From contig NZ_KE159567.1 in assembly GCF_000403845.2 (NCBI RefSeq), positions 1,372,911 to 1,436,910 of the forward strand: a stretch of DNA of 64,000 nucleotides, given 5' to 3'. Below, in pieces: positions 1-64,000 of the stretch. The notes under the pieces are model-generated. The model had not been told where the DNA came from. It ran no database searches and worked only from the letters and a program-made list of their open reading frames with translations. The DNA comes from Eubacterium sp. 14-2. Lineage in GTDB: Bacteria > Bacillota > Clostridia > Lachnospirales > Lachnospiraceae. Position 1 is the stretch's first letter, and every line of letters starts with the position of its first letter. The position numbers and the translations under genes were made by a program.

Positions 1-465
1 GGAGCCTTTGTCAGCGAGATATTCGGAGAGGAAGCAGACGAACTGCGGCGCCGGGGCGGCGACGGCGGAGAGTACGGAGCAACCACAGGCCGGCCGAGAC
101 GCATGGGCTGGTTCGACGTTGTGGCCAGCAGATATGGCTGCCGGATTCAGGGAACCACCGACGTGGCTTTTACGGTATTGGATGTACTGGGGTATCTGGA
201 TGAAATTCCGGTGTGTACGGCATATGAGATTGACGGGAAAATCACCACGGAATTTCCTGCCACTGCCAAACTGGAAAAGGCAAAACCGGTACTGGAAACC
301 CTTCCGGGATGGAAGTGCGATATCCGGGGCATTCGAAAGTATGAAGAACTGCCGGAAAACTGCCGGAAATACATTGAGTTTGTGGAGGAAAAAATCGGAT
401 TCCCCATAACCATGATTTCCAATGGACCAGGCAGGGAGGATATTATTTACCGCAATGGAAAATAA
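1..465 (+). CDS. purA: Adenylosuccinate synthetase, C-terminal part (5' end outside window)
   Basis: Reading is open from base 1 in frame 1 and ends at TAA 463-465. PurA condenses IMP and aspartate, with GTP hydrolysis, to adenylosuccinate in AMP synthesis. The signature GEYGATTGRPRRMGWFD is encoded at about 70-120, followed by the family C-terminus (TTDVAFTVLDVLGYLDEIPVC and a closing GPGREDII). Only about 154 residues of an enzyme usually near 425 are present, because the gene begins before the window. The first ATG seen in this frame (103) is internal. The downstream HAD gene starts 11 bases after the stop and probably shares the transcript, which ends at the hairpin near 1152. Confidence 0.97.
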   Translation, partial: GAFVSEIFGEEADELRRRGGDGGEYGATTGRPRRMGWFDVVASRYGCRIQGTTDVAFTVLDVLGYLDEIPVCTAYEIDGKITTEFPATAKLEKAKPVLETLPGWKCDIRGIRKYEELPENCRKYIEFVEEKIGFPITMISNGPGREDIIYRNGK

Positions 466-475
466 AGGGAAAAGT

Positions 476-1078
476 ATGATAAAGAATATTGTGTTTGATG
501 TGGGAAAGGTGCTGGTGGATTTTGACTGGCAGGGATTTATGTCTGCCCTGAATTTTCCGCCGGAAATTTATGAGAAAGTGGCCGGTGCCACCGTATTGTC
601 GGAGCTGTGGAATGAATTTGACCGGAGCAAAATGTCAGACGAGGAGATACTGAAAGGTTTTCTGGAGAAAGCGCCGGACTGTGAGAAAGAAATTATGCAG
701 TTCTGGGATAATCTTGGCAGCTGTATCAGACGGTATGAGTATGCTCATGACTGGATTCAGAGCCTGCAGGCCCAGGGCTATAAAGTATACCTTCTTTCCA
801 ATTATCCCAGGAGGATTTATTCTCAGAGCATAGAAGAGCTTTCTTTTGTGGAGGAGGTGGACGGTGCCATCTTCTCCTATGAGGTACAGGCTGTCAAGCC
901 GGAACCGGAGATTTATGAAGCGCTGCTGAAAAAGTATCATCTGGACCCCACGGAATGCGTGTTTCTGGATGATAACCGGGGCAATATTATTGCAGCAAAC
1001 CAGCTTGGCATGGCTACCATTCATTTTCACACAAAATCTCAGGCAGAAGAAGAACTGCGGAGCCTGGGTGTGGAATAA
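476..1078 (+). CDS. HAD-superfamily hydrolase (YihX-like sugar-phosphatase type)
   Basis: This 200-residue protein has all four HAD motifs. Motif I is FDVGKVLVDFD near residues 6-16, where the nucleophile Asp sits in a DxG rather than DxDGT context. Motif II is LLSNYP near 104-109, motif III is the Lys of KPEPEIY, and motif IV is FLDDNRGN. The length and the DVGKVL variant fit the subfamily IA phosphatases such as YihX (glucose-1-phosphate phosphatase), but the substrate cannot be read from sequence. ATG 476 is chosen because GGGAAAAG lies just upstream. An upstream in-frame ATG at 422 would overlap purA by 44 bases. It probably forms an operon with purA. Confidence 0.85.
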   Translation: MIKNIVFDVGKVLVDFDWQGFMSALNFPPEIYEKVAGATVLSELWNEFDRSKMSDEEILKGFLEKAPDCEKEIMQFWDNLGSCIRRYEYAHDWIQSLQAQGYKVYLLSNYPRRIYSQSIEELSFVEEVDGAIFSYEVQAVKPEPEIYEALLKKYHLDPTECVFLDDNRGNIIAANQLGMATIHFHTKSQAEEELRSLGVE

Positions 1079-1151
1079 ATACACAGGACAGAATAATTCT
1101 GCTGTTCGGGCAGTGACATAGAGACTGCAGAAGACAGTTTATAATGTAAGG

Positions 1152-1181
1152 GGCATCATGGCAGGTCTGTGATGCCTTTTT
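1152..1181 (+). terminator. Intrinsic terminator after purA/HAD
   Basis: Inverted repeat GGCATCA...TGATGCC (1152-1158 with 1170-1176) is followed by a T run at 1177-1181. It lies 74 bases after the HAD stop. Confidence 0.8.
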
Positions 1182-1218
1182 GCAGTTCATCAGACAGACA
1201 GGATGAACTGCATATTGT

Positions 1219-1479
1219 CTATACGGAAGAGGTGTCTTTGCTGCTTTCGGAAGTCGGAACCTGATCCCTTTCGGTTCTGGAGGAAGAATTTTTCTTAATC
1301 AGACGGTAGACAAACCCGTAGGTCCAGATGAGTACCGGGAGCACAAAGTTGGAAAAAAGAGACGCCATGAACATGGGAAAGAAATCTTTCCCCAGCAGGG
1401 CGAAAATCAGGGTGATAAGGTAGAGGCCCAGGAGCAGGATAACGCCGAGCACCGCCAGGATACGCTGTACTTTTTTCAT
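1219..1479 (-). CDS. Small two-helix membrane protein, unknown function
   Basis: An 86-residue protein, transcribed towards the purA/HAD terminator. Two hydrophobic segments (about residues 8-28 and 36-56) are separated by a short GKDFF loop. A basic, Ser/Glu-rich tail (IKKNSSSRTERD and onward) follows and should lie in the cytoplasm. Start 1479 is preferred over the in-frame ATG at 1491 because GGAGG sits about 7 bases before it. No family was recognised. It stands alone between convergent and divergent neighbours, so context gives no role. Confidence 0.6.
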   Translation of the reverse strand: MKKVQRILAVLGVILLLGLYLITLIFALLGKDFFPMFMASLFSNFVLPVLIWTYGFVYRLIKKNSSSRTERDQVPTSESSKDTSSV

Positions 1480-1608
1480 GATTTCCTCCATTTCTGCGCC
1501 AGTTGCGCAAACAAATCATACATATGGCTTATATTTCATTCTTATCATAGCCTGAACAGAGAGGTTTGGCAAGAAAATTTTTCAGAGGAAAATCAGCCAG
1601 GGAAAATA

Positions 1609-1637
1609 TTGATAATTAACAGCCGGCGTAATATAAT
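1609..1637 (+). promoter_or_regulatory. Sigma-A-type promoter of azlCD
   Basis: TTGATA at 1609-1614, a 17-base spacer, and a consensus TATAAT at 1632-1637. It lies 38 bases before azlC. Confidence 0.8.
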
Positions 1638-1674
1638 GGGAACTGTTCAGTATAACAAATGAGAGGATAATAGA

Positions 1675-2397
1675 ATGAAACAGTTTTTACAGGGAATAAA
1701 AGATGGAAGCCCCATTGGAATTGGATACTTTTCCGTTTCCTTTACCTTCGGGCTGGCGGCCGCCTCCTCTGGCCTGGGCTGGTGGGAGGCTCTGCTGGTT
1801 TCCATGATGAACATGACTTCCGCCGGACAGTTTGCAGGAATTACAGTGATGGCCGCCGCAGGTTCTTACCTGGAAATGGCGGTGTCCCAGTTTGTAATTA
1901 ACTTAAGATATGCACTGATGAGCATTTCCTTATCCCAGAAAGTGGAAAGCCGGTTCGGGGCCGGCAAAAAGCTGATCCTGGGTTTTGCGAATACAGATGA
2001 AATTTTTGCAGTGGCCATGAGCCGGGAGGGAGAGGTCAGCAGCCGTTATTTTGCAGGTCTTGCATCTTTGCCTTATCTGGGCTGGACAGTGGGGACACTG
2101 GTTGGGGCAGTCTGCGGGAACATACTGCCGAAACAGGTCAGCGACGCCCTTGGCCTTGCCATATACGGAATGTTTATTGCTATTATTGTGCCGGCCATGA
2201 AAAAGAATGGAAAAATTCTGAAAATGGTGATACTGGCAGTGGTTTTGAGCTGCTGTATCTGCTATATCCCTCTGTTTGGGGGGATTTCCCAGGGTTTTGC
2301 CATTATTATCTGCGCAGTGGCCGCCTCGGCAGTGGGAGCCATATGTTTTCCCATGGAAGAGGAAACAGAAAATAACGGACAGGAGGAAACCCAATGA
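1675..2397 (+). CDS. azlC: Branched-chain amino acid exporter, large subunit AzlC
   Basis: A 240-residue integral membrane protein of the AzlC (LIV-E) family, the large subunit of two-component exporters of branched-chain amino acids and analogues. The N-terminal stretch KDGSPIGIGYFSVSFTFGLA and the following ASSGLGWWEALLVSMMNMTSAGQFA are the conserved first repeat of the family. The rest alternates hydrophobic helices with short loops, and the acidic tail EEETENNGQEE should be cytoplasmic. The length is typical. Its stop overlaps the azlD start (ATGA), which indicates translational coupling. A good promoter lies just upstream. Confidence 0.93.
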   Translation: MKQFLQGIKDGSPIGIGYFSVSFTFGLAAASSGLGWWEALLVSMMNMTSAGQFAGITVMAAAGSYLEMAVSQFVINLRYALMSISLSQKVESRFGAGKKLILGFANTDEIFAVAMSREGEVSSRYFAGLASLPYLGWTVGTLVGAVCGNILPKQVSDALGLAIYGMFIAIIVPAMKKNGKILKMVILAVVLSCCICYIPLFGGISQGFAIIICAVAASAVGAICFPMEEETENNGQEETQ

Positions 2398-2708
2398 AAT
2401 CAGGAAATTTCTGGATATATCTGCTGGTAATGTTCGGGGTCACCTATCTCATCCGGGTGCTTCCCTTTGTGGCATTTCGCAAAAAGATTGAGAACCGGTA
2501 TGTACGTTCCTTTCTGGCTTATATTCCCTATACAGTGTTGGGAGCAATGACATTTCCGGCGGTACTGTATGCCACCGGTTCCCTGGTGACAGCCCTTGCC
2601 GGAGTGGCAGCAGCTTTTGCGGCGGCCTGGCGGGGAAAAGGACTGTTTACTGTGGCGGCCTGCGCCAGCGTAACAGCTTTTGCGGTGGGACTGATTCCCG
2701 GCCTGTAA
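2394..2708 (+). CDS. azlD: Branched-chain amino acid exporter, small subunit AzlD
   Basis: A 104-residue membrane protein of the AzlD family, with four predicted hydrophobic segments. The YLIRVLPF motif near residues 18-25 and the RSFLAYIPYTVLGAMTFPA stretch are typical. It is the small partner of AzlC and probably sits with it in the cytoplasmic membrane. The start overlaps the azlC stop by 4 bases. The two genes occur almost always as a pair, which supports both calls. Confidence 0.92.
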   Translation: MKSGNFWIYLLVMFGVTYLIRVLPFVAFRKKIENRYVRSFLAYIPYTVLGAMTFPAVLYATGSLVTALAGVAAAFAAAWRGKGLFTVAACASVTAFAVGLIPGL

Positions 2709-2798
2709 ATTTCCATTATGTACAGCCGAAGGAGCAGCGGATGGCGGGCCATATGGCTGTTTTTACCGGGGAAGTGAAAACTTCCACGATAAATCGAA

Positions 2799-2827
2799 GT
2801 GACAGTGACCGGAAACCGTGTTACAAT
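2799..2827 (+). promoter_or_regulatory. Probable deoD promoter
   Basis: GTGACA (2799-2804), a 17-base spacer, and TACAAT (2822-2827), ending 33 bases before the deoD ATG. The -35 has one departure from consensus at its first base. Confidence 0.5.
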
Positions 2828-2860
2828 AAAACCATGATTTACGGGAAGGGAGGAAAAATC

Positions 2861-3580
2861 ATGTCAAATATACCAACACCCCATATTGAGGCAAAAGCCG
2901 GAGATTTTGCAAAAACGGTGTTAATGCCGGGAGACCCCCTGCGGGCAAAATATATCGCCGAGACGTATCTGGAGCAGGTGAGATGTGTCAGCCGGGTACG
3001 GGGAATGCTGGGCTATACAGGGCTTTACAAAGGAAAAGAGCTGTCTGTGATGGGTTCCGGCATGGGAATGCCTTCCATAGGAATTTATTCCTATGAGCTG
3101 TATAATTTTTATGATGTGGACAATATTATCCGGGTAGGCTCGGCGGGAGCCATTCTGGATGATGTAAATGTGCTGGACGTGGTAATCGGGATGGGGGCTT
3201 CCATTGTTTCAGATTATCCGGATCAGTTTGACTGCCCCGGACATCTGGCCCCTCTGGCAGATTATGATTTGCTGAGCACAGCAGTAGAAAGTGCAAAAGA
3301 GCTGGGGACCCCGGTAAGAGTTGGGAATATTCTGTCAGAAGATGCATTTTATACAGACCGGCCGAACAGCAAAGACTGTTTCCGAAAAATGGGCGTGCTG
3401 GCGGTGGAGATGGAGAGCGGCGCCCTTTACCTGAATGCGGCCAGAGCAGGGAAACGGGCATTGTGTATTCTGACCATTTCCGACCATATTTACAGGCCGG
3501 AGCAGCTTACCTCGGAACAGAGGCAGACAGGATTTGGAAAAATGATTGAGATTGCGCTGGAAACAGCACGCCGGGTGTAA
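2861..3580 (+). CDS. deoD: Purine-nucleoside phosphorylase, DeoD (trimeric/hexameric NP-I) type
   Basis: This 239-residue enzyme cleaves purine (deoxy)nucleosides with phosphate to the free base and (deoxy)ribose-1-phosphate, in purine salvage. Family marks include MPGDPLRAKYIAETYLE near the N-terminus (phosphate-binding region), GSGMGMPSIGIYSYEL, RVGSAGAI, the nucleoside-binding VEMESGALY, and TISDHIYRPEQLTSEQR with the catalytic Asp near residue 204. The length matches DeoD. ATG 2861 is chosen because of GGGAGG 8 bases before it; the earlier in-frame ATG at 2741 would add residues unlike the family. It is monocistronic, with a bidirectional hairpin downstream. Confidence 0.95.
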   Translation: MSNIPTPHIEAKAGDFAKTVLMPGDPLRAKYIAETYLEQVRCVSRVRGMLGYTGLYKGKELSVMGSGMGMPSIGIYSYELYNFYDVDNIIRVGSAGAILDDVNVLDVVIGMGASIVSDYPDQFDCPGHLAPLADYDLLSTAVESAKELGTPVRVGNILSEDAFYTDRPNSKDCFRKMGVLAVEMESGALYLNAARAGKRALCILTISDHIYRPEQLTSEQRQTGFGKMIEIALETARRV

Positions 3581-3722
3581 AAGGTGTGACTGAACAATTG
3601 AAATCCGAGGACTGGCTGTGCTGGCTTCAGAAAATCCAAAAGTTTGGATTTTGCAACGTCTTAATAACATAAGGGCTTGTGCAGGAGAGATTGCAGACGA
3701 GGAAATGATTCAAATGTAAAAG

Positions 3723-3754
3723 ATAAGGGTGGGGAAAACCTCACCCTTATTTTC
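3723..3754. terminator. Bidirectional intrinsic terminator
   Basis: ATAAGGGTGGGG (3723-3734) pairs with CCTCACCCTTAT (3739-3750), loop AAAA, followed by TTTT. It lies between convergent deoD and the LytTR regulator. About 140 bases before it (3581-3722) show no gene. Confidence 0.8.
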
Positions 3755-3802
3755 ATCAAACAATGCAATTTTAATGTGAAGATGACAGTATTGACAATTT
3801 CT

Positions 3803-4522
3803 TTAAAGCCCTTTCATCATGCGTGTGGACATCAGGCAAGTTTCTCCATTGGTAAAATGGATGATTCGATTTTTAGTGTCAACTTCTTTTATATTATTTT
3901 TGTTTCTTATAAATGCCCGGTGGCAACGCACAAAATTGCTGTCCAATGCGCCTGTTAGTTCTTTTAAGGTGCCGGGAAATTCAATCTGGCGGTCTTTTGC
4001 ATGGAGAATGACTTTATGGATATTGCTGGAGGTTTCAAAAAATAAAATATCATCATAATCTACGCTGATTTTTCGTCCGCCAGCTTCAAGGGTATAGACT
4101 TTATGTGTCTTGTTGGTTTGGAGCGTATGCCGCTCCATTGCATTTAACAGACATTCTCTGAGTTTCACTTTTACTTCGGCAGGGTTGTCTTTTAATACAA
4201 AGTCCATCGCCTCTACCCGATACTGAAAAGTCATATAGCTCAGTTCTGAATGTGCTGTTATGAATATGATGAAACCACGAGGATCATATAATCTGATTTG
4301 CTGTGCCAGCTTCATTCCATTCATGTTGCTGTTCAAATCAATATCAAGGAAATAAATGCCTGTGTTCTGGCTGGTCCTGACTTTTTCCAACAACATATAA
4401 GGGTCTCCTGTATCTAAAGTAAGCTGCATATCTAATTCTTCTATCAGAACAATATTTTGAATGATATTTACAACAGTCTGCCGCTGTGCGGCGTTGTCTT
4501 CGCATACAAAGATATCTAACAT
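3803..4522 (-). CDS. LytTR-family response regulator (AgrA/ComE/VirR type)
   Basis: A 239-residue two-domain regulator. The receiver domain (about 1-120) has the acidic pair ED at residues 8-9, the phosphoacceptor Asp in FLDIDLNSNMNG, and ITAHSELSY. The LytTR DNA-binding domain (about 135-238) has KISVDYDDILFFETSSNIHKV and RCHRAFIRNKNNI. Such regulators bind paired direct repeats upstream of peptide-pheromone, bacteriocin or virulence genes. It lies 6 bases after the sensor kinase gene, with which it forms an operon. Since that kinase is frameshifted, the regulator may be orphaned in this strain. Confidence 0.9.
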   Translation of the reverse strand: MLDIFVCEDNAAQRQTVVNIIQNIVLIEELDMQLTLDTGDPYMLLEKVRTSQNTGIYFLDIDLNSNMNGMKLAQQIRLYDPRGFIIFITAHSELSYMTFQYRVEAMDFVLKDNPAEVKVKLRECLLNAMERHTLQTNKTHKVYTLEAGGRKISVDYDDILFFETSSNIHKVILHAKDRQIEFPGTLKELTGALDSNFVRCHRAFIRNKNNIKEVDTKNRIIHFTNGETCLMSTRMMKGL

Positions 4523-4528
4523 ATGATG

Positions 4529-5823
4529 TCATTCCTTTCTGTCAGTAAGTTCTACGTGTTGTGTAAAATAGCCGCATTTCATTGTTGTTTCTAATAGCAC
4601 GTTGTCATAAGAACTGATAATTTTCCGGGCGTTCCCAAGCCCGATTCCCTGATGCCCGATTTTTGTGCTAAAACCATTTTGTTTTAATTTATGCAGCATT
4701 ACACCGTTATTCTGAAAGCGGTTGCTTATGATGATTGATACACCAGTTTTATTCTGGATGATATTTAAGCCTATTTGCGGCTGTTCTGTCTCCAATGTGG
4801 CTTCAATCGCATTGTCTAAAAAGATTCCCAGTATTCTGGCAAGGTCTACTGTGTCTATCAGAAAACTTTCCACTTTGTCGGGAATATCAATGGTGATGTC
4901 AATCCCTGATTCATGGGCGTAAATCATTTTTGCTGAGAGCAGGCTTTTGATTTCCAGCACACTGATGTTGCTAAGCTGGTTCAACTTGTAATCTTCCCCT
5001 GTAATCAGATTCTTCGTTGGGAAGATTCTGCTTTCAAAAAAATCCTTTAACCTGTCCATATCACCATTTTCAATATAACCAGATAGAGAGAGCAGAATAT
5101 TAACATAATCATGCTTAAAGGAGCGCAGGCTGTTATACATGGCTTCTAAATTCCGTGTGTAGTCCTGTAAGTCCTGCATGGCTTTCTGCTTTGCTTCAGT
5201 CTGTACCTGTTCCAGATAAGAGCGGCGCATAGCCAGAAGTAAACAACACATCACAAGCAGATACCCTGAAATGTGTAAGACATTATTATATATCATTTTG
5301 CCGACAGAGCCGTTTTGTCCTGGAATCAGATTATCAAACAGATAGATGGTTATAAGGAGCAGTAATGCAGCATCTATCACATACCATGTCTGCGGAAGAC
5401 GCAAAATGCCTTTGCCAGACAGGAATACTTTTTTCAGCAGCTTGCCGCAAACCAGCGTAATCCAATAAAACAGCAAAGTATAAATCAAATCAATGCCGTA
5501 AAAAAATACCACTGATTTGATAAAGGTGAGGGAATCAGTATATAAAGAAAATTTGCCAGCAGATTCTCTGTCACAACGGCAAGCATACATCCAGTCATAC
5601 CCATAAAAACATTCTGTGGTGCAGTGTCACGGCAGGCTATCAACCCATAAATACATACTGCCACCAGAATACCGAACAAACCGTATGGAACACAGGCGAG
5701 GAGCGTTACAGGCATTCCAGCAGCCAACAGCAGTATATAAAGAACGCTAAATGCTTTGAAGTTCATATGCTGAGGCCATACATTGCGGATAGCAAGGGAA
5801 AGCCGAAAAAAAGATAGTAACAT
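4529..5823 (-). pseudogene. AgrC/ComD-like sensor histidine kinase, split by a frameshift in a T tract
   Basis: Two overlapping reading frames encode one kinase. The N-terminal frame starts at 5823 (MLLSFFRLSLAIRN, with AGAAGGA upstream) and gives several membrane helices before stopping near 5485. The second frame carries the remaining helices, a dimerisation region with FKHDYVNILLSLSGYI, and a C-terminal GHKL ATPase (DNAIEA as N box, GIGLGNARKI as G box). The break falls at a run of seven T on the coding strand (5500-5506). Eight T would join the frames as QWYFFYGIDLIYTLLFYW. This could be true inactivation, slippage-type phase variation or a sequence error. Confidence 0.8.
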
Positions 5824-6050
5824 TTCAATATATTCCTTCTTTCGATATTTACTTCCCTGATTATACTTTATACCATTCTTTATATCAACTACCCTCTGCA
5901 AAAATGACGAATAAGTGCGTGTTCTGTAAAAGAAAAAACGCATTTATTCATGAATTGGGGCATTTCATGACTGTTTTGAAAGAATTGCTGTTTTCTCTGG
6001 TATACTATTTTGCAGTAAATAAATTTATTTTGGAAAGGAAACAGGAAGAT

Positions 6051-6248
6051 ATGAAGCATTTATTAAAAGGGGCTGCTGTAGCAGCGGTGGTATTGGTTGC
6101 TTTAATGATAATCAATATGTTTTGTAACATGCACGACATTCACTTAGACCAGACAGCGACAGGTACAATATCAGCAGTTTGTGCCATGCTGTTTTATCAT
6201 GGATTGATCAGGAAGGAAAAAAGTAAAGATGATGGGAATGAAAAATAA
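6051..6248 (+). CDS. Small two-helix membrane protein next to the LytTR system
   Basis: A 65-residue protein with a first hydrophobic helix (GAAVAAVVLVALMIINMF), a short loop MHDIHLDQTATG, a second helix (TISAVCAMLFYHGLI) and a charged tail KEKSKDDGNEK. ATG 6051 follows AGGAAG at the right distance. It is transcribed divergently from the LytTR kinase/regulator pair, which is often the position of a regulated target gene, so control by that regulator is a reasonable inference. No family was recognised. Confidence 0.6.
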   Translation: MKHLLKGAAVAAVVLVALMIINMFCNMHDIHLDQTATGTISAVCAMLFYHGLIRKEKSKDDGNEK

Positions 6249-6538
6249 CGAGTAATCATTTTGCAGGTCAAATATCTTTAAAGGAGCAGATTACTAAAAC
6301 GTCTGGGAACAAACATAAACACGGCAGGTTATAACAAAAATTTTCACATACATAGGAGAAATATAGCAAAGAAATACAACCGCAGGGACTACAACAGCTT
6401 TCCCATGAGGCCGTCAGTCTGGAAATCACCAGATGAGGTACCTGGAAATTATTTGCGACCAGTGTAACAAATGTTTGACACTTTAAAAATCAACAGAGGC
6501 CCCCCTGGGCCTCTCAGGAAAGTTATCCGCTTATCTTC
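6249..6538. other. Intergenic stretch without a gene
   Basis: No coding frame of useful length is visible. The only structure is the inverted repeat GAGGCCC...GGGCCTC at about 6497-6514. It lacks a T run on either side, so I do not call it a terminator. Confidence 0.5.
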
Positions 6539-6590
6539 TTGACATTTCCCTTTGGTTAGCATATACTAACTGTAAATGAAAACCATTCTC
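6539..6590 (+). promoter_or_regulatory. Promoter with overlapping Fur-box-like operator
   Basis: TTGACA at 6539-6544, a 17-base spacer and TATACT at 6562-6567 form a near-consensus promoter. Immediately downstream, GTAAATGAAAACCATTCTC (6572-6590) matches the 19-base Fur consensus GATAATGATAATCATTATC at 14 positions. A repressor bound there would cover the start of transcription. The next gene is an iron-transport-associated type, which fits iron control. The match is by eye; the assignment to Fur is inference. Confidence 0.65.
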
Positions 6591-6612
6591 AGAAAGAACA
6601 GGAGGAATTGCA

Positions 6613-6765
6613 ATGGGAACCTTTATTGTGGGCGGAATCGTATTAATCATTGCAGCAGGGGCAGTGGCTGTGATATACAGAGATAAAAAAGCGGGAAAAT
6701 GCAGCGGAGGCTGCAGCGGCTGCAGCGGCTGCGGGAAGAGCTGTTCTGGCCAGCGGGACATATAA
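6613..6765 (+). CDS. FeoB-associated Cys-rich membrane protein
   Basis: A 50-residue protein with one N-terminal membrane helix (FIVGGIVLIIAAGAVAVIY), a short basic linker RDKKAGK, and a cytoplasmic tail with repeated CSGGC/CSGC units (five Cys in all). This is the layout of the small FeoB-associated Cys-rich proteins (PF12669-like), which accompany ferrous-iron transporters. Here no feoA or feoB is adjacent, so it is an orphan copy. GGAGG precedes ATG 6613. A Fur-box-like site overlaps its promoter, which agrees with a role in iron handling. Confidence 0.8.
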   Translation: MGTFIVGGIVLIIAAGAVAVIYRDKKAGKCSGGCSGCSGCGKSCSGQRDI

Positions 6766-6867
6766 AGTTTATAAAATATTAAGAAAGTCGTAAGACACGC
6801 CTTCTGAAATTATGTTATGATAAACATGCATAAGTTTTATTATAATATCAGTTCAGGAGGTGTTTTT

Positions 6868-6954
6868 ATGCGAAAGAAAAAAGGTCTTATTTTGATTATG
6901 GTGGTTCTGGCAGCGGCAGGAGCGTTGTTTGCCGGATATCGTGCAGCAAAATAG
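6868..6954 (+). CDS. 28-residue single-helix peptide, N-terminal paralogue of the next gene
   Basis: A very short frame with a strong AGGAGGTG site 6 bases before ATG 6868. It encodes a basic start MRKKKG, one hydrophobic helix, and the end AAAGALFAGYRAAK. The helix and the AAGALFAG motif match the N-terminus of the gene at 7053 (VAAGALFAGRH). It may be a real membrane peptide or the stub of a duplicated gene. The strong ribosome site argues that it is translated. A hairpin with a T run follows. Confidence 0.45.
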   Translation: MRKKKGLILIMVVLAAAGALFAGYRAAK

Positions 6955-6972
6955 AAATCAGAACACGCTGAG

Positions 6973-7031
6973 AACCCCTGCAGCCTGAAGCATGTCAGGT
7001 TTGATATTCTTCAGATTGCTGCGGGGTTTTT
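6973..7031 (+). terminator. Probable intrinsic terminator
   Basis: AACCCCTGCAGC (6973-6984) pairs, with one bulge, with GCTGCGGGGTT (7018-7028), followed by further T. The loop is long (about 33 bases), so efficiency is uncertain. Confidence 0.5.
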
Positions 7032-7052
7032 GACTGTCAGGAGGTATTTTTA

Positions 7053-7496
7053 ATGAGAAAGCAGAAAAAGCGGAGAAAACACATGGCACTGCTGGCTGTC
7101 ACGACCGTTCTGGTAGTGGCGGCAGGGGCGCTGTTTGCAGGACGCCATGTGATTGTGCAGGAGATAAAGACGAAAGCAGCTGTGGAAATCGGCAGGAAAA
7201 TGCTGGAAGCGCAGATCGGACAGACGGTTCGGATTAATGGACAGGAAACAGATGTTTCCGACATCGCAGCTCAGATAGAACAGCAGATGGATGAAGAGGA
7301 TGTACAGAAGATAACGGAAATTGCGGAAAAGTATATTTCGCCGGAAAATATCAGGCAGGCTGCGAATCTGGCGGCAGGCGGCGACACGGAGGGACTGAAA
7401 AATCTGGCGGAAGGCCAGATAAGTGAAGAAGATAAGCAAAAGCTGCAGGGACTGTATGACAAATATAAGGATCAGATACAGAATTACATACCATAA
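7053..7496 (+). CDS. Membrane-anchored or secreted protein, unknown function
   Basis: A 147-residue protein with a very basic N-terminus (MRKQKKRRKH), one hydrophobic helix (about residues 11-30), and a long, acidic, Gln-rich, helical outer part (for example IEQQMDEEDVQKITEIAEKY and EGQISEEDKQKLQGLYDKYK). It looks like an uncleaved signal anchor with an extracytoplasmic helical domain. No family was recognised. AGGAGG precedes ATG 7053. Its N-terminus is repeated in the 28-residue peptide just upstream. The coiled-coil gene downstream has its own promoter. Confidence 0.6.
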   Translation: MRKQKKRRKHMALLAVTTVLVVAAGALFAGRHVIVQEIKTKAAVEIGRKMLEAQIGQTVRINGQETDVSDIAAQIEQQMDEEDVQKITEIAEKYISPENIRQAANLAAGGDTEGLKNLAEGQISEEDKQKLQGLYDKYKDQIQNYIP

Positions 7497-7527
7497 AATA
7501 TAAATGACGTCCTGAAAAATCAATTCC

Positions 7528-7556
7528 TTGCAAAAGAGTATGCGAAATGCTACAAT
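7528..7556 (+). promoter_or_regulatory. Promoter of the coiled-coil gene
   Basis: TTGCAA (7528-7533), a 17-base spacer, and TACAAT (7551-7556), giving a leader of about 95 bases before ATG 7656. Confidence 0.6.
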
Positions 7557-7655
7557 GTAAAAAGAATTCTGCACCGCAGGATTATATGCCTGAGATATGG
7601 GTGCTGTCCGTCCGGCATATGGAATTTAAATACGGGAGGAAAAATAGGAAATATT

Positions 7656-9065
7656 ATGGATAAGTTACAGAAACAGATGCGAGTCAAAGATCAGGATGCG
7701 GAACGGGAGAAGATATTGAGCAGAATGCAGCAGGATGATTTTCTGCTGAAACAGATTGATGAATTTAAAGAAAAAGCAAAGCAGCTCCAGAATATTCTGG
7801 TAACCAAGGAAAATAAAGTGGACGAACTTCAGGAGGTACTGGAAGAACGGGAGGAGCAGGCCAGGCAGTTTCAGCAGGTACTGGAAGAACAGCAGCAGGA
7901 AGCAGATCTGCTGGTACAGGCAGTACAAAGACAGATTGATACTCTGATTACCAGAATTGACGCACAGATTAAAGTGATGGATGAAACGGTCCATTCGGAA
8001 ATCAGAACGCTGGACGAGAAAATTTCCGGTCAGACAGAAGAACTGAGCAGGGTTTCCGGACAGGGAATTGCAGCTATGGAACAGAATATGAGGCAGAATG
8101 CCGAAATTACGAGCCAGAAGCTGGAGGAAGTCACTGCAACGGTAGACCGGAAACTGGAGGAAGTTACCGCTGCGGTAGACCGGAAACTGGGAGAAGTATC
8201 GGGAACCACAGACAGCAAACTGAGAGAGATTGCAGGGACCACGGACCGCAGGATGGAAGAAGTTGCGGGAACGGTGGACCGGAAACTGGAAGAAGTTGCC
8301 GGGACAGTGGACCAGAAAATGCAGGAGGCAGCCGGAATCACGGATTACAGACTGGAAGAAATTGCTGCTGCAGTGGACCGGAAAGCACAGGATATGTCCG
8401 GTGTAGTAGACAGAAAAATGAAGAACATATCAGAACTGGTGGGTCAGAAAATGCATGATATGTCCGCAGTGGTTGACCTGAGAATGGAAAACATGTCAGC
8501 AGCAGTGGATAAGAGGCTTCAGAATATTCCGGACCAGATGGAGCGGAAATTTGATGACCAGACAGGAATGCTGAAAACACTGATGGCAGACCTTACGGGC
8601 AGACTGGAAGATACAAAGGCAGACCTTACAGGCAGACTGGAGGATACGAAAACAGACCTTACAGGCAGGCTGGAGGACACGAAAGCAGATCTTACAGGCA
8701 GGCTGGAGGACACAAAGGCAGATTTTTCCGGTTTTGCAGATACCACTCAAAAAGAGCTTGCCAAAAAACTGGAAGAAATTGGCGGAGAGGTTGCAAAAAT
8801 CACAGAACTTACCCGGAGCGAAGTTGCAGATAAACTGGATGAGGTAAAGGCGGAACTCAGTGAAAAGGTTCATAATGAGAATGTGAAATGCTACCGTAAT
8901 GTTCAGACATTAATTGAAGAACTGGAGAAGAAAACAGAAACGGTGGAACTTGGACAGAGCAGTATGAATGCTGTAAAAGGATATTTTAAGGCAATACTGA
9001 TTCTGACAGCAGTAAATCTTGCGGGAGTTGCCGGAATTGCGGCGCATCTGCTTGGAGTTTTTTAA
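7656..9065 (+). CDS. Long hendecad-repeat coiled-coil protein with C-terminal membrane anchor
   Basis: This 469-residue protein is almost wholly helical. After an ordinary coiled coil (about 1-150), 12-13 successive 11-residue units follow (about 152-294) on the pattern EEVxGTVDRKL. Then come four near-identical ADLTGRLEDTK units (311-354). An 11-residue period is the mark of right-handed or nearly straight coiled coils. A hydrophobic segment near the C-terminus (AILILTAVNLAGVAGIAAHLL) probably anchors it in the membrane, with the rod in the cytoplasm. No enzymatic motif is seen. A structural or tethering role is inference. The repeats could change copy number by slippage. Confidence 0.75.
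   Translation: MDKLQKQMRVKDQDAEREKILSRMQQDDFLLKQIDEFKEKAKQLQNILVTKENKVDELQEVLEEREEQARQFQQVLEEQQQEADLLVQAVQRQIDTLITRIDAQIKVMDETVHSEIRTLDEKISGQTEELSRVSGQGIAAMEQNMRQNAEITSQKLEEVTATVDRKLEEVTAAVDRKLGEVSGTTDSKLREIAGTTDRRMEEVAGTVDRKLEEVAGTVDQKMQEAAGITDYRLEEIAAAVDRKAQDMSGVVDRKMKNISELVGQKMHDMSAVVDLRMENMSAAVDKRLQNIPDQMERKFDDQTGMLKTLMADLTGRLEDTKADLTGRLEDTKTDLTGRLEDTKADLTGRLEDTKADFSGFADTTQKELAKKLEEIGGEVAKITELTRSEVADKLDEVKAELSEKVHNENVKCYRNVQTLIEELEKKTETVELGQSSMNAVKGYFKAILILTAVNLAGVAGIAAHLLGVF
8586..8717 (+). repeat. 33-bp tandem repeats (4 units) within the coiled-coil gene
   Basis: Four consecutive 33-base units begin at 8586, 8619, 8652 and 8685, each encoding ADLTGRLEDTK (Thr for Ala in the third). 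They differ by only a few bases, so the expansion is recent. Gain or loss of units keeps the frame. Confidence 0.9.
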
Positions 9066-9089
9066 TAAACAGCAGAGTGAGGGAACTGA

Positions 9090-10745
9090 ATGGAACAGGA
9101 AAAAAGCATATGGGTCATCGGGCATAAAAACCCGGATACTGATTCTGTCTGCGCAGCCATTGCCTATGCAGATCTGAAAAATAAAACTGGAAATGCCAGA
9201 TATGAAGCCAGGCGTGCCGGACAGATTAATGAAGAAAGCAGGTATGTGCTGGAATATTTTCAGGTTCCCGTACCGGAATATGTGTCGGATGTGGGAGCCC
9301 AGGTACAGGATATCGAAATCCGCAAAACATCCGGTATCAGCAGCCATATTTCCCTGAAAACGGCCTGGGAGACCATGAAAGCGCAGAATGTGGTAACCCT
9401 TCCCATTACAAGCCAGAGCGGATTGCTGGAGGGACTGATTATTACAGGAGATATTGCCACGTCCTATATGGATGTGTACGATAACCGGATACTGGCCAAA
9501 GCCAGAACTCAGTATAAAAATATTGCGGAAACCCTTGAAGGGGAAGTATTTGTGGGAAATGCCCACGGATATTTCATCAGAGGAAAAGTAGTGGCAGCTA
9601 CGGAAAGTCCTGAACGGATGGAAGAGTATATCGAGGATGATGACATGGTAATTCTGGGGAATCGGTATGAGGTTCAGCTCTGCGCCATTGAAATGAATGC
9701 AAGCTGTCTCATTGTCTGTTCTGATGCCAAAGTCTCCAAAACCATACAGAAACTGGCGGAGGACAGAGGCTGTGTGATTATCACCACCCCATACGATACT
9801 TATACTGTGGCAAGACTGATCAATCAGAGTATGCCGGTGAAATATTTCATGCGCCGGGAAAATCTGGTTACTTTTGAAATGGAAGAATATGTGGATGATG
9901 TGAGAGAAATCATGTCCAGGGAACGTCACAGGGATTTTCCGGTACTGGACGAAGAAGGAAGATATATGGGTATGATTTCCCGCAGAAATTTGCTGAACAT
10001 GAAGCGGAAGCAGATTATTCTGGTGGATCACAATGAGAAAACCCAGGCGGTGGAAGGGGTGGATGAGGCAGAAATACTGGAAATCATCGACCATCACAGA
10101 CTGGGAAGCCTGGAAACCATTTCACCGGTGTTTTTCCGAAATCAGCCTCTGGGATGTACCTCCACGATTATTTATCAGATGTATCAGGAACAGGGAGTTG
10201 AGGTTCCGAAGCATATTGCGGGGCTTTTGTGCTCTGCGATTATTTCTGATACGTTGATGTTCCGTTCTCCTACCTGTACCAGTGTGGACAAAATGGCCGC
10301 GGAAGCGTTGGCGGAGCTGGCAGGAATTGGAATTGAAGAACACGCCAGAGGAATGTTCCAGGCAGGAAGTAATTTCAAGGCGAAAACTGCCGAAGAGATT
10401 TTAAATCAGGATTTTAAAACTTTTTCCACGGAGGAAATGGAGTTTGGCGTAGGCCAGCTCAACGCCATGAGTGATGAAGAACTGCAGGAAGTGAAGGAAA
10501 AACTGATGCCATATATCCAACAGGTGCGCCATGAGCGGAAACTGGATATGATTTATGTGATGCTCACCAATATTCTGGAGGAGAGCTCGGAAATTATATT
10601 TGTGGGAGAATCGGCAAAAGAAACTGCTCAGAAGGCTTTTCATGGCCATGCGGTTGATCGGGGAGACAGTCTGTGGCTGAAAGGCGTGGTATCCAGGAAG
10701 AAACAGCTGATTCCGGCCCTGATGCTTACTCTGCAGGAGAAATAG
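9090..10745 (+). CDS. ppaC: Putative Mn-dependent family II inorganic pyrophosphatase with CBS and DRTGG domains
   Basis: This 551-residue protein is a DHH-superfamily family II pyrophosphatase interrupted by a regulatory insert. The N-terminal half-domain starts VIGHKNPDTDSVCAAIAYA (metal ligands His and Asp). A CBS motif, a DRTGG-like domain and a second CBS motif (VLDEEGRYMGMISRRNLL) occupy about residues 70-300. The DHH half resumes with VDHNE and IDHHRLGS, and the C-terminal DHHA2 domain includes RSPTCTSVDK. Such enzymes hydrolyse pyrophosphate, with the CBS pair sensing adenine nucleotides. The length matches the CBS-containing class. It probably shares a transcript with the flavin reductase gene 4 bases downstream. 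Confidence 0.92.
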   Translation: MEQEKSIWVIGHKNPDTDSVCAAIAYADLKNKTGNARYEARRAGQINEESRYVLEYFQVPVPEYVSDVGAQVQDIEIRKTSGISSHISLKTAWETMKAQNVVTLPITSQSGLLEGLIITGDIATSYMDVYDNRILAKARTQYKNIAETLEGEVFVGNAHGYFIRGKVVAATESPERMEEYIEDDDMVILGNRYEVQLCAIEMNASCLIVCSDAKVSKTIQKLAEDRGCVIITTPYDTYTVARLINQSMPVKYFMRRENLVTFEMEEYVDDVREIMSRERHRDFPVLDEEGRYMGMISRRNLLNMKRKQIILVDHNEKTQAVEGVDEAEILEIIDHHRLGSLETISPVFFRNQPLGCTSTIIYQMYQEQGVEVPKHIAGLLCSAIISDTLMFRSPTCTSVDKMAAEALAELAGIGIEEHARGMFQAGSNFKAKTAEEILNQDFKTFSTEEMEFGVGQLNAMSDEELQEVKEKLMPYIQQVRHERKLDMIYVMLTNILEESSEIIFVGESAKETAQKAFHGHAVDRGDSLWLKGVVSRKKQLIPALMLTLQEK

Positions 10746-10749
10746 CAGT

Positions 10750-11418
10750 ATGAATAACAGGAAACCTGTGATGAAAAATCAATCAAAAACCGGCCGGAAA
10801 TCAGCAGCAAAGCAATTTCCGAAAGGCCATGGCTCCGCAGTACATAAGGCTGTTCAGAAAAAACAGCAGTGGAAACCTGGCAATATGGTTTATCCGGTTC
10901 CGGCAGTGATGGTGACGGTAGCAGATAAGCAGGGAAGGGACAATATCATTACCGTGGCCTGGACGGGAACGGTATGTACCAACCCGCCTATGGTATACAT
11001 TTCTGTGCGCCCGGAGCGTTATTCTTACCATATGCTTCAGGAAACCGGGGAGTTTGTAATGAATCTGACCACCAGAGAACTGGCTTTTGCCACAGATTAC
11101 TGCGGGGTGAAGTCCGGCAGGGAAGTGGACAAATTTCAGGAACTGCATCTGACGAGACAGAAAGGGGCAGAAGTTGCTCCGCCTCTGATAGGGGAAAGTC
11201 CGGTAAATATTGAGTGCAGAATAACAGAATGTGTGCCCCTTGGTTCCCATCATATGTTTCTGGCAGAAGTTGTGGCAGTTCATGTGTCGGAAATTTATAT
11301 GGACAAAAAAGGAGCATTCCATCTGGAACAGGCGGAGCCCATGGTATATTCCCATGGAAAATATTTTGATCTGAACCATGTACTTGGAACCTTTGGTTAC
11401 AGCATTCGAAAGCGCTGA
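10750..11418 (+). CDS. Flavin reductase-like FMN-binding protein
   Basis: This 222-residue protein has a basic, low-complexity leader (about 1-38, rich in Lys and Gln) followed by a flavin reductase split-barrel domain. Recognisable stretches are PVPAVMVTVAD, NIITVAWTGTVCTNPPMVYIS and the ETGEFVMNLTT region. These families bind FMN and pass electrons from NAD(P)H; the partner oxidoreductase is unknown. The gene begins 4 bases after the pyrophosphatase stop, so the two are probably cotranscribed. The leader is longer than in many relatives; the start could lie further in, but no later ATG has a better ribosome site. Confidence 0.85.
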   Translation: MNNRKPVMKNQSKTGRKSAAKQFPKGHGSAVHKAVQKKQQWKPGNMVYPVPAVMVTVADKQGRDNIITVAWTGTVCTNPPMVYISVRPERYSYHMLQETGEFVMNLTTRELAFATDYCGVKSGREVDKFQELHLTRQKGAEVAPPLIGESPVNIECRITECVPLGSHHMFLAEVVAVHVSEIYMDKKGAFHLEQAEPMVYSHGKYFDLNHVLGTFGYSIRKR

Positions 11419-11676
11419 TAATATCTGAACGGAACATTCCAGGGGAGCAGGAACCATAGCATCCGCATTATGCAGGTTCCGGGAAATCTGCATATATTCA
11501 GGGCTTTACTGTTACCGAAAAATATCAGAAAACAGTAGAAGAATCATACGAAAAATGATATAATACAGATGGATGCTGTTATAGTGTGCATAGCAGCATA
11601 ACAGGAAGGATATGGCTGCCATTGGCGGAATGGCAGACCGGAAGTATAAGAAGTAAAAGTAAAGGAAGTGGTTTTT

Positions 11677-12090
11677 TTGGAACGAGCATTATTATTTGAA
11701 AATGTGAAATTTTGTTCAATATGCCGTGGCGCCCTTCCACTGGATTATGAAGACGAACTGTGTCCCGCCTGTAAAGAAAATCAGTTGTTTTCTGAGGTGA
11801 AGGAGTATATCCGTGCCGGGGATGTAACGGAATATCAGGTGGCGGAATATTTTAATATTCCGCGGAGATTGGTTAAGAAGTGGATTACAGAGGGAAGAAT
11901 TGAGTATAAGGAAGAGGAAGAAAAGCTCGATGCCCTTCATTGTGCACACTGTGGAACACCAATCACGTTCGGACATCTTTGCCAGAAATGTTATCGTGAG
12001 CTGAATAATCTGGAGAGAGCAGGTTTTGCAGCCTTCCAGGAAGGTGCAGACGATCACAGAATGCGGTTTCTGGATAATGAGGAAGAATGA
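11677..12090 (+). CDS. Zinc-ribbon plus helix-turn-helix protein (YvyF/flagellar-operon-protein-like)
   Basis: This protein of about 137 residues has two zinc-knuckle pairs: CSICRG with CPACKE near the N-terminus, and CAHCGT with CQKCYRE near the C-terminus. Between them is an MerR/excisionase-like helix-turn-helix (VTEYQVAEYFNIPRRLVKKWITEGRI). This fits the family annotated as flagellar operon protein TIGR03826/YvyF. No flagellar gene is nearby, so the role here is probably regulatory but unknown. TTG 11677 is chosen because AGGAAG lies 8 bases before it. A GTG at 11668 would overlap that site. Confidence 0.7.
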   Translation: MERALLFENVKFCSICRGALPLDYEDELCPACKENQLFSEVKEYIRAGDVTEYQVAEYFNIPRRLVKKWITEGRIEYKEEEEKLDALHCAHCGTPITFGHLCQKCYRELNNLERAGFAAFQEGADDHRMRFLDNEEE

Positions 12091-12102
12091 TTTTTATACA
12101 AA

Positions 12103-12130
12103 AGTCCCGCGGAGTTCTGCGGGGCTTTTT
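12103..12130 (+). terminator. Intrinsic terminator
   Basis: AGTCCCGC (12103-12110) with GCGGGGCT (12119-12126) followed by a T run, 12 bases after the zinc-ribbon gene stop. Confidence 0.85.
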
Positions 12131-12133
12131 GTT

Positions 12134-12440
12134 CTCTTATAGGAAAGACCTTGTCACACTAACGCGTGAAAGTATCTTTCCTATAAGAGAAAAATAATAT
12201 GCGCAGGGTCTGCCTCAGCGAAGCGAGGGTACTCGCACAAGAGGTAAAATATTGCTTCGCAATTGTGCTAAAACGCGATACGTTCAGCATACTGCGTATG
12301 CTCTGACGCACCGCAAATGGCGCAGCAAAGTGTCCAGGCCCCTCATGAGTGAGGGGTTAGGGGAGCTGAAGTGGGCCTGCCCACTTTGTTCTTCTATAGG
12401 AAATACCCTGTCACGCTGAAACGTGACAGGGCCTTTTTTT
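12134..12440. repeat. Structured intergenic repeat, copy A
   Basis: About 300 non-coding bases with many hairpins. These are a perfect 15-bp stem at the left (CTCTTATAGGAAAGA with its complement ending at 12189), AGCATAC/GTATGCT near 12290, CCCCTCA/TGAGGGG, AAGTGGG/CCCACTT, and a final CCCTGTCACG/CGTGACAGGG followed by T7. Much of the right half is repeated at 17,441-17,610 with compensatory changes in two stems. It could be a MITE-like repeat or a structured RNA. It has no coding frame. Confidence 0.75.
12406..12440. terminator. Strong intrinsic terminator at the end of repeat copy A
   Basis: A perfect 10-bp stem (12406-12415 with 12422-12431), loop CTGAAA, then CC and seven T. It acts on the + strand by its T run and overlaps the 3' end of the minus-strand DUF4364 gene. 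Confidence 0.85.
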
Positions 12441-12954
12441 ATTTCATAAGCAAATCCATCAGATAACCATACACTTCTTCATTCTGTTTTTTCCAGTTGG
12501 AGCAGACGGCTTCCGCCTGCTCTTTCGTTCTGACCGTGATAGTCAGATCTATCAGAGAGCGTTCTTTTTCTTTGATACGGCAGCGGACAGCATATTCCTG
12601 AAAAGTGGTTTTATCATAATCTGCCAGAACAGAAATTTCCTGTTTTAGCTGTATTTTATTCTGTGCGAAATAGGAGAGCACATCTGTCTTAATGGCATCA
12701 GATATTTTGTCCGGAAAATAGGAAAGAGTTTCTCTTCCCGCAGGGGTAATATGATAACAGGTGTTGTTGTGGGTGGATTCCGGCTGAACCAGTTCGGCGC
12801 TGGTCAGTTCACTGATAGCCTGCTGAATGGTAAAATAGGTGGTATATTCATTTTCCAGGACAAAATTGGAAATCTGTGTGTTGGTCAGTGGAAAATCCAC
12901 ATGGTCCAGCATATATAATACAATCAGTTTGTATTGAGTCAGGGCTTCTGCCAT
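12439..12954 (-). CDS. DUF4364 family protein (winged-helix-like regulator)
   Basis: A 171-residue protein of the DUF4364 family, widespread in Clostridia. The N-terminal half has a winged-helix layout (LYMLDHVDFPLTNTQISNFVL, then an ISELTSAELVQ helix and an ITPAGRETLSYF wing), which suggests DNA binding. The C-terminal half is a mixed alpha/beta domain. ATG 12954 is preferred because AAGGAG lies 8 bases before it; a GTG at 12963 would overlap that site. AAGGAG also overlaps the end of the upstream radical SAM gene, so the two are likely cotranscribed. The function of the family is not established. Confidence 0.85.
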   Translation of the reverse strand: MAEALTQYKLIVLYMLDHVDFPLTNTQISNFVLENEYTTYFTIQQAISELTSAELVQPESTHNNTCYHITPAGRETLSYFPDKISDAIKTDVLSYFAQNKIQLKQEISVLADYDKTTFQEYAVRCRIKEKERSLIDLTITVRTKEQAEAVCSNWKKQNEEVYGYLMDLLMK

Positions 12955-12959
12955 TTTTT

Positions 12960-13895
12960 TCACTCCTTATGAATTGGAACGTAATATTTTCCCTGCCAGG
13001 TATCCCGGCATTTTAAAGTTTTCTGAATCTGATTCAGAACGCTGCGTTTGGCGCTGCTCCATTCAGGAGCAATCAGCAGGTTTTTTGGTCCGTCTCCGGT
13101 AAGCCGGTGTATGGTCATGGTTTCCGGCAGAATTTCCAGACAGTCTGCAATCAGTTCACAGTATTCATCCTGAGAAAAAAGCGGAAACGGATGTTTCTGA
13201 TATAATATACCAAGGTCGGTATCAGACAATACATGCAAAAGCTGCAGTTTGATTCCGAATACAGGCAGGTGAGCCACATGGGAAACAGTCTCCAGCATCT
13301 GTGCTCTGGTTTCAGTTGGAAGCCCCAGAATGATATGGACGATGACGGGAATTTTCCGCCGGGCAAGGCGCTGTAAAGCATTATGAAAACATTCCAGTGT
13401 AAATTCGCTGCGGATAAAGCAGCTGGTCCGAGGATGGATGGTCTGGAGTCCCAGTTCAATCCAGACAGGTTTCCGGCGGTTTAATTCATCCAGCAGATTT
13501 AAAACCTCATCCGAAAGGCAGTCCGGCCGGGTGGCAATGGACAGGATTACCACATCCGGGTCGGCAATGGCTTCTGTAAAAATCTGCCGCAGGTATTCCA
13601 CCGGGGCATAGGTGTTGGTGTAAGCCTGAAAATAGGCAATGAATTTCCGGCAGTTCCGTTTTTCCTGCATCTGTTTTCTGGCAAGGGCCAGCTGTTCCCT
13701 TATGGGAAGACAGCCTTTCTGGGCGAAATCACCGCTTCCCGCAGAACTGCAGAAAATGCAGCCCCGGCCGCCCAGTGTGCCGTCCCGGTTAGGACAGGTC
13801 ATGCCTCCGTTTAAGGACAGACGATATACTTTTTCGCCAAAAGTACGTTTGAGATAGCAGTCCACGGAATAGTAGCGTTTTTCGTCCCAGAACAT
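12960..13895 (-). CDS. TIGR01212 family radical SAM protein (YhcC-like)
   Basis: This 311-residue protein has the unusual cluster motif of the TIGR01212 family, Cys at CPNRDG and CIFC (CPNRDGTLGGRGCIFC near residues 34-49), which binds the 4Fe-4S cluster that cleaves S-adenosylmethionine. VILSIATRPDCL and IELGLQTIH are typical of the radical SAM barrel. The length is normal for the family. The reaction is not established; relatives are annotated as YhcC. It is followed immediately by the DUF4364 gene on the same strand. Confidence 0.93.
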   Translation of the reverse strand: MFWDEKRYYSVDCYLKRTFGEKVYRLSLNGGMTCPNRDGTLGGRGCIFCSSAGSGDFAQKGCLPIREQLALARKQMQEKRNCRKFIAYFQAYTNTYAPVEYLRQIFTEAIADPDVVILSIATRPDCLSDEVLNLLDELNRRKPVWIELGLQTIHPRTSCFIRSEFTLECFHNALQRLARRKIPVIVHIILGLPTETRAQMLETVSHVAHLPVFGIKLQLLHVLSDTDLGILYQKHPFPLFSQDEYCELIADCLEILPETMTIHRLTGDGPKNLLIAPEWSSAKRSVLNQIQKTLKCRDTWQGKYYVPIHKE

Positions 13896-13899
13896 AGCG

Positions 13900-15054
13900 T
13901 TACCTGGAAATATGGGATTTCACTGCCTGACTGACTGCCTGGGCAACCCGGGGGTCAAAGGCTTCCGGCATAATGAAATCTTCACTGAGCTGATCTTCCG
14001 GTACAAGATCTGCAATTGCTCTGGCAGCAGCCAGTTTCATTTCTTCCGTAATCTGAGAAGCCCGTCCTTCCAACGCTCCTTTGAAAATGCCTGGGAAAGC
14101 TACCACATTGTTGACCTGATTGGGAAAATCACTGCGGCCTGTGCCCACAACTTTTGCCCCGGCAGCTTTTGCCAGGTCCGGCATAATTTCCGGCACCGGG
14201 TTGGCCATGGCGAATAAAATAGCGTCCTGATTCATGGAAGCCACCATTTCCGAAGTCACAATGCCAGGAGCGGAAACTCCCACAAAAATATCTGCGCCTG
14301 CCAGAGCGTCTGCCAGTGTGCCGGTTTTTCCTTCCAGATTGGTGAGTTCTGTCATTTTCTGCTGCATCCAGTTTAAATCAGGATAATCTTTGTGAATGAT
14401 ACCGTGGCGGTCGCACATGGTCAGATGTCTGAAACCATAAGTCAGAAGCAGTCTGGAAATGGCGATTCCTGCGGAACCTGCACCATTTACCACCACCCGG
14501 CAGTGCTCTTTGTCCTTTCCTGTTACTTTCAGGGCGTTGATAATGCCTGCAAGGACCACGATGGCTGTACCATGCTGGTCATCATGAAATACCGGGATAG
14601 ACAATGTCTGTTTCAGACGTTCTTCTATTTCAAAACAACGGGGGGCAGAAATATCCTCCAGATTAATGCCGCCGAAACCGGGAGCAAGATAAGTGACAGT
14701 TTTGATAATTTCTTCCGTGTCCTGGGTGTCCAGACAGATTGGAACTGCATTGATGCCGCCAAATTCTTTGAACAGAACGCATTTCCCTTCCATAACAGGC
14801 ATGGCGGCATAAGGGCCGATATTGCCAAGGCCGAGAACGGCGCTTCCATCTGAAACTACAGCCACGGTGTTGGCCTTCATGGTGTATACATAGGCGTCTT
14901 CGGGATGTTCCGCAATCAGTTTGCATGGTTCCGCCACCCCAGGGGTATAGGCAATGGACAAATCTTCCCGATTTTTCACGGGAGATTTGGAAGTGGTCTC
15001 GATTTTACCGTTCCATTCTTTATGCAGAAAAACTGCTTTTTCACTGGTTGTCAT
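13900..15054 (-). CDS. NAD(P)-dependent malic enzyme
   Basis: This 384-residue enzyme oxidatively decarboxylates malate to pyruvate. Recognisable parts are SIAYTPGVAEPCKLI (Tyr and substrate loop), VVSDGSAVLGLGNIGP, the catalytic Lys region GKCVLFKEFGGINAVPI, the metal-binding FHDDQHGTA, and the Rossmann motif NGAGSAGIAISRLL. The C-terminal GTGRSDFPNQVNNVLAFPG-type stretch is present as GTGRSDFPNQVNNVVAFPG. The size fits the short bacterial form without a phosphotransacetylase domain. Cofactor preference cannot be told by eye. It lies 4 bases upstream of the TIGR01212 gene on the same strand and may be cotranscribed with it. Confidence 0.95.
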   Translation of the reverse strand: MTTSEKAVFLHKEWNGKIETTSKSPVKNREDLSIAYTPGVAEPCKLIAEHPEDAYVYTMKANTVAVVSDGSAVLGLGNIGPYAAMPVMEGKCVLFKEFGGINAVPICLDTQDTEEIIKTVTYLAPGFGGINLEDISAPRCFEIEERLKQTLSIPVFHDDQHGTAIVVLAGIINALKVTGKDKEHCRVVVNGAGSAGIAISRLLLTYGFRHLTMCDRHGIIHKDYPDLNWMQQKMTELTNLEGKTGTLADALAGADIFVGVSAPGIVTSEMVASMNQDAILFAMANPVPEIMPDLAKAAGAKVVGTGRSDFPNQVNNVVAFPGIFKGALEGRASQITEEMKLAAARAIADLVPEDQLSEDFIMPEAFDPRVAQAVSQAVKSHISR

Positions 15055-15276
15055 AATGAACCGCTCCTTTTCTTTCTGTTAAAATTTCCATTTTATCCGG
15101 TCCTTTTAGCATAGCATGAAAAAAAATACAAATCAAGAAAAAAGGACTTCCTATTTGCAAAAAGATAGTGTATAATGTAGCTTATTGAAATTTGCTTTGC
15201 GAGTTCTTAAGCAAAGTAAAATCGTTGTCTGGTCTGACAGAGATTCCCAAATAACGGCAGTCAAAAGGAGAAGGAA

Positions 15277-16980
15277 ATGAGAGAAAAGTATGAGAGTTTA
15301 TCAGTAACGGTGTTGCGGGAGGTAGCGAAAGCGAGAGGCCTGAGGCATCTTTCCGGATTGAAGAAAAAAGAACTGGTGGAGTTAATGCTCAGAGAAGATG
15401 AGAAGGCTGCCAGTGAAAATCAGGAGGATAATACGGAAGAAAAGCAGATACAGACAACAGAAGACGGGAAAGAAAAACAGATACCGGAATCAGAGGACGG
15501 GAAAGAGAAGCAGACACAGACAACAGAGGTCGGGAAAGAAAAACATATATCAGAGGGCGGAAGAGAGAAGAAGAAAGAGGATAAAAAAGTGCAGGCTGCC
15601 GGGGAACGGAAAACGAGGAGTTCCGAAGAACGGAAAGAGCAGCCTCCGGAAGAACGCAGGGTTCAGCCGCCCGAAGAACAGAGATTGCAGGCTCCGGAGG
15701 AACGAAGACAGCCATCGGAAGAACGGAGAATACAGGCTCCGGAGGAACGAAGGCAGCCATCGGAAGAACGGAGAATGCAGCCCAGGGAGACAGAGCGCCG
15801 GCCTTCCAGGATTATTACTGTGGATGGGATTGAGATTGACAATCCTGAGCTGGACAGCGGAGTCAGCGCTCATGGAATTCTGGAAGTTATGCCTGACGGA
15901 TATGGATTTATCCGCTGTGAAAATTATCTTCCCGGAGATCATGACGTTTACGTTTCTCCCTCTCAGATTCGTAAATTCGGACTGAAAACCGGAGATATTA
16001 TTCATGGTAATACCAGGGTAAAGACTCAGCAGGAAAAATTCAGCGCCCTTTTGTATATTAAAAGTATCAACGGAAATCATCCGTCGGAAATCCTGAAGCG
16101 TCCCAATTTTGAAGATTTAACACCCATTTTCCCCAATGAGAGAATCCGTCTGGAAACAGACAGGAGCGCTGTGGCCATGCGGATTATGGATGTGGTTTCT
16201 CCCATTGGAAAAGGCCAGCGCGGTATGATTGTATCTCCGCCGAAGGCAGGAAAAACAACACTTTTAAAACAGGTGGCCAAGGCTGTGACCCGAAACAATC
16301 CCAATATGCATTTGATCATTCTTCTGATTGATGAACGCCCGGAGGAAGTGACAGATATCAAGGAAGCCATTGAAGGGAGAAATGTGGAAGTTATCTATTC
16401 TACTTTTGATGAATTGCCGGAACACCACAAACGGGTATCTGAAATGGTAATTGAGCGGGCCAGGCGTCTGGTAGAGCACAGGAAAGATGTGATGATTCTT
16501 CTGGACAGCATTACACGTCTGGCCAGGGCATATAACCTGATTGTTCCGCCCAGCGGAAGAACTCTGTCCGGCGGTATAGATCCGGCGGCCTTACATATGC
16601 CGAAGCGCTTTTTTGGAGCAGCCCGTAATATGCGTGAGGGCGGAAGTATTACGATTCTGGCAACGGCGCTGGTGGATACGGGAAGCCGGATGGACGATGT
16701 GATTTACGAAGAATTTAAAGGAACCGGCAATATGGAACTGATTCTGGACCGGAAACTGTCAGAGCGAAGGATTTTTCCGGCGGTGGACATCACAAAATCC
16801 GGTACCCGGAGAGAGGATTTGCTGTTGAACCGGGAAGAACAGGAAGCAGTGGAAATCATGCGCCGGGCAATCAATGGCATGAAGGCGGACGAAGCGGTGG
16901 AAAGTATACTGAATCTGTTTGTGCGTACCGGTAATAACCGGGAATTCTGCCAGATGATAAAGAAAACGAAACTTTTATGA
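15277..16980 (+). CDS. rho: Transcription termination factor Rho with a repetitive N-terminal insert
   Basis: This 567-residue protein is longer than the usual 420. An SAP-like Rho_N segment ([26 protein letters not shown]) opens it. A charged, low-complexity insert follows (about 45-180, rich in Glu, Arg, Lys, Gln and Pro). Then come the RNA-binding cold-shock domain ([20 protein letters not shown]) and the ATPase with Walker [13 protein letters not shown], Walker [17 protein letters not shown], and the Q/R-loop region. Rho is a hexameric RNA helicase that ends transcription. The leader before ATG 15277 has a hairpin (TTTGCTT/AAGCAAA near 15190-15217), which may serve autoregulation. Insert domains of this kind are common in Clostridia. 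Confidence 0.95.
15688..15777 (+). repeat. 45-bp tandem duplication inside the rho insert
   Basis: Two nearly identical 45-base units (15688-15732, 15733-15777) encode Glu/Arg/Pro-rich segments ([15 protein letters not shown]). Degenerate units lie on both sides. Confidence 0.8.
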
Positions 16981-17044
16981 TAATACGTTTTATCAGGGGG
17001 CAGACAGAACTGTCATTAATTTTACAGGAATTTCTCAAAAGAAC

Positions 17045-17073
17045 TTGCATATATGGAAAAATTATGATATAAT
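17045..17073 (+). promoter_or_regulatory. Promoter of rpmE
   Basis: TTGCAT (17045-17050), a 17-base spacer and TATAAT (17068-17073), about 80 bases before the rpmE start. Confidence 0.75.
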
Positions 17074-17154
17074 GACAAAGCTGTTGTGTAAGCAGTATTA
17101 AATGTGAAGAATCCATGAATCAGATTTAAAATACAGTGTGAAGAGGTGAAAATC

Positions 17155-17361
17155 ATGAGAGAAGGAATCCATCCAGAGTATTATCAGGCAACGGTGACAT
17201 GTAACTGCGGAAATACATTTGTTACAGGTTCTACCAAAAAGGATATTCATGTGGAAATTTGTTCCAAATGCCATCCATTCTATACCGGACAGCAGAAAGC
17301 GGCTCAGGCTCGTGGACGTATTGATAAGTTCAATAAGAAATATGGCATAAATAATCAGTAA
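17155..17361 (+). CDS. rpmE: 50S ribosomal protein L31 (zinc-binding form)
   Basis: A 68-residue ribosomal protein with REGIHPEYY at the N-terminus, the zinc ligands in CNCGNTF and [10 protein letters not shown], and the usual basic end [12 protein letters not shown]. All ligands of the C+ form are present. ATG 17155 follows GAGGTG; the in-frame GTG at 17146 overlaps the ribosome site and is less likely. A promoter at 17045 and a terminator at 17408 make it a single-gene unit between rho and DUF1385, an order usual in Lachnospiraceae. Confidence 0.96.
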
Positions 17362-17407
17362 AATCACTGACAGGGACCGTGAGCAGTTATGTATGAGCGG
17401 TAAAGGG

Positions 17408-17439
17408 AGGATGTCTTTTTATGGGACATCCTCTGTTTT
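17408..17439 (+). terminator. Intrinsic terminator after rpmE
   Basis: AGGATGTC (17408-17415) with GACATCCT (17425-17432), then TTTTT at 17435-17439. Confidence 0.85.
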
Positions 17440-17440
17440 T

Positions 17441-17610
17441 ATCTTATAGGAAAGACCTTGTCACGCTAAAGCGACCGCACTCGGCGCAGCAAACCGTCCA
17501 GGTCTCTCATGAGTGAGGGATTCAGGGAGTTGAAGCGGACCTGTCCGCTTTGTTCTTCTAACAGGAAAGACCTTGTCATACTAAAGTGTGAAAGTGTCTT
17601 CCTGTAGAAT
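17441..17610. repeat. Structured intergenic repeat, copy B
   Basis: A second copy of the repeat at 12,134. It starts with TCTTATAGGAAAGACCTTG, as in copy A, but lacks the middle part of about 130 bases. It then follows copy A through GGCGCAGCAAA, the CTCATGAGTGAG hairpin and the AAGCGGA/TCCGCTT stem to a last AACAGGAAAGACCTTG unit whose outer stem is ACAGGAAAGA/TCTTCCTGT. It lies in the gap between the rpmE terminator and the next gene. Confidence 0.75.
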
Positions 17611-17637
17611 AAAAAATAATGCGAAGGGGTGAAAATA

Positions 17638-18561
17638 TTGGCTTATTCCGGAATTGGCGGGCAGGCTGTCATGGAAGGCGTTATGATGAAAAACAAGGAC
17701 CATTATGCTGTGGCAGTCCGTAAGCCGGATCATGAGATTATTGTAGAAAAAAGAGAGTATGCGGGAATATGCAAAAACAATGTGATTCGGAATCTGGTTT
17801 TTATAAGAGGAATTATAAATTTTCTGGAATCCATGATACTTGGCATGTCCTGTCTTACGTTTTCAGCTTCTTTTTTTGAGGAGGAAGCAGAAGAAACGGG
17901 AACAGAAGAAAAGGAAAAGAACAGTAAAAAAGAACGGTTGGAAATGGGAATGACCATTGGCCTGTCCATTGTGCTTGCGCTGGCAATTTTCATGGTGCTT
18001 CCCTTTTATCTTTCTTTACTGTTTCAGAAATTTATTTCTTCGGAAACAGTGGTGATTCTGATAGAAGGCGCCATGCGTCTTATTATCTTTCTGGCATACA
18101 TTCTGCTGATTTCCAGAATGGAAGATATAAAACGTGTTTTTATGTATCACGGTGCAGAACATAAATGTATTAACTGTATTGAACACGGGATGGAACTGAC
18201 TGTGGAAAATGTCAGAAAAAGTTCCAGGGAACATAAGCGCTGCGGAACCAGTTTTCTGTTTTTTGTTGTGCTTATTACAATTATTGCCACAATGTTTATC
18301 CGGGTGGATTCCAGAGTGCTCCGCCTTGTGTTAAGGCTGGCCATAGTGCCTCTGATTGCGGGGATTTCCTATGAAATTATCCGGCTGGCAGGAAGAAGTG
18401 AAAATGTCCTGATTAATATTCTGAGCAAGCCGGGGCTGTGGATGCAGAAGCTGACCACGAAAGAACCGGATGAAGAAATGATTGAAGTGGGGATTGCCTC
18501 TGTGGAGGCGGTATTTGACTGGAAAGAATACCTGGAATCCATAAAAGGGGAAGGGCCATGA
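17638..18561 (+). CDS. DUF1385 family membrane protein
   Basis: This 307-residue protein starts with the family signature SGIGGQAVMEGVMMKNKDHYAVAVRKPD. Hydrophobic segments near residues 45-65, 105-140, 195-220 and 225-245 make it an integral membrane protein. The conserved YHGAEHKCINCIEHG and HKRCGTSFLFFVVL motifs, with His and Cys, look like a metal or catalytic site. The function is unknown, but the gene is regularly next to rpmE, prmC and prfA in Clostridia. TTG 17638 is chosen because AAGGGG lies about 9 bases before it; GTG 17629 overlaps the ribosome site. Its stop overlaps the prmC start. Confidence 0.88.
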   Translation: MAYSGIGGQAVMEGVMMKNKDHYAVAVRKPDHEIIVEKREYAGICKNNVIRNLVFIRGIINFLESMILGMSCLTFSASFFEEEAEETGTEEKEKNSKKERLEMGMTIGLSIVLALAIFMVLPFYLSLLFQKFISSETVVILIEGAMRLIIFLAYILLISRMEDIKRVFMYHGAEHKCINCIEHGMELTVENVRKSSREHKRCGTSFLFFVVLITIIATMFIRVDSRVLRLVLRLAIVPLIAGISYEIIRLAGRSENVLINILSKPGLWMQKLTTKEPDEEMIEVGIASVEAVFDWKEYLESIKGEGP

Positions 18562-19400
18562 TACTGAGAGAAGCGTTGCGTTATGGCAGAGAACTGCTGA
18601 AAAAGGCAGGAGTTTCAGACTATAAGCCGGATGCCTGGTATCTGATGGAATATGTCTGTAAAATGAATAAAAGCGAGTATTATCTCCGTGCTCCGGAGGA
18701 AATGCAGGGTGAAGCCTTTCAGGAATATGAGTTTTTGCTGAAAAAGAGGGCAGAGCATGTACCTTTGCAGTATATTACCGGAGTACAGGAATTTATGGGG
18801 CTGGAATTTAAAGTAAATTCCCATGTGCTGATACCGCGGCAGGATACGGAAACTCTGGTGGAAGAGGCGCTGAAAATTCTGGAGCCCGGTATGGAAGTGT
18901 TGGATTTATGTACCGGTTCCGGGTGCATTATCATAAGTCTTCTGAAACATGGGGGAAAGGAAATCAGAGGAACAGCCAGTGATATTTCCAAACAGGCCCT
19001 CCTGGTTGCAAAGGAGAATGCCAGAAATCATCAGGCAGAGGTGGAACTGGTGCGCAGCGATCTGTTTCAGAATATTAGCGGGACCTTTGATATGATTATT
19101 TCCAATCCTCCTTATATTCCTACAGGAGTGATTTCGGAGCTGATGCCGGAAGTCCGGGATTTTGAGCCTGCGGAGGCGCTGGACGGTGAAGAAGACGGTC
19201 TTGCCTTTTATCGGAAAATTGTGTGCAGAGGAAGAGAGTTTTTAAAATCCAATGGATATCTGTATTTTGAAGTGGGGTATGACCAGGGAGCACGGGTAGC
19301 CGTTCTGATGGAAAAACACGGATTTCGAAATGTAAAGGTAATTCAGGACCTTGCAGGCAATGACCGGGTGGTCTGCGGTAATCTGCCGGGAGTAAAATAG
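18558..19400 (+). CDS. prmC: Release factor glutamine N5-methyltransferase
   Basis: This 280-residue SAM-dependent enzyme methylates the Gln of the GGQ motif in release factors, here encoded by the next gene. The N-terminal helical domain contains [18 protein letters not shown]. The methyltransferase domain has the SAM motif [16 protein letters not shown] and the NPPY substrate motif ([10 protein letters not shown]). The length is typical. The ATGA overlap with DUF1385 and the 14-base gap before prfA place it in one operon. Confidence 0.95.
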
Positions 19401-19414
19401 AAAGGAAGAGAAAA

Positions 19415-20491
19415 ATGTTTGATAAATTAGAGGATATTCTTCTGCGGTTTGAAGAGATTATGAATCAGTTAAGCGAGCCGGATGTGGCGAATGATACCGG
19501 CCGTTTCCGCAAACTGATGAAGGAACAGAGTGACCTGACGCCCATAGTGGAAACTTATAAAGAGTACAAACAGGCGAAGCAGAATGCAGAGGATTCTCTT
19601 GCCATGTTAGAGGATGAAAGTGACGAGGAACTGCGGGAACTGGCCAGAGAAGAATTAAACGATTCCAAAAAGAAAATAGAAGAACTGGAAAAGAAACTGA
19701 AAATCCTGCTGCTGCCCAAAGACCCTAACGATGACAAAAACGTGATTGTGGAAATCCGTGCGGGAGCAGGAGGAGATGAAGCAGCATTGTTTGCGGCAGA
19801 AATTTACCGTATGTATGTCCATTACGCAGAAGGAAGACGCTGGAAAGTGGAAACAGTGGAATGTGAGGAAATCGGCATCGGCGGTATGAAGAATGTGACC
19901 TTTATGATTGCCGGGCAGGGAGCTTATTCTGTGATGAAATATGAATCTGGTGTACACCGGGTGCAGAGGGTGCCGGAAACGGAATCGGGCGGACGGATTC
20001 ATACCTCTACCATTACCGTTGCGGTTATGCCGGAAGCAGAAGAAGTGGACGTGGTTATTGATGAAAAGGATATCCGGATTGACGTTATGCGTGCGTCGGG
20101 AAATGGCGGGCAGTGTGTCAATACTACAGATTCTGCAGTGCGCCTGACCCATTATCCCACGGGAATCGTGATATACAGCCAGACAGAAAAATCTCAGCTC
20201 CAGAATAAAGACAAGGCGTTTGCCTTGCTTCGTGCAAAACTTTACGATTTGGAATGCCAGAAACAGCATGACGCAGAAGCAGAAGCCAGAAGGAGCCAGA
20301 TTGGTACCGGAGACCGTTCTGAGAAAATCAGAACTTACAACTTCCCGCAGGGACGAGTGACAGATCACCGGATAAATCTGACATTGTACAAGCTGGATAA
20401 AGTAATGAACGGGGATATACAGGAGATTCTGGACGCCTGTATGGCAGCCGACCAGGCGGCGAAGTTAAGCAGCTTTGAGGATAAGGGCTGA
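19415..20491 (+). CDS. prfA: Peptide chain release factor 1
   Basis: RF1 (358 residues) recognises UAA and UAG and releases the finished peptide. The GGQ motif lies in [19 protein letters not shown], and the PVT/PET-type codon-reading and [11 protein letters not shown] regions are present. The C-terminus is [15 protein letters not shown]. The last 15 codons and the terminator beyond are repeated at 58,501 and 63,164 with small changes, each ending in a stop at the same distance. This marks the gene's 3' end as a probable insertion site for the islands that follow. The gene itself is intact. Confidence 0.97.
20444..20491 (+). other. prfA 3'-end duplication, copy 0 (left island boundary)
   Basis: The native last 15 codons of prfA, starting GCAGCC. 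The block CAGGCGGCGAAG is identical in all three copies, and the 21-base core from the first codon differs by one base (C/T) in the other two. The homology continues through the terminator to TATGGATGTATGCATAGCC near 20,640-20,660. Confidence 0.75.
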
Positions 20492-20555
20492 AGGCCTTGA
20501 TTTTTCTGGGTTTCTGGGGATATCCGGCTAAAACGGGAATTGAATAAATATGGGT

Positions 20556-20594
20556 AAAAGACGGTCATGGACAGCTTCATCGACCGTCTTTTTT
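20556..20594 (+). terminator. Intrinsic terminator of the prmC-prfA operon
   Basis: AAAAGACGGTC (20556-20566) with GACCGTCTTTT (from 20582), then further T. The same terminator, slightly changed, follows the two downstream prfA-tail copies. Confidence 0.9.
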
Positions 20595-21042
20595 GTTTTT
20601 CCGGTTGCATGGATGCACTGTCTACCCCTATTTTGGTAGTATGGATGTATGCATAGCCTTGTAAAAATATATGTTCTTTTTTGCTTAGAAATGCCTATTT
20701 TATGCTGAGTTGAGGGATATTTTCAAGATGTAGGTGCGGTTTTATGGAGGTACTTCGAGCCTTACGATTGAATTGGAGCGATTTTAAGCTGAACAGGTAA
20801 TAGTTCCCTGAATTATAAGGGGAAAGGAAGTTTAAGAGAAGAAGAGGTACATTCCTTACGGTATAACAGGTAACATTTCTTTAACGTGTAGCGAGGAAGA
20901 AAATCTTGGCATATGTTGGGACAGGGTGGTATGCCATGTAAATAAATAGGTAATAGTTCCTTGGTGTATAGAGAAAAAAGAATTTCCCGCATTTTTTGGA
21001 AGGGAATGGAAAAAGAAATAGTTCTTTGATATAATTAGAGAA
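20595..21042. other. Non-coding left end of island 1 with an iterated motif
   Basis: About 450 bases without a credible gene. Four imperfect copies of A(A/T)AGGTAATAGTTC(C/T)(C/T)T begin near 20792, 20865, 20945 and 21012, that is every 69-80 bases. Each is followed by a purine-rich GAGGAAG/AGAGAAG stretch. The island-end motif TATGGATGTATG lies near 20,641. The region may be regulatory or the remnant of a lost upstream part of the mod operon. Confidence 0.5.
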
Positions 21043-22601
21043 GAGCAAAACGCATTGATTTTAAGATGAGATTTGACTGTTAGACTTTTAATGTTGAGGG
21101 AAGACGCTTTTTAGGCATAACAAAGCTAACGTAAGTCCAAAACCTACGAAAATCAGGGAGTATTCAGTTACAAAAGTCAGGCAGTCCGTTTTAAAGATTT
21201 TAGCTTGCGGTAGGATTGACCGGAATTGCCAGTAACTGCAGCAATGGCAACAGCCAAAAGACTGATATGGGCAAGTGTGTTTAGGTTTGCAACGGAGGAT
21301 TTGTTTCTTACCCACATCCGTTCCTGCCCCGTGTTTTTGAAGCGGGAATTGTAACGTTCACATTCCGTGCGGAGAAAATAGCTGCTTTTAAAATACCTGC
21401 TGTTCCTGTCGATGGAAAGCCGCAGGTCGTCCGCAATTGTAATGTATCTGGTACAGCCACGATGCTTTTTGCCATTATAAAAGTTTTTGTGATGGCATGG
21501 GCAGTCAGCATCTTTGGATGACTTTAATGGACAGCAGAACTTTTGGCGGGTGCGATTTCTATCAGAAAATTTACCATCCTTCCACATGGCAAGTCCTGCT
21601 TCACAGATGGGATTTCCCTGAGGAAGAAGTTTGGGATTTTTCGTATTACGTTTGTTTAATGGTATGATGCATTCCCCGTCATAGAGCTCTTTGACCTGGT
21701 TGTAAATCTTTTTTACATCATAGCCTTTGTCAGCAAGAAAGGTACACTCTGTAACAGGAAGGAAAGCATGAGTGCCAGCAAGGATATCAAGAGCGACTGT
21801 GGAATCTGCCACTTCAGCAGTTGTGGTCATTTCATAAATAGGGAGACCGGAGATGCAGTCTACGAGGACATGGTTTTTGTAACCCCAGTAGAATTCATAT
21901 TTCTTTTCGTTAGTCTGGTTGGAAGCTGTGTGTACACCGAGTTTACAGTGCTTATCTGCTTTTGGCTGGTTGTCAGGCTGGAATTTGTTAGAGAGGAAAG
22001 ACTTGGGATTGTTCTGTGATGTATTGGCAGAAACAGGGGTGGAATCCAGTCCTATGAAGGAGGTATCTATGATGCCATCTGCAGCAAGGGAAAGAACCTG
22101 TGACTGCATAATGTAGGAAAGAATGGAATGGTCAAAATCTTTCAGGAAGCGGTCAAAAGTCCAGTATGAAGGAAGCGGCAGGGAAATATCAAAGCCGCAG
22201 TAATGGGCAATGAGAAGATTGTTGTTGAGATAATCGACAAGGTCAGTAATCATGGGGAAGCCTTCACATTTCATGACAATGAAGGCACAAATCATGGCGT
22301 GGTTGGAAAAACCTTTACGTCCCGTTTTTGGGTATTCCTGAACGAAAGACAGATCAAGATTCAGGAAAAGGGAATCATAAAATTTAGCAACAGGTTGAGA
22401 GGTAAAAAGACGGATGTCTTGAATGATTTGTTGACGGTAGATAGCAATCAGCTCCTTTCGGTGAATTTGTTTTGGCAACTTAATTATACCATCTGGAGCT
22501 GGTTGTTACTATAAATACAGAACCAAAGGTTCTGGGAGTGATAAAAGAGGTTGCCATGCCTCGCAAATCCGCATAAATACTGAATGTGTGGAGTTTTGCT
22601 C
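21043..22601 (-). mobile_element. Insertion sequence with IS4/IS1182-type transposase
   Basis: The transposase is flanked by short terminal repeats GAGCAAAACNC: left end from 21043, right end complement ending at 22601. That gives an element of about 1.56 kb. The flanks show no clear target duplication, so the boundaries are provisional. To the right, the remaining 3' part of a type III mod gene begins at once, which suggests that the insertion (or a deletion beside it) removed the mod 5' end. Confidence 0.6.
21177..22478 (-). CDS. DDE transposase (IS4/IS1182-like)
   Basis: A 433-residue transposase. The N-terminal part (SFVQEYPKTGRKGFSNHAMICAFIVMK) is the helical DNA-binding region seen in IS1182-like enzymes. 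The DDE catalytic residues are likely the Asp in IGLDSTPVSAN, the Asp in FLADKGYD, and the Glu in RTECERYNSRFKN. A Cys-rich insert (CCPLKSSKDADCPCH) lies between the last two. The frame is complete, so the element may still be active. It is the only gene of this IS. Confidence 0.88.
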   Translation of the reverse strand: MPKQIHRKELIAIYRQQIIQDIRLFTSQPVAKFYDSLFLNLDLSFVQEYPKTGRKGFSNHAMICAFIVMKCEGFPMITDLVDYLNNNLLIAHYCGFDISLPLPSYWTFDRFLKDFDHSILSYIMQSQVLSLAADGIIDTSFIGLDSTPVSANTSQNNPKSFLSNKFQPDNQPKADKHCKLGVHTASNQTNEKKYEFYWGYKNHVLVDCISGLPIYEMTTTAEVADSTVALDILAGTHAFLPVTECTFLADKGYDVKKIYNQVKELYDGECIIPLNKRNTKNPKLLPQGNPICEAGLAMWKDGKFSDRNRTRQKFCCPLKSSKDADCPCHHKNFYNGKKHRGCTRYITIADDLRLSIDRNSRYFKSSYFLRTECERYNSRFKNTGQERMWVRNKSSVANLNTLAHISLLAVAIAAVTGNSGQSYRKLKSLKRTA

Positions 22602-23091
22602 ATGGCTATTAAATAAGAAATTAGGAGGTAATAGAAAATTTATTTTATGCACAAATAATGAAGGGGGAATATGTGATAATGTTACATATCCAAGATTATC
22701 AATTGTAATTAATGGTTTAAGATTAGATGGATCAATTTATGATAATAACATTCCTGCCAATCTAAAATATTATAAGACTGATTTTATACCAAAGTCATCT
22801 GATGATGAGTTTTATTCCGTAGGAGAGAAATTAATGGGGCATATAGGAGAAATGGTGCAATTAGAGCATAGCACCACTTTAAATAAGGAGCAATATCTTT
22901 TAATTTTAACGGATGATCAGGCTGACGAACTTGAACATAATGCGGAGAAGTTATATAAATGTAAAGGTATTTATATTTCAAGTTCAGTATTCCTTACAGC
23001 AAAACAAGAAAGGTTATTCAGTGGTAAAGCTCTCATAACCATACCAGATTATTATTTTGAAGATGAATTAAGGGAGAGTGGAGAGTTATGA
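22602..23091 (+). pseudogene. Type III R-M methyltransferase (Mod), C-terminal fragment
   Basis: About 160 residues that match the C-terminal end of type III Mod proteins: LGGNRKFILCTNNEGGICDNVTYPRL, then IPANLKYYKTDF, then a tail ending IPDYYFEDELRE. The catalytic DPPY motif and the SAM site, which lie upstream in the full protein, are absent because the IS ends just before. A GTG at 22588 is inside the IS end and is not a natural start. The stop (TGA 23089-23091) overlaps the start of res, as expected for a mod-res operon. Without its N-terminus it cannot methylate. Confidence 0.75.
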
Positions 23092-23261
23092 TGAAACAGT
23101 ATGATTTTCAGAATGAGGCCGTTGATTGGCTTTGTGGGGTATCAACTAACCCAGCTTCAAAACAAACAATTGTTTTAAAAGCACCAACAGGATCTGGAAA
23201 AACTGTTATTTTGATAAAATATATTGATAAATATTTGAATTTTGAAATAAAAACTTACTAA
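23088..23261 (+). pseudogene. Type III R-M restriction subunit (Res), N-terminal piece, cut by the ICE
   Basis: The first about 54 codons of res: MMKQYDFQNEAVDWL, then the helicase motif I APTGSGKTVIL. Chromosomal sequence ends at 23243-23249. The frame runs 12 bases into the ICE and stops at 23259-23261. The rest of the gene continues at 52,990 with the C-terminal part. The ATG overlaps the end of the mod fragment. Confidence 0.85.
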
Positions 23262-23388
23262 ATTTCTGATTATCTTTTCATAAGTTGGTAAATGCCGATA
23301 TATCCCGTATTTTAGGGCTTTATCGGTATTTTCTTTTTGGAAGATACCTTGCATAAGCTGGCATTTACCAGCATGAAAATGCAACCAA

Positions 23389-23410
23389 AAGTAGTAAATG
23401 AGTAGTAAAT
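23389..23410. repeat. Integrase arm-type DR2 repeats, left end
   Basis: Two direct copies of AGTAGTAAAT separated by one base, 14 bases beyond the int stop. The same pair recurs near the right end at 52,893. In Tn916 such DR-2 repeats bind the integrase N-terminal domain. Confidence 0.8.
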
Positions 23411-23423
23411 ATAAGCTTTGATA

Positions 23424-24614
23424 TTAACAAGCCAGTCTTTCCAGTTCTGCTTTTGCAGATTGAAATGTACCGTGTGCATAATAGCCAAGTGTCATGGTTA
23501 TGTTAGCGTGTCCCATGAGATATTGCAGGGTGTTTGGGTTCATTCCTCTGTTTGCCATATTCGTACAGTAAGTATGTCGGAATGAATGTGGTGTGATGTT
23601 CGGTAACTTGTCCGTGTGATACTTGTTATACTTCTTAATTAGTCCTCGCACCATGCCTTCATAGTTTCCTGCAACTTTAGGCAAGCCCTCACGGTTTAAG
23701 AATAGGAAATTGCTGTAACCACCTACAATCAGCGGTTGTGCTTTTCCTCTGCTCTTTAGTATTCTTTGGATTGCTTGATAAGCCCGTTCTGTCAATGGAA
23801 GTTCCCGTTTTCCGTTTTTGGTCTTAGGCGTTTCAATATAGTAGCCGATTTCGCTGTCTTTCAATAACTGGTGGTCTATATTGAGTATTCTGTTCTGCAT
23901 ATCAATATGCGTCGTTAGTCCGCAAAATTCAGAAATACGAAGTCCCGTTTCCAGCAGAAGCACAACCTCATCATAATACTTGCTGTAAATCTTATCCTTT
24001 TCCATAAAGGCAAGCAGGCGTTCTTCCTGCTCTGGTGTAAGGATAACTTTCTGCTCCGTATCATCTTCCAGAACATCACTTAGCTTAAATTCAAACGGGT
24101 TCTTTCTGATACAGTCGTCTTGTATCGCCATGTAAAATGACGCTTTCAAGGAACGCTTGTAGTTATCAATCGTTTTATAGGCATATCCTTTTTCACTCAT
24201 TCTGATAGCCCATTCTTTAGCGTCCGACTGCTTGACAGTATCAATCGCCCTCATACCCAACGGGTCATTTTTCAGAGCGTTCATAAGATACTGTCGTCCC
24301 TTTTCAGTAGCCCTCTTGATGTTCTTTCTTTGGCTGTTCTTCTTCTCGTAAAGCTGGCAAACTGTTATTTTACCGCCGACTGTGTCGATACCGTCGTTAA
24401 GGTCTTTTTTTATCTGTGCTTCTTTTTCCCTCAACGATATATCATCACGCTTTCCAGCAGGTGTCTTGTCTGTCGGTACAAGTTTCCAAGAATAGATAAA
24501 TTGTGGCTTTCCGTATATATCGGTATATTTATAAACGTATCTTCCGTCTTTTCGTTGGCTCTCTCCATTACGCAAATTGCGATTTTTACTGTCTTTTCGT
24601 TTTACATTAGACAT
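23424..24614 (-). CDS. int: Tn916-type tyrosine integrase
   Basis: A 396-residue recombinase that excises and integrates the ICE. The N-terminal arm-binding domain has RKDGRYVYKYTDIYGKPQFIYSWKLVPTD, as in Tn916 Int. The core-binding helical domain follows. The catalytic domain has Arg in ETGLRISEFCGLT, HSFRHTYC (His-x-x-Arg), a further His in GHANITMTLGYYAH, and the Tyr nucleophile in that last motif. AAGGAG precedes ATG 24614. The gene is next to the left end of the element, with xis just upstream. It looks complete, so mobility is possible. Confidence 0.96.
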   Translation of the reverse strand: MSNVKRKDSKNRNLRNGESQRKDGRYVYKYTDIYGKPQFIYSWKLVPTDKTPAGKRDDISLREKEAQIKKDLNDGIDTVGGKITVCQLYEKKNSQRKNIKRATEKGRQYLMNALKNDPLGMRAIDTVKQSDAKEWAIRMSEKGYAYKTIDNYKRSLKASFYMAIQDDCIRKNPFEFKLSDVLEDDTEQKVILTPEQEERLLAFMEKDKIYSKYYDEVVLLLETGLRISEFCGLTTHIDMQNRILNIDHQLLKDSEIGYYIETPKTKNGKRELPLTERAYQAIQRILKSRGKAQPLIVGGYSNFLFLNREGLPKVAGNYEGMVRGLIKKYNKYHTDKLPNITPHSFRHTYCTNMANRGMNPNTLQYLMGHANITMTLGYYAHGTFQSAKAELERLAC

Positions 24615-24692
24615 AGTGTAAAGCTCCTTTCCGTCATGGAATGAGCCGTGATACGCTATACCTTATTATACCATATCTACGGCTCAATGACA

Positions 24693-24896
24693 TTAGATTT
24701 CGTCCAATGTATCTATGATTTTTTCAAATTGTTTTCGCTTAATCTGAATACGGTTGCCGTTCACGATAACCCAGCCAGCGTCAAGATTTTCTTCAGCTAA
24801 TTTACGCAATTTCTTTTCGCCAATGCGGAAGTATTTAGACGCTTCTTCAATCGTCAGCGTATATTTTTCCCAGATAGGCACATCAGTATTGTTCAT
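24693..24896 (-). CDS. xis: Tn916-type excisionase
   Basis: A 67-residue winged-helix excisionase ([32 protein letters not shown]), nearly the same length as Xis of Tn916. It bends DNA at the element ends and directs Int to excision. AAGGGGGTG precedes the start. It lies 78 bases upstream of int on the same strand. Confidence 0.94.
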
Positions 24897-25271
24897 AATC
24901 TATGCACCCCCTTTACTGTGTGTTATTTTTTACAAGCAGGCAGACGGCTTTGGAAAACTCCGTTAGTATCTCAACTATTCCCATTCTTGTGGGCAGAACC
25001 GCACCATGCGGACGTATCATTATTCTGTGAGGATAGGTCGTGGCAAAACGACTTTTCCAACAGTCGCTCTCGGATCACTGCGTGGGTCGCTCGCTTTCTT
25101 TTGAAAAGGTCGTGGCGTACAGTCCCCGTGGCTCGCTATCTCACAAACGTATCTGTCTGCTTTATTCAGTTGTCAAAGAGCTGTGGCGAAAGCGTGTTGC
25201 TTTCATGTGTAAAAACAGTAGTGGAGCAGGAAAGAGGGGGGGACATTAAATCATGCTCCGCTAAAAACTGC
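24897..25271. other. Intergenic region upstream of xis, no convincing gene
   Basis: About 375 bases. Short frames on the + strand have no ribosome site and no recognisable protein. On the minus strand TTGACA (near 25172) could be a weak -35 for xis-int, but its -10 is poor. In Tn916 the corresponding segment also holds regulatory DNA and short orfs. Confidence 0.4.
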
Positions 25272-25526
25272 TTATTCTTCTGGTTCTAAGTTCATATCTT
25301 CAATATCAAATCCTAAAATCATTTTGATAAGTGCTTCTCTGATACGTCCTTTTAATTCCATATCTACAACGATATAAACATTTCCATATTCATCATAGAG
25401 TGAACGTAAACAGCATTTTGATATGTACGGGTCATAAAATGCCAGCAATTTCTCAATCGCTTTTTCGTTTCCGTCCATAGCTGATGAAATCAAGTAATAG
25501 GACGGCTTCTTAAATAACTGTTTCAT
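25272..25526 (-). CDS. Tn916 Orf8-like helix-turn-helix protein
   Basis: An 84-residue protein like Orf8 of Tn916: SSAMDGNEKAIEKLLAFYDPYISKC, then DMELKGRIREALIKMI. The first helix pair resembles the start of sigma-factor region 2. It directly follows the orf7 sigma-like gene (3-base gap) and has AGGAGG before its start. In Tn916, orf7 and orf8 promote transcription of the transfer genes through the circular joint; the same role is likely here. Confidence 0.88.
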   Translation of the reverse strand: MKQLFKKPSYYLISSAMDGNEKAIEKLLAFYDPYISKCCLRSLYDEYGNVYIVVDMELKGRIREALIKMILGFDIEDMNLEPEE

Positions 25527-25529
25527 TTT

Positions 25530-25949
25530 CTAATGTTCCTCCTTGAGTATCTTTTTCATAGTTTCCAAAGCGTGATGTCGATTTCTAAATACACCGCTTT
25601 GCGTGATTTTCTGCAAGTTAGCAATTTCACTTTCTGTCATTTCCAAGAAGTAATACATCAACAGAGTATTTCTCTTTCTTTCTGGAAGCTTCTTCAAGGC
25701 TTCTGCCAATTCATCATCAAGGACACGAATATCAATGCCACATACTGAAAAGATTGTATAATCTGTTTCGTAGTCGTCCCAAACAGCCATTTTATCAATA
25801 AGGACATCTGGCAATTCGCTGAAAGATATTTCTTTATTCTTACGACGGTTTAATTCCTTGTAATAATCTTTCACGACACTACGGACAACTTTCTTTAAAC
25901 AACTTTCAAAACGACATTGAACTGTTTTTTGGAAGTCAGACGGTTTCAT
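25530..25949 (-). CDS. Sigma-70-like regulator, Tn916 Orf7 type
   Basis: A 139-residue ECF-like sigma factor. A region-2-like helix (CRFESCLKKVVRSVVKDYYKELNRRK) is followed by region 4 (EALKKLPERKRNTLLMYYFLEMTESEIANLQKITQSGVFRNRHHALETMKKIL). ATG 25949 is chosen because AAAGGAGGTG lies just before it; the frame extends upstream without a ribosome site. It is coupled with orf8. It lies downstream of the BceRS cargo but is separated from it by a terminator-like hairpin. Confidence 0.9.
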   Translation of the reverse strand: MKPSDFQKTVQCRFESCLKKVVRSVVKDYYKELNRRKNKEISFSELPDVLIDKMAVWDDYETDYTIFSVCGIDIRVLDDELAEALKKLPERKRNTLLMYYFLEMTESEIANLQKITQSGVFRNRHHALETMKKILKEEH

Positions 25950-26072
25950 CAATCTCACCTCCTTTCCTTTATGATTTGAAAAGTGTTTATCCCTCTTTCC
26001 GCACCATATAAGGACAGCTAGGTGTGATTTAATGACCTCTTTTGAAAAATTTTTAAATTTTTTTCGGGTATG

Positions 26073-26109
26073 AAAAAAGCCCGCACAAAACATATAGTCT
26101 GTACGAGCC
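26073..26109 (-). terminator. Terminator downstream of the BceRS-like operon
   Basis: On the minus strand GGCTCGTACA pairs, with G-U pairs, with TGTGCGGGCT and is followed by TTTTTT. It separates the kinase gene from the orf7 gene. The remaining 26110-26242 shows no gene. Confidence 0.65.
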
Positions 26110-26242
26110 TTTAAAGCTAAAACATATTCAATTTTTAATAGTGTGCTATTAGGTGGAATTTGATTGCAAAGAATTGTACTTAAAGCTTTCCATAATGCAA
26201 GCCCCCTTAAAGCACCGTATCAATGTTGGCATGGTTTTCAAA

Positions 26243-27256
26243 TTACTCTGAAAAATTATGAACTGTTCCTTTTGGAAATGTAATGGTCAGTCTTGTATAT
26301 TCTTTTTCTGTAGAAGCAATATCCAATTTCAAGCCCAACCTATCGCATAATTTTTTCGATAGATACAGTCCCATACCCGTTGCATTTGCCTTGTTTCTAT
26401 TTGAACCCGTAAAACCTTTTTCAAATACACGGGATAAATCAGACGTTTTTATTCCACAGCCATTATCTTCTATCACAAGCAGTATATTTGTTTCGTTGTC
26501 TTGACTGTATATTGTCAGTTTGTTTTCCTGCTTATCAAAATACTTAATCGCATTTTGCACGATTTGAGATAGAATGAATGTCAGCCATTTTTCATCAGTA
26601 TAAACGACATTTTCTATATTATGGATATTGATAATTGCTTTCCTTTCCATAAGCGAATGACGGAATTTCAGAATGACATTATGTATCACTTCCTCTAACT
26701 GCAACTGTTTTACAAAATAGTCTTTTTCCGTATTTTCGCTTCTTGCATAGTAGAGCATTTGTTCCACTAACTGAAATATTTTGTCTGTTTCTTTTTTTAA
26801 TGTGTAATTTTTTGTATTGTCAAACGTCAAAGACAATGCTCCTATCGGTATTTTTATTTCATGGGCGAAACTTTCCACATATTCTTGATAGTCTTGCTTT
26901 TCCTCTGTGATTTTGCCGATTTCATCATTCATAGATTTGCAGGCTTTTTTTAGTGCGTAGTAATAGGCTTCATTTTGAAATTCTTTTGGCTTTGGTAAAA
27001 CGTCTGCAATATAATAGGTTTCTTCCAGTCCGTCTACTAAATCAATAATATGTTGTGAAGCGTTACGTTTCTTCCGATACAAACACCATTGAAAAAGCCC
27101 TTGTATGCTGATGAACAGAATTACCAGCAATACAACAAATAGCGTATCTACACCGTAGAAAATCAAGAGAAATGCTACTAAGGCAAGAAAGAAAAGTTGA
27201 AACAATATCTCTGTTATTTTTTCTTCTAAGAATGCAAAAAAGCTCACAGTTTCCAA
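26243..27256 (-). CDS. BceS-type intramembrane-sensing histidine kinase
   Basis: This 337-residue kinase has two N-terminal membrane helices with almost no extracellular loop (about 12-55). This is the layout of BceS-like sensors, which sense flux through their partner ABC transporter. The H box is FAHEIKIPIGALSL, the N box SQIVQNAIKYFDKQ, with G boxes IEDNGCGI and TGMGLYLSKKL. It overlaps the end of its regulator gene by 13 bases. It lies with a BceAB-like transporter upstream, so the four genes form a peptide-antibiotic (bacitracin/lantibiotic-like) resistance module. Confidence 0.9.
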   Translation of the reverse strand: METVSFFAFLEEKITEILFQLFFLALVAFLLIFYGVDTLFVVLLVILFISIQGLFQWCLYRKKRNASQHIIDLVDGLEETYYIADVLPKPKEFQNEAYYYALKKACKSMNDEIGKITEEKQDYQEYVESFAHEIKIPIGALSLTFDNTKNYTLKKETDKIFQLVEQMLYYARSENTEKDYFVKQLQLEEVIHNVILKFRHSLMERKAIINIHNIENVVYTDEKWLTFILSQIVQNAIKYFDKQENKLTIYSQDNETNILLVIEDNGCGIKTSDLSRVFEKGFTGSNRNKANATGMGLYLSKKLCDRLGLKLDIASTEKEYTRLTITFPKGTVHNFSE

Positions 27257-27903
27257 CCCTTTCCTCGTATATTTTCCAATAAATGAACAATACCGATTTC
27301 TTTCATTTTCTTTTTTAGACGGGTCATATTAACCAGTAATACATTTTCGTCTAAATAATATTTGTCGTTCCACAGCTTTTCCAATAGTTCTTCTTTGCTA
27401 ATAACTTTATCTTCGTTCATAAAGAAGTAGTATAAAATACGAAATTCATTTCTTGTCAGTTCAATGTTTTTCTCTTGATACTTCAAAATGGATAAATGTA
27501 AATCAAGGGTACAATCTTTTTTGACAAGCTCACGGAAATTATTCGGGTTTGACAACTGCAATGCACGCTTGATCTTCTCAAGAAGAATAAGCGTGTCATA
27601 CGGCTTTGTGATGAAGTCAATCCCACCCACTTGAATACTTTTCAATTCGTCAGCATTTGTATCTCTGCTTGTTACAAAGATAATAGGTACTGGCATGACT
27701 TGTTTTATTTTCCTGCATACTTCATAGCCATTCTCATACGGCAGGTTAATATCAAGCAGAACCAGTTCTATGGAATATTGCTTTAATTCCTCTGTCAGAT
27801 TTTCAAAGTCAGTCAATAAAACTGTTTCATATCCTTGTGTGTTCAATAGTTTAGAAAGCTCCAGACGAGTGATTTCATCATCTTCGATAATTGCTATTCT
27901 CAT
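27244..27903 (-). CDS. BceR-type OmpR-family response regulator
   Basis: A 219-residue regulator. The receiver has IIEDDEITRLELSK with the acidic pair, the phosphoacceptor Asp in LVLLDINLPYENG, and Lys in FITKPYDTL. The winged-helix domain contains LTRNEFRILYYFFMNEDKVISKEELLEKLW. The start at 27903 follows GGGGGTG; an upstream start would add eight unusual residues. It probably activates the bceAB-like genes that precede it on the same strand. Confidence 0.92.
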   Translation of the reverse strand: MRIAIIEDDEITRLELSKLLNTQGYETVLLTDFENLTEELKQYSIELVLLDINLPYENGYEVCRKIKQVMPVPIIFVTSRDTNADELKSIQVGGIDFITKPYDTLILLEKIKRALQLSNPNNFRELVKKDCTLDLHLSILKYQEKNIELTRNEFRILYYFFMNEDKVISKEELLEKLWNDKYYLDENVLLVNMTRLKKKMKEIGIVHLLENIRGKGWKL

Positions 27904-27945
27904 TTCCACACCCCCTTGATTTACCATTATAATAATTTCACAGCA

Positions 27946-27971
27946 GGAGAGCTAGAAAAATCTAACTCTCC
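27946..27971 (-). promoter_or_regulatory. Hairpin between the bceB-like and bceR-like genes
   Basis: GGAGAGCTAGA (27946-27956) pairs with TCTAACTCTCC (27961-27971), with one mismatch. It overlaps the stop of the permease gene. There is no good T run, so it may be a weak attenuator or a transcript-end structure. Confidence 0.45.
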
Positions 27972-29941
27972 TCATTGATATTTCGCTTGAAACCGATATA
28001 CGTTGCTATCCAATAAATTCCATAGATAAAGAAGAAAATCGCCAAACCTACTACGAAGTAAATTAAATAACTATACTCACTTTCTAAATAAATTTTATAA
28101 ACATTATTGACTGATACCAGCATAAAGAAACTTGCAAGAATTGAATAAATAACTGGAACACCAAATAATATTAGTAATTGCTTTCTGATTGTTTTAAATA
28201 ATGATTTATCATTCACTCCCAATCTTTTTAATGTTTGATAGCGATATTTGTACTTTGTAGAGTCACTTAGTGATTGAATAGCAAGAACTGTTCCAACTGC
28301 CGAAATCAAAATAAAGGCAATATAAAGACAAATGCTTGCAATCATAGCGGTCATCGTATTTTGTTCTTCAATAGCAGAACCTCTTACAGAAAGTCTATAA
28401 TATTGTACGACTGTTTCTCCATCATCATTTACTATTACTAATCGGTGTTTCAAATCTTGTTTGATTTTTTCTCTAAGTTTTGTATCTGTTTCTTCTACGG
28501 TATCTATAATCAGATGTTGCTCAGATACTTCCAAGCCTTGAACATATTCATCAGGCACAATAACAGCAAATCTTCCAGTATTATTTATTTGATACCAATA
28601 CGTTTTTGTATCAATGCCCTTTAGTTTTAATTCTTTTCCACTTGTCAACTGAATTTTTTCAATATCCTTGTTGTTTTCAACTTTATATAACAAATCTTTG
28701 CTAGTTACAAGAAAATACTCGTCATTACTTAATTCTATGGTGTCCATATTCTTTAATTTCAGTATTTCGTTGTAATCACTTAATTTCATTACTGGGTCAT
28801 AATCATAAAATTGCACGTCAAAATAATTCTGCATTTGATGTTTCGGTTCTTTATAAACATCAAATTCGATTGCTTCATTTATTGTATAATCTTCATCAAC
28901 AACATTCACATATTCTTCAAAATCTTTAAATGGTTGTTTTTCTTCAAACACATGAACATCAAACGGAGCTGTCATTTCTATGCTTGCTTTATACACTCCT
29001 TTATTGATACTTGAAAAATTTAAACATAACAAAGAAAGTAATATCAACATGGAAAGTGTCCCGAACGTAAAACTCATTGTTCTTGCTTTTGACGCAAAAG
29101 TTCTTGTTACAAAAAGGTTATCTTTTTGATATTTAAGTTTTTTATTTTTCAATAAAACCGACAACAACATATCTGCACAAGTGGCTGATACACCATAAAT
29201 ACTGATAATCAACATCATCATGCTAATCATCAAATACGTAAGAGTTTCTTGTTTACCGCTGTTTTCCATTGTCCAACGTGAAGCCCAAAGCAAAATAGCA
29301 GTAATTCCTAATATAACACTAACAATGAAAATAATATTTCTTTTTTTATTGCTACGGAACATTTTCTTTTCATTCTGCTTGTCAAAATAGAGAAAATCAT
29401 GTACTGTCATTTTTCTAATTCTTCGTAAAAGATTAAGCAAAACCAATACGTATATTGCCAAAAAGTAAATAGCAAGCAATCCTATGGAAACAAAATTTAT
29501 TGAAATAAAGATTACTTCTGGAATACCTAATAAGTTTACAATTACCAATGATACAAATTGACTAAATATGAACCCAAGAGGAATAGCCAAAACCAAAGCA
29601 CATATCGCTAATAACACATTTTCAATTACAAGCAATCGAGCAATTTCTTTTTTTCTAATTCCAAGAAGCATATATGTTCCAAGCTCTTTGCTTCGCTTTT
29701 CAAACATAAATTTTGTGGTGTAGTTAATCAAAAAACAGATAACAAATATAATAACAACATTCACAAAAGCTAGAATATACTTAAACGTATCCATGCCTGT
29801 CGATAATTCTATTACTTCTTCAGAACTTGCCACTAAGTTAAAAGCAAATATAAGAGAAAATGCGATAGTAACAGTTATTAAATAAATCAAATAATCTTTA
29901 ATGCTTCTTTTTGTATTTCTAACCGCTAATTTACCTAACAT
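27962..29941 (-). CDS. BceB-type ABC transporter permease
   Basis: A permease of about 659 residues with ten membrane segments. It has an FtsX-like block near the N-terminus (residues 50-260) and another at the C-terminus. Between helices 7 and 8 lies a large extracellular domain (about 320-540), the hallmark of BceB-type transporters that free targets from bacitracin- and lantibiotic-like peptides. YMLLGIRKKEIARLLVIENVLL and RYQTLKRLGVNDKSLFKTIRKQLLILFGVP are the coupling regions. ATG 29941 follows GGAGG; a GTG at 29953 is also in frame. It overlaps the ATPase gene by 11 bases. Confidence 0.9.
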   Translation of the reverse strand: MLGKLAVRNTKRSIKDYLIYLITVTIAFSLIFAFNLVASSEEVIELSTGMDTFKYILAFVNVVIIFVICFLINYTTKFMFEKRSKELGTYMLLGIRKKEIARLLVIENVLLAICALVLAIPLGFIFSQFVSLVIVNLLGIPEVIFISINFVSIGLLAIYFLAIYVLVLLNLLRRIRKMTVHDFLYFDKQNEKKMFRSNKKRNIIFIVSVILGITAILLWASRWTMENSGKQETLTYLMISMMMLIISIYGVSATCADMLLSVLLKNKKLKYQKDNLFVTRTFASKARTMSFTFGTLSMLILLSLLCLNFSSINKGVYKASIEMTAPFDVHVFEEKQPFKDFEEYVNVVDEDYTINEAIEFDVYKEPKHQMQNYFDVQFYDYDPVMKLSDYNEILKLKNMDTIELSNDEYFLVTSKDLLYKVENNKDIEKIQLTSGKELKLKGIDTKTYWYQINNTGRFAVIVPDEYVQGLEVSEQHLIIDTVEETDTKLREKIKQDLKHRLVIVNDDGETVVQYYRLSVRGSAIEEQNTMTAMIASICLYIAFILISAVGTVLAIQSLSDSTKYKYRYQTLKRLGVNDKSLFKTIRKQLLILFGVPVIYSILASFFMLVSVNNVYKIYLESEYSYLIYFVVGLAIFFFIYGIYWIATYIGFKRNINEES

Positions 29942-30701
29942 TTCCCACTTCACCTCCGAGCAAGGTTAATATATCCAGTATTTCATTGAAGAAATCTTTT
30001 CTGCTTTTTTCCCCTCTGAAAATTTCATTGAATATTTTACCGTCCTTCAAGAACAAAATACGTTTACAAAAAGACGCACTAAACGGGTCATGTGTTACCA
30101 TTAAAATAGTAGCCTGCATTTTCTTGTTGATGTCAGACATTGTTTCCAGTAACAATCTGGAAGATTTTGAGTCCAAAGCTCCCGTCGGTTCATCAGCTAA
30201 TATCAGTTTCGGTTCATTGATTAAGGCTCTTGCACAAGCACAACGCTGTTTTTGTCCGCCAGAAACTTCATAAGGAAATTTCGATAAAATATCACGAATA
30301 CCCAATTTATCAGCGATAGCATGAACTCGTTTGTCAATATCAGCAGGGTTCTGTTTGTTGATTACCAATGACAAAGAAATGTTTTCTTCAATCGTTAAGG
30401 TATCTAAAAGGTTGAAATCTTGAAAAATGAACCCTAGATTTTCACGTCTAAAATCAGCAAAATCTTTATCTTTGATTTTGGTAATATCTTGATTGTTGAC
30501 TGTAATGTGTCCGCTGGTTACAGTATCAATCGTAGAGATACAGTTTAATAGGGTAGTCTTTCCAGAACCACTAGCTCCCATTATTGCGACAAATTCGCCC
30601 TTGTCTACATACATAGAAATACCGTCTACTGCCTTTGTGATATTTCCAGAGTTATCCCCGTAGTATTTTTTTACTTGCTCTAAATTTAAAATGTGTTCCA
30701 T
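29931..30701 (-). CDS. BceA-type ABC transporter ATP-binding protein
   Basis: A 256-residue ATPase with Walker A GASGSGKTTLL, Q-loop GFIFQDFNLLDTL, signature VSGGQKQRCACARAL, Walker B KLILADEPTGALDSK, and the His switch MVTHDPFSA. It belongs to the MacB/LolD/BceA group. It overlaps the permease gene and is the first gene of the BceABRS-like unit. ATG 30701 follows AAAGGAGC. An in-frame start further up lacks a ribosome site. Confidence 0.93.
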   Translation of the reverse strand: MEHILNLEQVKKYYGDNSGNITKAVDGISMYVDKGEFVAIMGASGSGKTTLLNCISTIDTVTSGHITVNNQDITKIKDKDFADFRRENLGFIFQDFNLLDTLTIEENISLSLVINKQNPADIDKRVHAIADKLGIRDILSKFPYEVSGGQKQRCACARALINEPKLILADEPTGALDSKSSRLLLETMSDINKKMQATILMVTHDPFSASFCKRILFLKDGKIFNEIFRGEKSRKDFFNEILDILTLLGGEVGNVR

Positions 30702-30810
30702 TAAAAATCGCTCCTTTCTTCCTGCCACATTTATTTGTTTTGGAATACAATTAAATTATAGCAAGGGCAGTGTTCAATTACACTTACAGTTTTGAAAGTA
30801 AACAGATAGC

Positions 30811-30866
30811 AAAAGAGCCGTGATAATGCAGATCACAATTCTGTGAAGCATTTCCACGACCCTTTT
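30811..30866 (-). terminator. Terminator upstream of the bceAB-like genes
   Basis: On the minus strand AAAAGGGTCGTG pairs with CACGGCTCTTTT (plus-strand arms 30811-30822 and 30855-30866), followed by a T run. It separates the small gene at 30868 from the transporter operon. Confidence 0.6.
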
Positions 30867-30867
30867 A

Positions 30868-31107
30868 TTATAATTTTACCGTTGTCTTTTTCGTAATGGT
30901 ATAAATGTATTCCTCTGGCGTAGGGCGTTTTTTTCCAAAATACTTTTTGAAATTTGCCTGCACCTCTGGGTCGGTGCTATTCATAGCTTCATCAATCGTT
31001 GCTTCAATATTTTCCCGAACATCAGCTAATGACATACCGCCAGCCTTTGCACCTGCCTTTAATGCTTTTTTAATATCTCGTTTTTTTAACCCTATCATTC
31101 GAACCAA
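30868..31107 (-). CDS. Small ICE protein, unknown function
   Basis: A 79-residue protein: basic helical N-terminus ([37 protein letters not shown]), then [26 protein letters not shown]. It is a recurrent passenger of Tn916-like elements. Relatives may be labelled as sporulation-factor-like, but I see no basis for a function. It is the last gene before the terminator that precedes the bceAB-like genes. Confidence 0.7.
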
Positions 31108-31121
31108 CTCCCTAAAATGAG

Positions 31122-31313
31122 TTAATCTTCTTTTTCAAAAATTAAATCAATCTTTCGCATACAACCTTTTGCGTCAATTTCTGTAGGTATAAAACCAACA
31201 TAGCGATACCCATTTTCTGCATAGCTATTTATAACTTCCTTATGTTTATCGGTGCAAAGGAACACAACACCTTTCGCAGTATAATCAATTTCTAAATATT
31301 CATATTTTTTCAT
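31122..31313 (-). CDS. DUF4177-like small protein
   Basis: A 63-residue protein of the DUF4177 type: [15 protein letters not shown] at the start, then [20 protein letters not shown], matching the usual pattern of a beta strand, a helix with GYR/GW, and a closing strand. Its start overlaps the stop of the small membrane peptide upstream (ATGA). The function is unknown. It is common as ICE cargo near ABC transporter genes. Confidence 0.75.
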
Positions 31314-31426
31314 TTTTCCTCATTTCCTTTCTCTTTCATATTTTCTCTACGCTTTTTGATTGCCTTATTTCTTAAAGGAATACCAACACCCAATATCAAT
31401 CCTACTACCAAAATAGTCAAGTCCAT
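31310..31426 (-). CDS. 38-residue membrane peptide
   Basis: ATG 31426 preceded by AGAGGTG. One hydrophobic helix (MDLTILVVGLILGVGIPL) is followed by a strongly charged tail ([20 protein letters not shown]). The stop overlaps the DUF4177-like start by 4 bases, and the gene follows the ABC permease stop by 17 bases, so it is translated as part of that operon. Too short for family assignment. Confidence 0.6.
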   Translation of the reverse strand: MDLTILVVGLILGVGIPLRNKAIKKRRENMKEKGNEEK

Positions 31427-31443
31427 AAGCACACCTCTCTTTT

Positions 31444-32097
31444 CTAAAACTCTTTTTTCTTTAGTATTGTTAAGCTAATAAGATAGGAGATACCTAAAAT
31501 AACAACTGAAAACAATAAAAATAATATTATATATACTAGTGGCTCAAATTTAGGTAATTTATTTATTAAGACATATAAATCTATTCCTAAATATTCAGTA
31601 GTTTTTATAAGAAGCAGTCCTATAACAAATATAAGTCCCATTACACCTATGATAGCAATTCTTCCTTTTTCTCCACCAAATTTCAAGATAAAAGGAAGCA
31701 TGATTGATAAAATCAATAAAATAGTAGGAAATAAAGAACCTGCTGTTAAAAAAATTTCATTAAAACTGCCTGTTTTTGTAATACCAATAGCAACTAAACT
31801 AATAACAGTTCCCAACAACAAAGACATTATTCCTGAAATCAATCCAAAAATATATTTTTCCAGTACATAATCTTTTCGTGTTATCGGTAAAGAAAATAAA
31901 AAAGCATTTCCATTATCAAATTCATCATAGCTAATTGAACTCAATGAGAATAATGCCCCCACAAAACCTAAGAAACCAATCGGAAACGAAGTCCCCGGAG
32001 ATACTATTATCATTATTATAGATATAGCAGTAATAGCCATAAAGAAGTTTTTCTGTCCTTTCAGCAATTTAAAATCTTTAATCAATAAACCTTTCAT
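31444..32097 (-). CDS. ABC-2-type transporter permease
   Basis: A 217-residue membrane protein with six hydrophobic segments. The N-terminus MKGLLIKDFKLLKGQKNFF and the FLFSLPITRKDYVLEKYIFGLISGI stretch are typical of small ABC-2 permeases (YtrC/YtrD-like or Bacillus YhcI types). It starts at the last base of the ATPase gene stop. With that ATPase and the GntR regulator it makes a YtrAB-like cell-envelope stress transporter. The substrate is unknown. Confidence 0.85.
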   Translation of the reverse strand: MKGLLIKDFKLLKGQKNFFMAITAISIIMIIVSPGTSFPIGFLGFVGALFSLSSISYDEFDNGNAFLFSLPITRKDYVLEKYIFGLISGIMSLLLGTVISLVAIGITKTGSFNEIFLTAGSLFPTILLILSIMLPFILKFGGEKGRIAIIGVMGLIFVIGLLLIKTTEYLGIDLYVLINKLPKFEPLVYIILFLLFSVVILGISYLISLTILKKKEF

Positions 32098-32945
32098 TAT
32101 TCAACACCTCTAATCATCATTGTTATTACTTCGTCTATATTTCCTTTTTCAATCGCCATTTGAGGATAATTTTCAGCATAATATTGTTTTTGATTAGTTA
32201 AACAACTATATCCATAGCTTTCTTTTTTGGTACGTAAAATATATTGTCTATCTAATTTGGAATATTCTTCTTCATCAACTTTAAGTAGTGCATAATCGCT
32301 TAGTAAAACATCAGTATCTTCGTGCATAATTACTTTTCCTTGATGTATCATATAAAGGTCATCACATAAAGTTTCTAAATCACTGGAAATGTGAGAACTA
32401 ATTAAAATAGAGCGTTCTTCGTCTTTTTCTATAAAATCTCTTAGCATTTCTAGCAATTCATCTCTAGCTATTACATCTAATCCCGCCGTTGGTTCATCAA
32501 GAATTAACAACTTTGCATTGTGTGAAACAGCAACTAAGACTTTTACTTTCGCTTTCATACCAGTTGAAAAATCTTTTATTCTTTTATTTCGTGGAAGCTG
32601 AAACTTTTTAACTTGTTCTATAAAAAATGATTTATCAAAATTTTGATATAAATTATCAATAATAGGAATAATATCATTGATTGTTAAATATCCACTAAAG
32701 CCAGAGTCCGAAAGAACTACTCCCAAATCTTGCTTGTCTTTTGCAGTAAAATCTTGTAATGACTTTCCAAGAATATTGATAGTTCCACTATCAAAGGAAA
32801 TTAGCCCTAAAATAGCTTTAAATGTTGTGCTTTTTCCTGCACCATTTTGACCAATCAAACCAGTTACATGACCTTTCTTTACTTCAAGAGAACAATCAAG
32901 CGAAAAGCTTTCATAACTTTTTTTCAAATGCTCAATTTTTAACAT
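32097..32945 (-). CDS. ABC transporter ATP-binding protein
   Basis: A 282-residue ATPase with Walker A GQNGAGKSTTFK, signature FSTGMKAKVKVLVA, Walker B KLLILDEPTAGLD and His switch ISSHISSDLE. This belongs to the drug/lantibiotic/ABC-2 exporter ATPases. It lies between the GntR regulator (2-base gap) and the permease (overlapping), in one operon driven by the promoter at 33,344. Confidence 0.92.
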   Translation of the reverse strand: MLKIEHLKKSYESFSLDCSLEVKKGHVTGLIGQNGAGKSTTFKAILGLISFDSGTINILGKSLQDFTAKDKQDLGVVLSDSGFSGYLTINDIIPIIDNLYQNFDKSFFIEQVKKFQLPRNKRIKDFSTGMKAKVKVLVAVSHNAKLLILDEPTAGLDVIARDELLEMLRDFIEKDEERSILISSHISSDLETLCDDLYMIHQGKVIMHEDTDVLLSDYALLKVDEEEYSKLDRQYILRTKKESYGYSCLTNQKQYYAENYPQMAIEKGNIDEVITMMIRGVE

Positions 32946-32947
32946 AT

Positions 32948-33319
32948 CTAACCCTCCAAAATTAACTCAAATAGTTTTTTTATATCTTCATCACTGATAC
33001 CGTAACATCTGCCTTTTTGAATAACTCGTTCTAAATCACTTTCTAATTCCTTTTTCTGTTCCTCTAATAAAAGCTCTGTATTTGTAGCAGTAACATATGT
33101 TCCTTTTCCATGAATTGTTACCGTAAACCCCTCGTTTTCCAAGTTATCATATGCTTTTTTTACAGTTAGAGCACTTATTTTTAATTCTTTTGCAAGAGAA
33201 CGAACAGACGGAAGATTATCATTTTCTTTTAATTTTCCATTCCGAATTAAAGCTTTAACTTGTTCTACTATTTGCTCGTAAATAGGTATCATTGAAGAAT
33301 GGTTTATAATAATTTTCAT
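32948..33319 (-). CDS. YtrA-type GntR-family repressor
   Basis: A 123-residue short GntR regulator. The winged helix occupies about 8-75 (IYEQIVEQVKALIRNGKLKENDNLPSVRSLAKELKISALTVKKAYDNLENEGF), followed by GKGTYV and a short C-terminal helical tail. This is the YtrA subclass, which normally represses its own ABC operon and is relieved by cell-wall antibiotics. ATG 33319 follows AAAGGAGC. Its promoter overlaps an inverted repeat likely to be its operator. Confidence 0.92.
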   Translation of the reverse strand: MKIIINHSSMIPIYEQIVEQVKALIRNGKLKENDNLPSVRSLAKELKISALTVKKAYDNLENEGFTVTIHGKGTYVTATNTELLLEEQKKELESDLERVIQKGRCYGISDEDIKKLFELILEG

Positions 33320-33343
33320 CTCACAGCTCCTTTCTGTATAAAC

Positions 33344-33372
33344 AGTATATAACAGAGCAATGCTGTTGTCAA
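33344..33372 (-). promoter_or_regulatory. Promoter/operator of the GntR-ABC operon
   Basis: On the minus strand TTGACA, a 17-base spacer and TATACT (plus-strand positions 33367-33372 and 33344-33349). The -10 lies in an AT-rich near-palindrome, GTTATATACTGTTTATAC, a suitable operator for a YtrA-type repressor. Confidence 0.75.
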
Positions 33373-33441
33373 GTGTTATATGGTGTTTGCACAGAAAATG
33401 AAGCGTGCAAATCTCACTTAAGAAATGCACGCTATATCTGT

Positions 33442-34344
33442 TTATCCTACAATCTTCCAGTTGCTATCCTTATATAGCACAAGTTCATACTGCGATACTT
33501 GTGTTGCCTTTGTCTGATTATCAAGGAATTTTACAGCAACTTTAACTTTTACATTGTCCCCGTCCTTTGTAAAGATAGGGTTTACCAATTCAGAATACAG
33601 ATAGTCCCTGCCGATAGGTTCAATCACATTCCCCGATACATAATAGGCAAGTTCTTTTTCTGTGGCTGTTGGATAGAGCTTAAAAAATGTTTCCAGAAAT
33701 GCGGTAGCGTCGCTTACGGTATCAGCGTCTACGCTTGCGTCTGCTTCTGGTGTCTTAGGCTCATAGTCTGATTTTTCGATTGCTGGTGCAAGGGTAGGGT
33801 TCTGAACGATTACCATATCCCCGTCAGCGTCCACATGGACTTTTACGGTATAGGTTGCCTTGACGATACTTGTCTGTTCTCCCTCTTTTATCTGCTGATC
33901 TACTTCGTAGGTAGCAGAAAAAGTGTCCGTTCCCAACTGTTCGATACTCCACACAATCACATTTGTAACTGTGGAGCTGGTCGGTATATCCGTTCTGATT
34001 GTATCAACATTCAAGTCCTGCAATTTTTTTGTCAGATAACCGCTGATTGCCTGCGTCCTTGCTTCAATCGCTTCTTTGCTGTTATTCCATGTGTAATAGG
34101 ACTTTGCGAAGTTCTTCACGAAATTTTCTATCCCGTTGGTGTCCTGCAAGCGAAGCTCAATGATTTCTTTTTCGTGGGTCGTGTGCTGGTCGATAGCGGT
34201 AAAATTCTTATATACCCCAAAGCTCACGCTTGCGATAAGCACCACCCACAACGCAATCACGGTTTTCTTATGTGTGCCTACCTTAACAGTACGCACCTTT
34301 TTTTCTTTGACATTTTCTGTCTGCTTCTTATTCTTCTTAAACAT
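33442..34344 (-). CDS. tcpC: Conjugal transfer protein TcpC (Tn916 Orf13)
   Basis: A 300-residue VirB8-like protein. It has a basic N-terminus (MFKKNKKQTENVKEKKVRTVKVGTHKK), one membrane helix (about 30-48), and two NTF2-like extracytoplasmic domains, with YTWNNSKEAIEARTQAISGYL in the first. TcpC forms part of the conjugation channel at the cell wall. AAAGGAC precedes the start. It is the last gene of the transfer operon before the cargo slot. Confidence 0.92.
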   Translation of the reverse strand: MFKKNKKQTENVKEKKVRTVKVGTHKKTVIALWVVLIASVSFGVYKNFTAIDQHTTHEKEIIELRLQDTNGIENFVKNFAKSYYTWNNSKEAIEARTQAISGYLTKKLQDLNVDTIRTDIPTSSTVTNVIVWSIEQLGTDTFSATYEVDQQIKEGEQTSIVKATYTVKVHVDADGDMVIVQNPTLAPAIEKSDYEPKTPEADASVDADTVSDATAFLETFFKLYPTATEKELAYYVSGNVIEPIGRDYLYSELVNPIFTKDGDNVKVKVAVKFLDNQTKATQVSQYELVLYKDSNWKIVG

Positions 34345-34359
34345 ATTTTCAAGTCCTTT

Positions 34360-35367
34360 CTATTGTTTTACTCGTCCTGCACCGATTAAATGCTGTTGCC
34401 AGTAACTACTATTTAGGTCTGCATATCCTATCGGGTCGCCTGCATGGTACATCTGGTTATTTCCCACATATATTCCCACATGGGTTACATACGAACCAGC
34501 ATTATAGGTAGAATGGAAAAATACCAAGTCCCCAGCCTTTGCCTGCGAGAGTGGAAGATGTTGGGTTGCGTCATACTGTGCTTGTGCGGTTCTCGGTAAA
34601 GAGATACCAGCTTTTCCATAGCACCATTGCACAAGTCCGCTACAATCAAAGGAAGTGTTCGGGTTACTGCCACCATACACATACTTCCAGCCTTGATATT
34701 TCAACGCTTCATTCATAATCGCTTGTGCCGTCGCATTATCAAAATGTGCCACGGTCAGATATTGATTGACTAATTCCACGTAGAACATATTTCCGTAACC
34801 ATATCGCCAGCCCCCGTTCTTCGCAACGGCTATCGGGTTAGTATAGGTTACTTTCTTTCCACCCGACTTTTCACGGGCGAAGCTCTCTGCAAGATTAAAA
34901 GTGTGTTTCTTTCCTTTTCCTGCCACATATCCCACATAACTACCGCCATAGTTATAAGACTGTATCGCTACATTCAAATCGTCGATACCTTGATTTTTGC
35001 AGGAAGAAAGCAGGGACGCAAAATACTTACACCCCTGCTTGATTGAGCTTTCCGTATCTAAGGAATTAGGCGGTAAACCAAGACTTTCCGAACTCTGCAT
35101 AACATCTTCTGCCGTACCGCCACTTTCTACTTGAATGATAGCCAGTAGCACATTGACATACTCGGAAATGCCGTATTCTCTGGCGTACTTTTCCACCATA
35201 GGCTGATGTTTCAAGACTTCTGCGGATAAATTCATACCCGTAATGCCAGAAGAAAAGTTGCTGTTCTCGTCGTCGCTGTCCGCACTAATAAGGACACCAA
35301 AGAAAAGCACCAGAGAAAAGAGGATAGGAAACAGACTGCCGATAAGAGCGATATGTTTCAGTTTCAT
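34360..35367 (-). CDS. Bifunctional lysozyme-like/NlpC-P60 cell wall hydrolase (Tn916 Orf14)
   Basis: This 335-residue protein has a signal/anchor helix (about 5-28), a lysozyme-like transglycosylase domain (VNVLLAIIQVESGGTAEDVMQSSESLG, with the catalytic Glu in QVESGG), and an NlpC/P60 endopeptidase domain with the Cys in SFDCSGLVQWCYG, His in THVGIYVG and a further His in MYHAGDP. Such enzymes open the peptidoglycan for the conjugation channel (CwlT-like). Overlaps the upstream gene stop (ATGA). Confidence 0.94.
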   Translation of the reverse strand: MKLKHIALIGSLFPILFSLVLFFGVLISADSDDENSNFSSGITGMNLSAEVLKHQPMVEKYAREYGISEYVNVLLAIIQVESGGTAEDVMQSSESLGLPPNSLDTESSIKQGCKYFASLLSSCKNQGIDDLNVAIQSYNYGGSYVGYVAGKGKKHTFNLAESFAREKSGGKKVTYTNPIAVAKNGGWRYGYGNMFYVELVNQYLTVAHFDNATAQAIMNEALKYQGWKYVYGGSNPNTSFDCSGLVQWCYGKAGISLPRTAQAQYDATQHLPLSQAKAGDLVFFHSTYNAGSYVTHVGIYVGNNQMYHAGDPIGYADLNSSYWQQHLIGAGRVKQ

Positions 35368-37556
35368 TTTTTCTTCTGTCCTTTCTTCATTACAAGGTTA
35401 CGAGTTTTCTCTGTTGTCTGCTGGTTCTTTTGGACGGTTTGCGTCTGCTGACCCTTTGTCCTGCGGTCTTTTGTGTAATTCTGGCGTGTTTCCTGCGATA
35501 CCACTTTTTCTACATTCTGCCTATGTGCTGGCTGTGCAGACTGGGTCGCTTTCTTATCAGAAGCACCAGAAGATAACGGACGCTCTTTGATAACATTTGT
35601 CTTGACTGGCTCACTTGCTTTCGGAGTTGGAGCTGTGGCAGGGCGTTTCACTTCCTGCATTTTTTCCGCACTCGGCTTTGAAGCTGTGGCTGGTCGCTCA
35701 TGGGGACGGGTAGCTCCCGTTGTTGCTGATCCGTCAGCCTTTCGCTGTGCCTGCCTTGCTTCTTGTGCCTTTTGAAGCTCCATACGCTTATCAGCAATAT
35801 TCTGTCTATGCTGTTCCTGCTTTTCCAAACGTCCCGTCTGTCTGGATTGCTGTTCCTGCACCATGCCACGCTTGAAGTCGGACACGCTGGACTTTGCCTT
35901 TTCCTTTGCGGAATACACCGCATAAGCGGTCTGTGTCGGCATATCCTTGATATTTTCTTTGACAGCATTTGCCTTGTCTTTCACTTTATTTTTCGTATCT
36001 AAGACAGCACCCACCTTTGAGCCTGCACGTTGTCCCATGCTGGAAGTAGAGGTATTGCCCCGACTGTCTTTTGTGGCTGTGTTCCTTGTCGGTTTTCTGT
36101 TTGAAATCGTGCTACCTGCCACCGCACCAGCAACACCGCCAGCAGTAACCGCACCAGCAAGCCGTCTTTCCATACGCCTAGCTCTATGTCGCATAAACAG
36201 ATATGGTCTGCGGAATATCCTGCGTCCCATATTTTGACTGTCGCCAGCATTAAGTGAGAACATACTCATTAAGTCGCCCAGCTTGATAAAGATACCTGCA
36301 AAACACACTATCTGTAAGAACGCCACCATAAAAAACGGGTACTCTTTGGAGATGTTATAAAACATACTAGAAATACTGAACGCCACCGTTACAATGAGCG
36401 TTATTCCTGCCCGTGTCATTATGGTATTAAACACCCTCACGATTGCCTGCTTTGCCAGATTTTCTTGACTAGGTATCATGGAAAGAAGAAAACTGATAGG
36501 TAAAAACATTGCAAAGATAATAAAAAGTATCTGGCTTAACATCATTATCCCCGTCAGTAAGAATACAAAGATTGTGATACCTATATTAAAAATGAATAGG
36601 AAGAACACCATGCCTAAACGGTTTACGACCTGCGGTATCGTCAGATTGTTGTTGTCGTTGTCCTCGATTTCTGTTTTCACGACTTCTTCTCTGGTTTTTC
36701 CGTCCTCGTCCTCTGGGCTTGCCGATACGAGAGCTTCAACACGGTCTGCCCCGATTTCTTCTGCGTTACTGTTCCCGAATTGTAAGAGTAGCCACGGCTG
36801 TTCCACTTGAATAGAAAATAAGCTGTCCCGTATCAAGTCCACGCTGTCCTTGCCCTCACTTTCAGAGTTGGGGAGCATGATTTTTGTTCCCAAGTCAAGT
36901 GAAGCGGTACTGATGTCTGATGAAAATTCATTTATCTTCTTGATGTAGTCGGGAGCGTAAGCAATAAATGAAGCGGACAATACGAACACCACAAGAAAAT
37001 TGATAACCGCTTGAACCGCTTTGCTGGTTTCTCTTTTTATCAGTCCCGTATAGGCAACATAAATACCAATGATTAAAATTATCAGTAATAGAGAACCTAC
37101 ATAAAATCCCGTACTCCCGAAGCCATTCTCGGTAACACCTGCTAAGGTCTGTATGCTTTTTCCGATACTGTCTGCCATATCATTGATGAAGTCCAGCTTA
37201 TAGGCTTCCTGCACCACATAGCCCGTAGCATTGCTTAAATAAAGGCTTATCGTCCAGACAAAGTTGGTAATGCAGTAAAGCCCGTACTGCACCGATTTTC
37301 CAATCCCGTCCAGCCAGTTCCACGGAAGCCACGACCAGCTATTATCTACATAAAAGTCAAGCTGGTAGTTGGAAAGGGGATATTTTGAATAAAGATTTTC
37401 TGCGTTTATGGTATCGTCCACAAGCCCCGTCGCATGAGCCACCGTCCCCAAAAGTGAAAGCAGGATAAGGGAGAGTGCCACCACGAACAGAGCCATTTTG
37501 AGAAAGTGGAAAATCTTCTTTTTTGTGAACGCACCTTTTATCCTTTCTTTCATCAC
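35364..37556 (-). CDS. VirB6-like conjugation membrane protein (Tn916 Orf15)
   Basis: This 730-residue protein has a cleaved or anchoring N-terminal helix (ALFVVALSLILLSLLGTVAHA), several further membrane helices (near 110, 155, 190, 320, 345, 390, 415), and a long cytoplasmic C-terminal tail rich in Lys, Gln, Arg and Thr (about 460-730). It belongs to the CD3337/EF1877 (Orf15) family and is thought to form the inner-membrane channel. It overlaps both neighbours by a few bases, as in Tn916. Confidence 0.9.
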   Translation of the reverse strand: MMKERIKGAFTKKKIFHFLKMALFVVALSLILLSLLGTVAHATGLVDDTINAENLYSKYPLSNYQLDFYVDNSWSWLPWNWLDGIGKSVQYGLYCITNFVWTISLYLSNATGYVVQEAYKLDFINDMADSIGKSIQTLAGVTENGFGSTGFYVGSLLLIILIIGIYVAYTGLIKRETSKAVQAVINFLVVFVLSASFIAYAPDYIKKINEFSSDISTASLDLGTKIMLPNSESEGKDSVDLIRDSLFSIQVEQPWLLLQFGNSNAEEIGADRVEALVSASPEDEDGKTREEVVKTEIEDNDNNNLTIPQVVNRLGMVFFLFIFNIGITIFVFLLTGIMMLSQILFIIFAMFLPISFLLSMIPSQENLAKQAIVRVFNTIMTRAGITLIVTVAFSISSMFYNISKEYPFFMVAFLQIVCFAGIFIKLGDLMSMFSLNAGDSQNMGRRIFRRPYLFMRHRARRMERRLAGAVTAGGVAGAVAGSTISNRKPTRNTATKDSRGNTSTSSMGQRAGSKVGAVLDTKNKVKDKANAVKENIKDMPTQTAYAVYSAKEKAKSSVSDFKRGMVQEQQSRQTGRLEKQEQHRQNIADKRMELQKAQEARQAQRKADGSATTGATRPHERPATASKPSAEKMQEVKRPATAPTPKASEPVKTNVIKERPLSSGASDKKATQSAQPAHRQNVEKVVSQETRQNYTKDRRTKGQQTQTVQKNQQTTEKTRNLVMKKGQKKK

Positions 37557-40003
37557 TCCACCTCATTTCTCTGTACGGGCGGTCTGGTATCAAAGGCGTG
37601 TAGCAGTTCTTCAAAGACTGGGTGTATCTGCACCACACCGACACGCCCGTATAAGTCCTGCAATAAGCATTGTCCGTTCTCCAAATCACGCAAGCGTTTC
37701 TGGTTATTTTCGTCGTCCTTGTCGATACCGAAAAATTCTAAGGTCTGCTTTATCTCGTTGATGTCAGTACTTCTAAAGGCAAACTTCAAGCCGATATTGT
37801 TTTTCAGACTTTCCTTTGACACGTCGCCAGAGGATTGTGTAACGAAATAAACGCCTGCCTGCATAGCTCGTCCAGCACGAACCAGCTTATTTGATAAGGT
37901 TTCGCCTTGTGCCACATTTAAGAACGCCCATGCTTCGTCCAAATCTACAATCTTAAAAATACTTCTGTCCGAATGGATAAAATCAAGGGCAAAGGTACTA
38001 ATCACAATCAGCATAGACACCGACAACAATTCAATGGTCGTGTATTCCTCAAAAGTGGTATCTTTATCTGGCAACACAAGGTCTGCTACTTGAATGATAT
38101 TGAGCTGATTATCCAGACTGATAGCATTTTCCACCGTACCGTCTGAAAACAGCAGGTGTGCAAAATCGTAGTCCGTGAAGCTGTCGATATGGTCTGCGAT
38201 ATTTCTTGATATGGGCGTATCTTCACGGCGTAGCTCGTCTATCACATGGAGCAAGCCCCGACTGTCGCTCTGGGTAACGGAACGCACCGCTTTACGTAAC
38301 ACGGGGAATTTTTCGCCGTCCCTAGAGGAAATACCCGTAAGGAATGTCAAGATGTCGATTGCCAGACTTTCAGCGTCTTTTACATTCTTCATAATCACAA
38401 ATGGGTCAAGAAGTCCTGCATTGTCTTTATCGCTGGTAAGATTTACGATATTGATTTCATGGGCGATTTCTGGGAGCGTTTCTTTCCAGTTGCCACGCTC
38501 GGATTTTGGGTCTAAGATAACCGCTTGTCCCCCAAAGAGAACCGAATAATACACCAGAAGATTGTTGCAGAACGACTTCCCACCGCCAAGCGAACCGACA
38601 AAAGCAGAAGCAAGGGCATTTGTAACTGTGCCTTTTACGCCCTGCGAAGCTAAAGACGGTTGCAGGTACACATTTCTTCCCGTATCAACGGAATATCCCA
38701 TATAGATACCCGTAGTTTCCCCTAACTGCTGGGTCGCACCAAAGCCCAGACCAGCTAAAAAATCTGATTTTACATACTGCACATAGTCATTGATATATCG
38801 CTTGCTGGCTGGAAGAAATTCAGAATGAAGCCCCAGCATATCCCCAGCAGGACGCACCAGCTTTACATTGAGGTCGTCGTAAAAGTCCTTGACTTCATCA
38901 CAACGGCGTTTCAGCTCGTCAAGATCGGGTGCAGACACCCGTATCACGTAGCTTAACTTATACATACTTTCTTTTGTCTGGTCTAAATCAGTTTCCAGCT
39001 CGTCCACGCTGTCTAAAGCGTCCACCACATTTGAACTGGTTTCACTTCCAGCTTGATAGGCGTGATTGTCAAGGTCTTTCAATTCCTTTTTCTTGTTGCG
39101 GACGGTTGTTAATGCTTTGCGATTTTCCACGATTTCTACATTCATAGAAGTATCAACGGGAAAGGTAAATTGCTGTTGCTGGAAATAGAAGATTTCAGAC
39201 GACGGAAAATCAAGCTCCCCGACAATCGCATTGACAGTAAAATAGGACACATAGCTTTCCTTGTCCTCATGTTCCAATCTTAAATACCGCTGGCTTTCCT
39301 CAATCACACACCTTGTCGGACGGATAAGGTCGTAGTATTTTATCAGCGTTTCTTTCTGTAATTTTTTCTTTGGTAGCTGGTACTCATAATCTTCATAGGC
39401 GATACCGTCCCTGCCGTAAAGATGTTCCATGAGATACCCAAAATCATTGATTTCCAAGCGACGCACCTTAAAGCGACGGGAGATTTTATTTTCCAGTAAC
39501 TTTTCCATTTTCATGTAACGGTTGATTTCATCATTCGGCATGGAAACAAAATCATTCATCAGCGTGTGGTTCACTTCATGGAGAAATTCCGTGAACGTCA
39601 GCCACGCCGATTTTTTGATGTTCTTCAGATTGAGCTGTTCTTCTGTAACCATGAGCTTAAAGCCAAGAAAAAAGCGGTAGTCCACTTGATTGTCCCCAAT
39701 CATAGATACTAACGCTTCGGTCTGTTCGTTTATCTTCTGATAGGCAACTTCCTTTAATTTTCCAGTTACCAGCTTCTTTGACTGCTCCTGCTGACTGCGG
39801 ATTGAGCTTTCTGTGGCAATCTGCAAGGCATGAATTTTACCCTCACGGGACTGTGCGATTAGCTGTCGGAAACTGTCATGTACGATAAATTTCTGCTCTG
39901 CGGATAGGAAAGAATAATTGTATGGTATCAGCTCATAGTAGGCGAACACCTCATTGTCCTTGTTCCAGACAAGGTTATTGTCAATATATTTTATCGGGAA
40001 CAT
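37553..40003 (-). CDS. VirB4-like conjugation ATPase (Tn916 Orf16)
   Basis: An 816-residue ATPase of the ConE/VirB4 family. Walker A is SLGGGKSFCNNLL, preceded by TNALASAFVG; Walker B is IFKIVDLDEAWAFLNV. The C-terminal QSSGDVSKESLKNNIGLKFAFRSTD is typical. It powers DNA/protein translocation at the membrane base of the channel. AGGAGTG precedes ATG 40003, and the gene overlaps tcpE by 23 bases. Confidence 0.95.
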   Translation of the reverse strand: MFPIKYIDNNLVWNKDNEVFAYYELIPYNYSFLSAEQKFIVHDSFRQLIAQSREGKIHALQIATESSIRSQQEQSKKLVTGKLKEVAYQKINEQTEALVSMIGDNQVDYRFFLGFKLMVTEEQLNLKNIKKSAWLTFTEFLHEVNHTLMNDFVSMPNDEINRYMKMEKLLENKISRRFKVRRLEINDFGYLMEHLYGRDGIAYEDYEYQLPKKKLQKETLIKYYDLIRPTRCVIEESQRYLRLEHEDKESYVSYFTVNAIVGELDFPSSEIFYFQQQQFTFPVDTSMNVEIVENRKALTTVRNKKKELKDLDNHAYQAGSETSSNVVDALDSVDELETDLDQTKESMYKLSYVIRVSAPDLDELKRRCDEVKDFYDDLNVKLVRPAGDMLGLHSEFLPASKRYINDYVQYVKSDFLAGLGFGATQQLGETTGIYMGYSVDTGRNVYLQPSLASQGVKGTVTNALASAFVGSLGGGKSFCNNLLVYYSVLFGGQAVILDPKSERGNWKETLPEIAHEINIVNLTSDKDNAGLLDPFVIMKNVKDAESLAIDILTFLTGISSRDGEKFPVLRKAVRSVTQSDSRGLLHVIDELRREDTPISRNIADHIDSFTDYDFAHLLFSDGTVENAISLDNQLNIIQVADLVLPDKDTTFEEYTTIELLSVSMLIVISTFALDFIHSDRSIFKIVDLDEAWAFLNVAQGETLSNKLVRAGRAMQAGVYFVTQSSGDVSKESLKNNIGLKFAFRSTDINEIKQTLEFFGIDKDDENNQKRLRDLENGQCLLQDLYGRVGVVQIHPVFEELLHAFDTRPPVQRNEVE

Positions 40004-40379
40004 AGTTCACACTCCTTACTGCCGTGATTGTTTCATTGAGTATCTGCTTATGCAGTTTTACGGCTTTTCCTGCATAAGTGATTTTAGGTCGCAGGGCATA
40101 GGTTATCTGTGATTTCAAAAAGCTGTACGGCTTCTTTCCGTCAAAGGTTTTCTGCGACATAAACCAAGTGAGAGCAACGGGAATACCTAAATATTTGAGA
40201 AATGCTCCCTCAATCATGGAAAGTGGGGGAATATCCCCAAACAGAATGATGATAAATTCTGTAATCACAAACCATGTAATCTGTGTAAAGGTAACGGGAA
40301 AGGGCAAGTTAAAGTCATTGATTGCATACAAGACTTTTTCCACGTTCCAGATACCCGTGTAGCTTTTAATCTTTTTCAA
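39981..40379 (-). CDS. tcpE: TcpE family conjugal transfer membrane protein (Tn916 Orf17)
   Basis: A 132-residue protein: KKIKSYTGIWNVEKVLYAINDFNLPFPVT at the start, then two membrane helices (about 30-50 and 58-80), and a cytoplasmic part with FDGKKPYSFLKSQITYALRPK. This is the TcpE/PrgI-like family found directly before VirB4. It overlaps the VirB4 gene. Confidence 0.92.
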   Translation of the reverse strand: MKKIKSYTGIWNVEKVLYAINDFNLPFPVTFTQITWFVITEFIIILFGDIPPLSMIEGAFLKYLGIPVALTWFMSQKTFDGKKPYSFLKSQITYALRPKITYAGKAVKLHKQILNETITAVRSVNYVPDKIY

Positions 40380-40497
40380 GTTCTTTCAGCTCCTTTCGTA
40401 AGTTTCTAAATAGAAAAGGACAGCCATGTTTCAGACTGTCCCTTAAAAGAGAAATACGCTGTCAGTAGCAACAATGCTTGTCGCTGATCTTTCAGCG

Positions 40498-41001
40498 TTA
40501 ATATGGTATCTCGCACATACCTCGGCTTGTTTCAATAAAGCAACCGCCCATATCCAAATCTCGCCCGTAGGCTTCATAGTCAATGTAGTTCTGTAAGCTG
40601 GGTGGAATATCCCCAAGTGCCTGCAATTCGTCTATGTAGTAGTAGGCAACGTCTGTCATGGTTTCACAGTCGGGATAATAATAAATATCGTCCTTGTGTT
40701 CCACGACTTCTTCCAGCGTCCCGTAGTGGCTGATAAATTCGTCCAGACACTCTACGATATAGTCGGGAAGTTCCTCTATCATTTCATACATCTCATTGAG
40801 TTCTTCAATGGAAACATACTCGCCAATCGCAATGGGGAAGTTGTCGGTATCATGGATTGCGTATTCCTCATACTGTTCATTCAAGCCGATTTTTTCTTTC
40901 ACATCTTCTTCGTCAATGGGAAACGTGAACCAAGCACCGACTAAATAACCCTCATTGTATTTACCAAGATTAGCAATATAAACCGCCATATCATCAATCA
41001 T
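40498..41001 (-). CDS. ardA: Antirestriction protein ArdA (Tn916 Orf18)
   Basis: An acidic 167-residue DNA mimic that blocks type I restriction enzymes on entry to a new host. Family marks are AVYIANLGKYNEGYLVGAWFTFP, the C-terminal DYEAYGRDLDMGG and many Asp/Glu. ATG 41001 follows GAGGTGG; GTG 41010 overlaps the ribosome site. ArdA is not known to block type III enzymes, the type that the ICE has interrupted here. A second ArdA-like gene lies just upstream. Confidence 0.93.
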   Translation of the reverse strand: MIDDMAVYIANLGKYNEGYLVGAWFTFPIDEEDVKEKIGLNEQYEEYAIHDTDNFPIAIGEYVSIEELNEMYEMIEELPDYIVECLDEFISHYGTLEEVVEHKDDIYYYPDCETMTDVAYYYIDELQALGDIPPSLQNYIDYEAYGRDLDMGGCFIETSRGMCEIPY

Positions 41002-41018
41002 AAGCACCACCTCATTTC

Positions 41019-41522
41019 CTACTCTGGCAGTTCAAAGATACCGTGTTCCGTTACTAAAAATTTCCCGTGTTCCTGCAAGTGAGAAGCGTAGGCTTCAAAG
41101 TCAAAGTAGTATTCTTGACAGTCCTCGGACAGATGTTTGAACGTCGGGTCGTTCATCAGCTTTTGCCTTGCAACATCTATCATGCTTTTGCAGTCGGGAT
41201 AAACCGTAATCACGTTCCTGCAAATATAAAGTGCTTCTAAATTCTCAAACACCGTAAGTAGTGATACATATTCTTCCTGCATATCACTTGAAAGCTGGCG
41301 GTACATAAAATCTAATTCGTTGAGCTGATACACGCTTGTATGTTCGTGGACTTCATCAGCATAAGGCAACACCTTTTCGATAATGCGGTAATCCCCACTT
41401 TCTGCACCGATACCTAACTTTTCTTCAAACTCGGCAACATCTATCGGCAAGTCGAACCAGTATGATGTTGTTTCTTCGCCAGTTGTTCCTCTCGTTTCCA
41501 CCAGCACCCTTGTTTCCTGCAT
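41019..41522 (-). CDS. Second ArdA-like antirestriction protein
   Basis: A 167-residue acidic protein with the same domain order as the downstream ArdA: TSYWFDLPIDVAEFEEKLGIG, YPDCKSMIDVARQKL and FDFEAYASHLQEHGKFLVTEHG parallel the ArdA pattern. The two differ at most positions, so the duplication is old or they were acquired separately. The start overlaps the end of the small gene at 41441. It may widen the range of restriction enzymes inhibited (inference). Confidence 0.85.
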   Translation of the reverse strand: MQETRVLVETRGTTGEETTSYWFDLPIDVAEFEEKLGIGAESGDYRIIEKVLPYADEVHEHTSVYQLNELDFMYRQLSSDMQEEYVSLLTVFENLEALYICRNVITVYPDCKSMIDVARQKLMNDPTFKHLSEDCQEYYFDFEAYASHLQEHGKFLVTEHGIFELPE

Positions 41523-41737
41523 TGTTCCTCACGTCCTTTCTGTTGTTTCATCACATCTTTTAAGGTCTGGTACGACATACCAAACACATATTTAGAAAAA
41601 TCTTCTAACTGTCTTTCTTCATAATTGGCAGGGTTCAGTCGTTTCATTTCCTGCCACACCTTACGCTTGTAAGAGGGAAGGTCAGAAAGATATTCACAAC
41701 CGACATTTGCCTGCATATCCTTAAAAATATCGTTCAT
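41441..41737 (-). CDS. Small ICE protein, unknown function
   Basis: A 98-residue basic protein (MNDIFKDMQANVGCEYLSDL, RKVWQEMKRLNPANYEERQLEDFSKYVFG). GGAGTG precedes the start. Its last 82 bases overlap the second ardA-like gene in another frame, and its basic, Gln-rich tail is encoded there. The conserved-looking N-terminal part suggests it is real. No family was recognised. Confidence 0.6.
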   Translation of the reverse strand: MNDIFKDMQANVGCEYLSDLPSYKRKVWQEMKRLNPANYEERQLEDFSKYVFGMSYQTLKDVMKQQKGREEQCRKQGCWWKREEQLAKKQHHTGSTCR

Positions 41738-41766
41738 TTCATCACTCCAATCTGAAATTTAGGTAT

Positions 41767-41800
41767 GAAAAAAGCAGTCAATCCTAAGACTAACTGCTTT
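41767..41800 (-). terminator. Terminator hairpin (first of three copies in the ICE)
   Basis: On the minus strand AAAGCAGTTAGT...ATTGACTGCTTTTTT, a stem with a T run. Near-identical copies lie at 42,164-42,197 and 46,423-46,455. Confidence 0.65.
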
Positions 41801-41833
41801 GTGTGTATGGATATGAAATTGTCAAACTGTAAG

Positions 41834-42007
41834 TTATAGCAAACTTCCTTTTAGCCCTTTTTTGAAAATCAACACAGCTTTATCTGTTCCCCAAAAGGAC
41901 ATGGTTTTAATCTGATAACCGTCTTTTTCCATTTCTTGTACTTTTTCATTTATTTTTTCTGTTACATTCTCAATGGTAATTTCTTCAATCAATATAGTTT
42001 TGTGCAT
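41834..42007 (-). CDS. Small DUF4177-like protein
   Basis: A 57-residue protein with GGAGGTG 6 bases before ATG 42007: MHKTILIEEI, then NEKVQEMEKDGYQIKTMSFWGTDKAVLIFKK. The pattern of strand, helix with DGY, then two strands recalls DUF4177 proteins. It lies between two duplicated segments and appears to be part of an inserted cargo block with the GNAT gene. Confidence 0.6.
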   Translation of the reverse strand: MHKTILIEEITIENVTEKINEKVQEMEKDGYQIKTMSFWGTDKAVLIFKKGLKGSLL

Positions 42008-42054
42008 TACTACACCTCCACAACTTCTAATTTGTCCGTTTCTTCATATCCATA

Positions 42055-42129
42055 TTATACCATTCTCATATCAGCACAACAATAAAATTTTATGCACCGA
42101 TAATCTTATTGAACAGTTCTAACAGTACA
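42055..42129. repeat. Duplicated tcpD 3' end (pairs with 42,772-42,848)
   Basis: About 75 bases are repeated with two mismatches at 42,772-42,848, where they form the last codons of tcpD and the following gap. A second pair (41,735-41,797 and 42,131-42,195) repeats the leader and hairpin before the 98-residue gene. These direct repeats bracket the small DUF4177-like gene and the GNAT gene. Confidence 0.8.
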
Positions 42130-42222
42130 TTATTTCATCACTCCAATCTGAAACTTTGGTAAGAAAAAAGCAGTCAATCCTAAGACCAATTACTTTGTAA
42201 ATAATGAAGTTGAAAATTTATT

Positions 42223-42729
42223 TTATAGAATTTTTGCCATATAAAACTCATCAACAAAAGAACCAGCAACAAACATTGATTTTTTTCTTATTCCTTCAAT
42301 TTTAAAACCATTTTTTTCATACAAGTTTTTTGCAGTATTATTACAACATTCAACTGTCAGTTCCAAACGGACAATATTATTTGTTTTAGCCCATAAATCT
42401 AAATTATTAAAAAAAGTAGTTCCAATACCTTTTCCTCTATATTTTTTTAAGATACCTATAACAATATATGCCGTATGAAAATTTCTTTCAAATTTTCCTC
42501 TTTCTGCTCTAATATAACCAACTATTTTGTCATTTTCTGTTGCCACCTGCAAAAAATCAAAACCTTGAATTACATTGTCTTGAATATCTAATTTTAATTC
42601 TTGAACAGTAGTTTTCGCTTTTCTTTCATTTGGTTCGTACATCATATAATCTGTTTCAGTATCTAAACGATTTAATAACTCCCAAAAATCTTTTATTCTA
42701 TTGATTTCCAATTTGCTATAAATAATCAT
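42223..42729 (-). CDS. GNAT family N-acetyltransferase (ICE cargo)
   Basis: A 168-residue acetyltransferase. Core motifs are GYIRAERGKF, the CoA-binding YIVIGILKKYRGKGIGTTFFNNL (R/Q-x-x-G-x-G/A as RGKGIG), and RLELTVECCNNTAKNLYEKNGFKIEGI. The substrate is unknown; relatives acetylate small amines, peptides or antibiotics. It is AT-rich and is flanked by duplicated backbone segments, so it is an added gene rather than part of the transfer machinery. Confidence 0.88.
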   Translation of the reverse strand: MIIYSKLEINRIKDFWELLNRLDTETDYMMYEPNERKAKTTVQELKLDIQDNVIQGFDFLQVATENDKIVGYIRAERGKFERNFHTAYIVIGILKKYRGKGIGTTFFNNLDLWAKTNNIVRLELTVECCNNTAKNLYEKNGFKIEGIRKKSMFVAGSFVDEFYMAKIL

Positions 42730-42807
42730 ATTTTCAACCTCAAATCGTATTCGTTTTATTTCATATTCTAAATTATACCATTCTCATATCAGCACCACAA
42801 TAAAATT

Positions 42808-43029
42808 TTATGCACCGATAATCTTATTGAACAGCTCTAACAGTACATCTTTCACACCGCCAGCGTTGAATACCAAACCGACAGCAATTAAGGCAACTAC
42901 CAAGAAGCCGATAAGTTTGGAAAACTCACGCTTGAAACCTAAGTAGATACCGATAACCACAATCGCCATAAGCACTAAGCTCTGTGCATTTGATAAAAAC
43001 CATTGATACAAATTTTGTCCGAAATTCAT
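42808..43029 (-). CDS. tcpD: TcpD family conjugation membrane protein
   Basis: A 73-residue protein with two membrane helices (SLVLMAIVVIGIYLGF and KLIGFLVVALIAVGLVF) and a short amphipathic end (VLLELFNKIIGA). This is the TcpD layout. Its 3' end is duplicated at 42,055. It starts 1 base before the DUF3789 gene stop. Confidence 0.88.
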   Translation of the reverse strand: MNFGQNLYQWFLSNAQSLVLMAIVVIGIYLGFKREFSKLIGFLVVALIAVGLVFNAGGVKDVLLELFNKIIGA

Positions 43030-43164
43030 TTAATTGTCCTCGCTTTCTTTTAATTGTTTCATTTCATAGTCAGCTTCTTTGCCGACATTCAAAATACACA
43101 TCAAGACTACGCCGATACCCATTCCCATAGATACCAGCAGGAAGTCTTTTAATAATACCCACAT
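43030..43164 (-). CDS. DUF3789 family small membrane protein
   Basis: A 44-residue protein: MWVLLKDFLLVSMGMGIGVVLMCIL, one helix, then a charged tail. It matches the short DUF3789 proteins found next to tcpD in Tn916-like elements. Its stop directly precedes the tcpD start, so translation is probably coupled. Confidence 0.75.
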   Translation of the reverse strand: MWVLLKDFLLVSMGMGIGVVLMCILNVGKEADYEMKQLKESEDN

Positions 43165-43176
43165 TTTTTATCACTC

Positions 43177-44373
43177 CTAACTTTCCACCAAATCTTTTGC
43201 AGGGGTCGTCTGCTGTTTGATTATCATTTCATGCTTTTCTGTGAGCTTTGCCTGCTGTTCGATTGTTTCCATGTAGTCTGTACCGTTTCCCTTATCAATC
43301 TTTTTCAGCATTTTCAAGGTCGGTGCTACCTGCCTTTGTACCCACCGCAATGTACGGTCTAAGGTGTAAGGCTCTGGCTTTGTCGTCAGCTTCAAGCTCT
43401 GTCTGTTATATCCGATAAACCAAGCCCAGCGGTCATTGAGTTTCCAGTCATTTTTTCGCTTGTCTGGTTCTTCATCAACAAACCGCACATACTGATTGAT
43501 GATAGAAAAGGCGGTCTGCTCTGCGTCATAATAGGTCAGCAAATCTCGTACTGCATAATAGGCTCGTTCATTGCGAAGCCGTATCTCAAAACGATTGATA
43601 ATGTCGGCTTCTTCCAGAGGTGTCCCTAACTTGACGTACTGTTCATAGTCCTTTTCATAAATACAGAAATACACATCTGATTTCAGAGAACCAAGATAAA
43701 GGGTACGTCCCATATATTCTCTGTCGTCCTCTCTGTGCTTGATAAGCTCGCCCGACTGGTAAAACTTATAGCTTCTGGACTTTCCGATATATTCCCGTTT
43801 CCTGCATTTTTCCGCAAGCTCTGGAATATCCAAAATGCCCGTATGGTCGTTGATAGCAAGGTCGATACGCTTCATCACGCCACCGTCTATGAGTGCGTCC
43901 ATGAGAAAGTCATACCAGCTTCTTTGCTGTGCCAGCAGGTAACTTTCAAACTGTCTGCAACCACGCCCCTTTAATTCTAAAAGGACACCTTTTTCTTCGT
44001 CAGCCGACGTATAGATAAAGATGTCCCCTAATGAATAATGCTCCGTATAACTGTAATGTCCGTAATCTTCATGGAGCATATAATTGATATTCAATTTTAA
44101 TATATCTTTGATGATGTGCTGTATATCCAGCGTGGGAAAACGAATTTTCACATAATCAAACAGCATGGTAAGCGGTGCTTCTGGATTGAACCTTGCCAGT
44201 TCTTTATGCAGAGTTTCCAGAAGTTCCTTTGACGGCTTCATTTTTCCGCTTTCTATCTTGTTGAGATATTCCCTTGTGATACCAGAAGCCACCGCCAGCC
44301 TGCCTTGTGAGATACCGTAAGCAATCCGTTTCTCCCGTAATTCTTTTATCCATTGTTCTTCATTCAGAACCAT
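43177..44373 (-). CDS. MobT-type relaxase / replication initiation factor (Tn916 Orf20)
   Basis: A 398-residue rolling-circle-type relaxase of the MobT (Rep_trans) family. An N-terminal Cro/C1 helix-turn-helix (about 10-65, LRVASGITREYLNKIESGKMKPS-like) precedes the catalytic domain with RIDLAINDHTG and the NRFEIRLRNERAYYAVRDLL region. It nicks oriT and starts transfer and replication of the circular ICE. The candidate oriT lies 120 bases upstream of its start. Confidence 0.94.
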   Translation of the reverse strand: MVLNEEQWIKELREKRIAYGISQGRLAVASGITREYLNKIESGKMKPSKELLETLHKELARFNPEAPLTMLFDYVKIRFPTLDIQHIIKDILKLNINYMLHEDYGHYSYTEHYSLGDIFIYTSADEEKGVLLELKGRGCRQFESYLLAQQRSWYDFLMDALIDGGVMKRIDLAINDHTGILDIPELAEKCRKREYIGKSRSYKFYQSGELIKHREDDREYMGRTLYLGSLKSDVYFCIYEKDYEQYVKLGTPLEEADIINRFEIRLRNERAYYAVRDLLTYYDAEQTAFSIINQYVRFVDEEPDKRKNDWKLNDRWAWFIGYNRQSLKLTTKPEPYTLDRTLRWVQRQVAPTLKMLKKIDKGNGTDYMETIEQQAKLTEKHEMIIKQQTTPAKDLVES

Positions 44374-44493
44374 ACCCCCAATCTGTAAAGTGTGAAGTTT
44401 TTTAAGGCGACTTCACAGCCGATTTTTACTAGGAAACCATGCCAGAAGCCTTATGTTTCCTATGGTTTTTGTCTATTGTCTATTTGCAAACGT

Positions 44494-44518
44494 ACCCCTC
44501 TGTTAGATACCGAGGGGT
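44494..44518. other. Candidate oriT (nic region)
   Basis: Inverted repeat ACCCCTC...GAGGGGT with TAACAG (on the minus strand) next to one arm, between the mobT and tcpA genes. ICEBs1 and Tn916 have the same kind of hairpin with TAACAG at their nick sites. The flanks 44,400-44,470 add an AGGAAAC/GTTTCCT inverted repeat. Confidence 0.75.
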
Positions 44519-44604
44519 TTTACCTGCTGGCGTGGCTTCGCCACACCAGCAACGGCATACACGGTCTGGTTCGCTTCGCTGACCGTTCCTGCCGTTTCGG
44601 TTGC

Positions 44605-45009
44605 TTACTTGCATACATTCATACCCATATACACAACAATGAAGTCTATATCTTCGTTTTTGCACAGCTCTAGGGCTTCTTTGTCAAACTCGTATTCATG
44701 TTGTGTAAGCATGAACATAGACTTTTCCATGACGATAAACTGATAACAAAACGTACAGTTTAAGAACGTCATTTCTTCTTCAAGAGGAATTGAGAACAGC
44801 AACGGTAATTTCTGCTGTCTTTGTTCTGTATTTTCCAACAATTCACTCATTTTTGCATGGTAACGCTCAATCGGGTATTCTTCTAGCTGGTAACAGTCCA
44901 TATCGCTGGAAAAATCCAAGTCATCAATGAAGTTACCAAAATTTAAACAAATTCCTTTTGTGATTGCTTCGCACATTTCATTTTTTAATTGCATTTCCAT
45001 ATAACTCAT
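44605..45009 (-). CDS. Conserved ICE protein, unknown function
   Basis: A 134-residue acidic protein between tcpA and oriT. Its start overlaps the tcpA stop (ATGA), which shows that it belongs to the same operon. It has no membrane helix and no known motif; the C-terminal end is DIDFIVVYMGMNVCK. Its position next to oriT would suit an accessory DNA-processing role, but this is inference only. Confidence 0.65.
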   Translation of the reverse strand: MSYMEMQLKNEMCEAITKGICLNFGNFIDDLDFSSDMDCYQLEEYPIERYHAKMSELLENTEQRQQKLPLLFSIPLEEEMTFLNCTFCYQFIVMEKSMFMLTQHEYEFDKEALELCKNEDIDFIVVYMGMNVCK

Positions 45010-46397
45010 AATGTGTCATTCTCCTTTTCTTGTTGGTGTGGCACGTCCCCGTGTTTAAGGGCAAGTGTGCCGATAGTTTGTAAAAAATCATGTCCTTTTG
45101 GGACTAAAGGCGTGTAAAATTCACTTATGACACTTGTTCCCACATCACAGTAGCCACGCCCTTTGATACGCTTCTGGAAAAACTGCTTTTTCACATCAGA
45201 ACCGAACAGCATACCATAGCCTAATTCGCTGATACGCCCCAATCCCACACGGAAATTGAAGTTATCTCTGATACCGTCCGAGAAATATTTTGCGTCTGGA
45301 CGCTGGCAGGCAACGATAAGGAAATAACCTGCTTGTCGTCCTAACATAACGATTTTCTTTAGTTGGCTAAGTAAGCTCACGCTTTCTTTCGTCCCCAGCA
45401 TTTCAAAAAACGCCACATATTCATCAAAGATAAGAAAGCAGGGTGGCAGTCCCAGATAGGCGTAGTTTTCGCCCGTCTTATAGTTCGGGTGTCGCTTCAT
45501 TTCCTCACTTCGCTGTACCATGCCCTCATAAAAGGCATTGACGCAATCAATCATTTCTTCTTTGGTGTGATACACATTTCCCATAACTGTCCCTAAGTCT
45601 GCAAGGTCAGCGTTCTTCGGGTCTAAGATGTAAAGGACGGCGTTGGTATGCAGTAAGGCTTCAATGAGTGTCAGCAGAAAATAAGTTTTACCGCCACCCG
45701 TTCCACCAGCGATAAGTGCGTGAGGGAGTGCGTCATATTCCCAGACAAGATTTTTCATCAGTCTAAGACAGCCATTCTCTGCCTGTACTTCATCAATGGT
45801 AATGCGTTTCGCTATCATATCATAAAGCAGGGTATATTCGATATAGCCGTCATGCAGGGTCTTGTCGGTCAGTTCGCAATACAAGCCACTTTCCAATTTA
45901 TCCTCTAACCGTAAAAGCTGGTCTTGATATTTTCCCAGCGTAATTTCACAGCGGATATGAAGCAGTCCCTTTTCCATTTGATAATAAATCTTCGGAAACC
46001 AGACGATTTTTTCCCTTGATCTGCTTTGCAGGTCAGTAAAAAAACCGCTGTCTTGTGCGGTATCGGCTTCATACCACTTATTTTCCAGTATCATTCGTGC
46101 CAGCTTTTGACGGTGCAGGAGCTTCTTGAAACTGTCGTAACAGAAGCGGTAATACAGAAAAGCGACCAATGCACAAACACCAGTCGCTATCAGTATGGTT
46201 ATGAAGTTGTATGGGGAAAGTGTCAAGCCGTTTTCCAACAAGCTGAAATGCTCCCAATCGGTACGCATGAGCTGTTTCATATTCAGTAGCAGGAGAACCG
46301 CCACAAATACAAACAGAAGCGTTCCTATGGAAAAGTGGTAGACAAGGTGCTTGTCGCTGGCTCTGATACGGTGTCCTTTGTTCCAAATCTTACGCAT
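45006..46397 (-). CDS. tcpA: FtsK/SpoIIIE-type coupling protein TcpA (Tn916 Orf21)
   Basis: This 463-residue protein has two N-terminal membrane helices (FSIGTLLFVFVAVLLLLNM and FITILIATGVCALVAFLYYRF) and an FtsK-like motor with Walker A AGGTGGGKTYFLL, Walker B CFLIFDEYVAFFEML, and the VACQRPDAKYFSDGIRDNFNFRVGLG stretch. It brings the relaxase-DNA complex to the channel. The overlap with the next gene and the spacing match Tn916. Confidence 0.95.
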   Translation of the reverse strand: MRKIWNKGHRIRASDKHLVYHFSIGTLLFVFVAVLLLLNMKQLMRTDWEHFSLLENGLTLSPYNFITILIATGVCALVAFLYYRFCYDSFKKLLHRQKLARMILENKWYEADTAQDSGFFTDLQSRSREKIVWFPKIYYQMEKGLLHIRCEITLGKYQDQLLRLEDKLESGLYCELTDKTLHDGYIEYTLLYDMIAKRITIDEVQAENGCLRLMKNLVWEYDALPHALIAGGTGGGKTYFLLTLIEALLHTNAVLYILDPKNADLADLGTVMGNVYHTKEEMIDCVNAFYEGMVQRSEEMKRHPNYKTGENYAYLGLPPCFLIFDEYVAFFEMLGTKESVSLLSQLKKIVMLGRQAGYFLIVACQRPDAKYFSDGIRDNFNFRVGLGRISELGYGMLFGSDVKKQFFQKRIKGRGYCDVGTSVISEFYTPLVPKGHDFLQTIGTLALKHGDVPHQQEKENDTL

Positions 46398-46422
46398 AAA
46401 TCAATCACTCCTTTCTGAGTAT

Positions 46423-46455
46423 GAAAAAAGCAGTCAATCCTAAGACTAACTGCTT
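46423..46455 (-). terminator. Terminator hairpin (third copy) upstream of tcpA
   Basis: On the minus strand AAGCAGTTAGTCTTAGGATTGACTGCTT type stem-loop (arms GCAGTTAGT and ATTGACTGC) with a T run. It lies between the nitroreductase cargo and tcpA and would separate their transcription. Confidence 0.6.
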
Positions 46456-46493
46456 AAAAAGTCAATTCTGCTATTATTCAAATGGAAGAATAT

Positions 46494-47012
46494 TTACAAA
46501 CAGTCATACGAAACTAATTCATCTATTGAAATACGAATAGCAGAATGACGTTCTGGGTCTGCTGGTGTTTCATTTCCGTAACCAATGGCTAATATATTGA
46601 CTGGTTCTAAGTTGTCTGGTAATGAAAATTCCCGTTTGATTACATCTGGTTTGAAAAAACATACCCAGACTGTGCCTAACCCCAATTCTGTTGCCTGCAA
46701 CATCATGTGGTCTGTCAAAATAGTAGCGTCAATATCTGTTGTCTGTTTGTTGTCAAAAGGTCGTTTCCACGCTTTTGAATGGTCTGCACAAACAATAATT
46801 GCCAATGGAGCATTATATATATTTCCAGCTTTTGCAATGCTTTTCAATCGTTCTTTGTCCTGCACCACTAACAATTTAACTGGCTGTAAGTTCGCCGCAG
46901 TTGGTGCAACATGAGCAGAAGCAAGGATTTTATCCAGCTTTTCTTTTTCTACGGGCTTATCTTCGTATGTTCTAACGGAATATCTCTTTTTTGCAATATC
47001 TAATACATTCAT
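46494..47012 (-). CDS. Nitroreductase family protein (ICE cargo)
   Basis: A 172-residue FMN-dependent oxidoreductase: AKKRYSVRTYEDKPVEKEKL at the start (Arg and Ser contact FMN), ASAHVAPTAANLQPVKLLVV, MMLQATELGLGTVWVC, and NILAIGYGNE near the end. It uses NAD(P)H to reduce nitro compounds or quinones. The divergent HxlR-type regulator at 47,138 shares the promoter region and probably controls it in response to electrophiles. Confidence 0.92.
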   Translation of the reverse strand: MNVLDIAKKRYSVRTYEDKPVEKEKLDKILASAHVAPTAANLQPVKLLVVQDKERLKSIAKAGNIYNAPLAIIVCADHSKAWKRPFDNKQTTDIDATILTDHMMLQATELGLGTVWVCFFKPDVIKREFSLPDNLEPVNILAIGYGNETPADPERHSAIRISIDELVSYDCL

Positions 47013-47059
47013 TTTGTTATTCTCCTTTGTTCTTGTGAATTAGGTCAACCTATACTATA

Positions 47060-47108
47060 ATTATATTCGTAATAGTCTGTTAGACAAGAACGCACTATTT
47101 TGTAATAT
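47060..47108. promoter_or_regulatory. Overlapping divergent promoters of the nitroreductase and HxlR genes
   Basis: Minus strand: TTGTCT, 16 bases, TATAAT (plus-strand positions 47082-47087 and 47060-47065). Plus strand: TTAGAC (47080-47085), 17 bases, TAATAT (47103-47108). The -35 boxes overlap, so one bound regulator could control both. Confidence 0.65.
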
Positions 47109-47137
47109 ACTACCTAAAAAGAAAGTGAGAGAACATC

Positions 47138-47461
47138 ATGGAAAATAATTGCTGTGGTTTTAGTTGTCCCGTTGAAGCAACCATTCAACTAATCGGCGGA
47201 AAATATAAAGCAGTCATTTTATGGCACTTAATGAATAAAACATTACGGTATAGCGAAATTCATAAGCTCATTCCAAAAGCAACAGACAAAATGTTAGCAC
47301 AACAGCTTCGTGAGCTGGAAAAAGACGGATTGATTAACCGTAAGGTTTATCCAGTCGTCCCACCAAAAACAGAGTATTCCTTAACTGAATTTGGAAAAAC
47401 CTTAACACCAATTCTTGATGAACTATGTAACTGGGGAGAAAATTATTTACTTCAAAAATAA
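47138..47461 (+). CDS. HxlR-family redox-sensing regulator (ICE cargo)
   Basis: A 107-residue winged-helix protein of the HxlR/YodB/HypR family: the Cys-rich start NNCCGFSCPVEATIQLIGGKYKAVILWHL, recognition region LRYSEIHKLIPKATDKMLAQQLRELEKDGLI, and wing VYPVVPPKTEYSLT. A Cys near the N-terminus is the usual sensor of electrophiles or oxidants. It stands divergent from the nitroreductase gene, a common pair. Confidence 0.93.
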   Translation: MENNCCGFSCPVEATIQLIGGKYKAVILWHLMNKTLRYSEIHKLIPKATDKMLAQQLRELEKDGLINRKVYPVVPPKTEYSLTEFGKTLTPILDELCNWGENYLLQK

Positions 47462-47609
47462 TTTTCTCTATTTTTTAAGCTGTCCCTGCGTGTTATTATT
47501 CTGTGGATTGCCTGCGTTCAGATTACCTTTATTCTTCAACACAATATCCTCTGCCTTTACATACCAGTCCACATCTGCACCACCAAACGTCTTTCTTGAT
47601 ACGGTATCG

Positions 47610-48833
47610 CACGACAAACGCATGAGTAAATAAATTGTGAACAAATTCTTTTTTCTGGTATAATAAAAGAAAAGGGGATTTGTCATGAATGAATTATTAG
47701 AGTGGATGGAATACATTGAAGATAACCGTCAGCAGACAAAAGTAAGGCATAAACTAAAAGATATTATTGTGATTGCGTTTTGCAACACTCGCAAATGTGG
47801 ATGACTGGGTGGAAATGGAGTATTTTGCTCACTATCATGAGGAGTATTTCAAAAAATATATTGAACTGAAAAATGGTATCCCTTCTCATGATTCACTATG
47901 TCGTGTATTTGGTCTGCTGTCTCCGGAAGTTTTACAGCAACTTTATCAAAAATGGCAGGAATTGCTGAATAAAAATGAAGGGGAAACATTAAGAAAACTG
48001 ATCTGTGTGGATGGAAAAACAATGCGTTCCAATAAAAGAAAAAACGGAAAGCCAAATCATATCATCACAGCATGAAGCAGGGAAGATGGATTCAGCCTCG
48101 GGTAAAAAGTTGTGAATACGAAAAGTAATGAAATCACAGCCATCCCGGAATTGTTGGGAAGATCCGTATAAAAGGTCAGGTTGTGACAATCGATGCAATG
48201 GGGACACAGACTGCAATCGCAGAAAAAATCCGTTCAAAACGTGGAGATTATGTACTCGCCCTGAAAGAGAACCGGAAAAATCTGTATGAAGATGTAAGAA
48301 TGTTTTTGAATGAAGAATCTGAAAAAAAGAAACTCCGCAAAAATGGGAAGTATAAAAAAACAGTGGAAAAGGCACATGGACAGATCGAGATCCGGGAGTA
48401 TTATCAAACAGAAGAAATCCGATGGCTGGCACAGAAAAAAGAGTGGAAAGGGCTAAAAAGCATCGGGATGGAAGAAAAAACAATCCAAAAAGAAGGCAGG
48501 GAAAGAAAAGAGTGGCGGTATTATATCAGTAGTCTAAAGGAAGATGTGGAATTGTTTCGTCGAGCAGTAAGGGGGCATTGGAGTGTGGAAAGTATGCACT
48601 GGCATTTAGACGTGACATTGAAAGAAGATGCAAATACGACACTGGATAAACAGGCTGCTGAAAACCTGAATATCATACGAAAATGGTGGAGATATTCCGG
48701 CCAGATTTGTCCATGAAAAAGAAACGTTTTGTGATAAGTATGAATCCGGCAGAGTTTATAGAGCAGGTTCTGAATTTTTAAAAAGATAATTTTCAGAAGC
48801 AGGGAAGGAAAAAAGATTCATGCGTATGTCGTG
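47610..48833 (+). mobile_element. Decayed ISAs1-family insertion sequence
   Basis: A 1,224-bp element with 18-base terminal inverted repeats (CACGACAAACGCATGAGT at the left; two mismatches at the right) and perfect 10-base target repeats TACGGTATCG at 47600-47609 and 48834-48843. Its only gene is a transposase with several frameshifts and stops. ISAs1-family elements make 8-10-base duplications, as here. Confidence 0.92.
47685..48781 (+). pseudogene. ISAs1-type transposase, frameshifted
   Basis: ATG 47685 (after AAGGGG) gives NELLEWMEYIEDNRQQTKVRHKLKDIIVIAF, the ISAs1 N-terminus, and then shifts near 47,780 to TLANVDDWVEMEYFAHYH. A catalytic block LICVDGKTMRSNK follows, then a stop and a gap near 48,075. 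The rest (VVTIDAMGTQTAIAEKI, GDYVLALKENRKN, RRAVRGHWSVESMHWHLDVTLKEDANT) continues in other frames, with a last shift before FIEQVLNF. At least three lesions make it inactive. Confidence 0.9.
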
Positions 48834-49100
48834 TACGGTATCGGCTACGGGATTGACAAGCTCCACGACTGCATTGTACGGAAATTCCCTTAACGGTACT
48901 TCTGGCGGTACAGACACGGGGATAATTCCACCATGCAGACTGCACTTCAAATCATAGATACGCTTTTTAAGCTGGGTACTCGGTGTCCCGTCCTCATTCT
49001 GCAAGAACACATCACGCACCGCTGTAAATTTTAATTCTCCAAATGTTTTCTCTTTGTCAATAACAAATCCGTTTGATAATCTCATAAATGCTTCACTCCT

Positions 49101-49427
49101 TTACTTTTCTTCAACTGCTACAATATCATCAGCAAGCAACACATAATCGGTATGTCCCATATCCCCGATTGCGTAACCTCTGCCGTATAACTTCGGATTA
49201 ACAAGTTTTACTTTCTGCTCATACTTGAAATGCTTTTCGCCAGCCTGCACGGGAATTTCCACGACAACATTTTCCCCTCTCTGCACATCTGAATAAAGGT
49301 TGTAGCTTCTTCTTGCGAAAACTCTACGGTTATCTTTATCTCTGTCAAAAACATGGTCGCTTTCGCCTGCAAATTCAAGAGTTCCAAAAGACTGTGCCAT
49401 ATCTGGCACGACATATTTCATTTCCAT
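49101..49427 (-). CDS. DUF961/YdcP family protein (Tn916 Orf22-like)
   Basis: A 108-residue protein (MKYVVPDMAQSFGTLEFAGE, RRSYNLYSDVQRGENVVVEIPVQAGEKHF, VKLVNPKLYGRGYAIGDMGHTDYVLLADDI). Two such proteins in tandem open the transfer region of Tn916-like elements and may serve as single-strand-origin or processing factors (function not settled). The paralogue just downstream is broken by an IS. Confidence 0.9.
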   Translation of the reverse strand: MEMKYVVPDMAQSFGTLEFAGESDHVFDRDKDNRRVFARRSYNLYSDVQRGENVVVEIPVQAGEKHFKYEQKVKLVNPKLYGRGYAIGDMGHTDYVLLADDIVAVEEK

Positions 49428-49648
49428 ATTGTTTTACCTCGTTTCTTTCTATTTTTGATAAATTGATTGTGATTTCTTATTCTGGCAGTTTGGGAAGTAC
49501 CAGCAATCCCACCGATAGTAAAGGGTAAAATAAATGCTTCGCACCCTTGACTATCCGTGTTCTTGCAGGTTGTTGGCAGACAAGCCAGAATAAGCGGAAG
49601 TCTGCCGTTTGACAGCTTCGGCGGAGAACGTGATTTTTCTTTCCTCAT
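49418..49648 (-). CDS. Doubtful small protein upstream of the DUF961 gene
   Basis: A 76-residue basic frame with only a weak GGTGG ribosome site and no recognisable family. It overlaps the start of the DUF961 gene by 10 bases. It may be a real leader protein or chance; the stretch between the adhesin and DUF961 genes holds nothing else. Confidence 0.3.
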   Translation of the reverse strand: MRKEKSRSPPKLSNGRLPLILACLPTTCKNTDSQGCEAFILPFTIGGIAGTSQTARIRNHNQFIKNRKKRGKTIWK

Positions 49649-49660
49649 ACCGTTACCACC

Positions 49661-52600
49661 TTATGATTTCTTCATTTTACGGCGTTTGTAGAAGAAGATA
49701 CCTGCGAGTCCAGCACCAGAAGTCATAAGAAGTGCAAGCAGTCCGTAAAGGTTTGTGTTATCGCCCGTTTTGGGACTGTCGCTCGGTCTGCTAGGCTTTT
49801 CTGGTGTCTGTGGTGTTTCGGGTTTCTCTGGTTCTTCTGGTTTTTCCTTAAAGGTAATCGTCTGTCCCTCGTCCTCAATGTCCTTATGCTCGGTAACTTT
49901 CTTCGGCTCGTTTGGATTGCTGAAATCGTACAATTCCTCAAAAGTTACAAGCTGTTTGCCGTCAAGGGAAGTAGCGTCAAAGGTAAAGGCAACTTCCACT
50001 TTCATAGTTTCGCTGTCAGCAGTAAAAGTGTAATCACTTTCCACACGTTTTCCATTGATAAGAAGTTCTGCATTTTCTTCTTTCAACATCTGCCAGCCCA
50101 CAAGTTTGTACTGTGTACCGATTTCTAAGCCCTCTAAGGTTACGGTATCAATGATTGTAACGTCTTTTCCAGCTTCAAGCTCTTTGTTGCCGTCCTTATC
50201 GGTAGCAGTCGTATGAATTTTGATGATACGCTCTGTGATAAGTACCGTCTGCCCGTCGTCCTCAATGTCCTTGTGTTCCGCAACTTTCACAGGTTCGTCT
50301 GGATTGCTTAAATCATACAATTCTTCAAAGGTAACAAGGTTCTTGCCACCTAAAGCAGACGCATTGAATGTATAGGTAATTTCTATTTTCATTTCCTCAT
50401 CATCAGCGACAAAGGTATAGTCGTTTTCTACACGCTTTCCGTCAATGATAAGCTCGGCATTTTCTTCTTTCAGCATTTGCCAGCCTACAAGCTGATATTT
50501 TGTGCCTTTTGTAAGTCCGTCTAATTTGACTGTATCAACGATTGTTACCTCTTTTCCTGCAAGGATAGTCTTTTCGCCGTCCTTGCTGGTCGCTGTGGTA
50601 TGGATAGAGATTTCTTTTTCGTATTCATCAGTCAGTGTTCCTAAATCAATCACAAGGTTATTTCTTGATACCACGATTTCAAAAGGTGGGATAAGCTCAA
50701 AGCCTTTGTTGCTGTCAGAGCGTAATTCTTCAATGATGTAGGTATCATAAGGTAACGCACCTTTGCTGTCGTCTGGTTCAGAAGTCCCAAACCATACACC
50801 GTCCTCACTGGTCTTGCCTGCGTTGGTATTGTGCTTATGGGAAGCCCAGTCAGCAGAAGTGGAGAATTGCCCGTTATCATCAGTTACTACAACATGACTT
50901 TCTCCCGTCGTCTTGCTTGTGATCCTAAAGGGAACATCAGCAAGACGCTTGTATGTGCCTGCACCGATTTTCACGCCCTCAATATCTCCACGCTTAATCT
51001 GATTGTAGATAGAATGGGCTTCGTCGGTTAAGTCCACGATTTTTCCGTTTTCTGTGATTGTAAAATCAATCGGTTTCGCACCGTCAGTTAAGTAACCGTC
51101 GGGAGCTTCACTTTCAACGATACGGAAGTTTCCATAAGGTAAAAGGTCAGCAGAAGTAGAAGCGACACCCTCAAGGTCTGTATGAATAGTCTTTACCACT
51201 TCATTTTTCTTGTATAACTTGCCCTCAACCAAAACAGAATTATCATTTAAGGAAATGATGTCAAAAGCAGTATCTTTCAAAGTGGCACTTCCTTGTGGCT
51301 TTGTATCGCCCGTTTCTAAATCTCGTTTCTGAATTTTCACACCGCCACGGATAACCTTGTCTGATACGGAAAACTGGTTACTTCCAGATAGTACGGCAAG
51401 GTCGCCGTCCTCGGTAATCTGTGTTACATATAAGCCCTTAATCTGTTCGGACTTATCGCCAGCCTGCATATATGCACCGTCCAACAAGTAACCGTTTGGA
51501 GCTTTCGTTTCTTCTACGGTTAGCGTCCCAAGTGGAAGAACCGCTTTGCCGTCCTGCATATAGAAGCTGTCGCCAGATACTTTGTATGCGTCCGCTAATT
51601 TTGTGATGTAGTGGGTTGTCCCGTCGCTGTCAGTTTCAGCGATTGTCTTTGTAACCCATGTACGAGTAGCTTCGGCAGGGAGATTATCTTTATTGTAGTA
51701 GCCAGCATAATACTTCCATGTAAATTCCGCACCTGCTAGAGAAGCGTTTCCCTGCGGATTGTCTTTCTGTGTTTCCATATCAATCTTGAAAAGCTCAATC
51801 AAAGTGTCCGTTACTTTTGGCGTATCAGATACGTTCAATGTCGCTGTCTTTCCAGCTTCAATCTTTAAGGAATATACAGTTTTATCTACTTTATATCCTG
51901 CTGGTGCAGATAGTTCCTTGATATAGACTGTGCCAGCTTTAACTTCTACAACGTCTGTATTTCCGTTATCATCAGTTGTAAGGGTGGCAAGCTGTTTCGT
52001 GCTGTCCTTATCAGAAAAGACACCATAGGTTGCACCTGCAATAGAGTAATTCCCGTTATCGACTGTAATGTTGGTATTACTGGAAGTCTTTTGCAGTTTC
52101 GCATTTCCGACATTCAGCTTCGCCCAGAATTGTCCTAATTCCTGCCCCTCGCCAGAGTAGATATAACCGCCACATTCATAGCGTCCTTTATTTTCTTTGA
52201 CAAAGGCTTTTGCACCAGAGAAAACTTCGTCCTGCGTTGCCTTTGGAATTTCATCATAAGAAGCTCGCACGTTATCACATTGCCAGCCAAGATGTACGCT
52301 CAATCTCTGCCAGACTACAAGCTGTCTTAAAAGGTAAGCGTGATTTTTGCTTATTCCGCTGTGGTTGTCTGTGTACTGTTTTACATATTCGATAGATAAG
52401 GCAACGTCGCTTATCTGGTCGGCACTCATGCGTGAGCTTGCGTCAGCTCTGGTCTTGTAACCGTTCTTAAAGTCTGTGTTAATGTCAATACAGTAAGCGT
52501 CCTCGCCCTCAACGGTCAAATGTCCCTCATTAAAGGTAGAACCAATCGAACCGTCATTCATTACTTTTTCAACGATACCGACACGCTCTTTTGACTCCGT

Positions 52601-52705
52601 CCAGTATTGCTTACTTTCTGCATGAACGGGTGTAGTCGGTAAAGCAGTAACGACAGTCGCAAGAGCTAAGAAGCCCGTACACAATCGTTTCCATGTCTTT
52701 TTCAT
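49661..52705 (-). CDS. VaFE-repeat, thioester-type surface adhesin with a sortase signal
   Basis: A 1,014-residue cell-wall protein. It has a signal peptide (MKKTWKRLCTGFLALATVVT, cleavage after VHA) and a thioester-type domain (about 30-190, with Cys in VEGEDAYCIDINTDF and a Gln in LLRQLVVWQ). Several SpaA/Cna-B prealbumin domains follow, marked by GATYGVF and EELSAPAGY/EETKAPNGY/ESEAPDGY. Two VaFE-type repeats (HTTATSKDGEK... and HTTATDKDGNK..., each ending VTFEELYD...EHKDIED) come next, then a Pro/Glu linker, the sortase motif PKTG in SDSPKTGDN, a membrane helix and a KRRK tail. It probably binds host surfaces or aids donor-recipient contact. It is the first gene of the ICE. Confidence 0.9.
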   Translation of the reverse strand: MKKTWKRLCTGFLALATVVTALPTTPVHAESKQYWTESKERVGIVEKVMNDGSIGSTFNEGHLTVEGEDAYCIDINTDFKNGYKTRADASSRMSADQISDVALSIEYVKQYTDNHSGISKNHAYLLRQLVVWQRLSVHLGWQCDNVRASYDEIPKATQDEVFSGAKAFVKENKGRYECGGYIYSGEGQELGQFWAKLNVGNAKLQKTSSNTNITVDNGNYSIAGATYGVFSDKDSTKQLATLTTDDNGNTDVVEVKAGTVYIKELSAPAGYKVDKTVYSLKIEAGKTATLNVSDTPKVTDTLIELFKIDMETQKDNPQGNASLAGAEFTWKYYAGYYNKDNLPAEATRTWVTKTIAETDSDGTTHYITKLADAYKVSGDSFYMQDGKAVLPLGTLTVEETKAPNGYLLDGAYMQAGDKSEQIKGLYVTQITEDGDLAVLSGSNQFSVSDKVIRGGVKIQKRDLETGDTKPQGSATLKDTAFDIISLNDNSVLVEGKLYKKNEVVKTIHTDLEGVASTSADLLPYGNFRIVESEAPDGYLTDGAKPIDFTITENGKIVDLTDEAHSIYNQIKRGDIEGVKIGAGTYKRLADVPFRITSKTTGESHVVVTDDNGQFSTSADWASHKHNTNAGKTSEDGVWFGTSEPDDSKGALPYDTYIIEELRSDSNKGFELIPPFEIVVSRNNLVIDLGTLTDEYEKEISIHTTATSKDGEKTILAGKEVTIVDTVKLDGLTKGTKYQLVGWQMLKEENAELIIDGKRVENDYTFVADDEEMKIEITYTFNASALGGKNLVTFEELYDLSNPDEPVKVAEHKDIEDDGQTVLITERIIKIHTTATDKDGNKELEAGKDVTIIDTVTLEGLEIGTQYKLVGWQMLKEENAELLINGKRVESDYTFTADSETMKVEVAFTFDATSLDGKQLVTFEELYDFSNPNEPKKVTEHKDIEDEGQTITFKEKPEEPEKPETPQTPEKPSRPSDSPKTGDNTNLYGLLALLMTSGAGLAGIFFYKRRKMKKS

Positions 52706-52730
52706 AGTTTAATGCTCCTTTCATTTTTGG

Positions 52731-52760
52731 TAATAAAATAGCCGTCCAATAAGAACGGCT
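52731..52760 (-). terminator. Attenuator-like hairpin upstream of the adhesin gene
   Basis: On the minus strand AGCCGT (52755-52760) ... ACGGCT (52740-52745) is followed by ATTTTATT. It lies in the leader 26 bases before the adhesin start, so it could block read-through from the element end. Confidence 0.55.
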
Positions 52761-52892
52761 GGAAATAGAAAAGGAACGTCATTTTAGGCGTTCCATAGTC
52801 TATAAGTTATTCAATTTTTTCTTGTTTCAATACTGATGTGCTGTACCATATCTTTGCATATCTAGGAAAACTTGCGTATCAAGGCTCATTCG

Positions 52893-52915
52893 TTAGTAGT
52901 AAATAAGTAGTAAAT
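52893..52915. repeat. Integrase arm-type DR2 repeats, right end
   Basis: Two AGTAGTAAAT copies with one base between, as at 23,389. They lie about 75 bases from the right junction. The stretch 52,761-52,989 is otherwise without a gene. Confidence 0.8.
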
Positions 52916-52989
52916 TGATGTGTTTGTTTCCTTGAAAATGCTGATAGATACTGTGTTTTAGCGGATAATCAGATTTTTATTGTGTTTTT

Positions 52990-55041
52990 CAATGTAAACA
53001 TACTGCTTTTGTGTGGTTATGTCCTGGCAAGGGTGACCTTGAGGAACAAAGCAGACAGAAAATGCGGGAGTTTTTGCCTGCAAGACAAACAAATGACTTG
53101 TTTGATGTTTTAATAAATGGTTTTGAGGCTGGTTCAACGACCTTTATTAATTGGGAAAAAGTAACAAAGAAAGGGAATAGAGCTATTACGGATGGTGAGA
53201 GAAAAAATCTTTATGAGCGTATTTTACAAGCTCATAAAGATGGAATGTCTTTTGTGCTGATTGTTGACGAGGAACATAGCAATAATACTACGAAGGCTCG
53301 TGATATTATTGATTACTTTATGGCAGAGCATATTATTCGTGTTTCAGCTACTACAATTGCAAATAAAGATGTTGAATATAAGGAAATTGATGAGCAGGCT
53401 GTAATTGATGAGGGTTTAATAACTTCTGCAATTAGTGTTAATGAAGGGATTGAGTCTGGTACGGCTGAAGATGATAGTTTATTATTGGAATTAGCTAATA
53501 CAAAGAGGAAAGAAATTTATGATGAGTATAAAAATTTAGGAAAAGATATTAGACCGTTAGTATTGATTCAGTTTCCAAACGGTGAGCCTGAGAAGATTGA
53601 AACAGTAGAAACTAAATTAGAACAAATGGGGTATTCGAGAAAGAATAGAACGGTAGCAGCTTGGTTAAGTGGTGACAAAGATGATATCCCAGATAATCTT
53701 ACTGAAAACAATAGTGAGTTAGCTTTTTTGTTCATAAAACAAGCTATTAATACAGGTTGGGATTGTCCAAGAGCTAAGATTCTTGTTAAATTAAGAGAAG
53801 GTAGTGGAGAAGCATTTCAGGTACAAACCATTGGTAGGATAAGAAGAATGCCTGAACAGATGCATTATGATATACCAGTTCTTGATTTGTGTTATGTATA
53901 TACTTTTGATAAAGAATTTAAAACAGGCCTCCTTGCTGGATTAGATAAGGCATATATCCCTAAGAGATTATTCTTGAAAGAGAAGTGTAGAGTTTTAGAA
54001 TTACCAAAAGAATTACGAGATATGGATGGTGGTACAGTAGATTTAAGAGAAGTGTATAAGAAGGTAAGGAATTACTATGTAAAAAAGTATGATCTCAATT
54101 TTAATAAAGAATTAAATAAGGGAAAGTTGTCTAAGGATTATAAATTTGATAAGAATTTGTTAGGACAGGTAACAAATGGGATATTTGTTTTAACAGATAC
54201 TATTGGAGAAGGACATTGCTATGTGGATACATCGACACCAGTTAACACAAGTGAACATGGCATTTTGATGCGTCACACTATTGATAAATTTAAAAATGTT
54301 TTAGGAATACAGGCTGAGAGCATTAGAAATATTCTTGAGAAACTTTTTTGTTTTAAACATGGTAATAGGGATAAATTATTAGAGTTAAGTATTAAAGACT
54401 TTTATGCCTTTATTATTAATAATAGTCATGAAATAAATGAGGCTTTCAAAGATTTAGTATCAGAAGTAAATGTACAGAATAGGATGTTAGAACCCAAAAC
54501 TAGTATATTTAAGATTCCTATGGAAGAATTATATCATTTTGATCCAATGGAGAAAAACCATACTGTTATTGAAAGCAATGCATATAAAGATTATACAATG
54601 GAGTATGTGACTTCTAATTGTGGCAAATCTGACTCAGAAATTTTATTTGAGAAATTCTGCGAAGTTCATAAAGATAAGATTGATTGGGTATACAAAAATG
54701 GTGACAGTGGTCAGCAGTATTTATCTATCGTTTATTGTAATTTTATAACTGGGATTCAGAAATTATTTTATCCAGATTATGTTATAAAGGTAAAAGATGA
54801 TGATATTGTTTGGGTTATAGAGGCAAAAGGTGGCCAGAAGGGTAAACGTGATAACAATATTGATAAACAGGTTGGTAATAAGTTTGAAACCTTCAAGAGA
54901 TATGCTGATCAGTATAACCTGCATTGGGGGTTTGTGAGAGATATGAATAAAGATCTTTATTTTAATAATACAGAATATGTATCTGATTTGTATGATGATA
55001 AATGGGTTCCATTAGAAGATGCTATTTTTAGCAATAGGTAA
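52990..55041 (+). pseudogene. Type III R-M restriction subunit (Res), C-terminal part beyond the ICE
   Basis: The frame continues from the ICE junction as QCKHTAFVWLCPGKGDLEEQSRQKM and runs to 55,041 (about 683 residues). Helicase motifs are II VDEEH, III VSATT, and VI QTIGRIRRMPEQ. The C-terminal endonuclease domain has the PD...E-x-K pattern in YPDYVIKVKDDDIVWVIEAKG. Motif I lies on the other side of the ICE (23,088). Without it the piece cannot hydrolyse ATP. GTG 53011 is an internal codon (V of FVWLCPG), not a proven start. Type III Res needs Mod, which is also broken. Confidence 0.9.
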
Positions 55042-55325
55042 ATTGATTTTATAAAATTTTAGTTTTTGGCATATATTGGCAGTGGTACAGAATGAGGGGA
55101 AGTACATTAAAAGAATGATTAGATTTTATTAAATTACTGAAATATTGTATATGGATAAATTGAAAGAAGAGCTGCTTATTATTCAGATAGAAATCGAAAT
55201 TTTTAACTGTAATACAATACCAAATAATATTTTTTAGTTGGGCACTATGGTATATTTTAGATAGAGCAATTTATTATTTTTATTGGGATTTATGTTACGG
55301 AATTGAAAGAGAGGATAGGATAATT

Positions 55326-55565
55326 ATGTTTGGAAAGAGAATGACGTGGGAAGAAATTCAGGAAAAATATCCAGATAAATGGGTTGGGCTTGTTGATGTA
55401 AAATATGTAGACGACGATGGGATATCCATTGAGTCCGCAGTTATAAAATATCTGGACAAATCAAAGAGTGAATTAACGAAAAAGGCATTAAATGGTGAGA
55501 TTGTTTCGAGATATACAACGCCAGATAATATTTTCCAGTTGTGCATGTTGGGGGTATTGCGATGA
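55326..55565 (+). CDS. TWEEIQ-type small protein, island 1 copy
   Basis: A 79-residue protein: MTWEEIQEKYPDKWVGLVDV, then AVIKYLDKSKSELTKKALNGEIVSRYTTPDNIFQL. It is a clear paralogue of the 80-residue protein at 62,191 (about half the residues agree, including TWEEIQE.YPD.WVGL and RYTTPD). AGAGGATAGG lies upstream as the ribosome site. In the other copy the next gene encodes a retropepsin-like protein that overlaps by ATGA. Here the same ATGA overlap exists but the second gene is dead. Function unknown. Confidence 0.75.
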   Translation: MFGKRMTWEEIQEKYPDKWVGLVDVKYVDDDGISIESAVIKYLDKSKSELTKKALNGEIVSRYTTPDNIFQLCMLGVLR

Positions 55566-55648
55566 AATAGTTTATATTAAGGCTTGATAAGAAACAGCAG
55601 AGGCCTGTCGTGCTTTTGAAAAATGCATTGACTGCATATTTTGTGTAA
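55562..55648 (+). pseudogene. Remnant of a retropepsin-like gene
   Basis: ATG 55562 overlaps the stop of the TWEEIQ-type gene just as in the intact pair at 62,430. The frame reads MK, a TAG stop, then FILRLDKKQQRPVVLLK, which parallels FTLNMNIKYQRPIVELK of the intact protein. A deletion removes the DTGA region, and a short ALTAYFV end precedes TAA. From 55,649 to 55,880 nothing else is seen. Confidence 0.65.
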
Positions 55649-55880
55649 TACATATTCTAAAGGCAGTTTGGATTGTTGAGAATAGAATAATTATGGGAAA
55701 AATAGTTGTTAACAGCCCTATTGATTGTTTTTTGTTTTAGTGGGGCATTGATGCATTGTTTATTTTTGCTAGAGTTGCATAGATGTATAAGGAAAGTTGT
55801 TCAGAACAGTTGAAAAAATAAAAAAATGGGTTATAATTATTATTAAGATTAATATACTTGCTTTGAGAGGAGGTATGACA

Positions 55881-56411
55881 ATGCAAAAACAATATAAATT
55901 ATATAGAATTGATAGAGATGTAGTTGATGATGTCATGCCATTACTAGATAATTATATGTATGAAAAAGTCAGCGAGTATGTTGTTGCTATCGAATATGAT
56001 TATTTAAACAATGGATATAAAAAATTATTGGAAGATATGTCAGAAATGCCAACAACCCAATATATTATTACTGCTAGTGTTTTTTATAAGATTTTATTAT
56101 ATTTCGTAAAAAATGGAATAGATATATACGAAGTAAAATTGAATGCATTATTTGAAGAAGATAATGATTGTCTTTATAAGTATATTAAAGATATAAATCA
56201 AAATAAAGATGATGAAAGCATAATGAAATCATTGCTAGATATGCTTAAGTGGTACAATTATGATGAGGGAATAGATATCAGTCATATGACTTTTGGAATG
56301 AAGCAAGATGACAGAATTTGTAGATTCTATTTTTATAATAATGGTGTATTAGCAATTGATTCAGAAAAAATTGTTGCACAGTTATTTAGATTGCTTAAGG
56401 ATGTTTTATGA
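55881..56411 (+). CDS. Unknown protein 1 of a coupled three-gene operon
   Basis: A 176-residue soluble protein: KQYKLYRIDRDVVDDVMPLLDNYMYEKVSEYVVAIEYDYL at the start, helical in the middle (FYKILLYFVKNGIDIYEVKLNALF), and beta-rich near HMTFGMKQDDRICRFYFYNNGVLAID. No known family. ATG 55881 is chosen because GAGGAGG lies 7 bases before it. Its stop overlaps the next start by 4 bases (ATGA). The operon sits in an AT-rich island with restriction genes, which suggests, but does not show, a defence role. Confidence 0.7.
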   Translation: MQKQYKLYRIDRDVVDDVMPLLDNYMYEKVSEYVVAIEYDYLNNGYKKLLEDMSEMPTTQYIITASVFYKILLYFVKNGIDIYEVKLNALFEEDNDCLYKYIKDINQNKDDESIMKSLLDMLKWYNYDEGIDISHMTFGMKQDDRICRFYFYNNGVLAIDSEKIVAQLFRLLKDVL

Positions 56412-57145
56412 AAGGGAATTCTGTAATAGTATCTATAGTTTTTTTCATTTGCATAGCATTATATGTGAGCATAAAGAAAATAGGACGTGAAGTGACATTA
56501 TCATGGGCGATGAAGATTTTATCGCCTATTTGTATTATTTTGTTTTATTTGTCAGATGTGAGTATTATTGTTCCGATTTTAGAGAAATTTCAGGTTAAAG
56601 ATAATGTGATTTTATCCAGCGATTCAATACGGGTGGCAGTTGACTCGGCTATAGTAACATTATTTGTCAATACATTATTGTCATTTTTGAGTTTTCCAAT
56701 AAAAGTAGAGGTAGAAGCAAGAAGTTGGCAAGACGTAGAACAACTTTTGATTTCTTGTAACCGAAGTTCTAAGATAGAGTATTCAGTAAAAGTGATTTCT
56801 AAATATAAATGGCTTTTAAGATGGTATAAAAAGCATGGAAAGCCTGTTGTGCGAATTAAGAACTCTAAAAATACAAGTATGGTGGTTGATAGAGAAGAAG
56901 AATACGAAAATGTTATAGATTGTTCTAATGCATCAAAATATATAGATGTTAATCTATTCAATTTTCCAGAATCTGAAAAAGTATATTTTACCTTAGCAAT
57001 TCAATCAAATAAGACTATAAAATGGGATGATGTGATAAAAACAGAGTTTTATATTTGGAAAAGGAATAAGTTGATAATAAGTTCATTATTTTGGCACATA
57101 AAGGGAAGCATTATTAAAATAGCACATAGGGAGGAGAGTTTATGA
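56408..57145 (+). CDS. Unknown membrane protein 2 of the three-gene operon
   Basis: A 245-residue protein. Hydrophobic segments at about 5-20 (VIVSIVFFICIALYV), 33-60 (MKILSPICIILFYLSDVSIIVPIL) and 80-95 (AIVTLFVNTLLSFLSF) form a membrane domain. The remaining 145 residues are a soluble, beta-rich cytoplasmic part (EVEARSWQDVEQLLISC, KVYFTLAIQSNKTIKWDDVI). It has no recognised family. It overlaps both neighbours (ATGA at each end), so the three proteins are probably made in fixed ratio. It could be the membrane effector of the set (inference). Confidence 0.7.
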   Translation: MKGNSVIVSIVFFICIALYVSIKKIGREVTLSWAMKILSPICIILFYLSDVSIIVPILEKFQVKDNVILSSDSIRVAVDSAIVTLFVNTLLSFLSFPIKVEVEARSWQDVEQLLISCNRSSKIEYSVKVISKYKWLLRWYKKHGKPVVRIKNSKNTSMVVDREEEYENVIDCSNASKYIDVNLFNFPESEKVYFTLAIQSNKTIKWDDVIKTEFYIWKRNKLIISSLFWHIKGSIIKIAHREESL

Positions 57146-58176
57146 TTAATTTTTCGATATGGAATTTTCATGGTTTTCATTCTCTTAAGAAATTTCTGGA
57201 AGTTATTGGAGAAAATCGGATTGTGGTTCAGAAACCCAGAAAACCATATAGAAACTGTGAATTGAAAAATGAAATAGGGATTTTTGAAGGTTTTGGAGAT
57301 TTTTCAATTGCTACAATGGAATGTATGGGTGAGACGATAGAATTTGTTGCAGTTGGGACAAACTGTCCAATATGCAGAAAAAATCAGGAAATAGATGAAT
57401 ATGAAGTAAGAGATATTATACAAAGAATCATTGCATTTGAGAAAAATGGTATCTTAAAAGTTGTTATATTGGCATCACAAAGAAACGCAGAAGTAGTTAT
57501 CAAAAGGATTTTTAGTAATGAATTAATTTGGGGAGAAATTACAGCGGATGAATATGTTTCGGAGGATATGCTGTATTGGTTGTTTTATCGTTTACGAGAA
57601 ATGCAAGATGAATTGATTGTTCAGGAACCCAAAATGTTCCTAAATGGAATAATAAGTTATTTAGGGCGTACAAACGATAAAATTAATGCTGTTAGAGGAA
57701 TAGGTATTAGAGTGTCAGCATTGTTAGGTACATTAGGTATGCTTTTAGGAGAAGAGAGTTTGCGTGCGCTTCGACCGATAATACAATTTGGAGAACATGA
57801 ATTAAATATAGAGCTATTTATTGGAAATAGCGGAAAGATATATCCCAATAAGTATATTGGACCATATTCAGAAGAAGCAGATAATTTAAAGTTAGATATA
57901 GATTTAGTAATACTTGTATGTAAGTATATTTTACCAAATATAAAAAAAGGATACAAAGATAGTTGTGATAAGCAGGAATGGTCTATTTATATTAAGCGTG
58001 TTTTTCTAAAGGCAGTTGGGAATGAGATGTCTGAAAAAATAAAGAAGGTAATGCAAAGTATTGAATTAGACATAGAAAGGTATGAGGAGGATAATGGAAG
58101 GTTAAGTGAAGATAGGGATTATACGGAAATAGAAGAATTGCTTGACGAGGAGGATTTAGAGGAAGAAATAGAGTAA
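57142..58176 (+). CDS. Unknown protein 3 of the three-gene operon
   Basis: A 344-residue protein: MINFSIWNFHGFHSLKKFLEVIGENRIVV, a CPIC pair near residue 76, a helical middle (EVRDIIQRIIAFEKNGILKVVILAS), then FIGNSGKIYPNKYIGPYSEEADNLKLDIDL and a strongly acidic tail (EIEELLDEEDLEEEIE). The first 170 residues alternate strands and helices. No catalytic signature was recognised. GAGGAG precedes ATG 57142. It is the last gene before the right end of island 1. Confidence 0.7.
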   Translation: MINFSIWNFHGFHSLKKFLEVIGENRIVVQKPRKPYRNCELKNEIGIFEGFGDFSIATMECMGETIEFVAVGTNCPICRKNQEIDEYEVRDIIQRIIAFEKNGILKVVILASQRNAEVVIKRIFSNELIWGEITADEYVSEDMLYWLFYRLREMQDELIVQEPKMFLNGIISYLGRTNDKINAVRGIGIRVSALLGTLGMLLGEESLRALRPIIQFGEHELNIELFIGNSGKIYPNKYIGPYSEEADNLKLDIDLVILVCKYILPNIKKGYKDSCDKQEWSIYIKRVFLKAVGNEMSEKIKKVMQSIELDIERYEEDNGRLSEDRDYTEIEELLDEEDLEEEIE

Positions 58177-58307
58177 AAATGTTAGAATGATAAGAATCAG
58201 AAACATTTATTTGATAAGAAATTAAGGTAGAGATGTATCTGAGTTAAGAAGATGATAGATACTATCATGAGAAAGTTTACAATGCTATTTCTGGTAGTGC
58301 TTTGTTG

Positions 58308-58500
58308 GTAAAGTGTGAGGTTATTATGTATAATGTATATTTTGTAGGAGCCTTGCTGAGTAATCTGGATTTTGCATATGTATGCTGACAGGGATAGCTG
58401 TGTTTGTTCCGAGCCTTTTACAAAGAGGCGTTTGTACACAGCCCATTTGTGCATAGCAGCATTTGTTCCGAGCTTGTTATTTTAGCAACGTTTGTTCCGT
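58308..58500. repeat. Right end of island 1: conserved tail with four ~30-bp-spaced motifs
   Basis: This stretch is homologous to 62,970-63,163 at the end of island 2. In it GTTTGTTCCG, GTTTGTACAC, ATTTGTTCCG and GTTTGTTCCG begin at 58402, 58430, 58461 and 58490 (spacing 28, 31, 29). The last one abuts the duplicated prfA tail. Spacing near three helical turns suggests binding sites on one face of the DNA. The preceding 58,177-58,307 holds no gene. Confidence 0.75.
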
Positions 58501-58548
58501 GCAGCCGATCAGGCGGCGAAGCTGGCGAATATGGGTGAGAGCGCCTGA
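58501..58548 (+). other. prfA 3'-end duplication, copy 1 (boundary between the islands)
   Basis: Fifteen codons that read [15 protein letters not shown] and a stop, against [15 protein letters not shown] in prfA. The CAGGCGGCGAAG core is identical, and the stop is at the same distance. The homology continues to the terminator and TATGGATGTATGTATAGCC beyond the IS66. Confidence 0.8.
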
Positions 58549-58610
58549 GAGTTGTGTTTGGGCGGTGGTTTTGGAAAAGTCAGCATAGATGAGAATCGAA
58601 TAAAAATGGA

Positions 58611-58650
58611 AAAAGACGGTCACAGGCAGCTTCTCTGACTGTCTTTTTTG
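58611..58650 (+). terminator. prfA-type terminator, copy 1
   Basis: AAAAGACGGTCA with TGACTGTCTTTTTT, a diverged copy of the terminator at 20,556. Confidence 0.8.
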
Positions 58651-58741
58651 TTTTCTGGGCTTTATGGACGCACTGTACGTAAGCGATAAATAAAACAGTG
58701 CCTTGCCAAAAAGAAAGGATTGGTTCTCACCAGTCCAATCG

Positions 58742-60280
58742 TTAGCGTTTGCATTCGGCTCGTACAGATTCTGACCATGGCATCAGGTAGTCCAATTGAG
58801 CCGGATCGTTGAGCCAGTCTGTGTCTGGCATATACAGGAGTAAGTATTCGAGGTAAGTATAAACATTGAGATCGTTTGCTTTGGCTGTCTCAATGAGACT
58901 ATACACTGCAGCTGATGCAGCAGCTCCTTTGGGAGTATCAGCAAACAGCCAGTTCATTCTTCCAACAGTAAACGGTCGGATGGCATTTTCAGCAGCGTTG
59001 TTTGAAATCGCAAGTCGTCCATCCAAAAGGTAATTCTCCATGTATGTTTTCTGGTTTCTGGCATAGACCACAGCTTTTCCCAGGGCAGAACTTTTGAGGA
59101 AGGTAAGATTTTCGAGCCAACGCCAAAAAGCCTCAAGGACTGGTTTTTCCAGTTCGAGACGTTTGTGAAATCGTTCATCCGGGGATAAATCCTTCAGACT
59201 GTCTTCGATTTTAAACAGCTGGTTGCAGTAATCTCTTCCGATTTCAGCACTGGTCAGGGAAGCATCTTTGCTTTTCTTAGCCGGTATAGCTTCAACGAAC
59301 TTCCTTCTTAGATGAGCCCAGCAGCCGCAACGGGTGATATCTTTCAGCTTGTTGTAGCCGGAGAATCCATCGGAATGCACATATCCTCGGAAACCTTTCA
59401 GATATGTGGCAGCATGCTCACCATTTCTGGAAGATTGGTAATCATACAGGACAATAGGGGCTCTTTCATCGTTCCCTGTTCGGTAAAGCCACATATAAGA
59501 CTTGGTCTGTGGCTTTTTACCTTCTTCCTTTAGCACCTGGACTGGCGTTTCATCACAATGGACGATATCTCTGGAAAGCAGTTCTTTTCTCAGGTGTTCA
59601 ACTATCGGCATGAGATAATCCTGAGAACATCGGATGACCCAGTTGGCCATGGTTGCTCTTGATAAGGAGATTCCAAGCTGCTCCCAGTCTTTTTCCTGAC
59701 GATAGAGAGGAACGCTGTTCCCATACTTCTGATACATGACATTGGCTACTGAACTTGGAGACGCAAGCGAATGATTCAGTAAAGATGTCGGTGTCAGGGC
59801 TTTCTGAATGTATGGATGATCTGTGTGTTTGCACTTAGGACATTCATAAGACATACGGACATACCGAACAATCTGAAGCTTTGCAGGAATGTATTCCAGT
59901 TCTTCACGGACAGTTTCCTTTCCCAGCGGTCTCAGCGAAGAATGACAGTCAGGACAGATTTGATCTTCTGGTGCTGATTGGCAGAGGATCTCACGAACGG
60001 GAAGGTTTTTAATAAGTTCTTCGCGTTTGGCCCTTGCATTGACTCTGGTATAACTACGGACATCTTTTTTGATTGGTTCCATAACAGAACCATCGGCCTC
60101 AAGTTCAGCTTCATTAAAAAGAGACAGTTGTCCCTCGATCTGTTTCGGAGTCTTCTCACTGGAAGAACCAAACTTTTCTTTGCGAAGGAGCATAACCATC
60201 TCTGTAAGATTGCTGACCTGATTCTGTAAGTCCTTTATGGTGTTTTCAAGGCGCTGGATATAAGCATCTTTTGTAGTCAT
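58742..60280 (-). CDS. tnpC: IS66 transposase TnpC
   Basis: A DDE transposase of about 512 residues. It has an N-terminal leucine-zipper-like coiled coil (RLENTIKDLQNQVSNLTEMVMLL), a zinc finger (CPDCHSSL and CPKCKHTDH), and the catalytic core with Asp in IVHCDETPVQV, Asp in GYVHSDGFSGYN, and Glu in SNNAAENAIRPF. The family end EYLLLYMPDTDWL is present. ATG 60280 (MTTKDAYIQRLE) is preferred over 60301 on similarity to IS66 starts; neither has a strong ribosome site. Confidence 0.96.
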   Translation of the reverse strand: MTTKDAYIQRLENTIKDLQNQVSNLTEMVMLLRKEKFGSSSEKTPKQIEGQLSLFNEAELEADGSVMEPIKKDVRSYTRVNARAKREELIKNLPVREILCQSAPEDQICPDCHSSLRPLGKETVREELEYIPAKLQIVRYVRMSYECPKCKHTDHPYIQKALTPTSLLNHSLASPSSVANVMYQKYGNSVPLYRQEKDWEQLGISLSRATMANWVIRCSQDYLMPIVEHLRKELLSRDIVHCDETPVQVLKEEGKKPQTKSYMWLYRTGNDERAPIVLYDYQSSRNGEHAATYLKGFRGYVHSDGFSGYNKLKDITRCGCWAHLRRKFVEAIPAKKSKDASLTSAEIGRDYCNQLFKIEDSLKDLSPDERFHKRLELEKPVLEAFWRWLENLTFLKSSALGKAVVYARNQKTYMENYLLDGRLAISNNAAENAIRPFTVGRMNWLFADTPKGAAASAAVYSLIETAKANDLNVYTYLEYLLLYMPDTDWLNDPAQLDYLMPWSESVRAECKR

Positions 60281-60375
60281 TTGGCACGATTCCCTTATCA
60301 TTTTTTGATAAGATAATTATACCACAAAAGGTGACACAAAGCCAGTAAAATCAAGTGTTTACGACACTTTTGCAA

Positions 60376-60732
60376 TTAACAAAAATCAGCTTTTTCGGCG
60401 GGCAGGATACGAGATTTTTGCTCGATTTCCAAACCTTCCATCAGCCATCTGAACTGTTGCCAGGAAATCGGTTTTACATCACCTTCCCTGCGTGGCCATT
60501 GGAAGTTTCCGTTTTCCAATCGCTTATACAAGAGAAGGAATCCATCTCCTTCCCATAAGAGAACTTTGATTCGATCCCGGCGTTTCCCACAGAACAGGAA
60601 CAAATTCCGGGAGAATGGATCCAAATGGAACTGCTCTTGCACAACAGCAGCAAGTCCATCGATGGATTTACGCATATCTGTATATCCACAAGCAATGTAA
60701 ATGTTTTCCGCAACAGTGATATCGCCTAACAT
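60376..60732 (-). CDS. tnpB: IS66 accessory protein TnpB
   Basis: A 118-residue IS66 Orf2 protein: YIACGYTDMRKSIDGLAAVVQEQFHLDPFSRNLFLFCGKRRDRIKVLLWEGDGFLLLYKRLE, the family core. Needed for transposition, with unclear role. It overlaps the end of tnpA by 7 bases. Confidence 0.97.
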   Translation of the reverse strand: MLGDITVAENIYIACGYTDMRKSIDGLAAVVQEQFHLDPFSRNLFLFCGKRRDRIKVLLWEGDGFLLLYKRLENGNFQWPRREGDVKPISWQQFRWLMEGLEIEQKSRILPAEKADFC

Positions 60733-61085
60733 ATACTTTGCAGTGCAAGAAGAACTGCCTGAACTGTCTGTTGACCTGCGCCTTCATTCACTTCCACAGT
60801 TGCATTTGGAAGACGAATGATAACGGCTGCTTTTGTATCTGGAAATGGAGACATTACCTCTAACTTTTTGAAAGCAACTGTTTTCTCAGGAGCAGTTGCC
60901 GGAACGGGAAGATTCTGACAGAGTTCTTCTCGAAGCTTCTTTAGATTTCGGTAGTATGTTTGCTCACAAATGCCTTTCAGCTCACACCAGGCCGTAACCG
61001 TCATGCCGCTGGACTGGCATTCCTTAATGAGAGATTTCCATTGCTCTCGTTTTAGATATTTACGAACTTTAGTAACTTGATCCAT
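60726..61085 (-). CDS. tnpA: IS66 accessory protein TnpA
   Basis: A protein of about 119 residues with an N-terminal helix-turn-helix (YLKREQWKSLIKECQSSGMTVTAWCELKGICEQTYYRNLKKLRE) and a C-terminal part with VIIRLPNATVEVNEGA. It is the first gene of the IS66 operon. ATG 61085 follows GGAGG; GTG 61091 overlaps that site. Confidence 0.93.
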   Translation of the reverse strand: MDQVTKVRKYLKREQWKSLIKECQSSGMTVTAWCELKGICEQTYYRNLKKLREELCQNLPVPATAPEKTVAFKKLEVMSPFPDTKAAVIIRLPNATVEVNEGAGQQTVQAVLLALQSIC

Positions 61086-61340
61086 AGACACCTCCGACTG
61101 GCATTACTATGCACAACTATAACTGGTAACACTATACAGTTGTTCGGAATCATTATCTCATGGATCTTAATCGGATATAAGGCACTCATTTATTGAGCGC
61201 TTACCACTGTACACCTCTATTTGGGCGGTATGGATGTATGTATAGCCTCTGACGGAAAAAGCGGTGGTTCTTTTTGGTTGCGGTGGTATTGGGCTGTGTG
61301 ATATACTTATGACAATATAAAAAATTGTATATAAACATAT

Positions 61341-62054
61341 ATGATGGTGCAAATAAAACCCAATACAAAAAGTAAAATAGAAGACGAATATTTAAAATTT
61401 ATATTTGAGAGTCCTGAGACGAATGCTGATGAAGCGTTATATGAATATTTGAAGGATAATATTTGGATTCAACATTTTAAATTGGCATATAAAGAGCATT
61501 TAAAAAATAAAGAAAATTGGATTGATTTTGAGAGTGAAATTTCACAGGTAATTCAGAATGTGGATGAATTATACCATGCGTATATGGAGAAAGATGGAAA
61601 TTTTTATGAAGCAAAGATAAAGCGTTGTAAGGAAAAATTGCCAGGAAGTTTTTTGAATTATCTGCCACATGAACAGGGAATTGGAAATCTTATTTCGATT
61701 ATGATGAAAGATTTAAACAGGTTGATTGGGGCTTTAGAGATCTATATTTTTGATTACATAGACAACTGGAGAAGGATTGAATATTATAATCCTGATATAG
61801 ACGCAATCCATCCAGATGCAATTCTTTCTTTTAATTATTCCGATACGTGGAAGAGGATATATGAATATAACAGGGGGAATGTAAAATATAGTTTTATCCA
61901 TGGAAAAGCACAAAGCATACCATATACATTTAATATGGATAAGTGTATTGATAAAAATCAGATGGTACTTGGCATTGATGAGTATCTGCCTGGGGACAGG
62001 AGAAACAAAGAAGTGGAATTTATTAATAAAATTGTCGAGAGGGGCAGCCGATAA
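61341..62054 (+). pseudogene. AbiH-like abortive infection protein, truncated
   Basis: This 237-residue frame has the middle and C-terminal hallmarks of AbiH: WIDFESEISQVIQ, ILSFNYSDTWKRIYEY, SFIHGKA and MVLGIDEYL. The usual N-terminal GNGFD-LAH-type nucleotide-binding motif is missing; the start at 61341 lies directly in mid-domain. The C-terminal end beyond DEYL is also short, and the frame breaks near 62,040. It is probably a remnant, left by deletion at the island's left end. A functional short form cannot be excluded. Confidence 0.65.
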
Positions 62055-62190
62055 AATTTCAAGGGAGACATTGGAGGAATTTTGGAAGTTTGGGAAAAGG
62101 AAGCATTAGGGATATGGCAGGCGATAAAGTATTGGCTGCATGGTAAGAAATTCGAACGTAAAATATAGAAAAATGCAGGGAGGTTTTTGT

Positions 62191-62433
62191 ATGTCTGAAA
62201 GATTAACATGGGAAGAGATTCAGGAAAGATACCCGGACCAGTGGGTAGGATTAGCAGAGGTAGAATATGAACCAGATAATGATGCAACGATAAAGACTGC
62301 AATTGTGAAATATACGGATAAGTCGAAAAATGAGCTGACAAGGATGCAGATTCAGACAAATGGAGAAATTTTGGGAAGATACACAACGCCGGATCATGTT
62401 TTTCAGCTGGGAGTAGTGGGGTATTTCGGATGA
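62191..62433 (+). CDS. TWEEIQ-type small protein, island 2 copy
   Basis: An 80-residue protein: MSERLTWEEIQERYPDQWVGLAEVEYEPDND, then AIVKYTDKSKNELTRMQIQ and GRYTTPDHVFQLGVVGYFG. GGGAGG precedes ATG 62191. The stop overlaps the retropepsin-like gene start (ATGA). A paralogue is at 55,326 in island 1. Small proteins of similar size precede retropepsin-like genes in other bacteria, so a partner, inhibitor or substrate role is plausible, but it is inference. Confidence 0.8.
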   Translation: MSERLTWEEIQERYPDQWVGLAEVEYEPDNDATIKTAIVKYTDKSKNELTRMQIQTNGEILGRYTTPDHVFQLGVVGYFG

Positions 62434-62888
62434 GGCAATTTACATTGAATATGAACATAAAATACCAAAGACCAATTGTTGAACTGAAGTCATGGCATAA
62501 TTTTGAGGCGTTGCTGGATACGGGTGCATTTTTTCCTGTTTGGACAGTTGATGAAACGATACTTGAAATGCTGGGCGGCACATTTTTAAGGAAGGATATT
62601 ACTTTTAGTGGTTTTGGAGGAAGGACGAAAGGAAATTTATATAAGCTGCAAAGTATGGTGATCGGTGATTTGATTTTCCCTAATACACATATTATAGCCT
62701 GTAAAGATTTGCAGGACGTTCCTTTTCAGCTAATTTTAAGCGCGACAATGTTCCAAAACCTGATTTACGAAATTGATGATAAAAACCATAGGTTCAATGT
62801 CACAATACCGGATGATGAAAGCAATGTAAGGAATCTTAGAATTGAAGATGCAAATGGAAGATTGCATATTCTGTGCCATTCTGCCTGA
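62430..62888 (+). CDS. Retropepsin-like aspartic protease domain protein
   Basis: A 152-residue single-domain protein. The catalytic motif is LLDTGAFFPVW (Asp30-Thr-Gly-Ala). A flap-like FSGFGGRTKG follows near residues 64-73, and the second hydrophobic-hydrophobic motif is LILSATMFQNLIYEID, where Ser replaces the usual Gly. It lacks a second DTG, so it should work as a dimer, as viral retropepsins do. No signal peptide is seen. It is translationally coupled to the TWEEIQ-type gene. The protease activity and target are not known. Confidence 0.78.
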   Translation: MRQFTLNMNIKYQRPIVELKSWHNFEALLDTGAFFPVWTVDETILEMLGGTFLRKDITFSGFGGRTKGNLYKLQSMVIGDLIFPNTHIIACKDLQDVPFQLILSATMFQNLIYEIDDKNHRFNVTIPDDESNVRNLRIEDANGRLHILCHSA

Positions 62889-62969
62889 AAAAAAGCCTGG
62901 TTTATAGGAATAGCAGCAGGAAAATAAGGTTTTCAATGAGTCAGGTAAGACAGTTTGTATTTGGCAATG

Positions 62970-63163
62970 AAAAGTGTGAGGTTATTCTGGAACGTGCATA
63001 TTTTCAACATAATTTTGACATGTAAGCTGAATTTTCCGGATGTCTGCTGCTGGGGTATGGCTGTGTTTGCTCCGATCCTTTTGTATAGCAACGTTTGTAC
63101 ACAGCCCTTTTGGGCATAGCAGTGTTTGCTCTGCGCCTGTTATTTTAGCAACGTTTGTTCCGT
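62970..63163. repeat. Right end of island 2: conserved tail with four ~30-bp-spaced motifs
   Basis: Homologous to 58,308-58,500. GTTTGCTCCG, GTTTGTACAC, GTTTGCTCTG and GTTTGTTCCG begin at 63064, 63093, 63124 and 63153 (spacing 29, 31, 29). The array again ends exactly at the prfA-tail copy. The stretch 62,889-63,641 contains no confident gene. Confidence 0.75.
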
Positions 63164-63211
63164 GCAGCCGATCAGGCGGCGAAGCTGAGCAGCTTTGAGG
63201 ATAAGGCCTGA
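63164..63211 (+). other. prfA 3'-end duplication, copy 2 (right island boundary)
   Basis: Fifteen codons that read [15 protein letters not shown] and a stop, one residue different from native prfA. The following about 130 bases also match the native downstream region to the terminator. The island-end TATGGATGTATG motif is absent after this copy, so it may be the original chromosomal right flank. Confidence 0.8.
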
Positions 63212-63274
63212 AAACCTTAATTTTGCCGGGTTTCCGGGGATATCGTGCTATAACGGGAATTGAATAAGTATGGG

Positions 63275-63315
63275 AAAAAGACGGTCATGGACAGGTTCAT
63301 GGACTGTCTTTTTTG
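63275..63315 (+). terminator. prfA-type terminator, copy 2
   Basis: AAAAAGAC...GTCTTTTTT with an inner GGTCATGGAC/GTTCATGGACT pairing, homologous to the terminator at 20,556. Confidence 0.8.
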
Positions 63316-63357
63316 TTGCCGGGGGATTGGATGGTGTGGTATACTTATGCTATGTAG

Positions 63358-63528
63358 TCAGAAGAAATTTTCCTGTCAGAGCATGAAGAAGAGCATACGC
63401 CGGTGTCGGAGGCCAGCCAGAACAATGCAGAACAGGTGGAGACGACAGGGGGCAAGACAGCCAAAGCGGTGTCTTCTCTGGCTGTTCCCAACCAGATGTG
63501 GATTGTGTACGGCGCGCCGAAAAAATAA
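63358..63528 (+). pseudogene. Possible 3' fragment of an unknown gene
   Basis: A frame without a start codon after TAG 63355-63357 reads SEEIFLSEHEEEHTPVSEAS... and ends AVSSLAVPNQMWIVYGAPKK. Composition looks coding. It may be the tail of the gene that originally followed prfA, cut by the island. Weak. Confidence 0.3.
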
Positions 63529-63641
63529 ACGGGGATAAAAAACATGCATATAACTCTGCTTTTCTGTGTGCCCCTCAGGGGAACGTACACACCTGTCGGA
63601 AGACAAAATCATAAATGAAATTGAGGGAGGAGAAGATAAGA

Positions 63642-64000
63642 GTGACTCAGGCAGAATTAAGAAGACCATATAAAATCAGTGACTTAATAGAAATGGCGGC
63701 AAAAGATTATTGGGCAGTAAATAAAGATGGTATGGAATCCGGCCATCAATGCCCGGATACAGGTATATATGATCTTTATATCTATACAGAGAATTTTCAG
63801 GACGCTGTTTTTGAAGATCTGATCTGTTATCTGGAGGAGCCGCCGGAGGTTACAGAGGAAGATGAAGAAATATTTCCGGAATTTGTTGTGAAAGAAGGAC
63901 TGAAATTTTTATATTCAGGAGAGAACTTTGAGTCGGTGATAGAAGTTGCGTTTGATCAGAAACCCCGGCCTTCTGTAAAAGAATTTATTGACTCGTTAAA
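63642..64000 (+). CDS. Unknown acidic protein, 3' end outside window
   Basis: GTG 63642 is preceded by GGGAGGAG. The frame stays open to the window end (at least 119 residues): TQAELRRPYKISDLIEMAAKDYWAVNKDGMESGHQCPDTGIYDLYIY, then an acidic EEPPEVTEEDEEIFPEFVVKEGLKFLYSGENFESVI. It resembles small acidic immunity-like or hypothetical proteins in composition, but no family was recognised. Confidence 0.65.
   Translation, partial: MTQAELRRPYKISDLIEMAAKDYWAVNKDGMESGHQCPDTGIYDLYIYTENFQDAVFEDLICYLEEPPEVTEEDEEIFPEFVVKEGLKFLYSGENFESVIEVAFDQKPRPSVKEFIDSL

Follow-up and report, generated by a model that had tools for sequence, protein, structure and literature searches.

Sequence signs of a cassette attachment site at the 3' end of prfA in Eubacterium sp. 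14-2

We propose that small cassettes moved by a large serine recombinase attach at the 3' end of prfA (RF1) in Eubacterium sp. 14-2, and that the islands in the window analysed here (the whole 64,000-nucleotide stretch of contig NZ_KE159567.1) are such cassettes, stacked and without a recombinase; we consider this very probable. What carries the proposal, at the level of sequence, are displaced tails of the gene, conserved arms, the stacking itself, a jump in identity at a short block, a terminator borne by the element, and the linkage of a recombinase to the tails in two genera; that the serine recombinase performs the joining is what we infer from them.

Results

Three prfA tails are found in the window, at 20444, 58501 and 63164 (copies 0, 1 and 2), each made up of 15 codons plus an in-register stop and followed by the same terminator, just as the original prediction, made from this stretch of DNA, had stated. 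The tail and terminator at 20444-20597 match 63164-63317 at 88% over 154 nt, and 58391-58524 matches 63054-63187 at 87% over 134 nt; both matches are far beyond chance, and the terminators of all three copies match. Copies 1 and 2 have a right arm in common, absent from the prediction, that extends for ~190 nt 5' of the tail. Copies 0 and 1 in turn share a left end; the shared sequence that had been noted after them, TATGGATGTATGYATAGCC, does occur at 20640 and 61229, but it does not follow copy 1 directly, as an IS66-type element flanked by an 8-bp duplication (CACTGTAC, at 58671-58678 and 61205-61212) lies in between.

Table 1. Features of the prfA locus and of the cassettes behind it (positions within the window).
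Feature	Position	Strand	Remark
prfA (RF1)	19415..20491	+	last 48 nt are tail copy 0; block GCAGCCGACCAGGCGGCGAAGTTA at 20444-20467
Left end of cassette A	20468..21036	+	tail codons, terminator (20551-20595), TATGGATGTATGCATAGCC at 20640; 97.5% to G311
DDE transposase (DDE_Tnp_1) within cassette A	21177..22478	-	
Type III methyltransferase, C-terminal fragment, cassette A cargo	22588..23091	+	MTase_III 9e-36
Tn916-type integrase	23424..24614	-	of a later element splitting cassette A; outside the cassette system
Type III restriction (Res)-like protein, cassette A cargo	53011..55041	+	
Relic of 97-aa right-end gene, cassette A	55335..55553	+	57% over 75 aa
Three cassette A ORFs (204, 245, 344 aa)	55797..58176	+	no confident family
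Right arm of cassette A	58310..58500	+	with TTTG boxes
Displaced tail copy 1	58501..58548	+	terminator behind; left end of cassette B
IS66-type element in cassette B left end	58679..61204	-	duplication CACTGTAC on either side
Remainder of cassette B left end	61205..61340	+	
AbiH-family gene, cassette B	61341..62054	+	start shorter than the 337-aa form in G299
97-aa right-end gene, cassette B	62140..62433	+	weak PDC-M08A match
Retropepsin-like aspartyl protease, 152 aa, cassette B	62430..62888	+	
Right arm of cassette B	62971..63163	+	
Displaced tail copy 2	63164..63211	+	element-type terminator behind; left end of cassette C
Decayed cassette C	63307..64000	+	cargo-promoter stretch 63307-63349; ORF from 63615 leaving the window

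Where two islands had been predicted, three stacked cassettes are present, A, B and a decayed C. Behind copy 2, the stretch 63307-63349 resembles cassette B's cargo-promoter part at 81%, which points to a third, decayed cassette to its right. We had considered copy 2 as the native prfA tail, and dropped this on account of that stretch and of the element-type terminator; as such a terminator behind a tail is borne by the element, copy 2 is best read as the left end of cassette C.

Cassette A is a type III restriction-modification (R-M) cassette in which an IS and an element of the Tn916 type later inserted. Cassettes A and B both keep their two ends and have no integrase, and the recombinase-less sequence of cassette B is common to different species. 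Besides type III R-M and AbiH in the window, the cargo elsewhere includes HD-CE plus HATPase, helicases and a RelA/SpoT-domain gene, and some cargo falls into no family; the cassettes may well carry anti-phage genes. Among the cassette proteins searched, none was recognised as serving conjugation or mobilisation. In the G306 and G303 islands, a reading of the first genes as type III methyltransferases was dropped, as Pfam found no family for them.

In 10 of the 28 same-genus genomes with prfA, a right arm of this kind is followed by a displaced prfA tail, in line with the predicted serial, site-specific insertion of islands that each bring a replacement tail, and some cassette trace is seen in 21 of the 28; in five of the ten, and in G181 from another genus, the gene is on one contig of a draft assembly and the displaced tail on another. 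The terminator of copies 0-2 is missing behind prfA in 9/28 genus genomes and behind 9/14 displaced tails, its scores falling into two clearly separated groups, a pattern by which it belongs to the element. Because it is missing behind so many prfA genes and displaced tails, copy 0, which had been called native, is the tail that prfA now wears and not demonstrably its native one.

An empty site, which the prediction had advised looking for, is present in G304: its prfA has a single tail, no such terminator and no cassette trace, and runs into the gene that in G306 and G301 comes after the cassettes. The three tails are thus not kept by this island-free relative, and with a repeat of the target end at the opposite boundary, the picture is that of a site-specific element at a gene 3' end. 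Chance, or plain segmental duplication of the prfA end, might be invoked for copies that lie in one genome and are 78-88% alike, but it is hardly credible, given that cargo differs between genomes while arm and left end are conserved at the boundaries, that an empty site exists, and that gene body and tail have different nearest relatives. The right end of the second cassette in G301 was not recognised, and G311 looks like two fused cassettes.

Against other genomes, tail and left end are 93-99% identical, while the prfA body is only 82-85% identical to the same genomes. The nearest relatives by prfA body are G322/G323 (88.2%), whereas that of tail 0 is G311 (94.0%; prfA body 83.5%) and that of tail 1 is G300 (98.0%; prfA body 83.0%). 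G322/G323 are without islands A and B, and have an ANMGESA tail resembling copy 1, at only 80-82%. On these comparisons the tails track cassette ends, not host relatedness. The same identities bear on whether a serine recombinase inserted the cassettes once, the recombinase-less ones then spreading by homologous recombination through shared ends and flanks, or inside larger elements, rather than in trans. Shared ends and stacks do supply homology, the apparent fusion in G311 would fit, and a close recombinase is absent from the genome itself; yet identity shifts at the block itself and the upstream prfA remains at 82-85%, where ordinary exchange would be expected to drag prfA sequence along, so that we regard this route as rather unlikely, if still to be reckoned with.

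A DNA scan of 107 prfA loci for displaced tails (one of them, L070, incomplete and with no usable tail) returned four genus loci and a chance-looking one, L077, with none on the control strand. It missed L066, which has a tail swap and a 2.6-kb insert and was found by a peptide scan (three matches, the other two chance-looking). BLAST with the arm recovered arms within the genus, whereas an arm pattern across 299 family genomes matched only the genome itself, because the arms diverge. The order-wide search gave 0/392, which shows little, since no known positives had been drawn, and one junction stretch searched against plasmids and another against phages gave no match. Autocorrelation gave 29 bp as the top period in 9/14 arms, which is only suggestive, the best value being reached by at most 5% of 500 shuffles in 5/14 arms.

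The recombinase (P0001) is a large serine recombinase of 655 aa (Resolvase PF00239, 3.5e-21; Recombinase PF07508, 2.3e-11). A search of the window at E 0.01 gave no match to it, which bears out the prediction that no matching recombinase lies inside the islands, and the best match by E-value in the genome itself is only 26% identical, with no close copy. The suggested search for a recombinase linked to the tail succeeded elsewhere: among the genus matches listed, all of its close relatives, one intact gene, two broken genes and two remnants, lie in cassette sequence, and among the matches listed, identity above 60% is found only in cassette sequence (G306, G303, G312, G176 and G311). In G176 and G311, C-terminal remnants lie between prfA and the displaced tail; the single intact gene found in the genus is on a contig that does not carry prfA. 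G306 has what appears to be a full unit, with a small ORF, the recombinase, the 97-aa gene and aspartyl protease, the right arm and a tail, and the stretch after the recombinase in G312 corresponds to 61265-61333, within cassette B's left end. In G181, a recombinase of 42% identity precedes a displaced tail by 210 bp, and prfA wears a different tail. All 184 phage records and 100 plasmid records matched are below 60% identity (24-28% in the best 8 of 184 and the best 8 of 100), and the search of viral contigs gave none.

That a tyrosine integrase targeting gene 3' ends moved the islands, or the Tn916-type integrase of the window, is very improbable. Such enzymes often target gene 3' ends, as the accessible part of PMC5704250 describes, and tyrosine integrases are present in 29/29 genus genomes among the matches listed; but what adjoins the tails, in two genera, is a recombinase of the serine type, and the Tn916-type Int belongs to an element splitting cassette A. 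In G309 and G315, tyrosine integrases lie ~8-11 kb downstream of prfA, with no displaced tail in the stretches looked at.

Discussion

Under the serine-recombinase reading, the cassette's own site would carry another form of the final prfA codons, together with the terminator, and strand exchange would take place within the AADQAAKL-coding block, so that prfA stays open and gains the cassette's tail and terminator, while the old tail comes to lie after the right arm, at the cassette's opposite end. As the new end of prfA is still target-like, the next cassette could insert in front, and the tails would stack with the newest nearest prfA; the order of insertion follows presumably from this. G300 and G321 suggest exchange at the block's first two bases, while the ASDQ tails in G176, G303 and L066 suggest a point further right, or drift. 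These diverging hints count against the proposal, as do the single intact recombinase, the draft contigs that separate prfA from displaced tails, the modest likeness of the G322/G323 tails to copy 1, the G301 cassette for which no right end was recognised, and the tyrosine integrases of G309 and G315. RF1 function presumably stays normal with a swapped tail. Having no recombinase of their own, the three cassettes of the window, A with type III R-M, B with AbiH and the decayed C, would be mobile only if one acted on them in trans, and recombinase-less cassettes may move in this way.

SCC elements use a serine recombinase, insert at a gene 3' end (that of rlmH), and form composite islands and recombinase-less forms. 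The prfA cassettes are alike in their serine recombinase, gene-3'-end insertion, and stacked and recombinase-less forms; they differ in that the target is prfA, not rlmH, and in that the recombinase scores far under the cut-offs of the Ccr models (CcrA 56.4, CcrB 36.5 and CcrC 51.1 bits, against 700-900). The ssrA-specific genomic islands of Dehalococcoides, as far as the accessible text of PMC3146451 describes them, resemble the prfA cassettes in a Ccr-related serine recombinase (compared there with Ccr), one single-copy target gene, a target 3' end repeated at the boundaries, tandem islands, and islands without an integration module (15/31). By the same text, theirs target a tmRNA and have a module of six genes with a second small serine recombinase, whereas the prfA cassettes target a protein gene and replace a tail that encodes differing amino acids, plus a terminator. 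Like the CIMEs described in the available part of PMC5704250, which have lost integration genes, kept attachment sites and accreted in tandem with other ICEs or IMEs, cassettes A and B have no integrase, retained attachment sites and a tandem arrangement; unlike CIMEs, ICEs and IMEs, the cassette proteins searched show no recognised conjugation or mobilisation genes. IMEs with site-specific serine recombinases, according to that part of PMC5704250, disrupt dispensable genes, whereas prfA stays open. Our verdict is that the window islands are probably recombinase-less cassettes stacked at prfA that work like SCC and ssrA islands. A literature survey of partial coverage, judged without full texts, found no description of RF1/prfA as a serine-recombinase site.

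More tentatively, we can imagine a Lachnospiraceae cassette system at RF1, in which rare recombinase-bearing siblings move recombinase-less defence cassettes between species in trans, each insertion swaps the RF1 tail and terminator, and the 97-aa gene and the retropepsin-like protease are parts of the system, not cargo; this may be so, though we would not yet expect it. The movement of recombinase-less cassettes in trans becomes directly testable, and a serine recombinase that targets the end of a gene without interrupting it could serve as an integration tool. For gut bacteria, the recombinase and attachment block, with tail, terminator and arm as markers, would provide a means to recognise a hidden hotspot of defence-like genes, at which the C-terminus of a translation factor appears to be repeatedly exchanged by mobile DNA.

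Identity breaks and the probable point of exchange

The window covers 1372911-1436910 of contig C1 in genome G000, for which named prfA relatives suggest Lachnospiraceae. Within it, the last 15 codons of prfA, the RF1 gene, recur in register at two downstream positions; a right arm upstream of the tails is common to copies 1 and 2, and a left end downstream of them is common to copies 0 and 1. The left end of copy 1 is interrupted by an insertion, an IS66-type element flanked by the duplication CACTGTAC. Over the 400 nt before the block (the stretch coding AADQAAKL), the window is nearest to genomes G322 and G323 (88.2%). In the 150 nt that follow the block, the nearest genome is G311 for tail 0 (94.0%, then G308 at 93.3%) and G300 for tail 1 (98.0%, then G307 at 96.7%). 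The prfA bodies of these last four are 83.0-83.5% identical to the window over the same 400 nt, and 82.5-84.6% by BLAST over longer stretches. The left end of cassette A matches G311 at 97.5% over 569 nt; the right part of cassette B matches G300 at 98.8% over 898 nt, and its left part at 91.7%, with gaps. Site-specific insertion predicts an identity break of this kind, placed at the block.

prfA and its displaced copies are alike from the block's first Ala codon onward. The displaced tails of G300 and G321 differ from their own prfA at the third base, a retention that points to exchange at the first bases of the block; the ASDQ tails of G176, G303 and L066 (a Lachnospiraceae locus) point to exchange further right, or to drift. 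G300 and G321 also have their displaced tail behind what seems to be the arm's first TTTG box, as if another box had been used for exchange or boxes had been deleted.

G322 and G323 are without islands A and B and retain a cassette remnant, and their prfA ends in an ANMGESA tail, as copy 1 does. This would fit A having entered between prfA and an older cassette, the same event not being proved, given that these tails are only 80-82% alike to copy 1.

Coordinates of features in the window and in compared loci
Feature	Sequence	Position
prfA	window	19415-20491
Tail copy 0	window	20444
Tail copy 1	window	58501
Tail copy 2	window	63164
Tn916-type element	window	23424-52705
Replication initiator of that element	window	43177-44373
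Stretch joined to left end	window	61265-61333
Small overlapping ORF	L173	1073-1261, oriented
Small overlapping ORF	L214	1016-1291, oriented
Displaced tail after first box, G300	L146	about 2445-2490
Displaced tail after first box, G321	L176	
Fused cassette, G311	L145	700-1720
Genes after prfA, G305	L168	1032-3761
Tyrosine integrases, G309, G315	L160; L159	about 6330-10124 (L160)

Distribution in the genus

prfA was found in 28 of 29 genus genomes, the remaining one (G314) giving a weak paralogue match only. Displaced tails were sought with arm and tail queries, followed by mapping on fetched loci, and 10 of the 28 genomes have one preceded by an arm of this kind. It shares a contig with prfA in the window's own genome (G000, two tails), G311, G300, G301 and G176, and lies on a separate contig in G303, G306 (two tails), G312, G321 and G324; the distance from prfA is 1.97 kb in G300, 3.8 kb in G311, 4.2 kb in G176 and 6.2 kb in G301. 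Eleven further genomes carry left ends, terminators or right-end relics, with the right end not recovered (G299, G307, G308, G322, G323, G325 weakly, G315, G316, G318, and G319 and G313, counted from the terminator alone). No cassette trace was seen in 7 of the 28 (G304, G310, G309, G302, G305, G317, G320). In G304, prfA leads straight into a gene that is endoglucanase-like by eye; G306 (contig 212) and G301 have relatives of this gene on the far side of their cassettes. Separately, Snf2-type and YhcG/PDC-S02 genes directly follow prfA in G305, with no cassette end recognised, and G309 and G315 have tyrosine integrases ~8-11 kb downstream of prfA.

Terminator and a third cassette

The window's 45-nt terminator was scored against the 276 nt after the block in 28 genus genomes, reaching at least 27 in 19 (G325 only 27) and at most 18 in 9; 859 random stretches gave a maximum of 24. 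Because it is present behind 5 of 14 displaced tails (window copies 1 and 2, G312, G306 contig 209, G303) and missing behind 9 (G311, G300, G301, G176, G306 contig 212, G321, G324, L066, and G181 from another genus), the terminator is part of the left end of the element. The five tails bearing it are best read as marking, in each case, where a further cassette has its left end.

Behind copy 2 lie a stretch 81% like the cargo-promoter part of cassette B and a 140-aa ORF, the last 22 residues of which match G301 directly after its second aspartyl protease; sequence common to the window genome and G322/G323 restarts at ~64845, beyond the window. With terminator and cassette-like sequence behind copy 2, the stack thus consists of A, B and C, the last one decayed. 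Of 80 named prfA loci, 3 were too short to score, and a score of at least 27 was reached by 2 of the other 77. These are L003, which matches the queries in the same way as G325, and L039, which resembles a scar, having the left-end motif together with tail and terminator and no visible right end of a cassette.

A large serine recombinase and its probable loss

In G306, the right-end genes, arm and tail lie downstream of the gene for P0001, a 655-aa protein with Resolvase and Recombinase domains. Its likeness to Ccr proteins is distant, far under their cut-offs, and among solved structures (E 0.01) its sole sequence match is a fragment of a putative conjugative-transposon recombinase. Among the matches listed, identity exceeds 60% in 5 of 29 genus genomes, intact in G306, broken in G303 and G312, and as C-terminal remnants between prfA and displaced tail in G176 and G311; the best G000 match by E-value among those listed is 26% identical. 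In other genera, the only match at strict cut-offs in one set of 250 genomes and another of 397 was G181; a further draw, without a known positive, gave 0 of 392. The G181 recombinase is 42% identical to P0001; AADQSAKLANMNE* begins 210 bp after its stop, preceded by repeated boxes, and prfA, on a separate contig, ends AADQAIRLSGLDEDK. A small ORF overlaps the recombinase gene start in both genera, possibly a directionality or accessory factor.

In G312, on a contig without prfA, the recombinase gene is followed by the left-end sequence of cassette B and an AbiH piece. The counterpart of one window stretch comes after the recombinase in G312, and part of it does in G311; since this stretch is fused to the left end in the window, cassette B looks like an internal deletion form. 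G300 and G299 carry the left end of B together with AbiH, and G307 carries the left end, so different species have a recombinase-less form in common. The G311 cassette has an A-like left end, a gene start and the recombinase C-terminus, and looks like two stacked cassettes fused.

Right-end genes and cargo

The 152-aa retropepsin-like aspartyl protease of the right end has 17 matches in 13 of 29 genus genomes. Eleven, with at least 65% identity, lie at cassettes and come from all but one of the 10 genomes that have a right end (twice in G301 and G306; for the second G301 copy, arm or tail was not found). Of the six weaker ones, four are cassette-associated relics (G318, G316, G312, and one in G306), and two, on G325 contig 94 and at G000 1684593 (35%), are elsewhere or unplaced. 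A 97-aa gene precedes the protease, with multiple copies in G306 and G303; cassette A in the window retains this gene only as a relic and gave no match to the protease. We conjecture that the pair has a role in the cassette system.

Within cassette A, the methyltransferase fragment and the Res-like gene are separated by a Tn916-type element with an integrase. The cargo comprises a type III methyltransferase fragment and a Res-like protein in A, AbiH in B, HD-CE and HATPase in G301 (G324 has the same protein start), and ResIII/DEAD with Helicase_C in G306; two G311 proteins gave no convincing family. In L066 (Lachnospiraceae B79_4_CH_BP), prfA ends AADQARKLCILNQEM and ASDQAAKLVKMGEN follows 2.6 kb further; between them lies a RelA/SpoT-domain gene, itself giving a weak PDC-S33 hit, and no recombinase match was seen. 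Judged from family names only, defence is the likely theme of the cargo.
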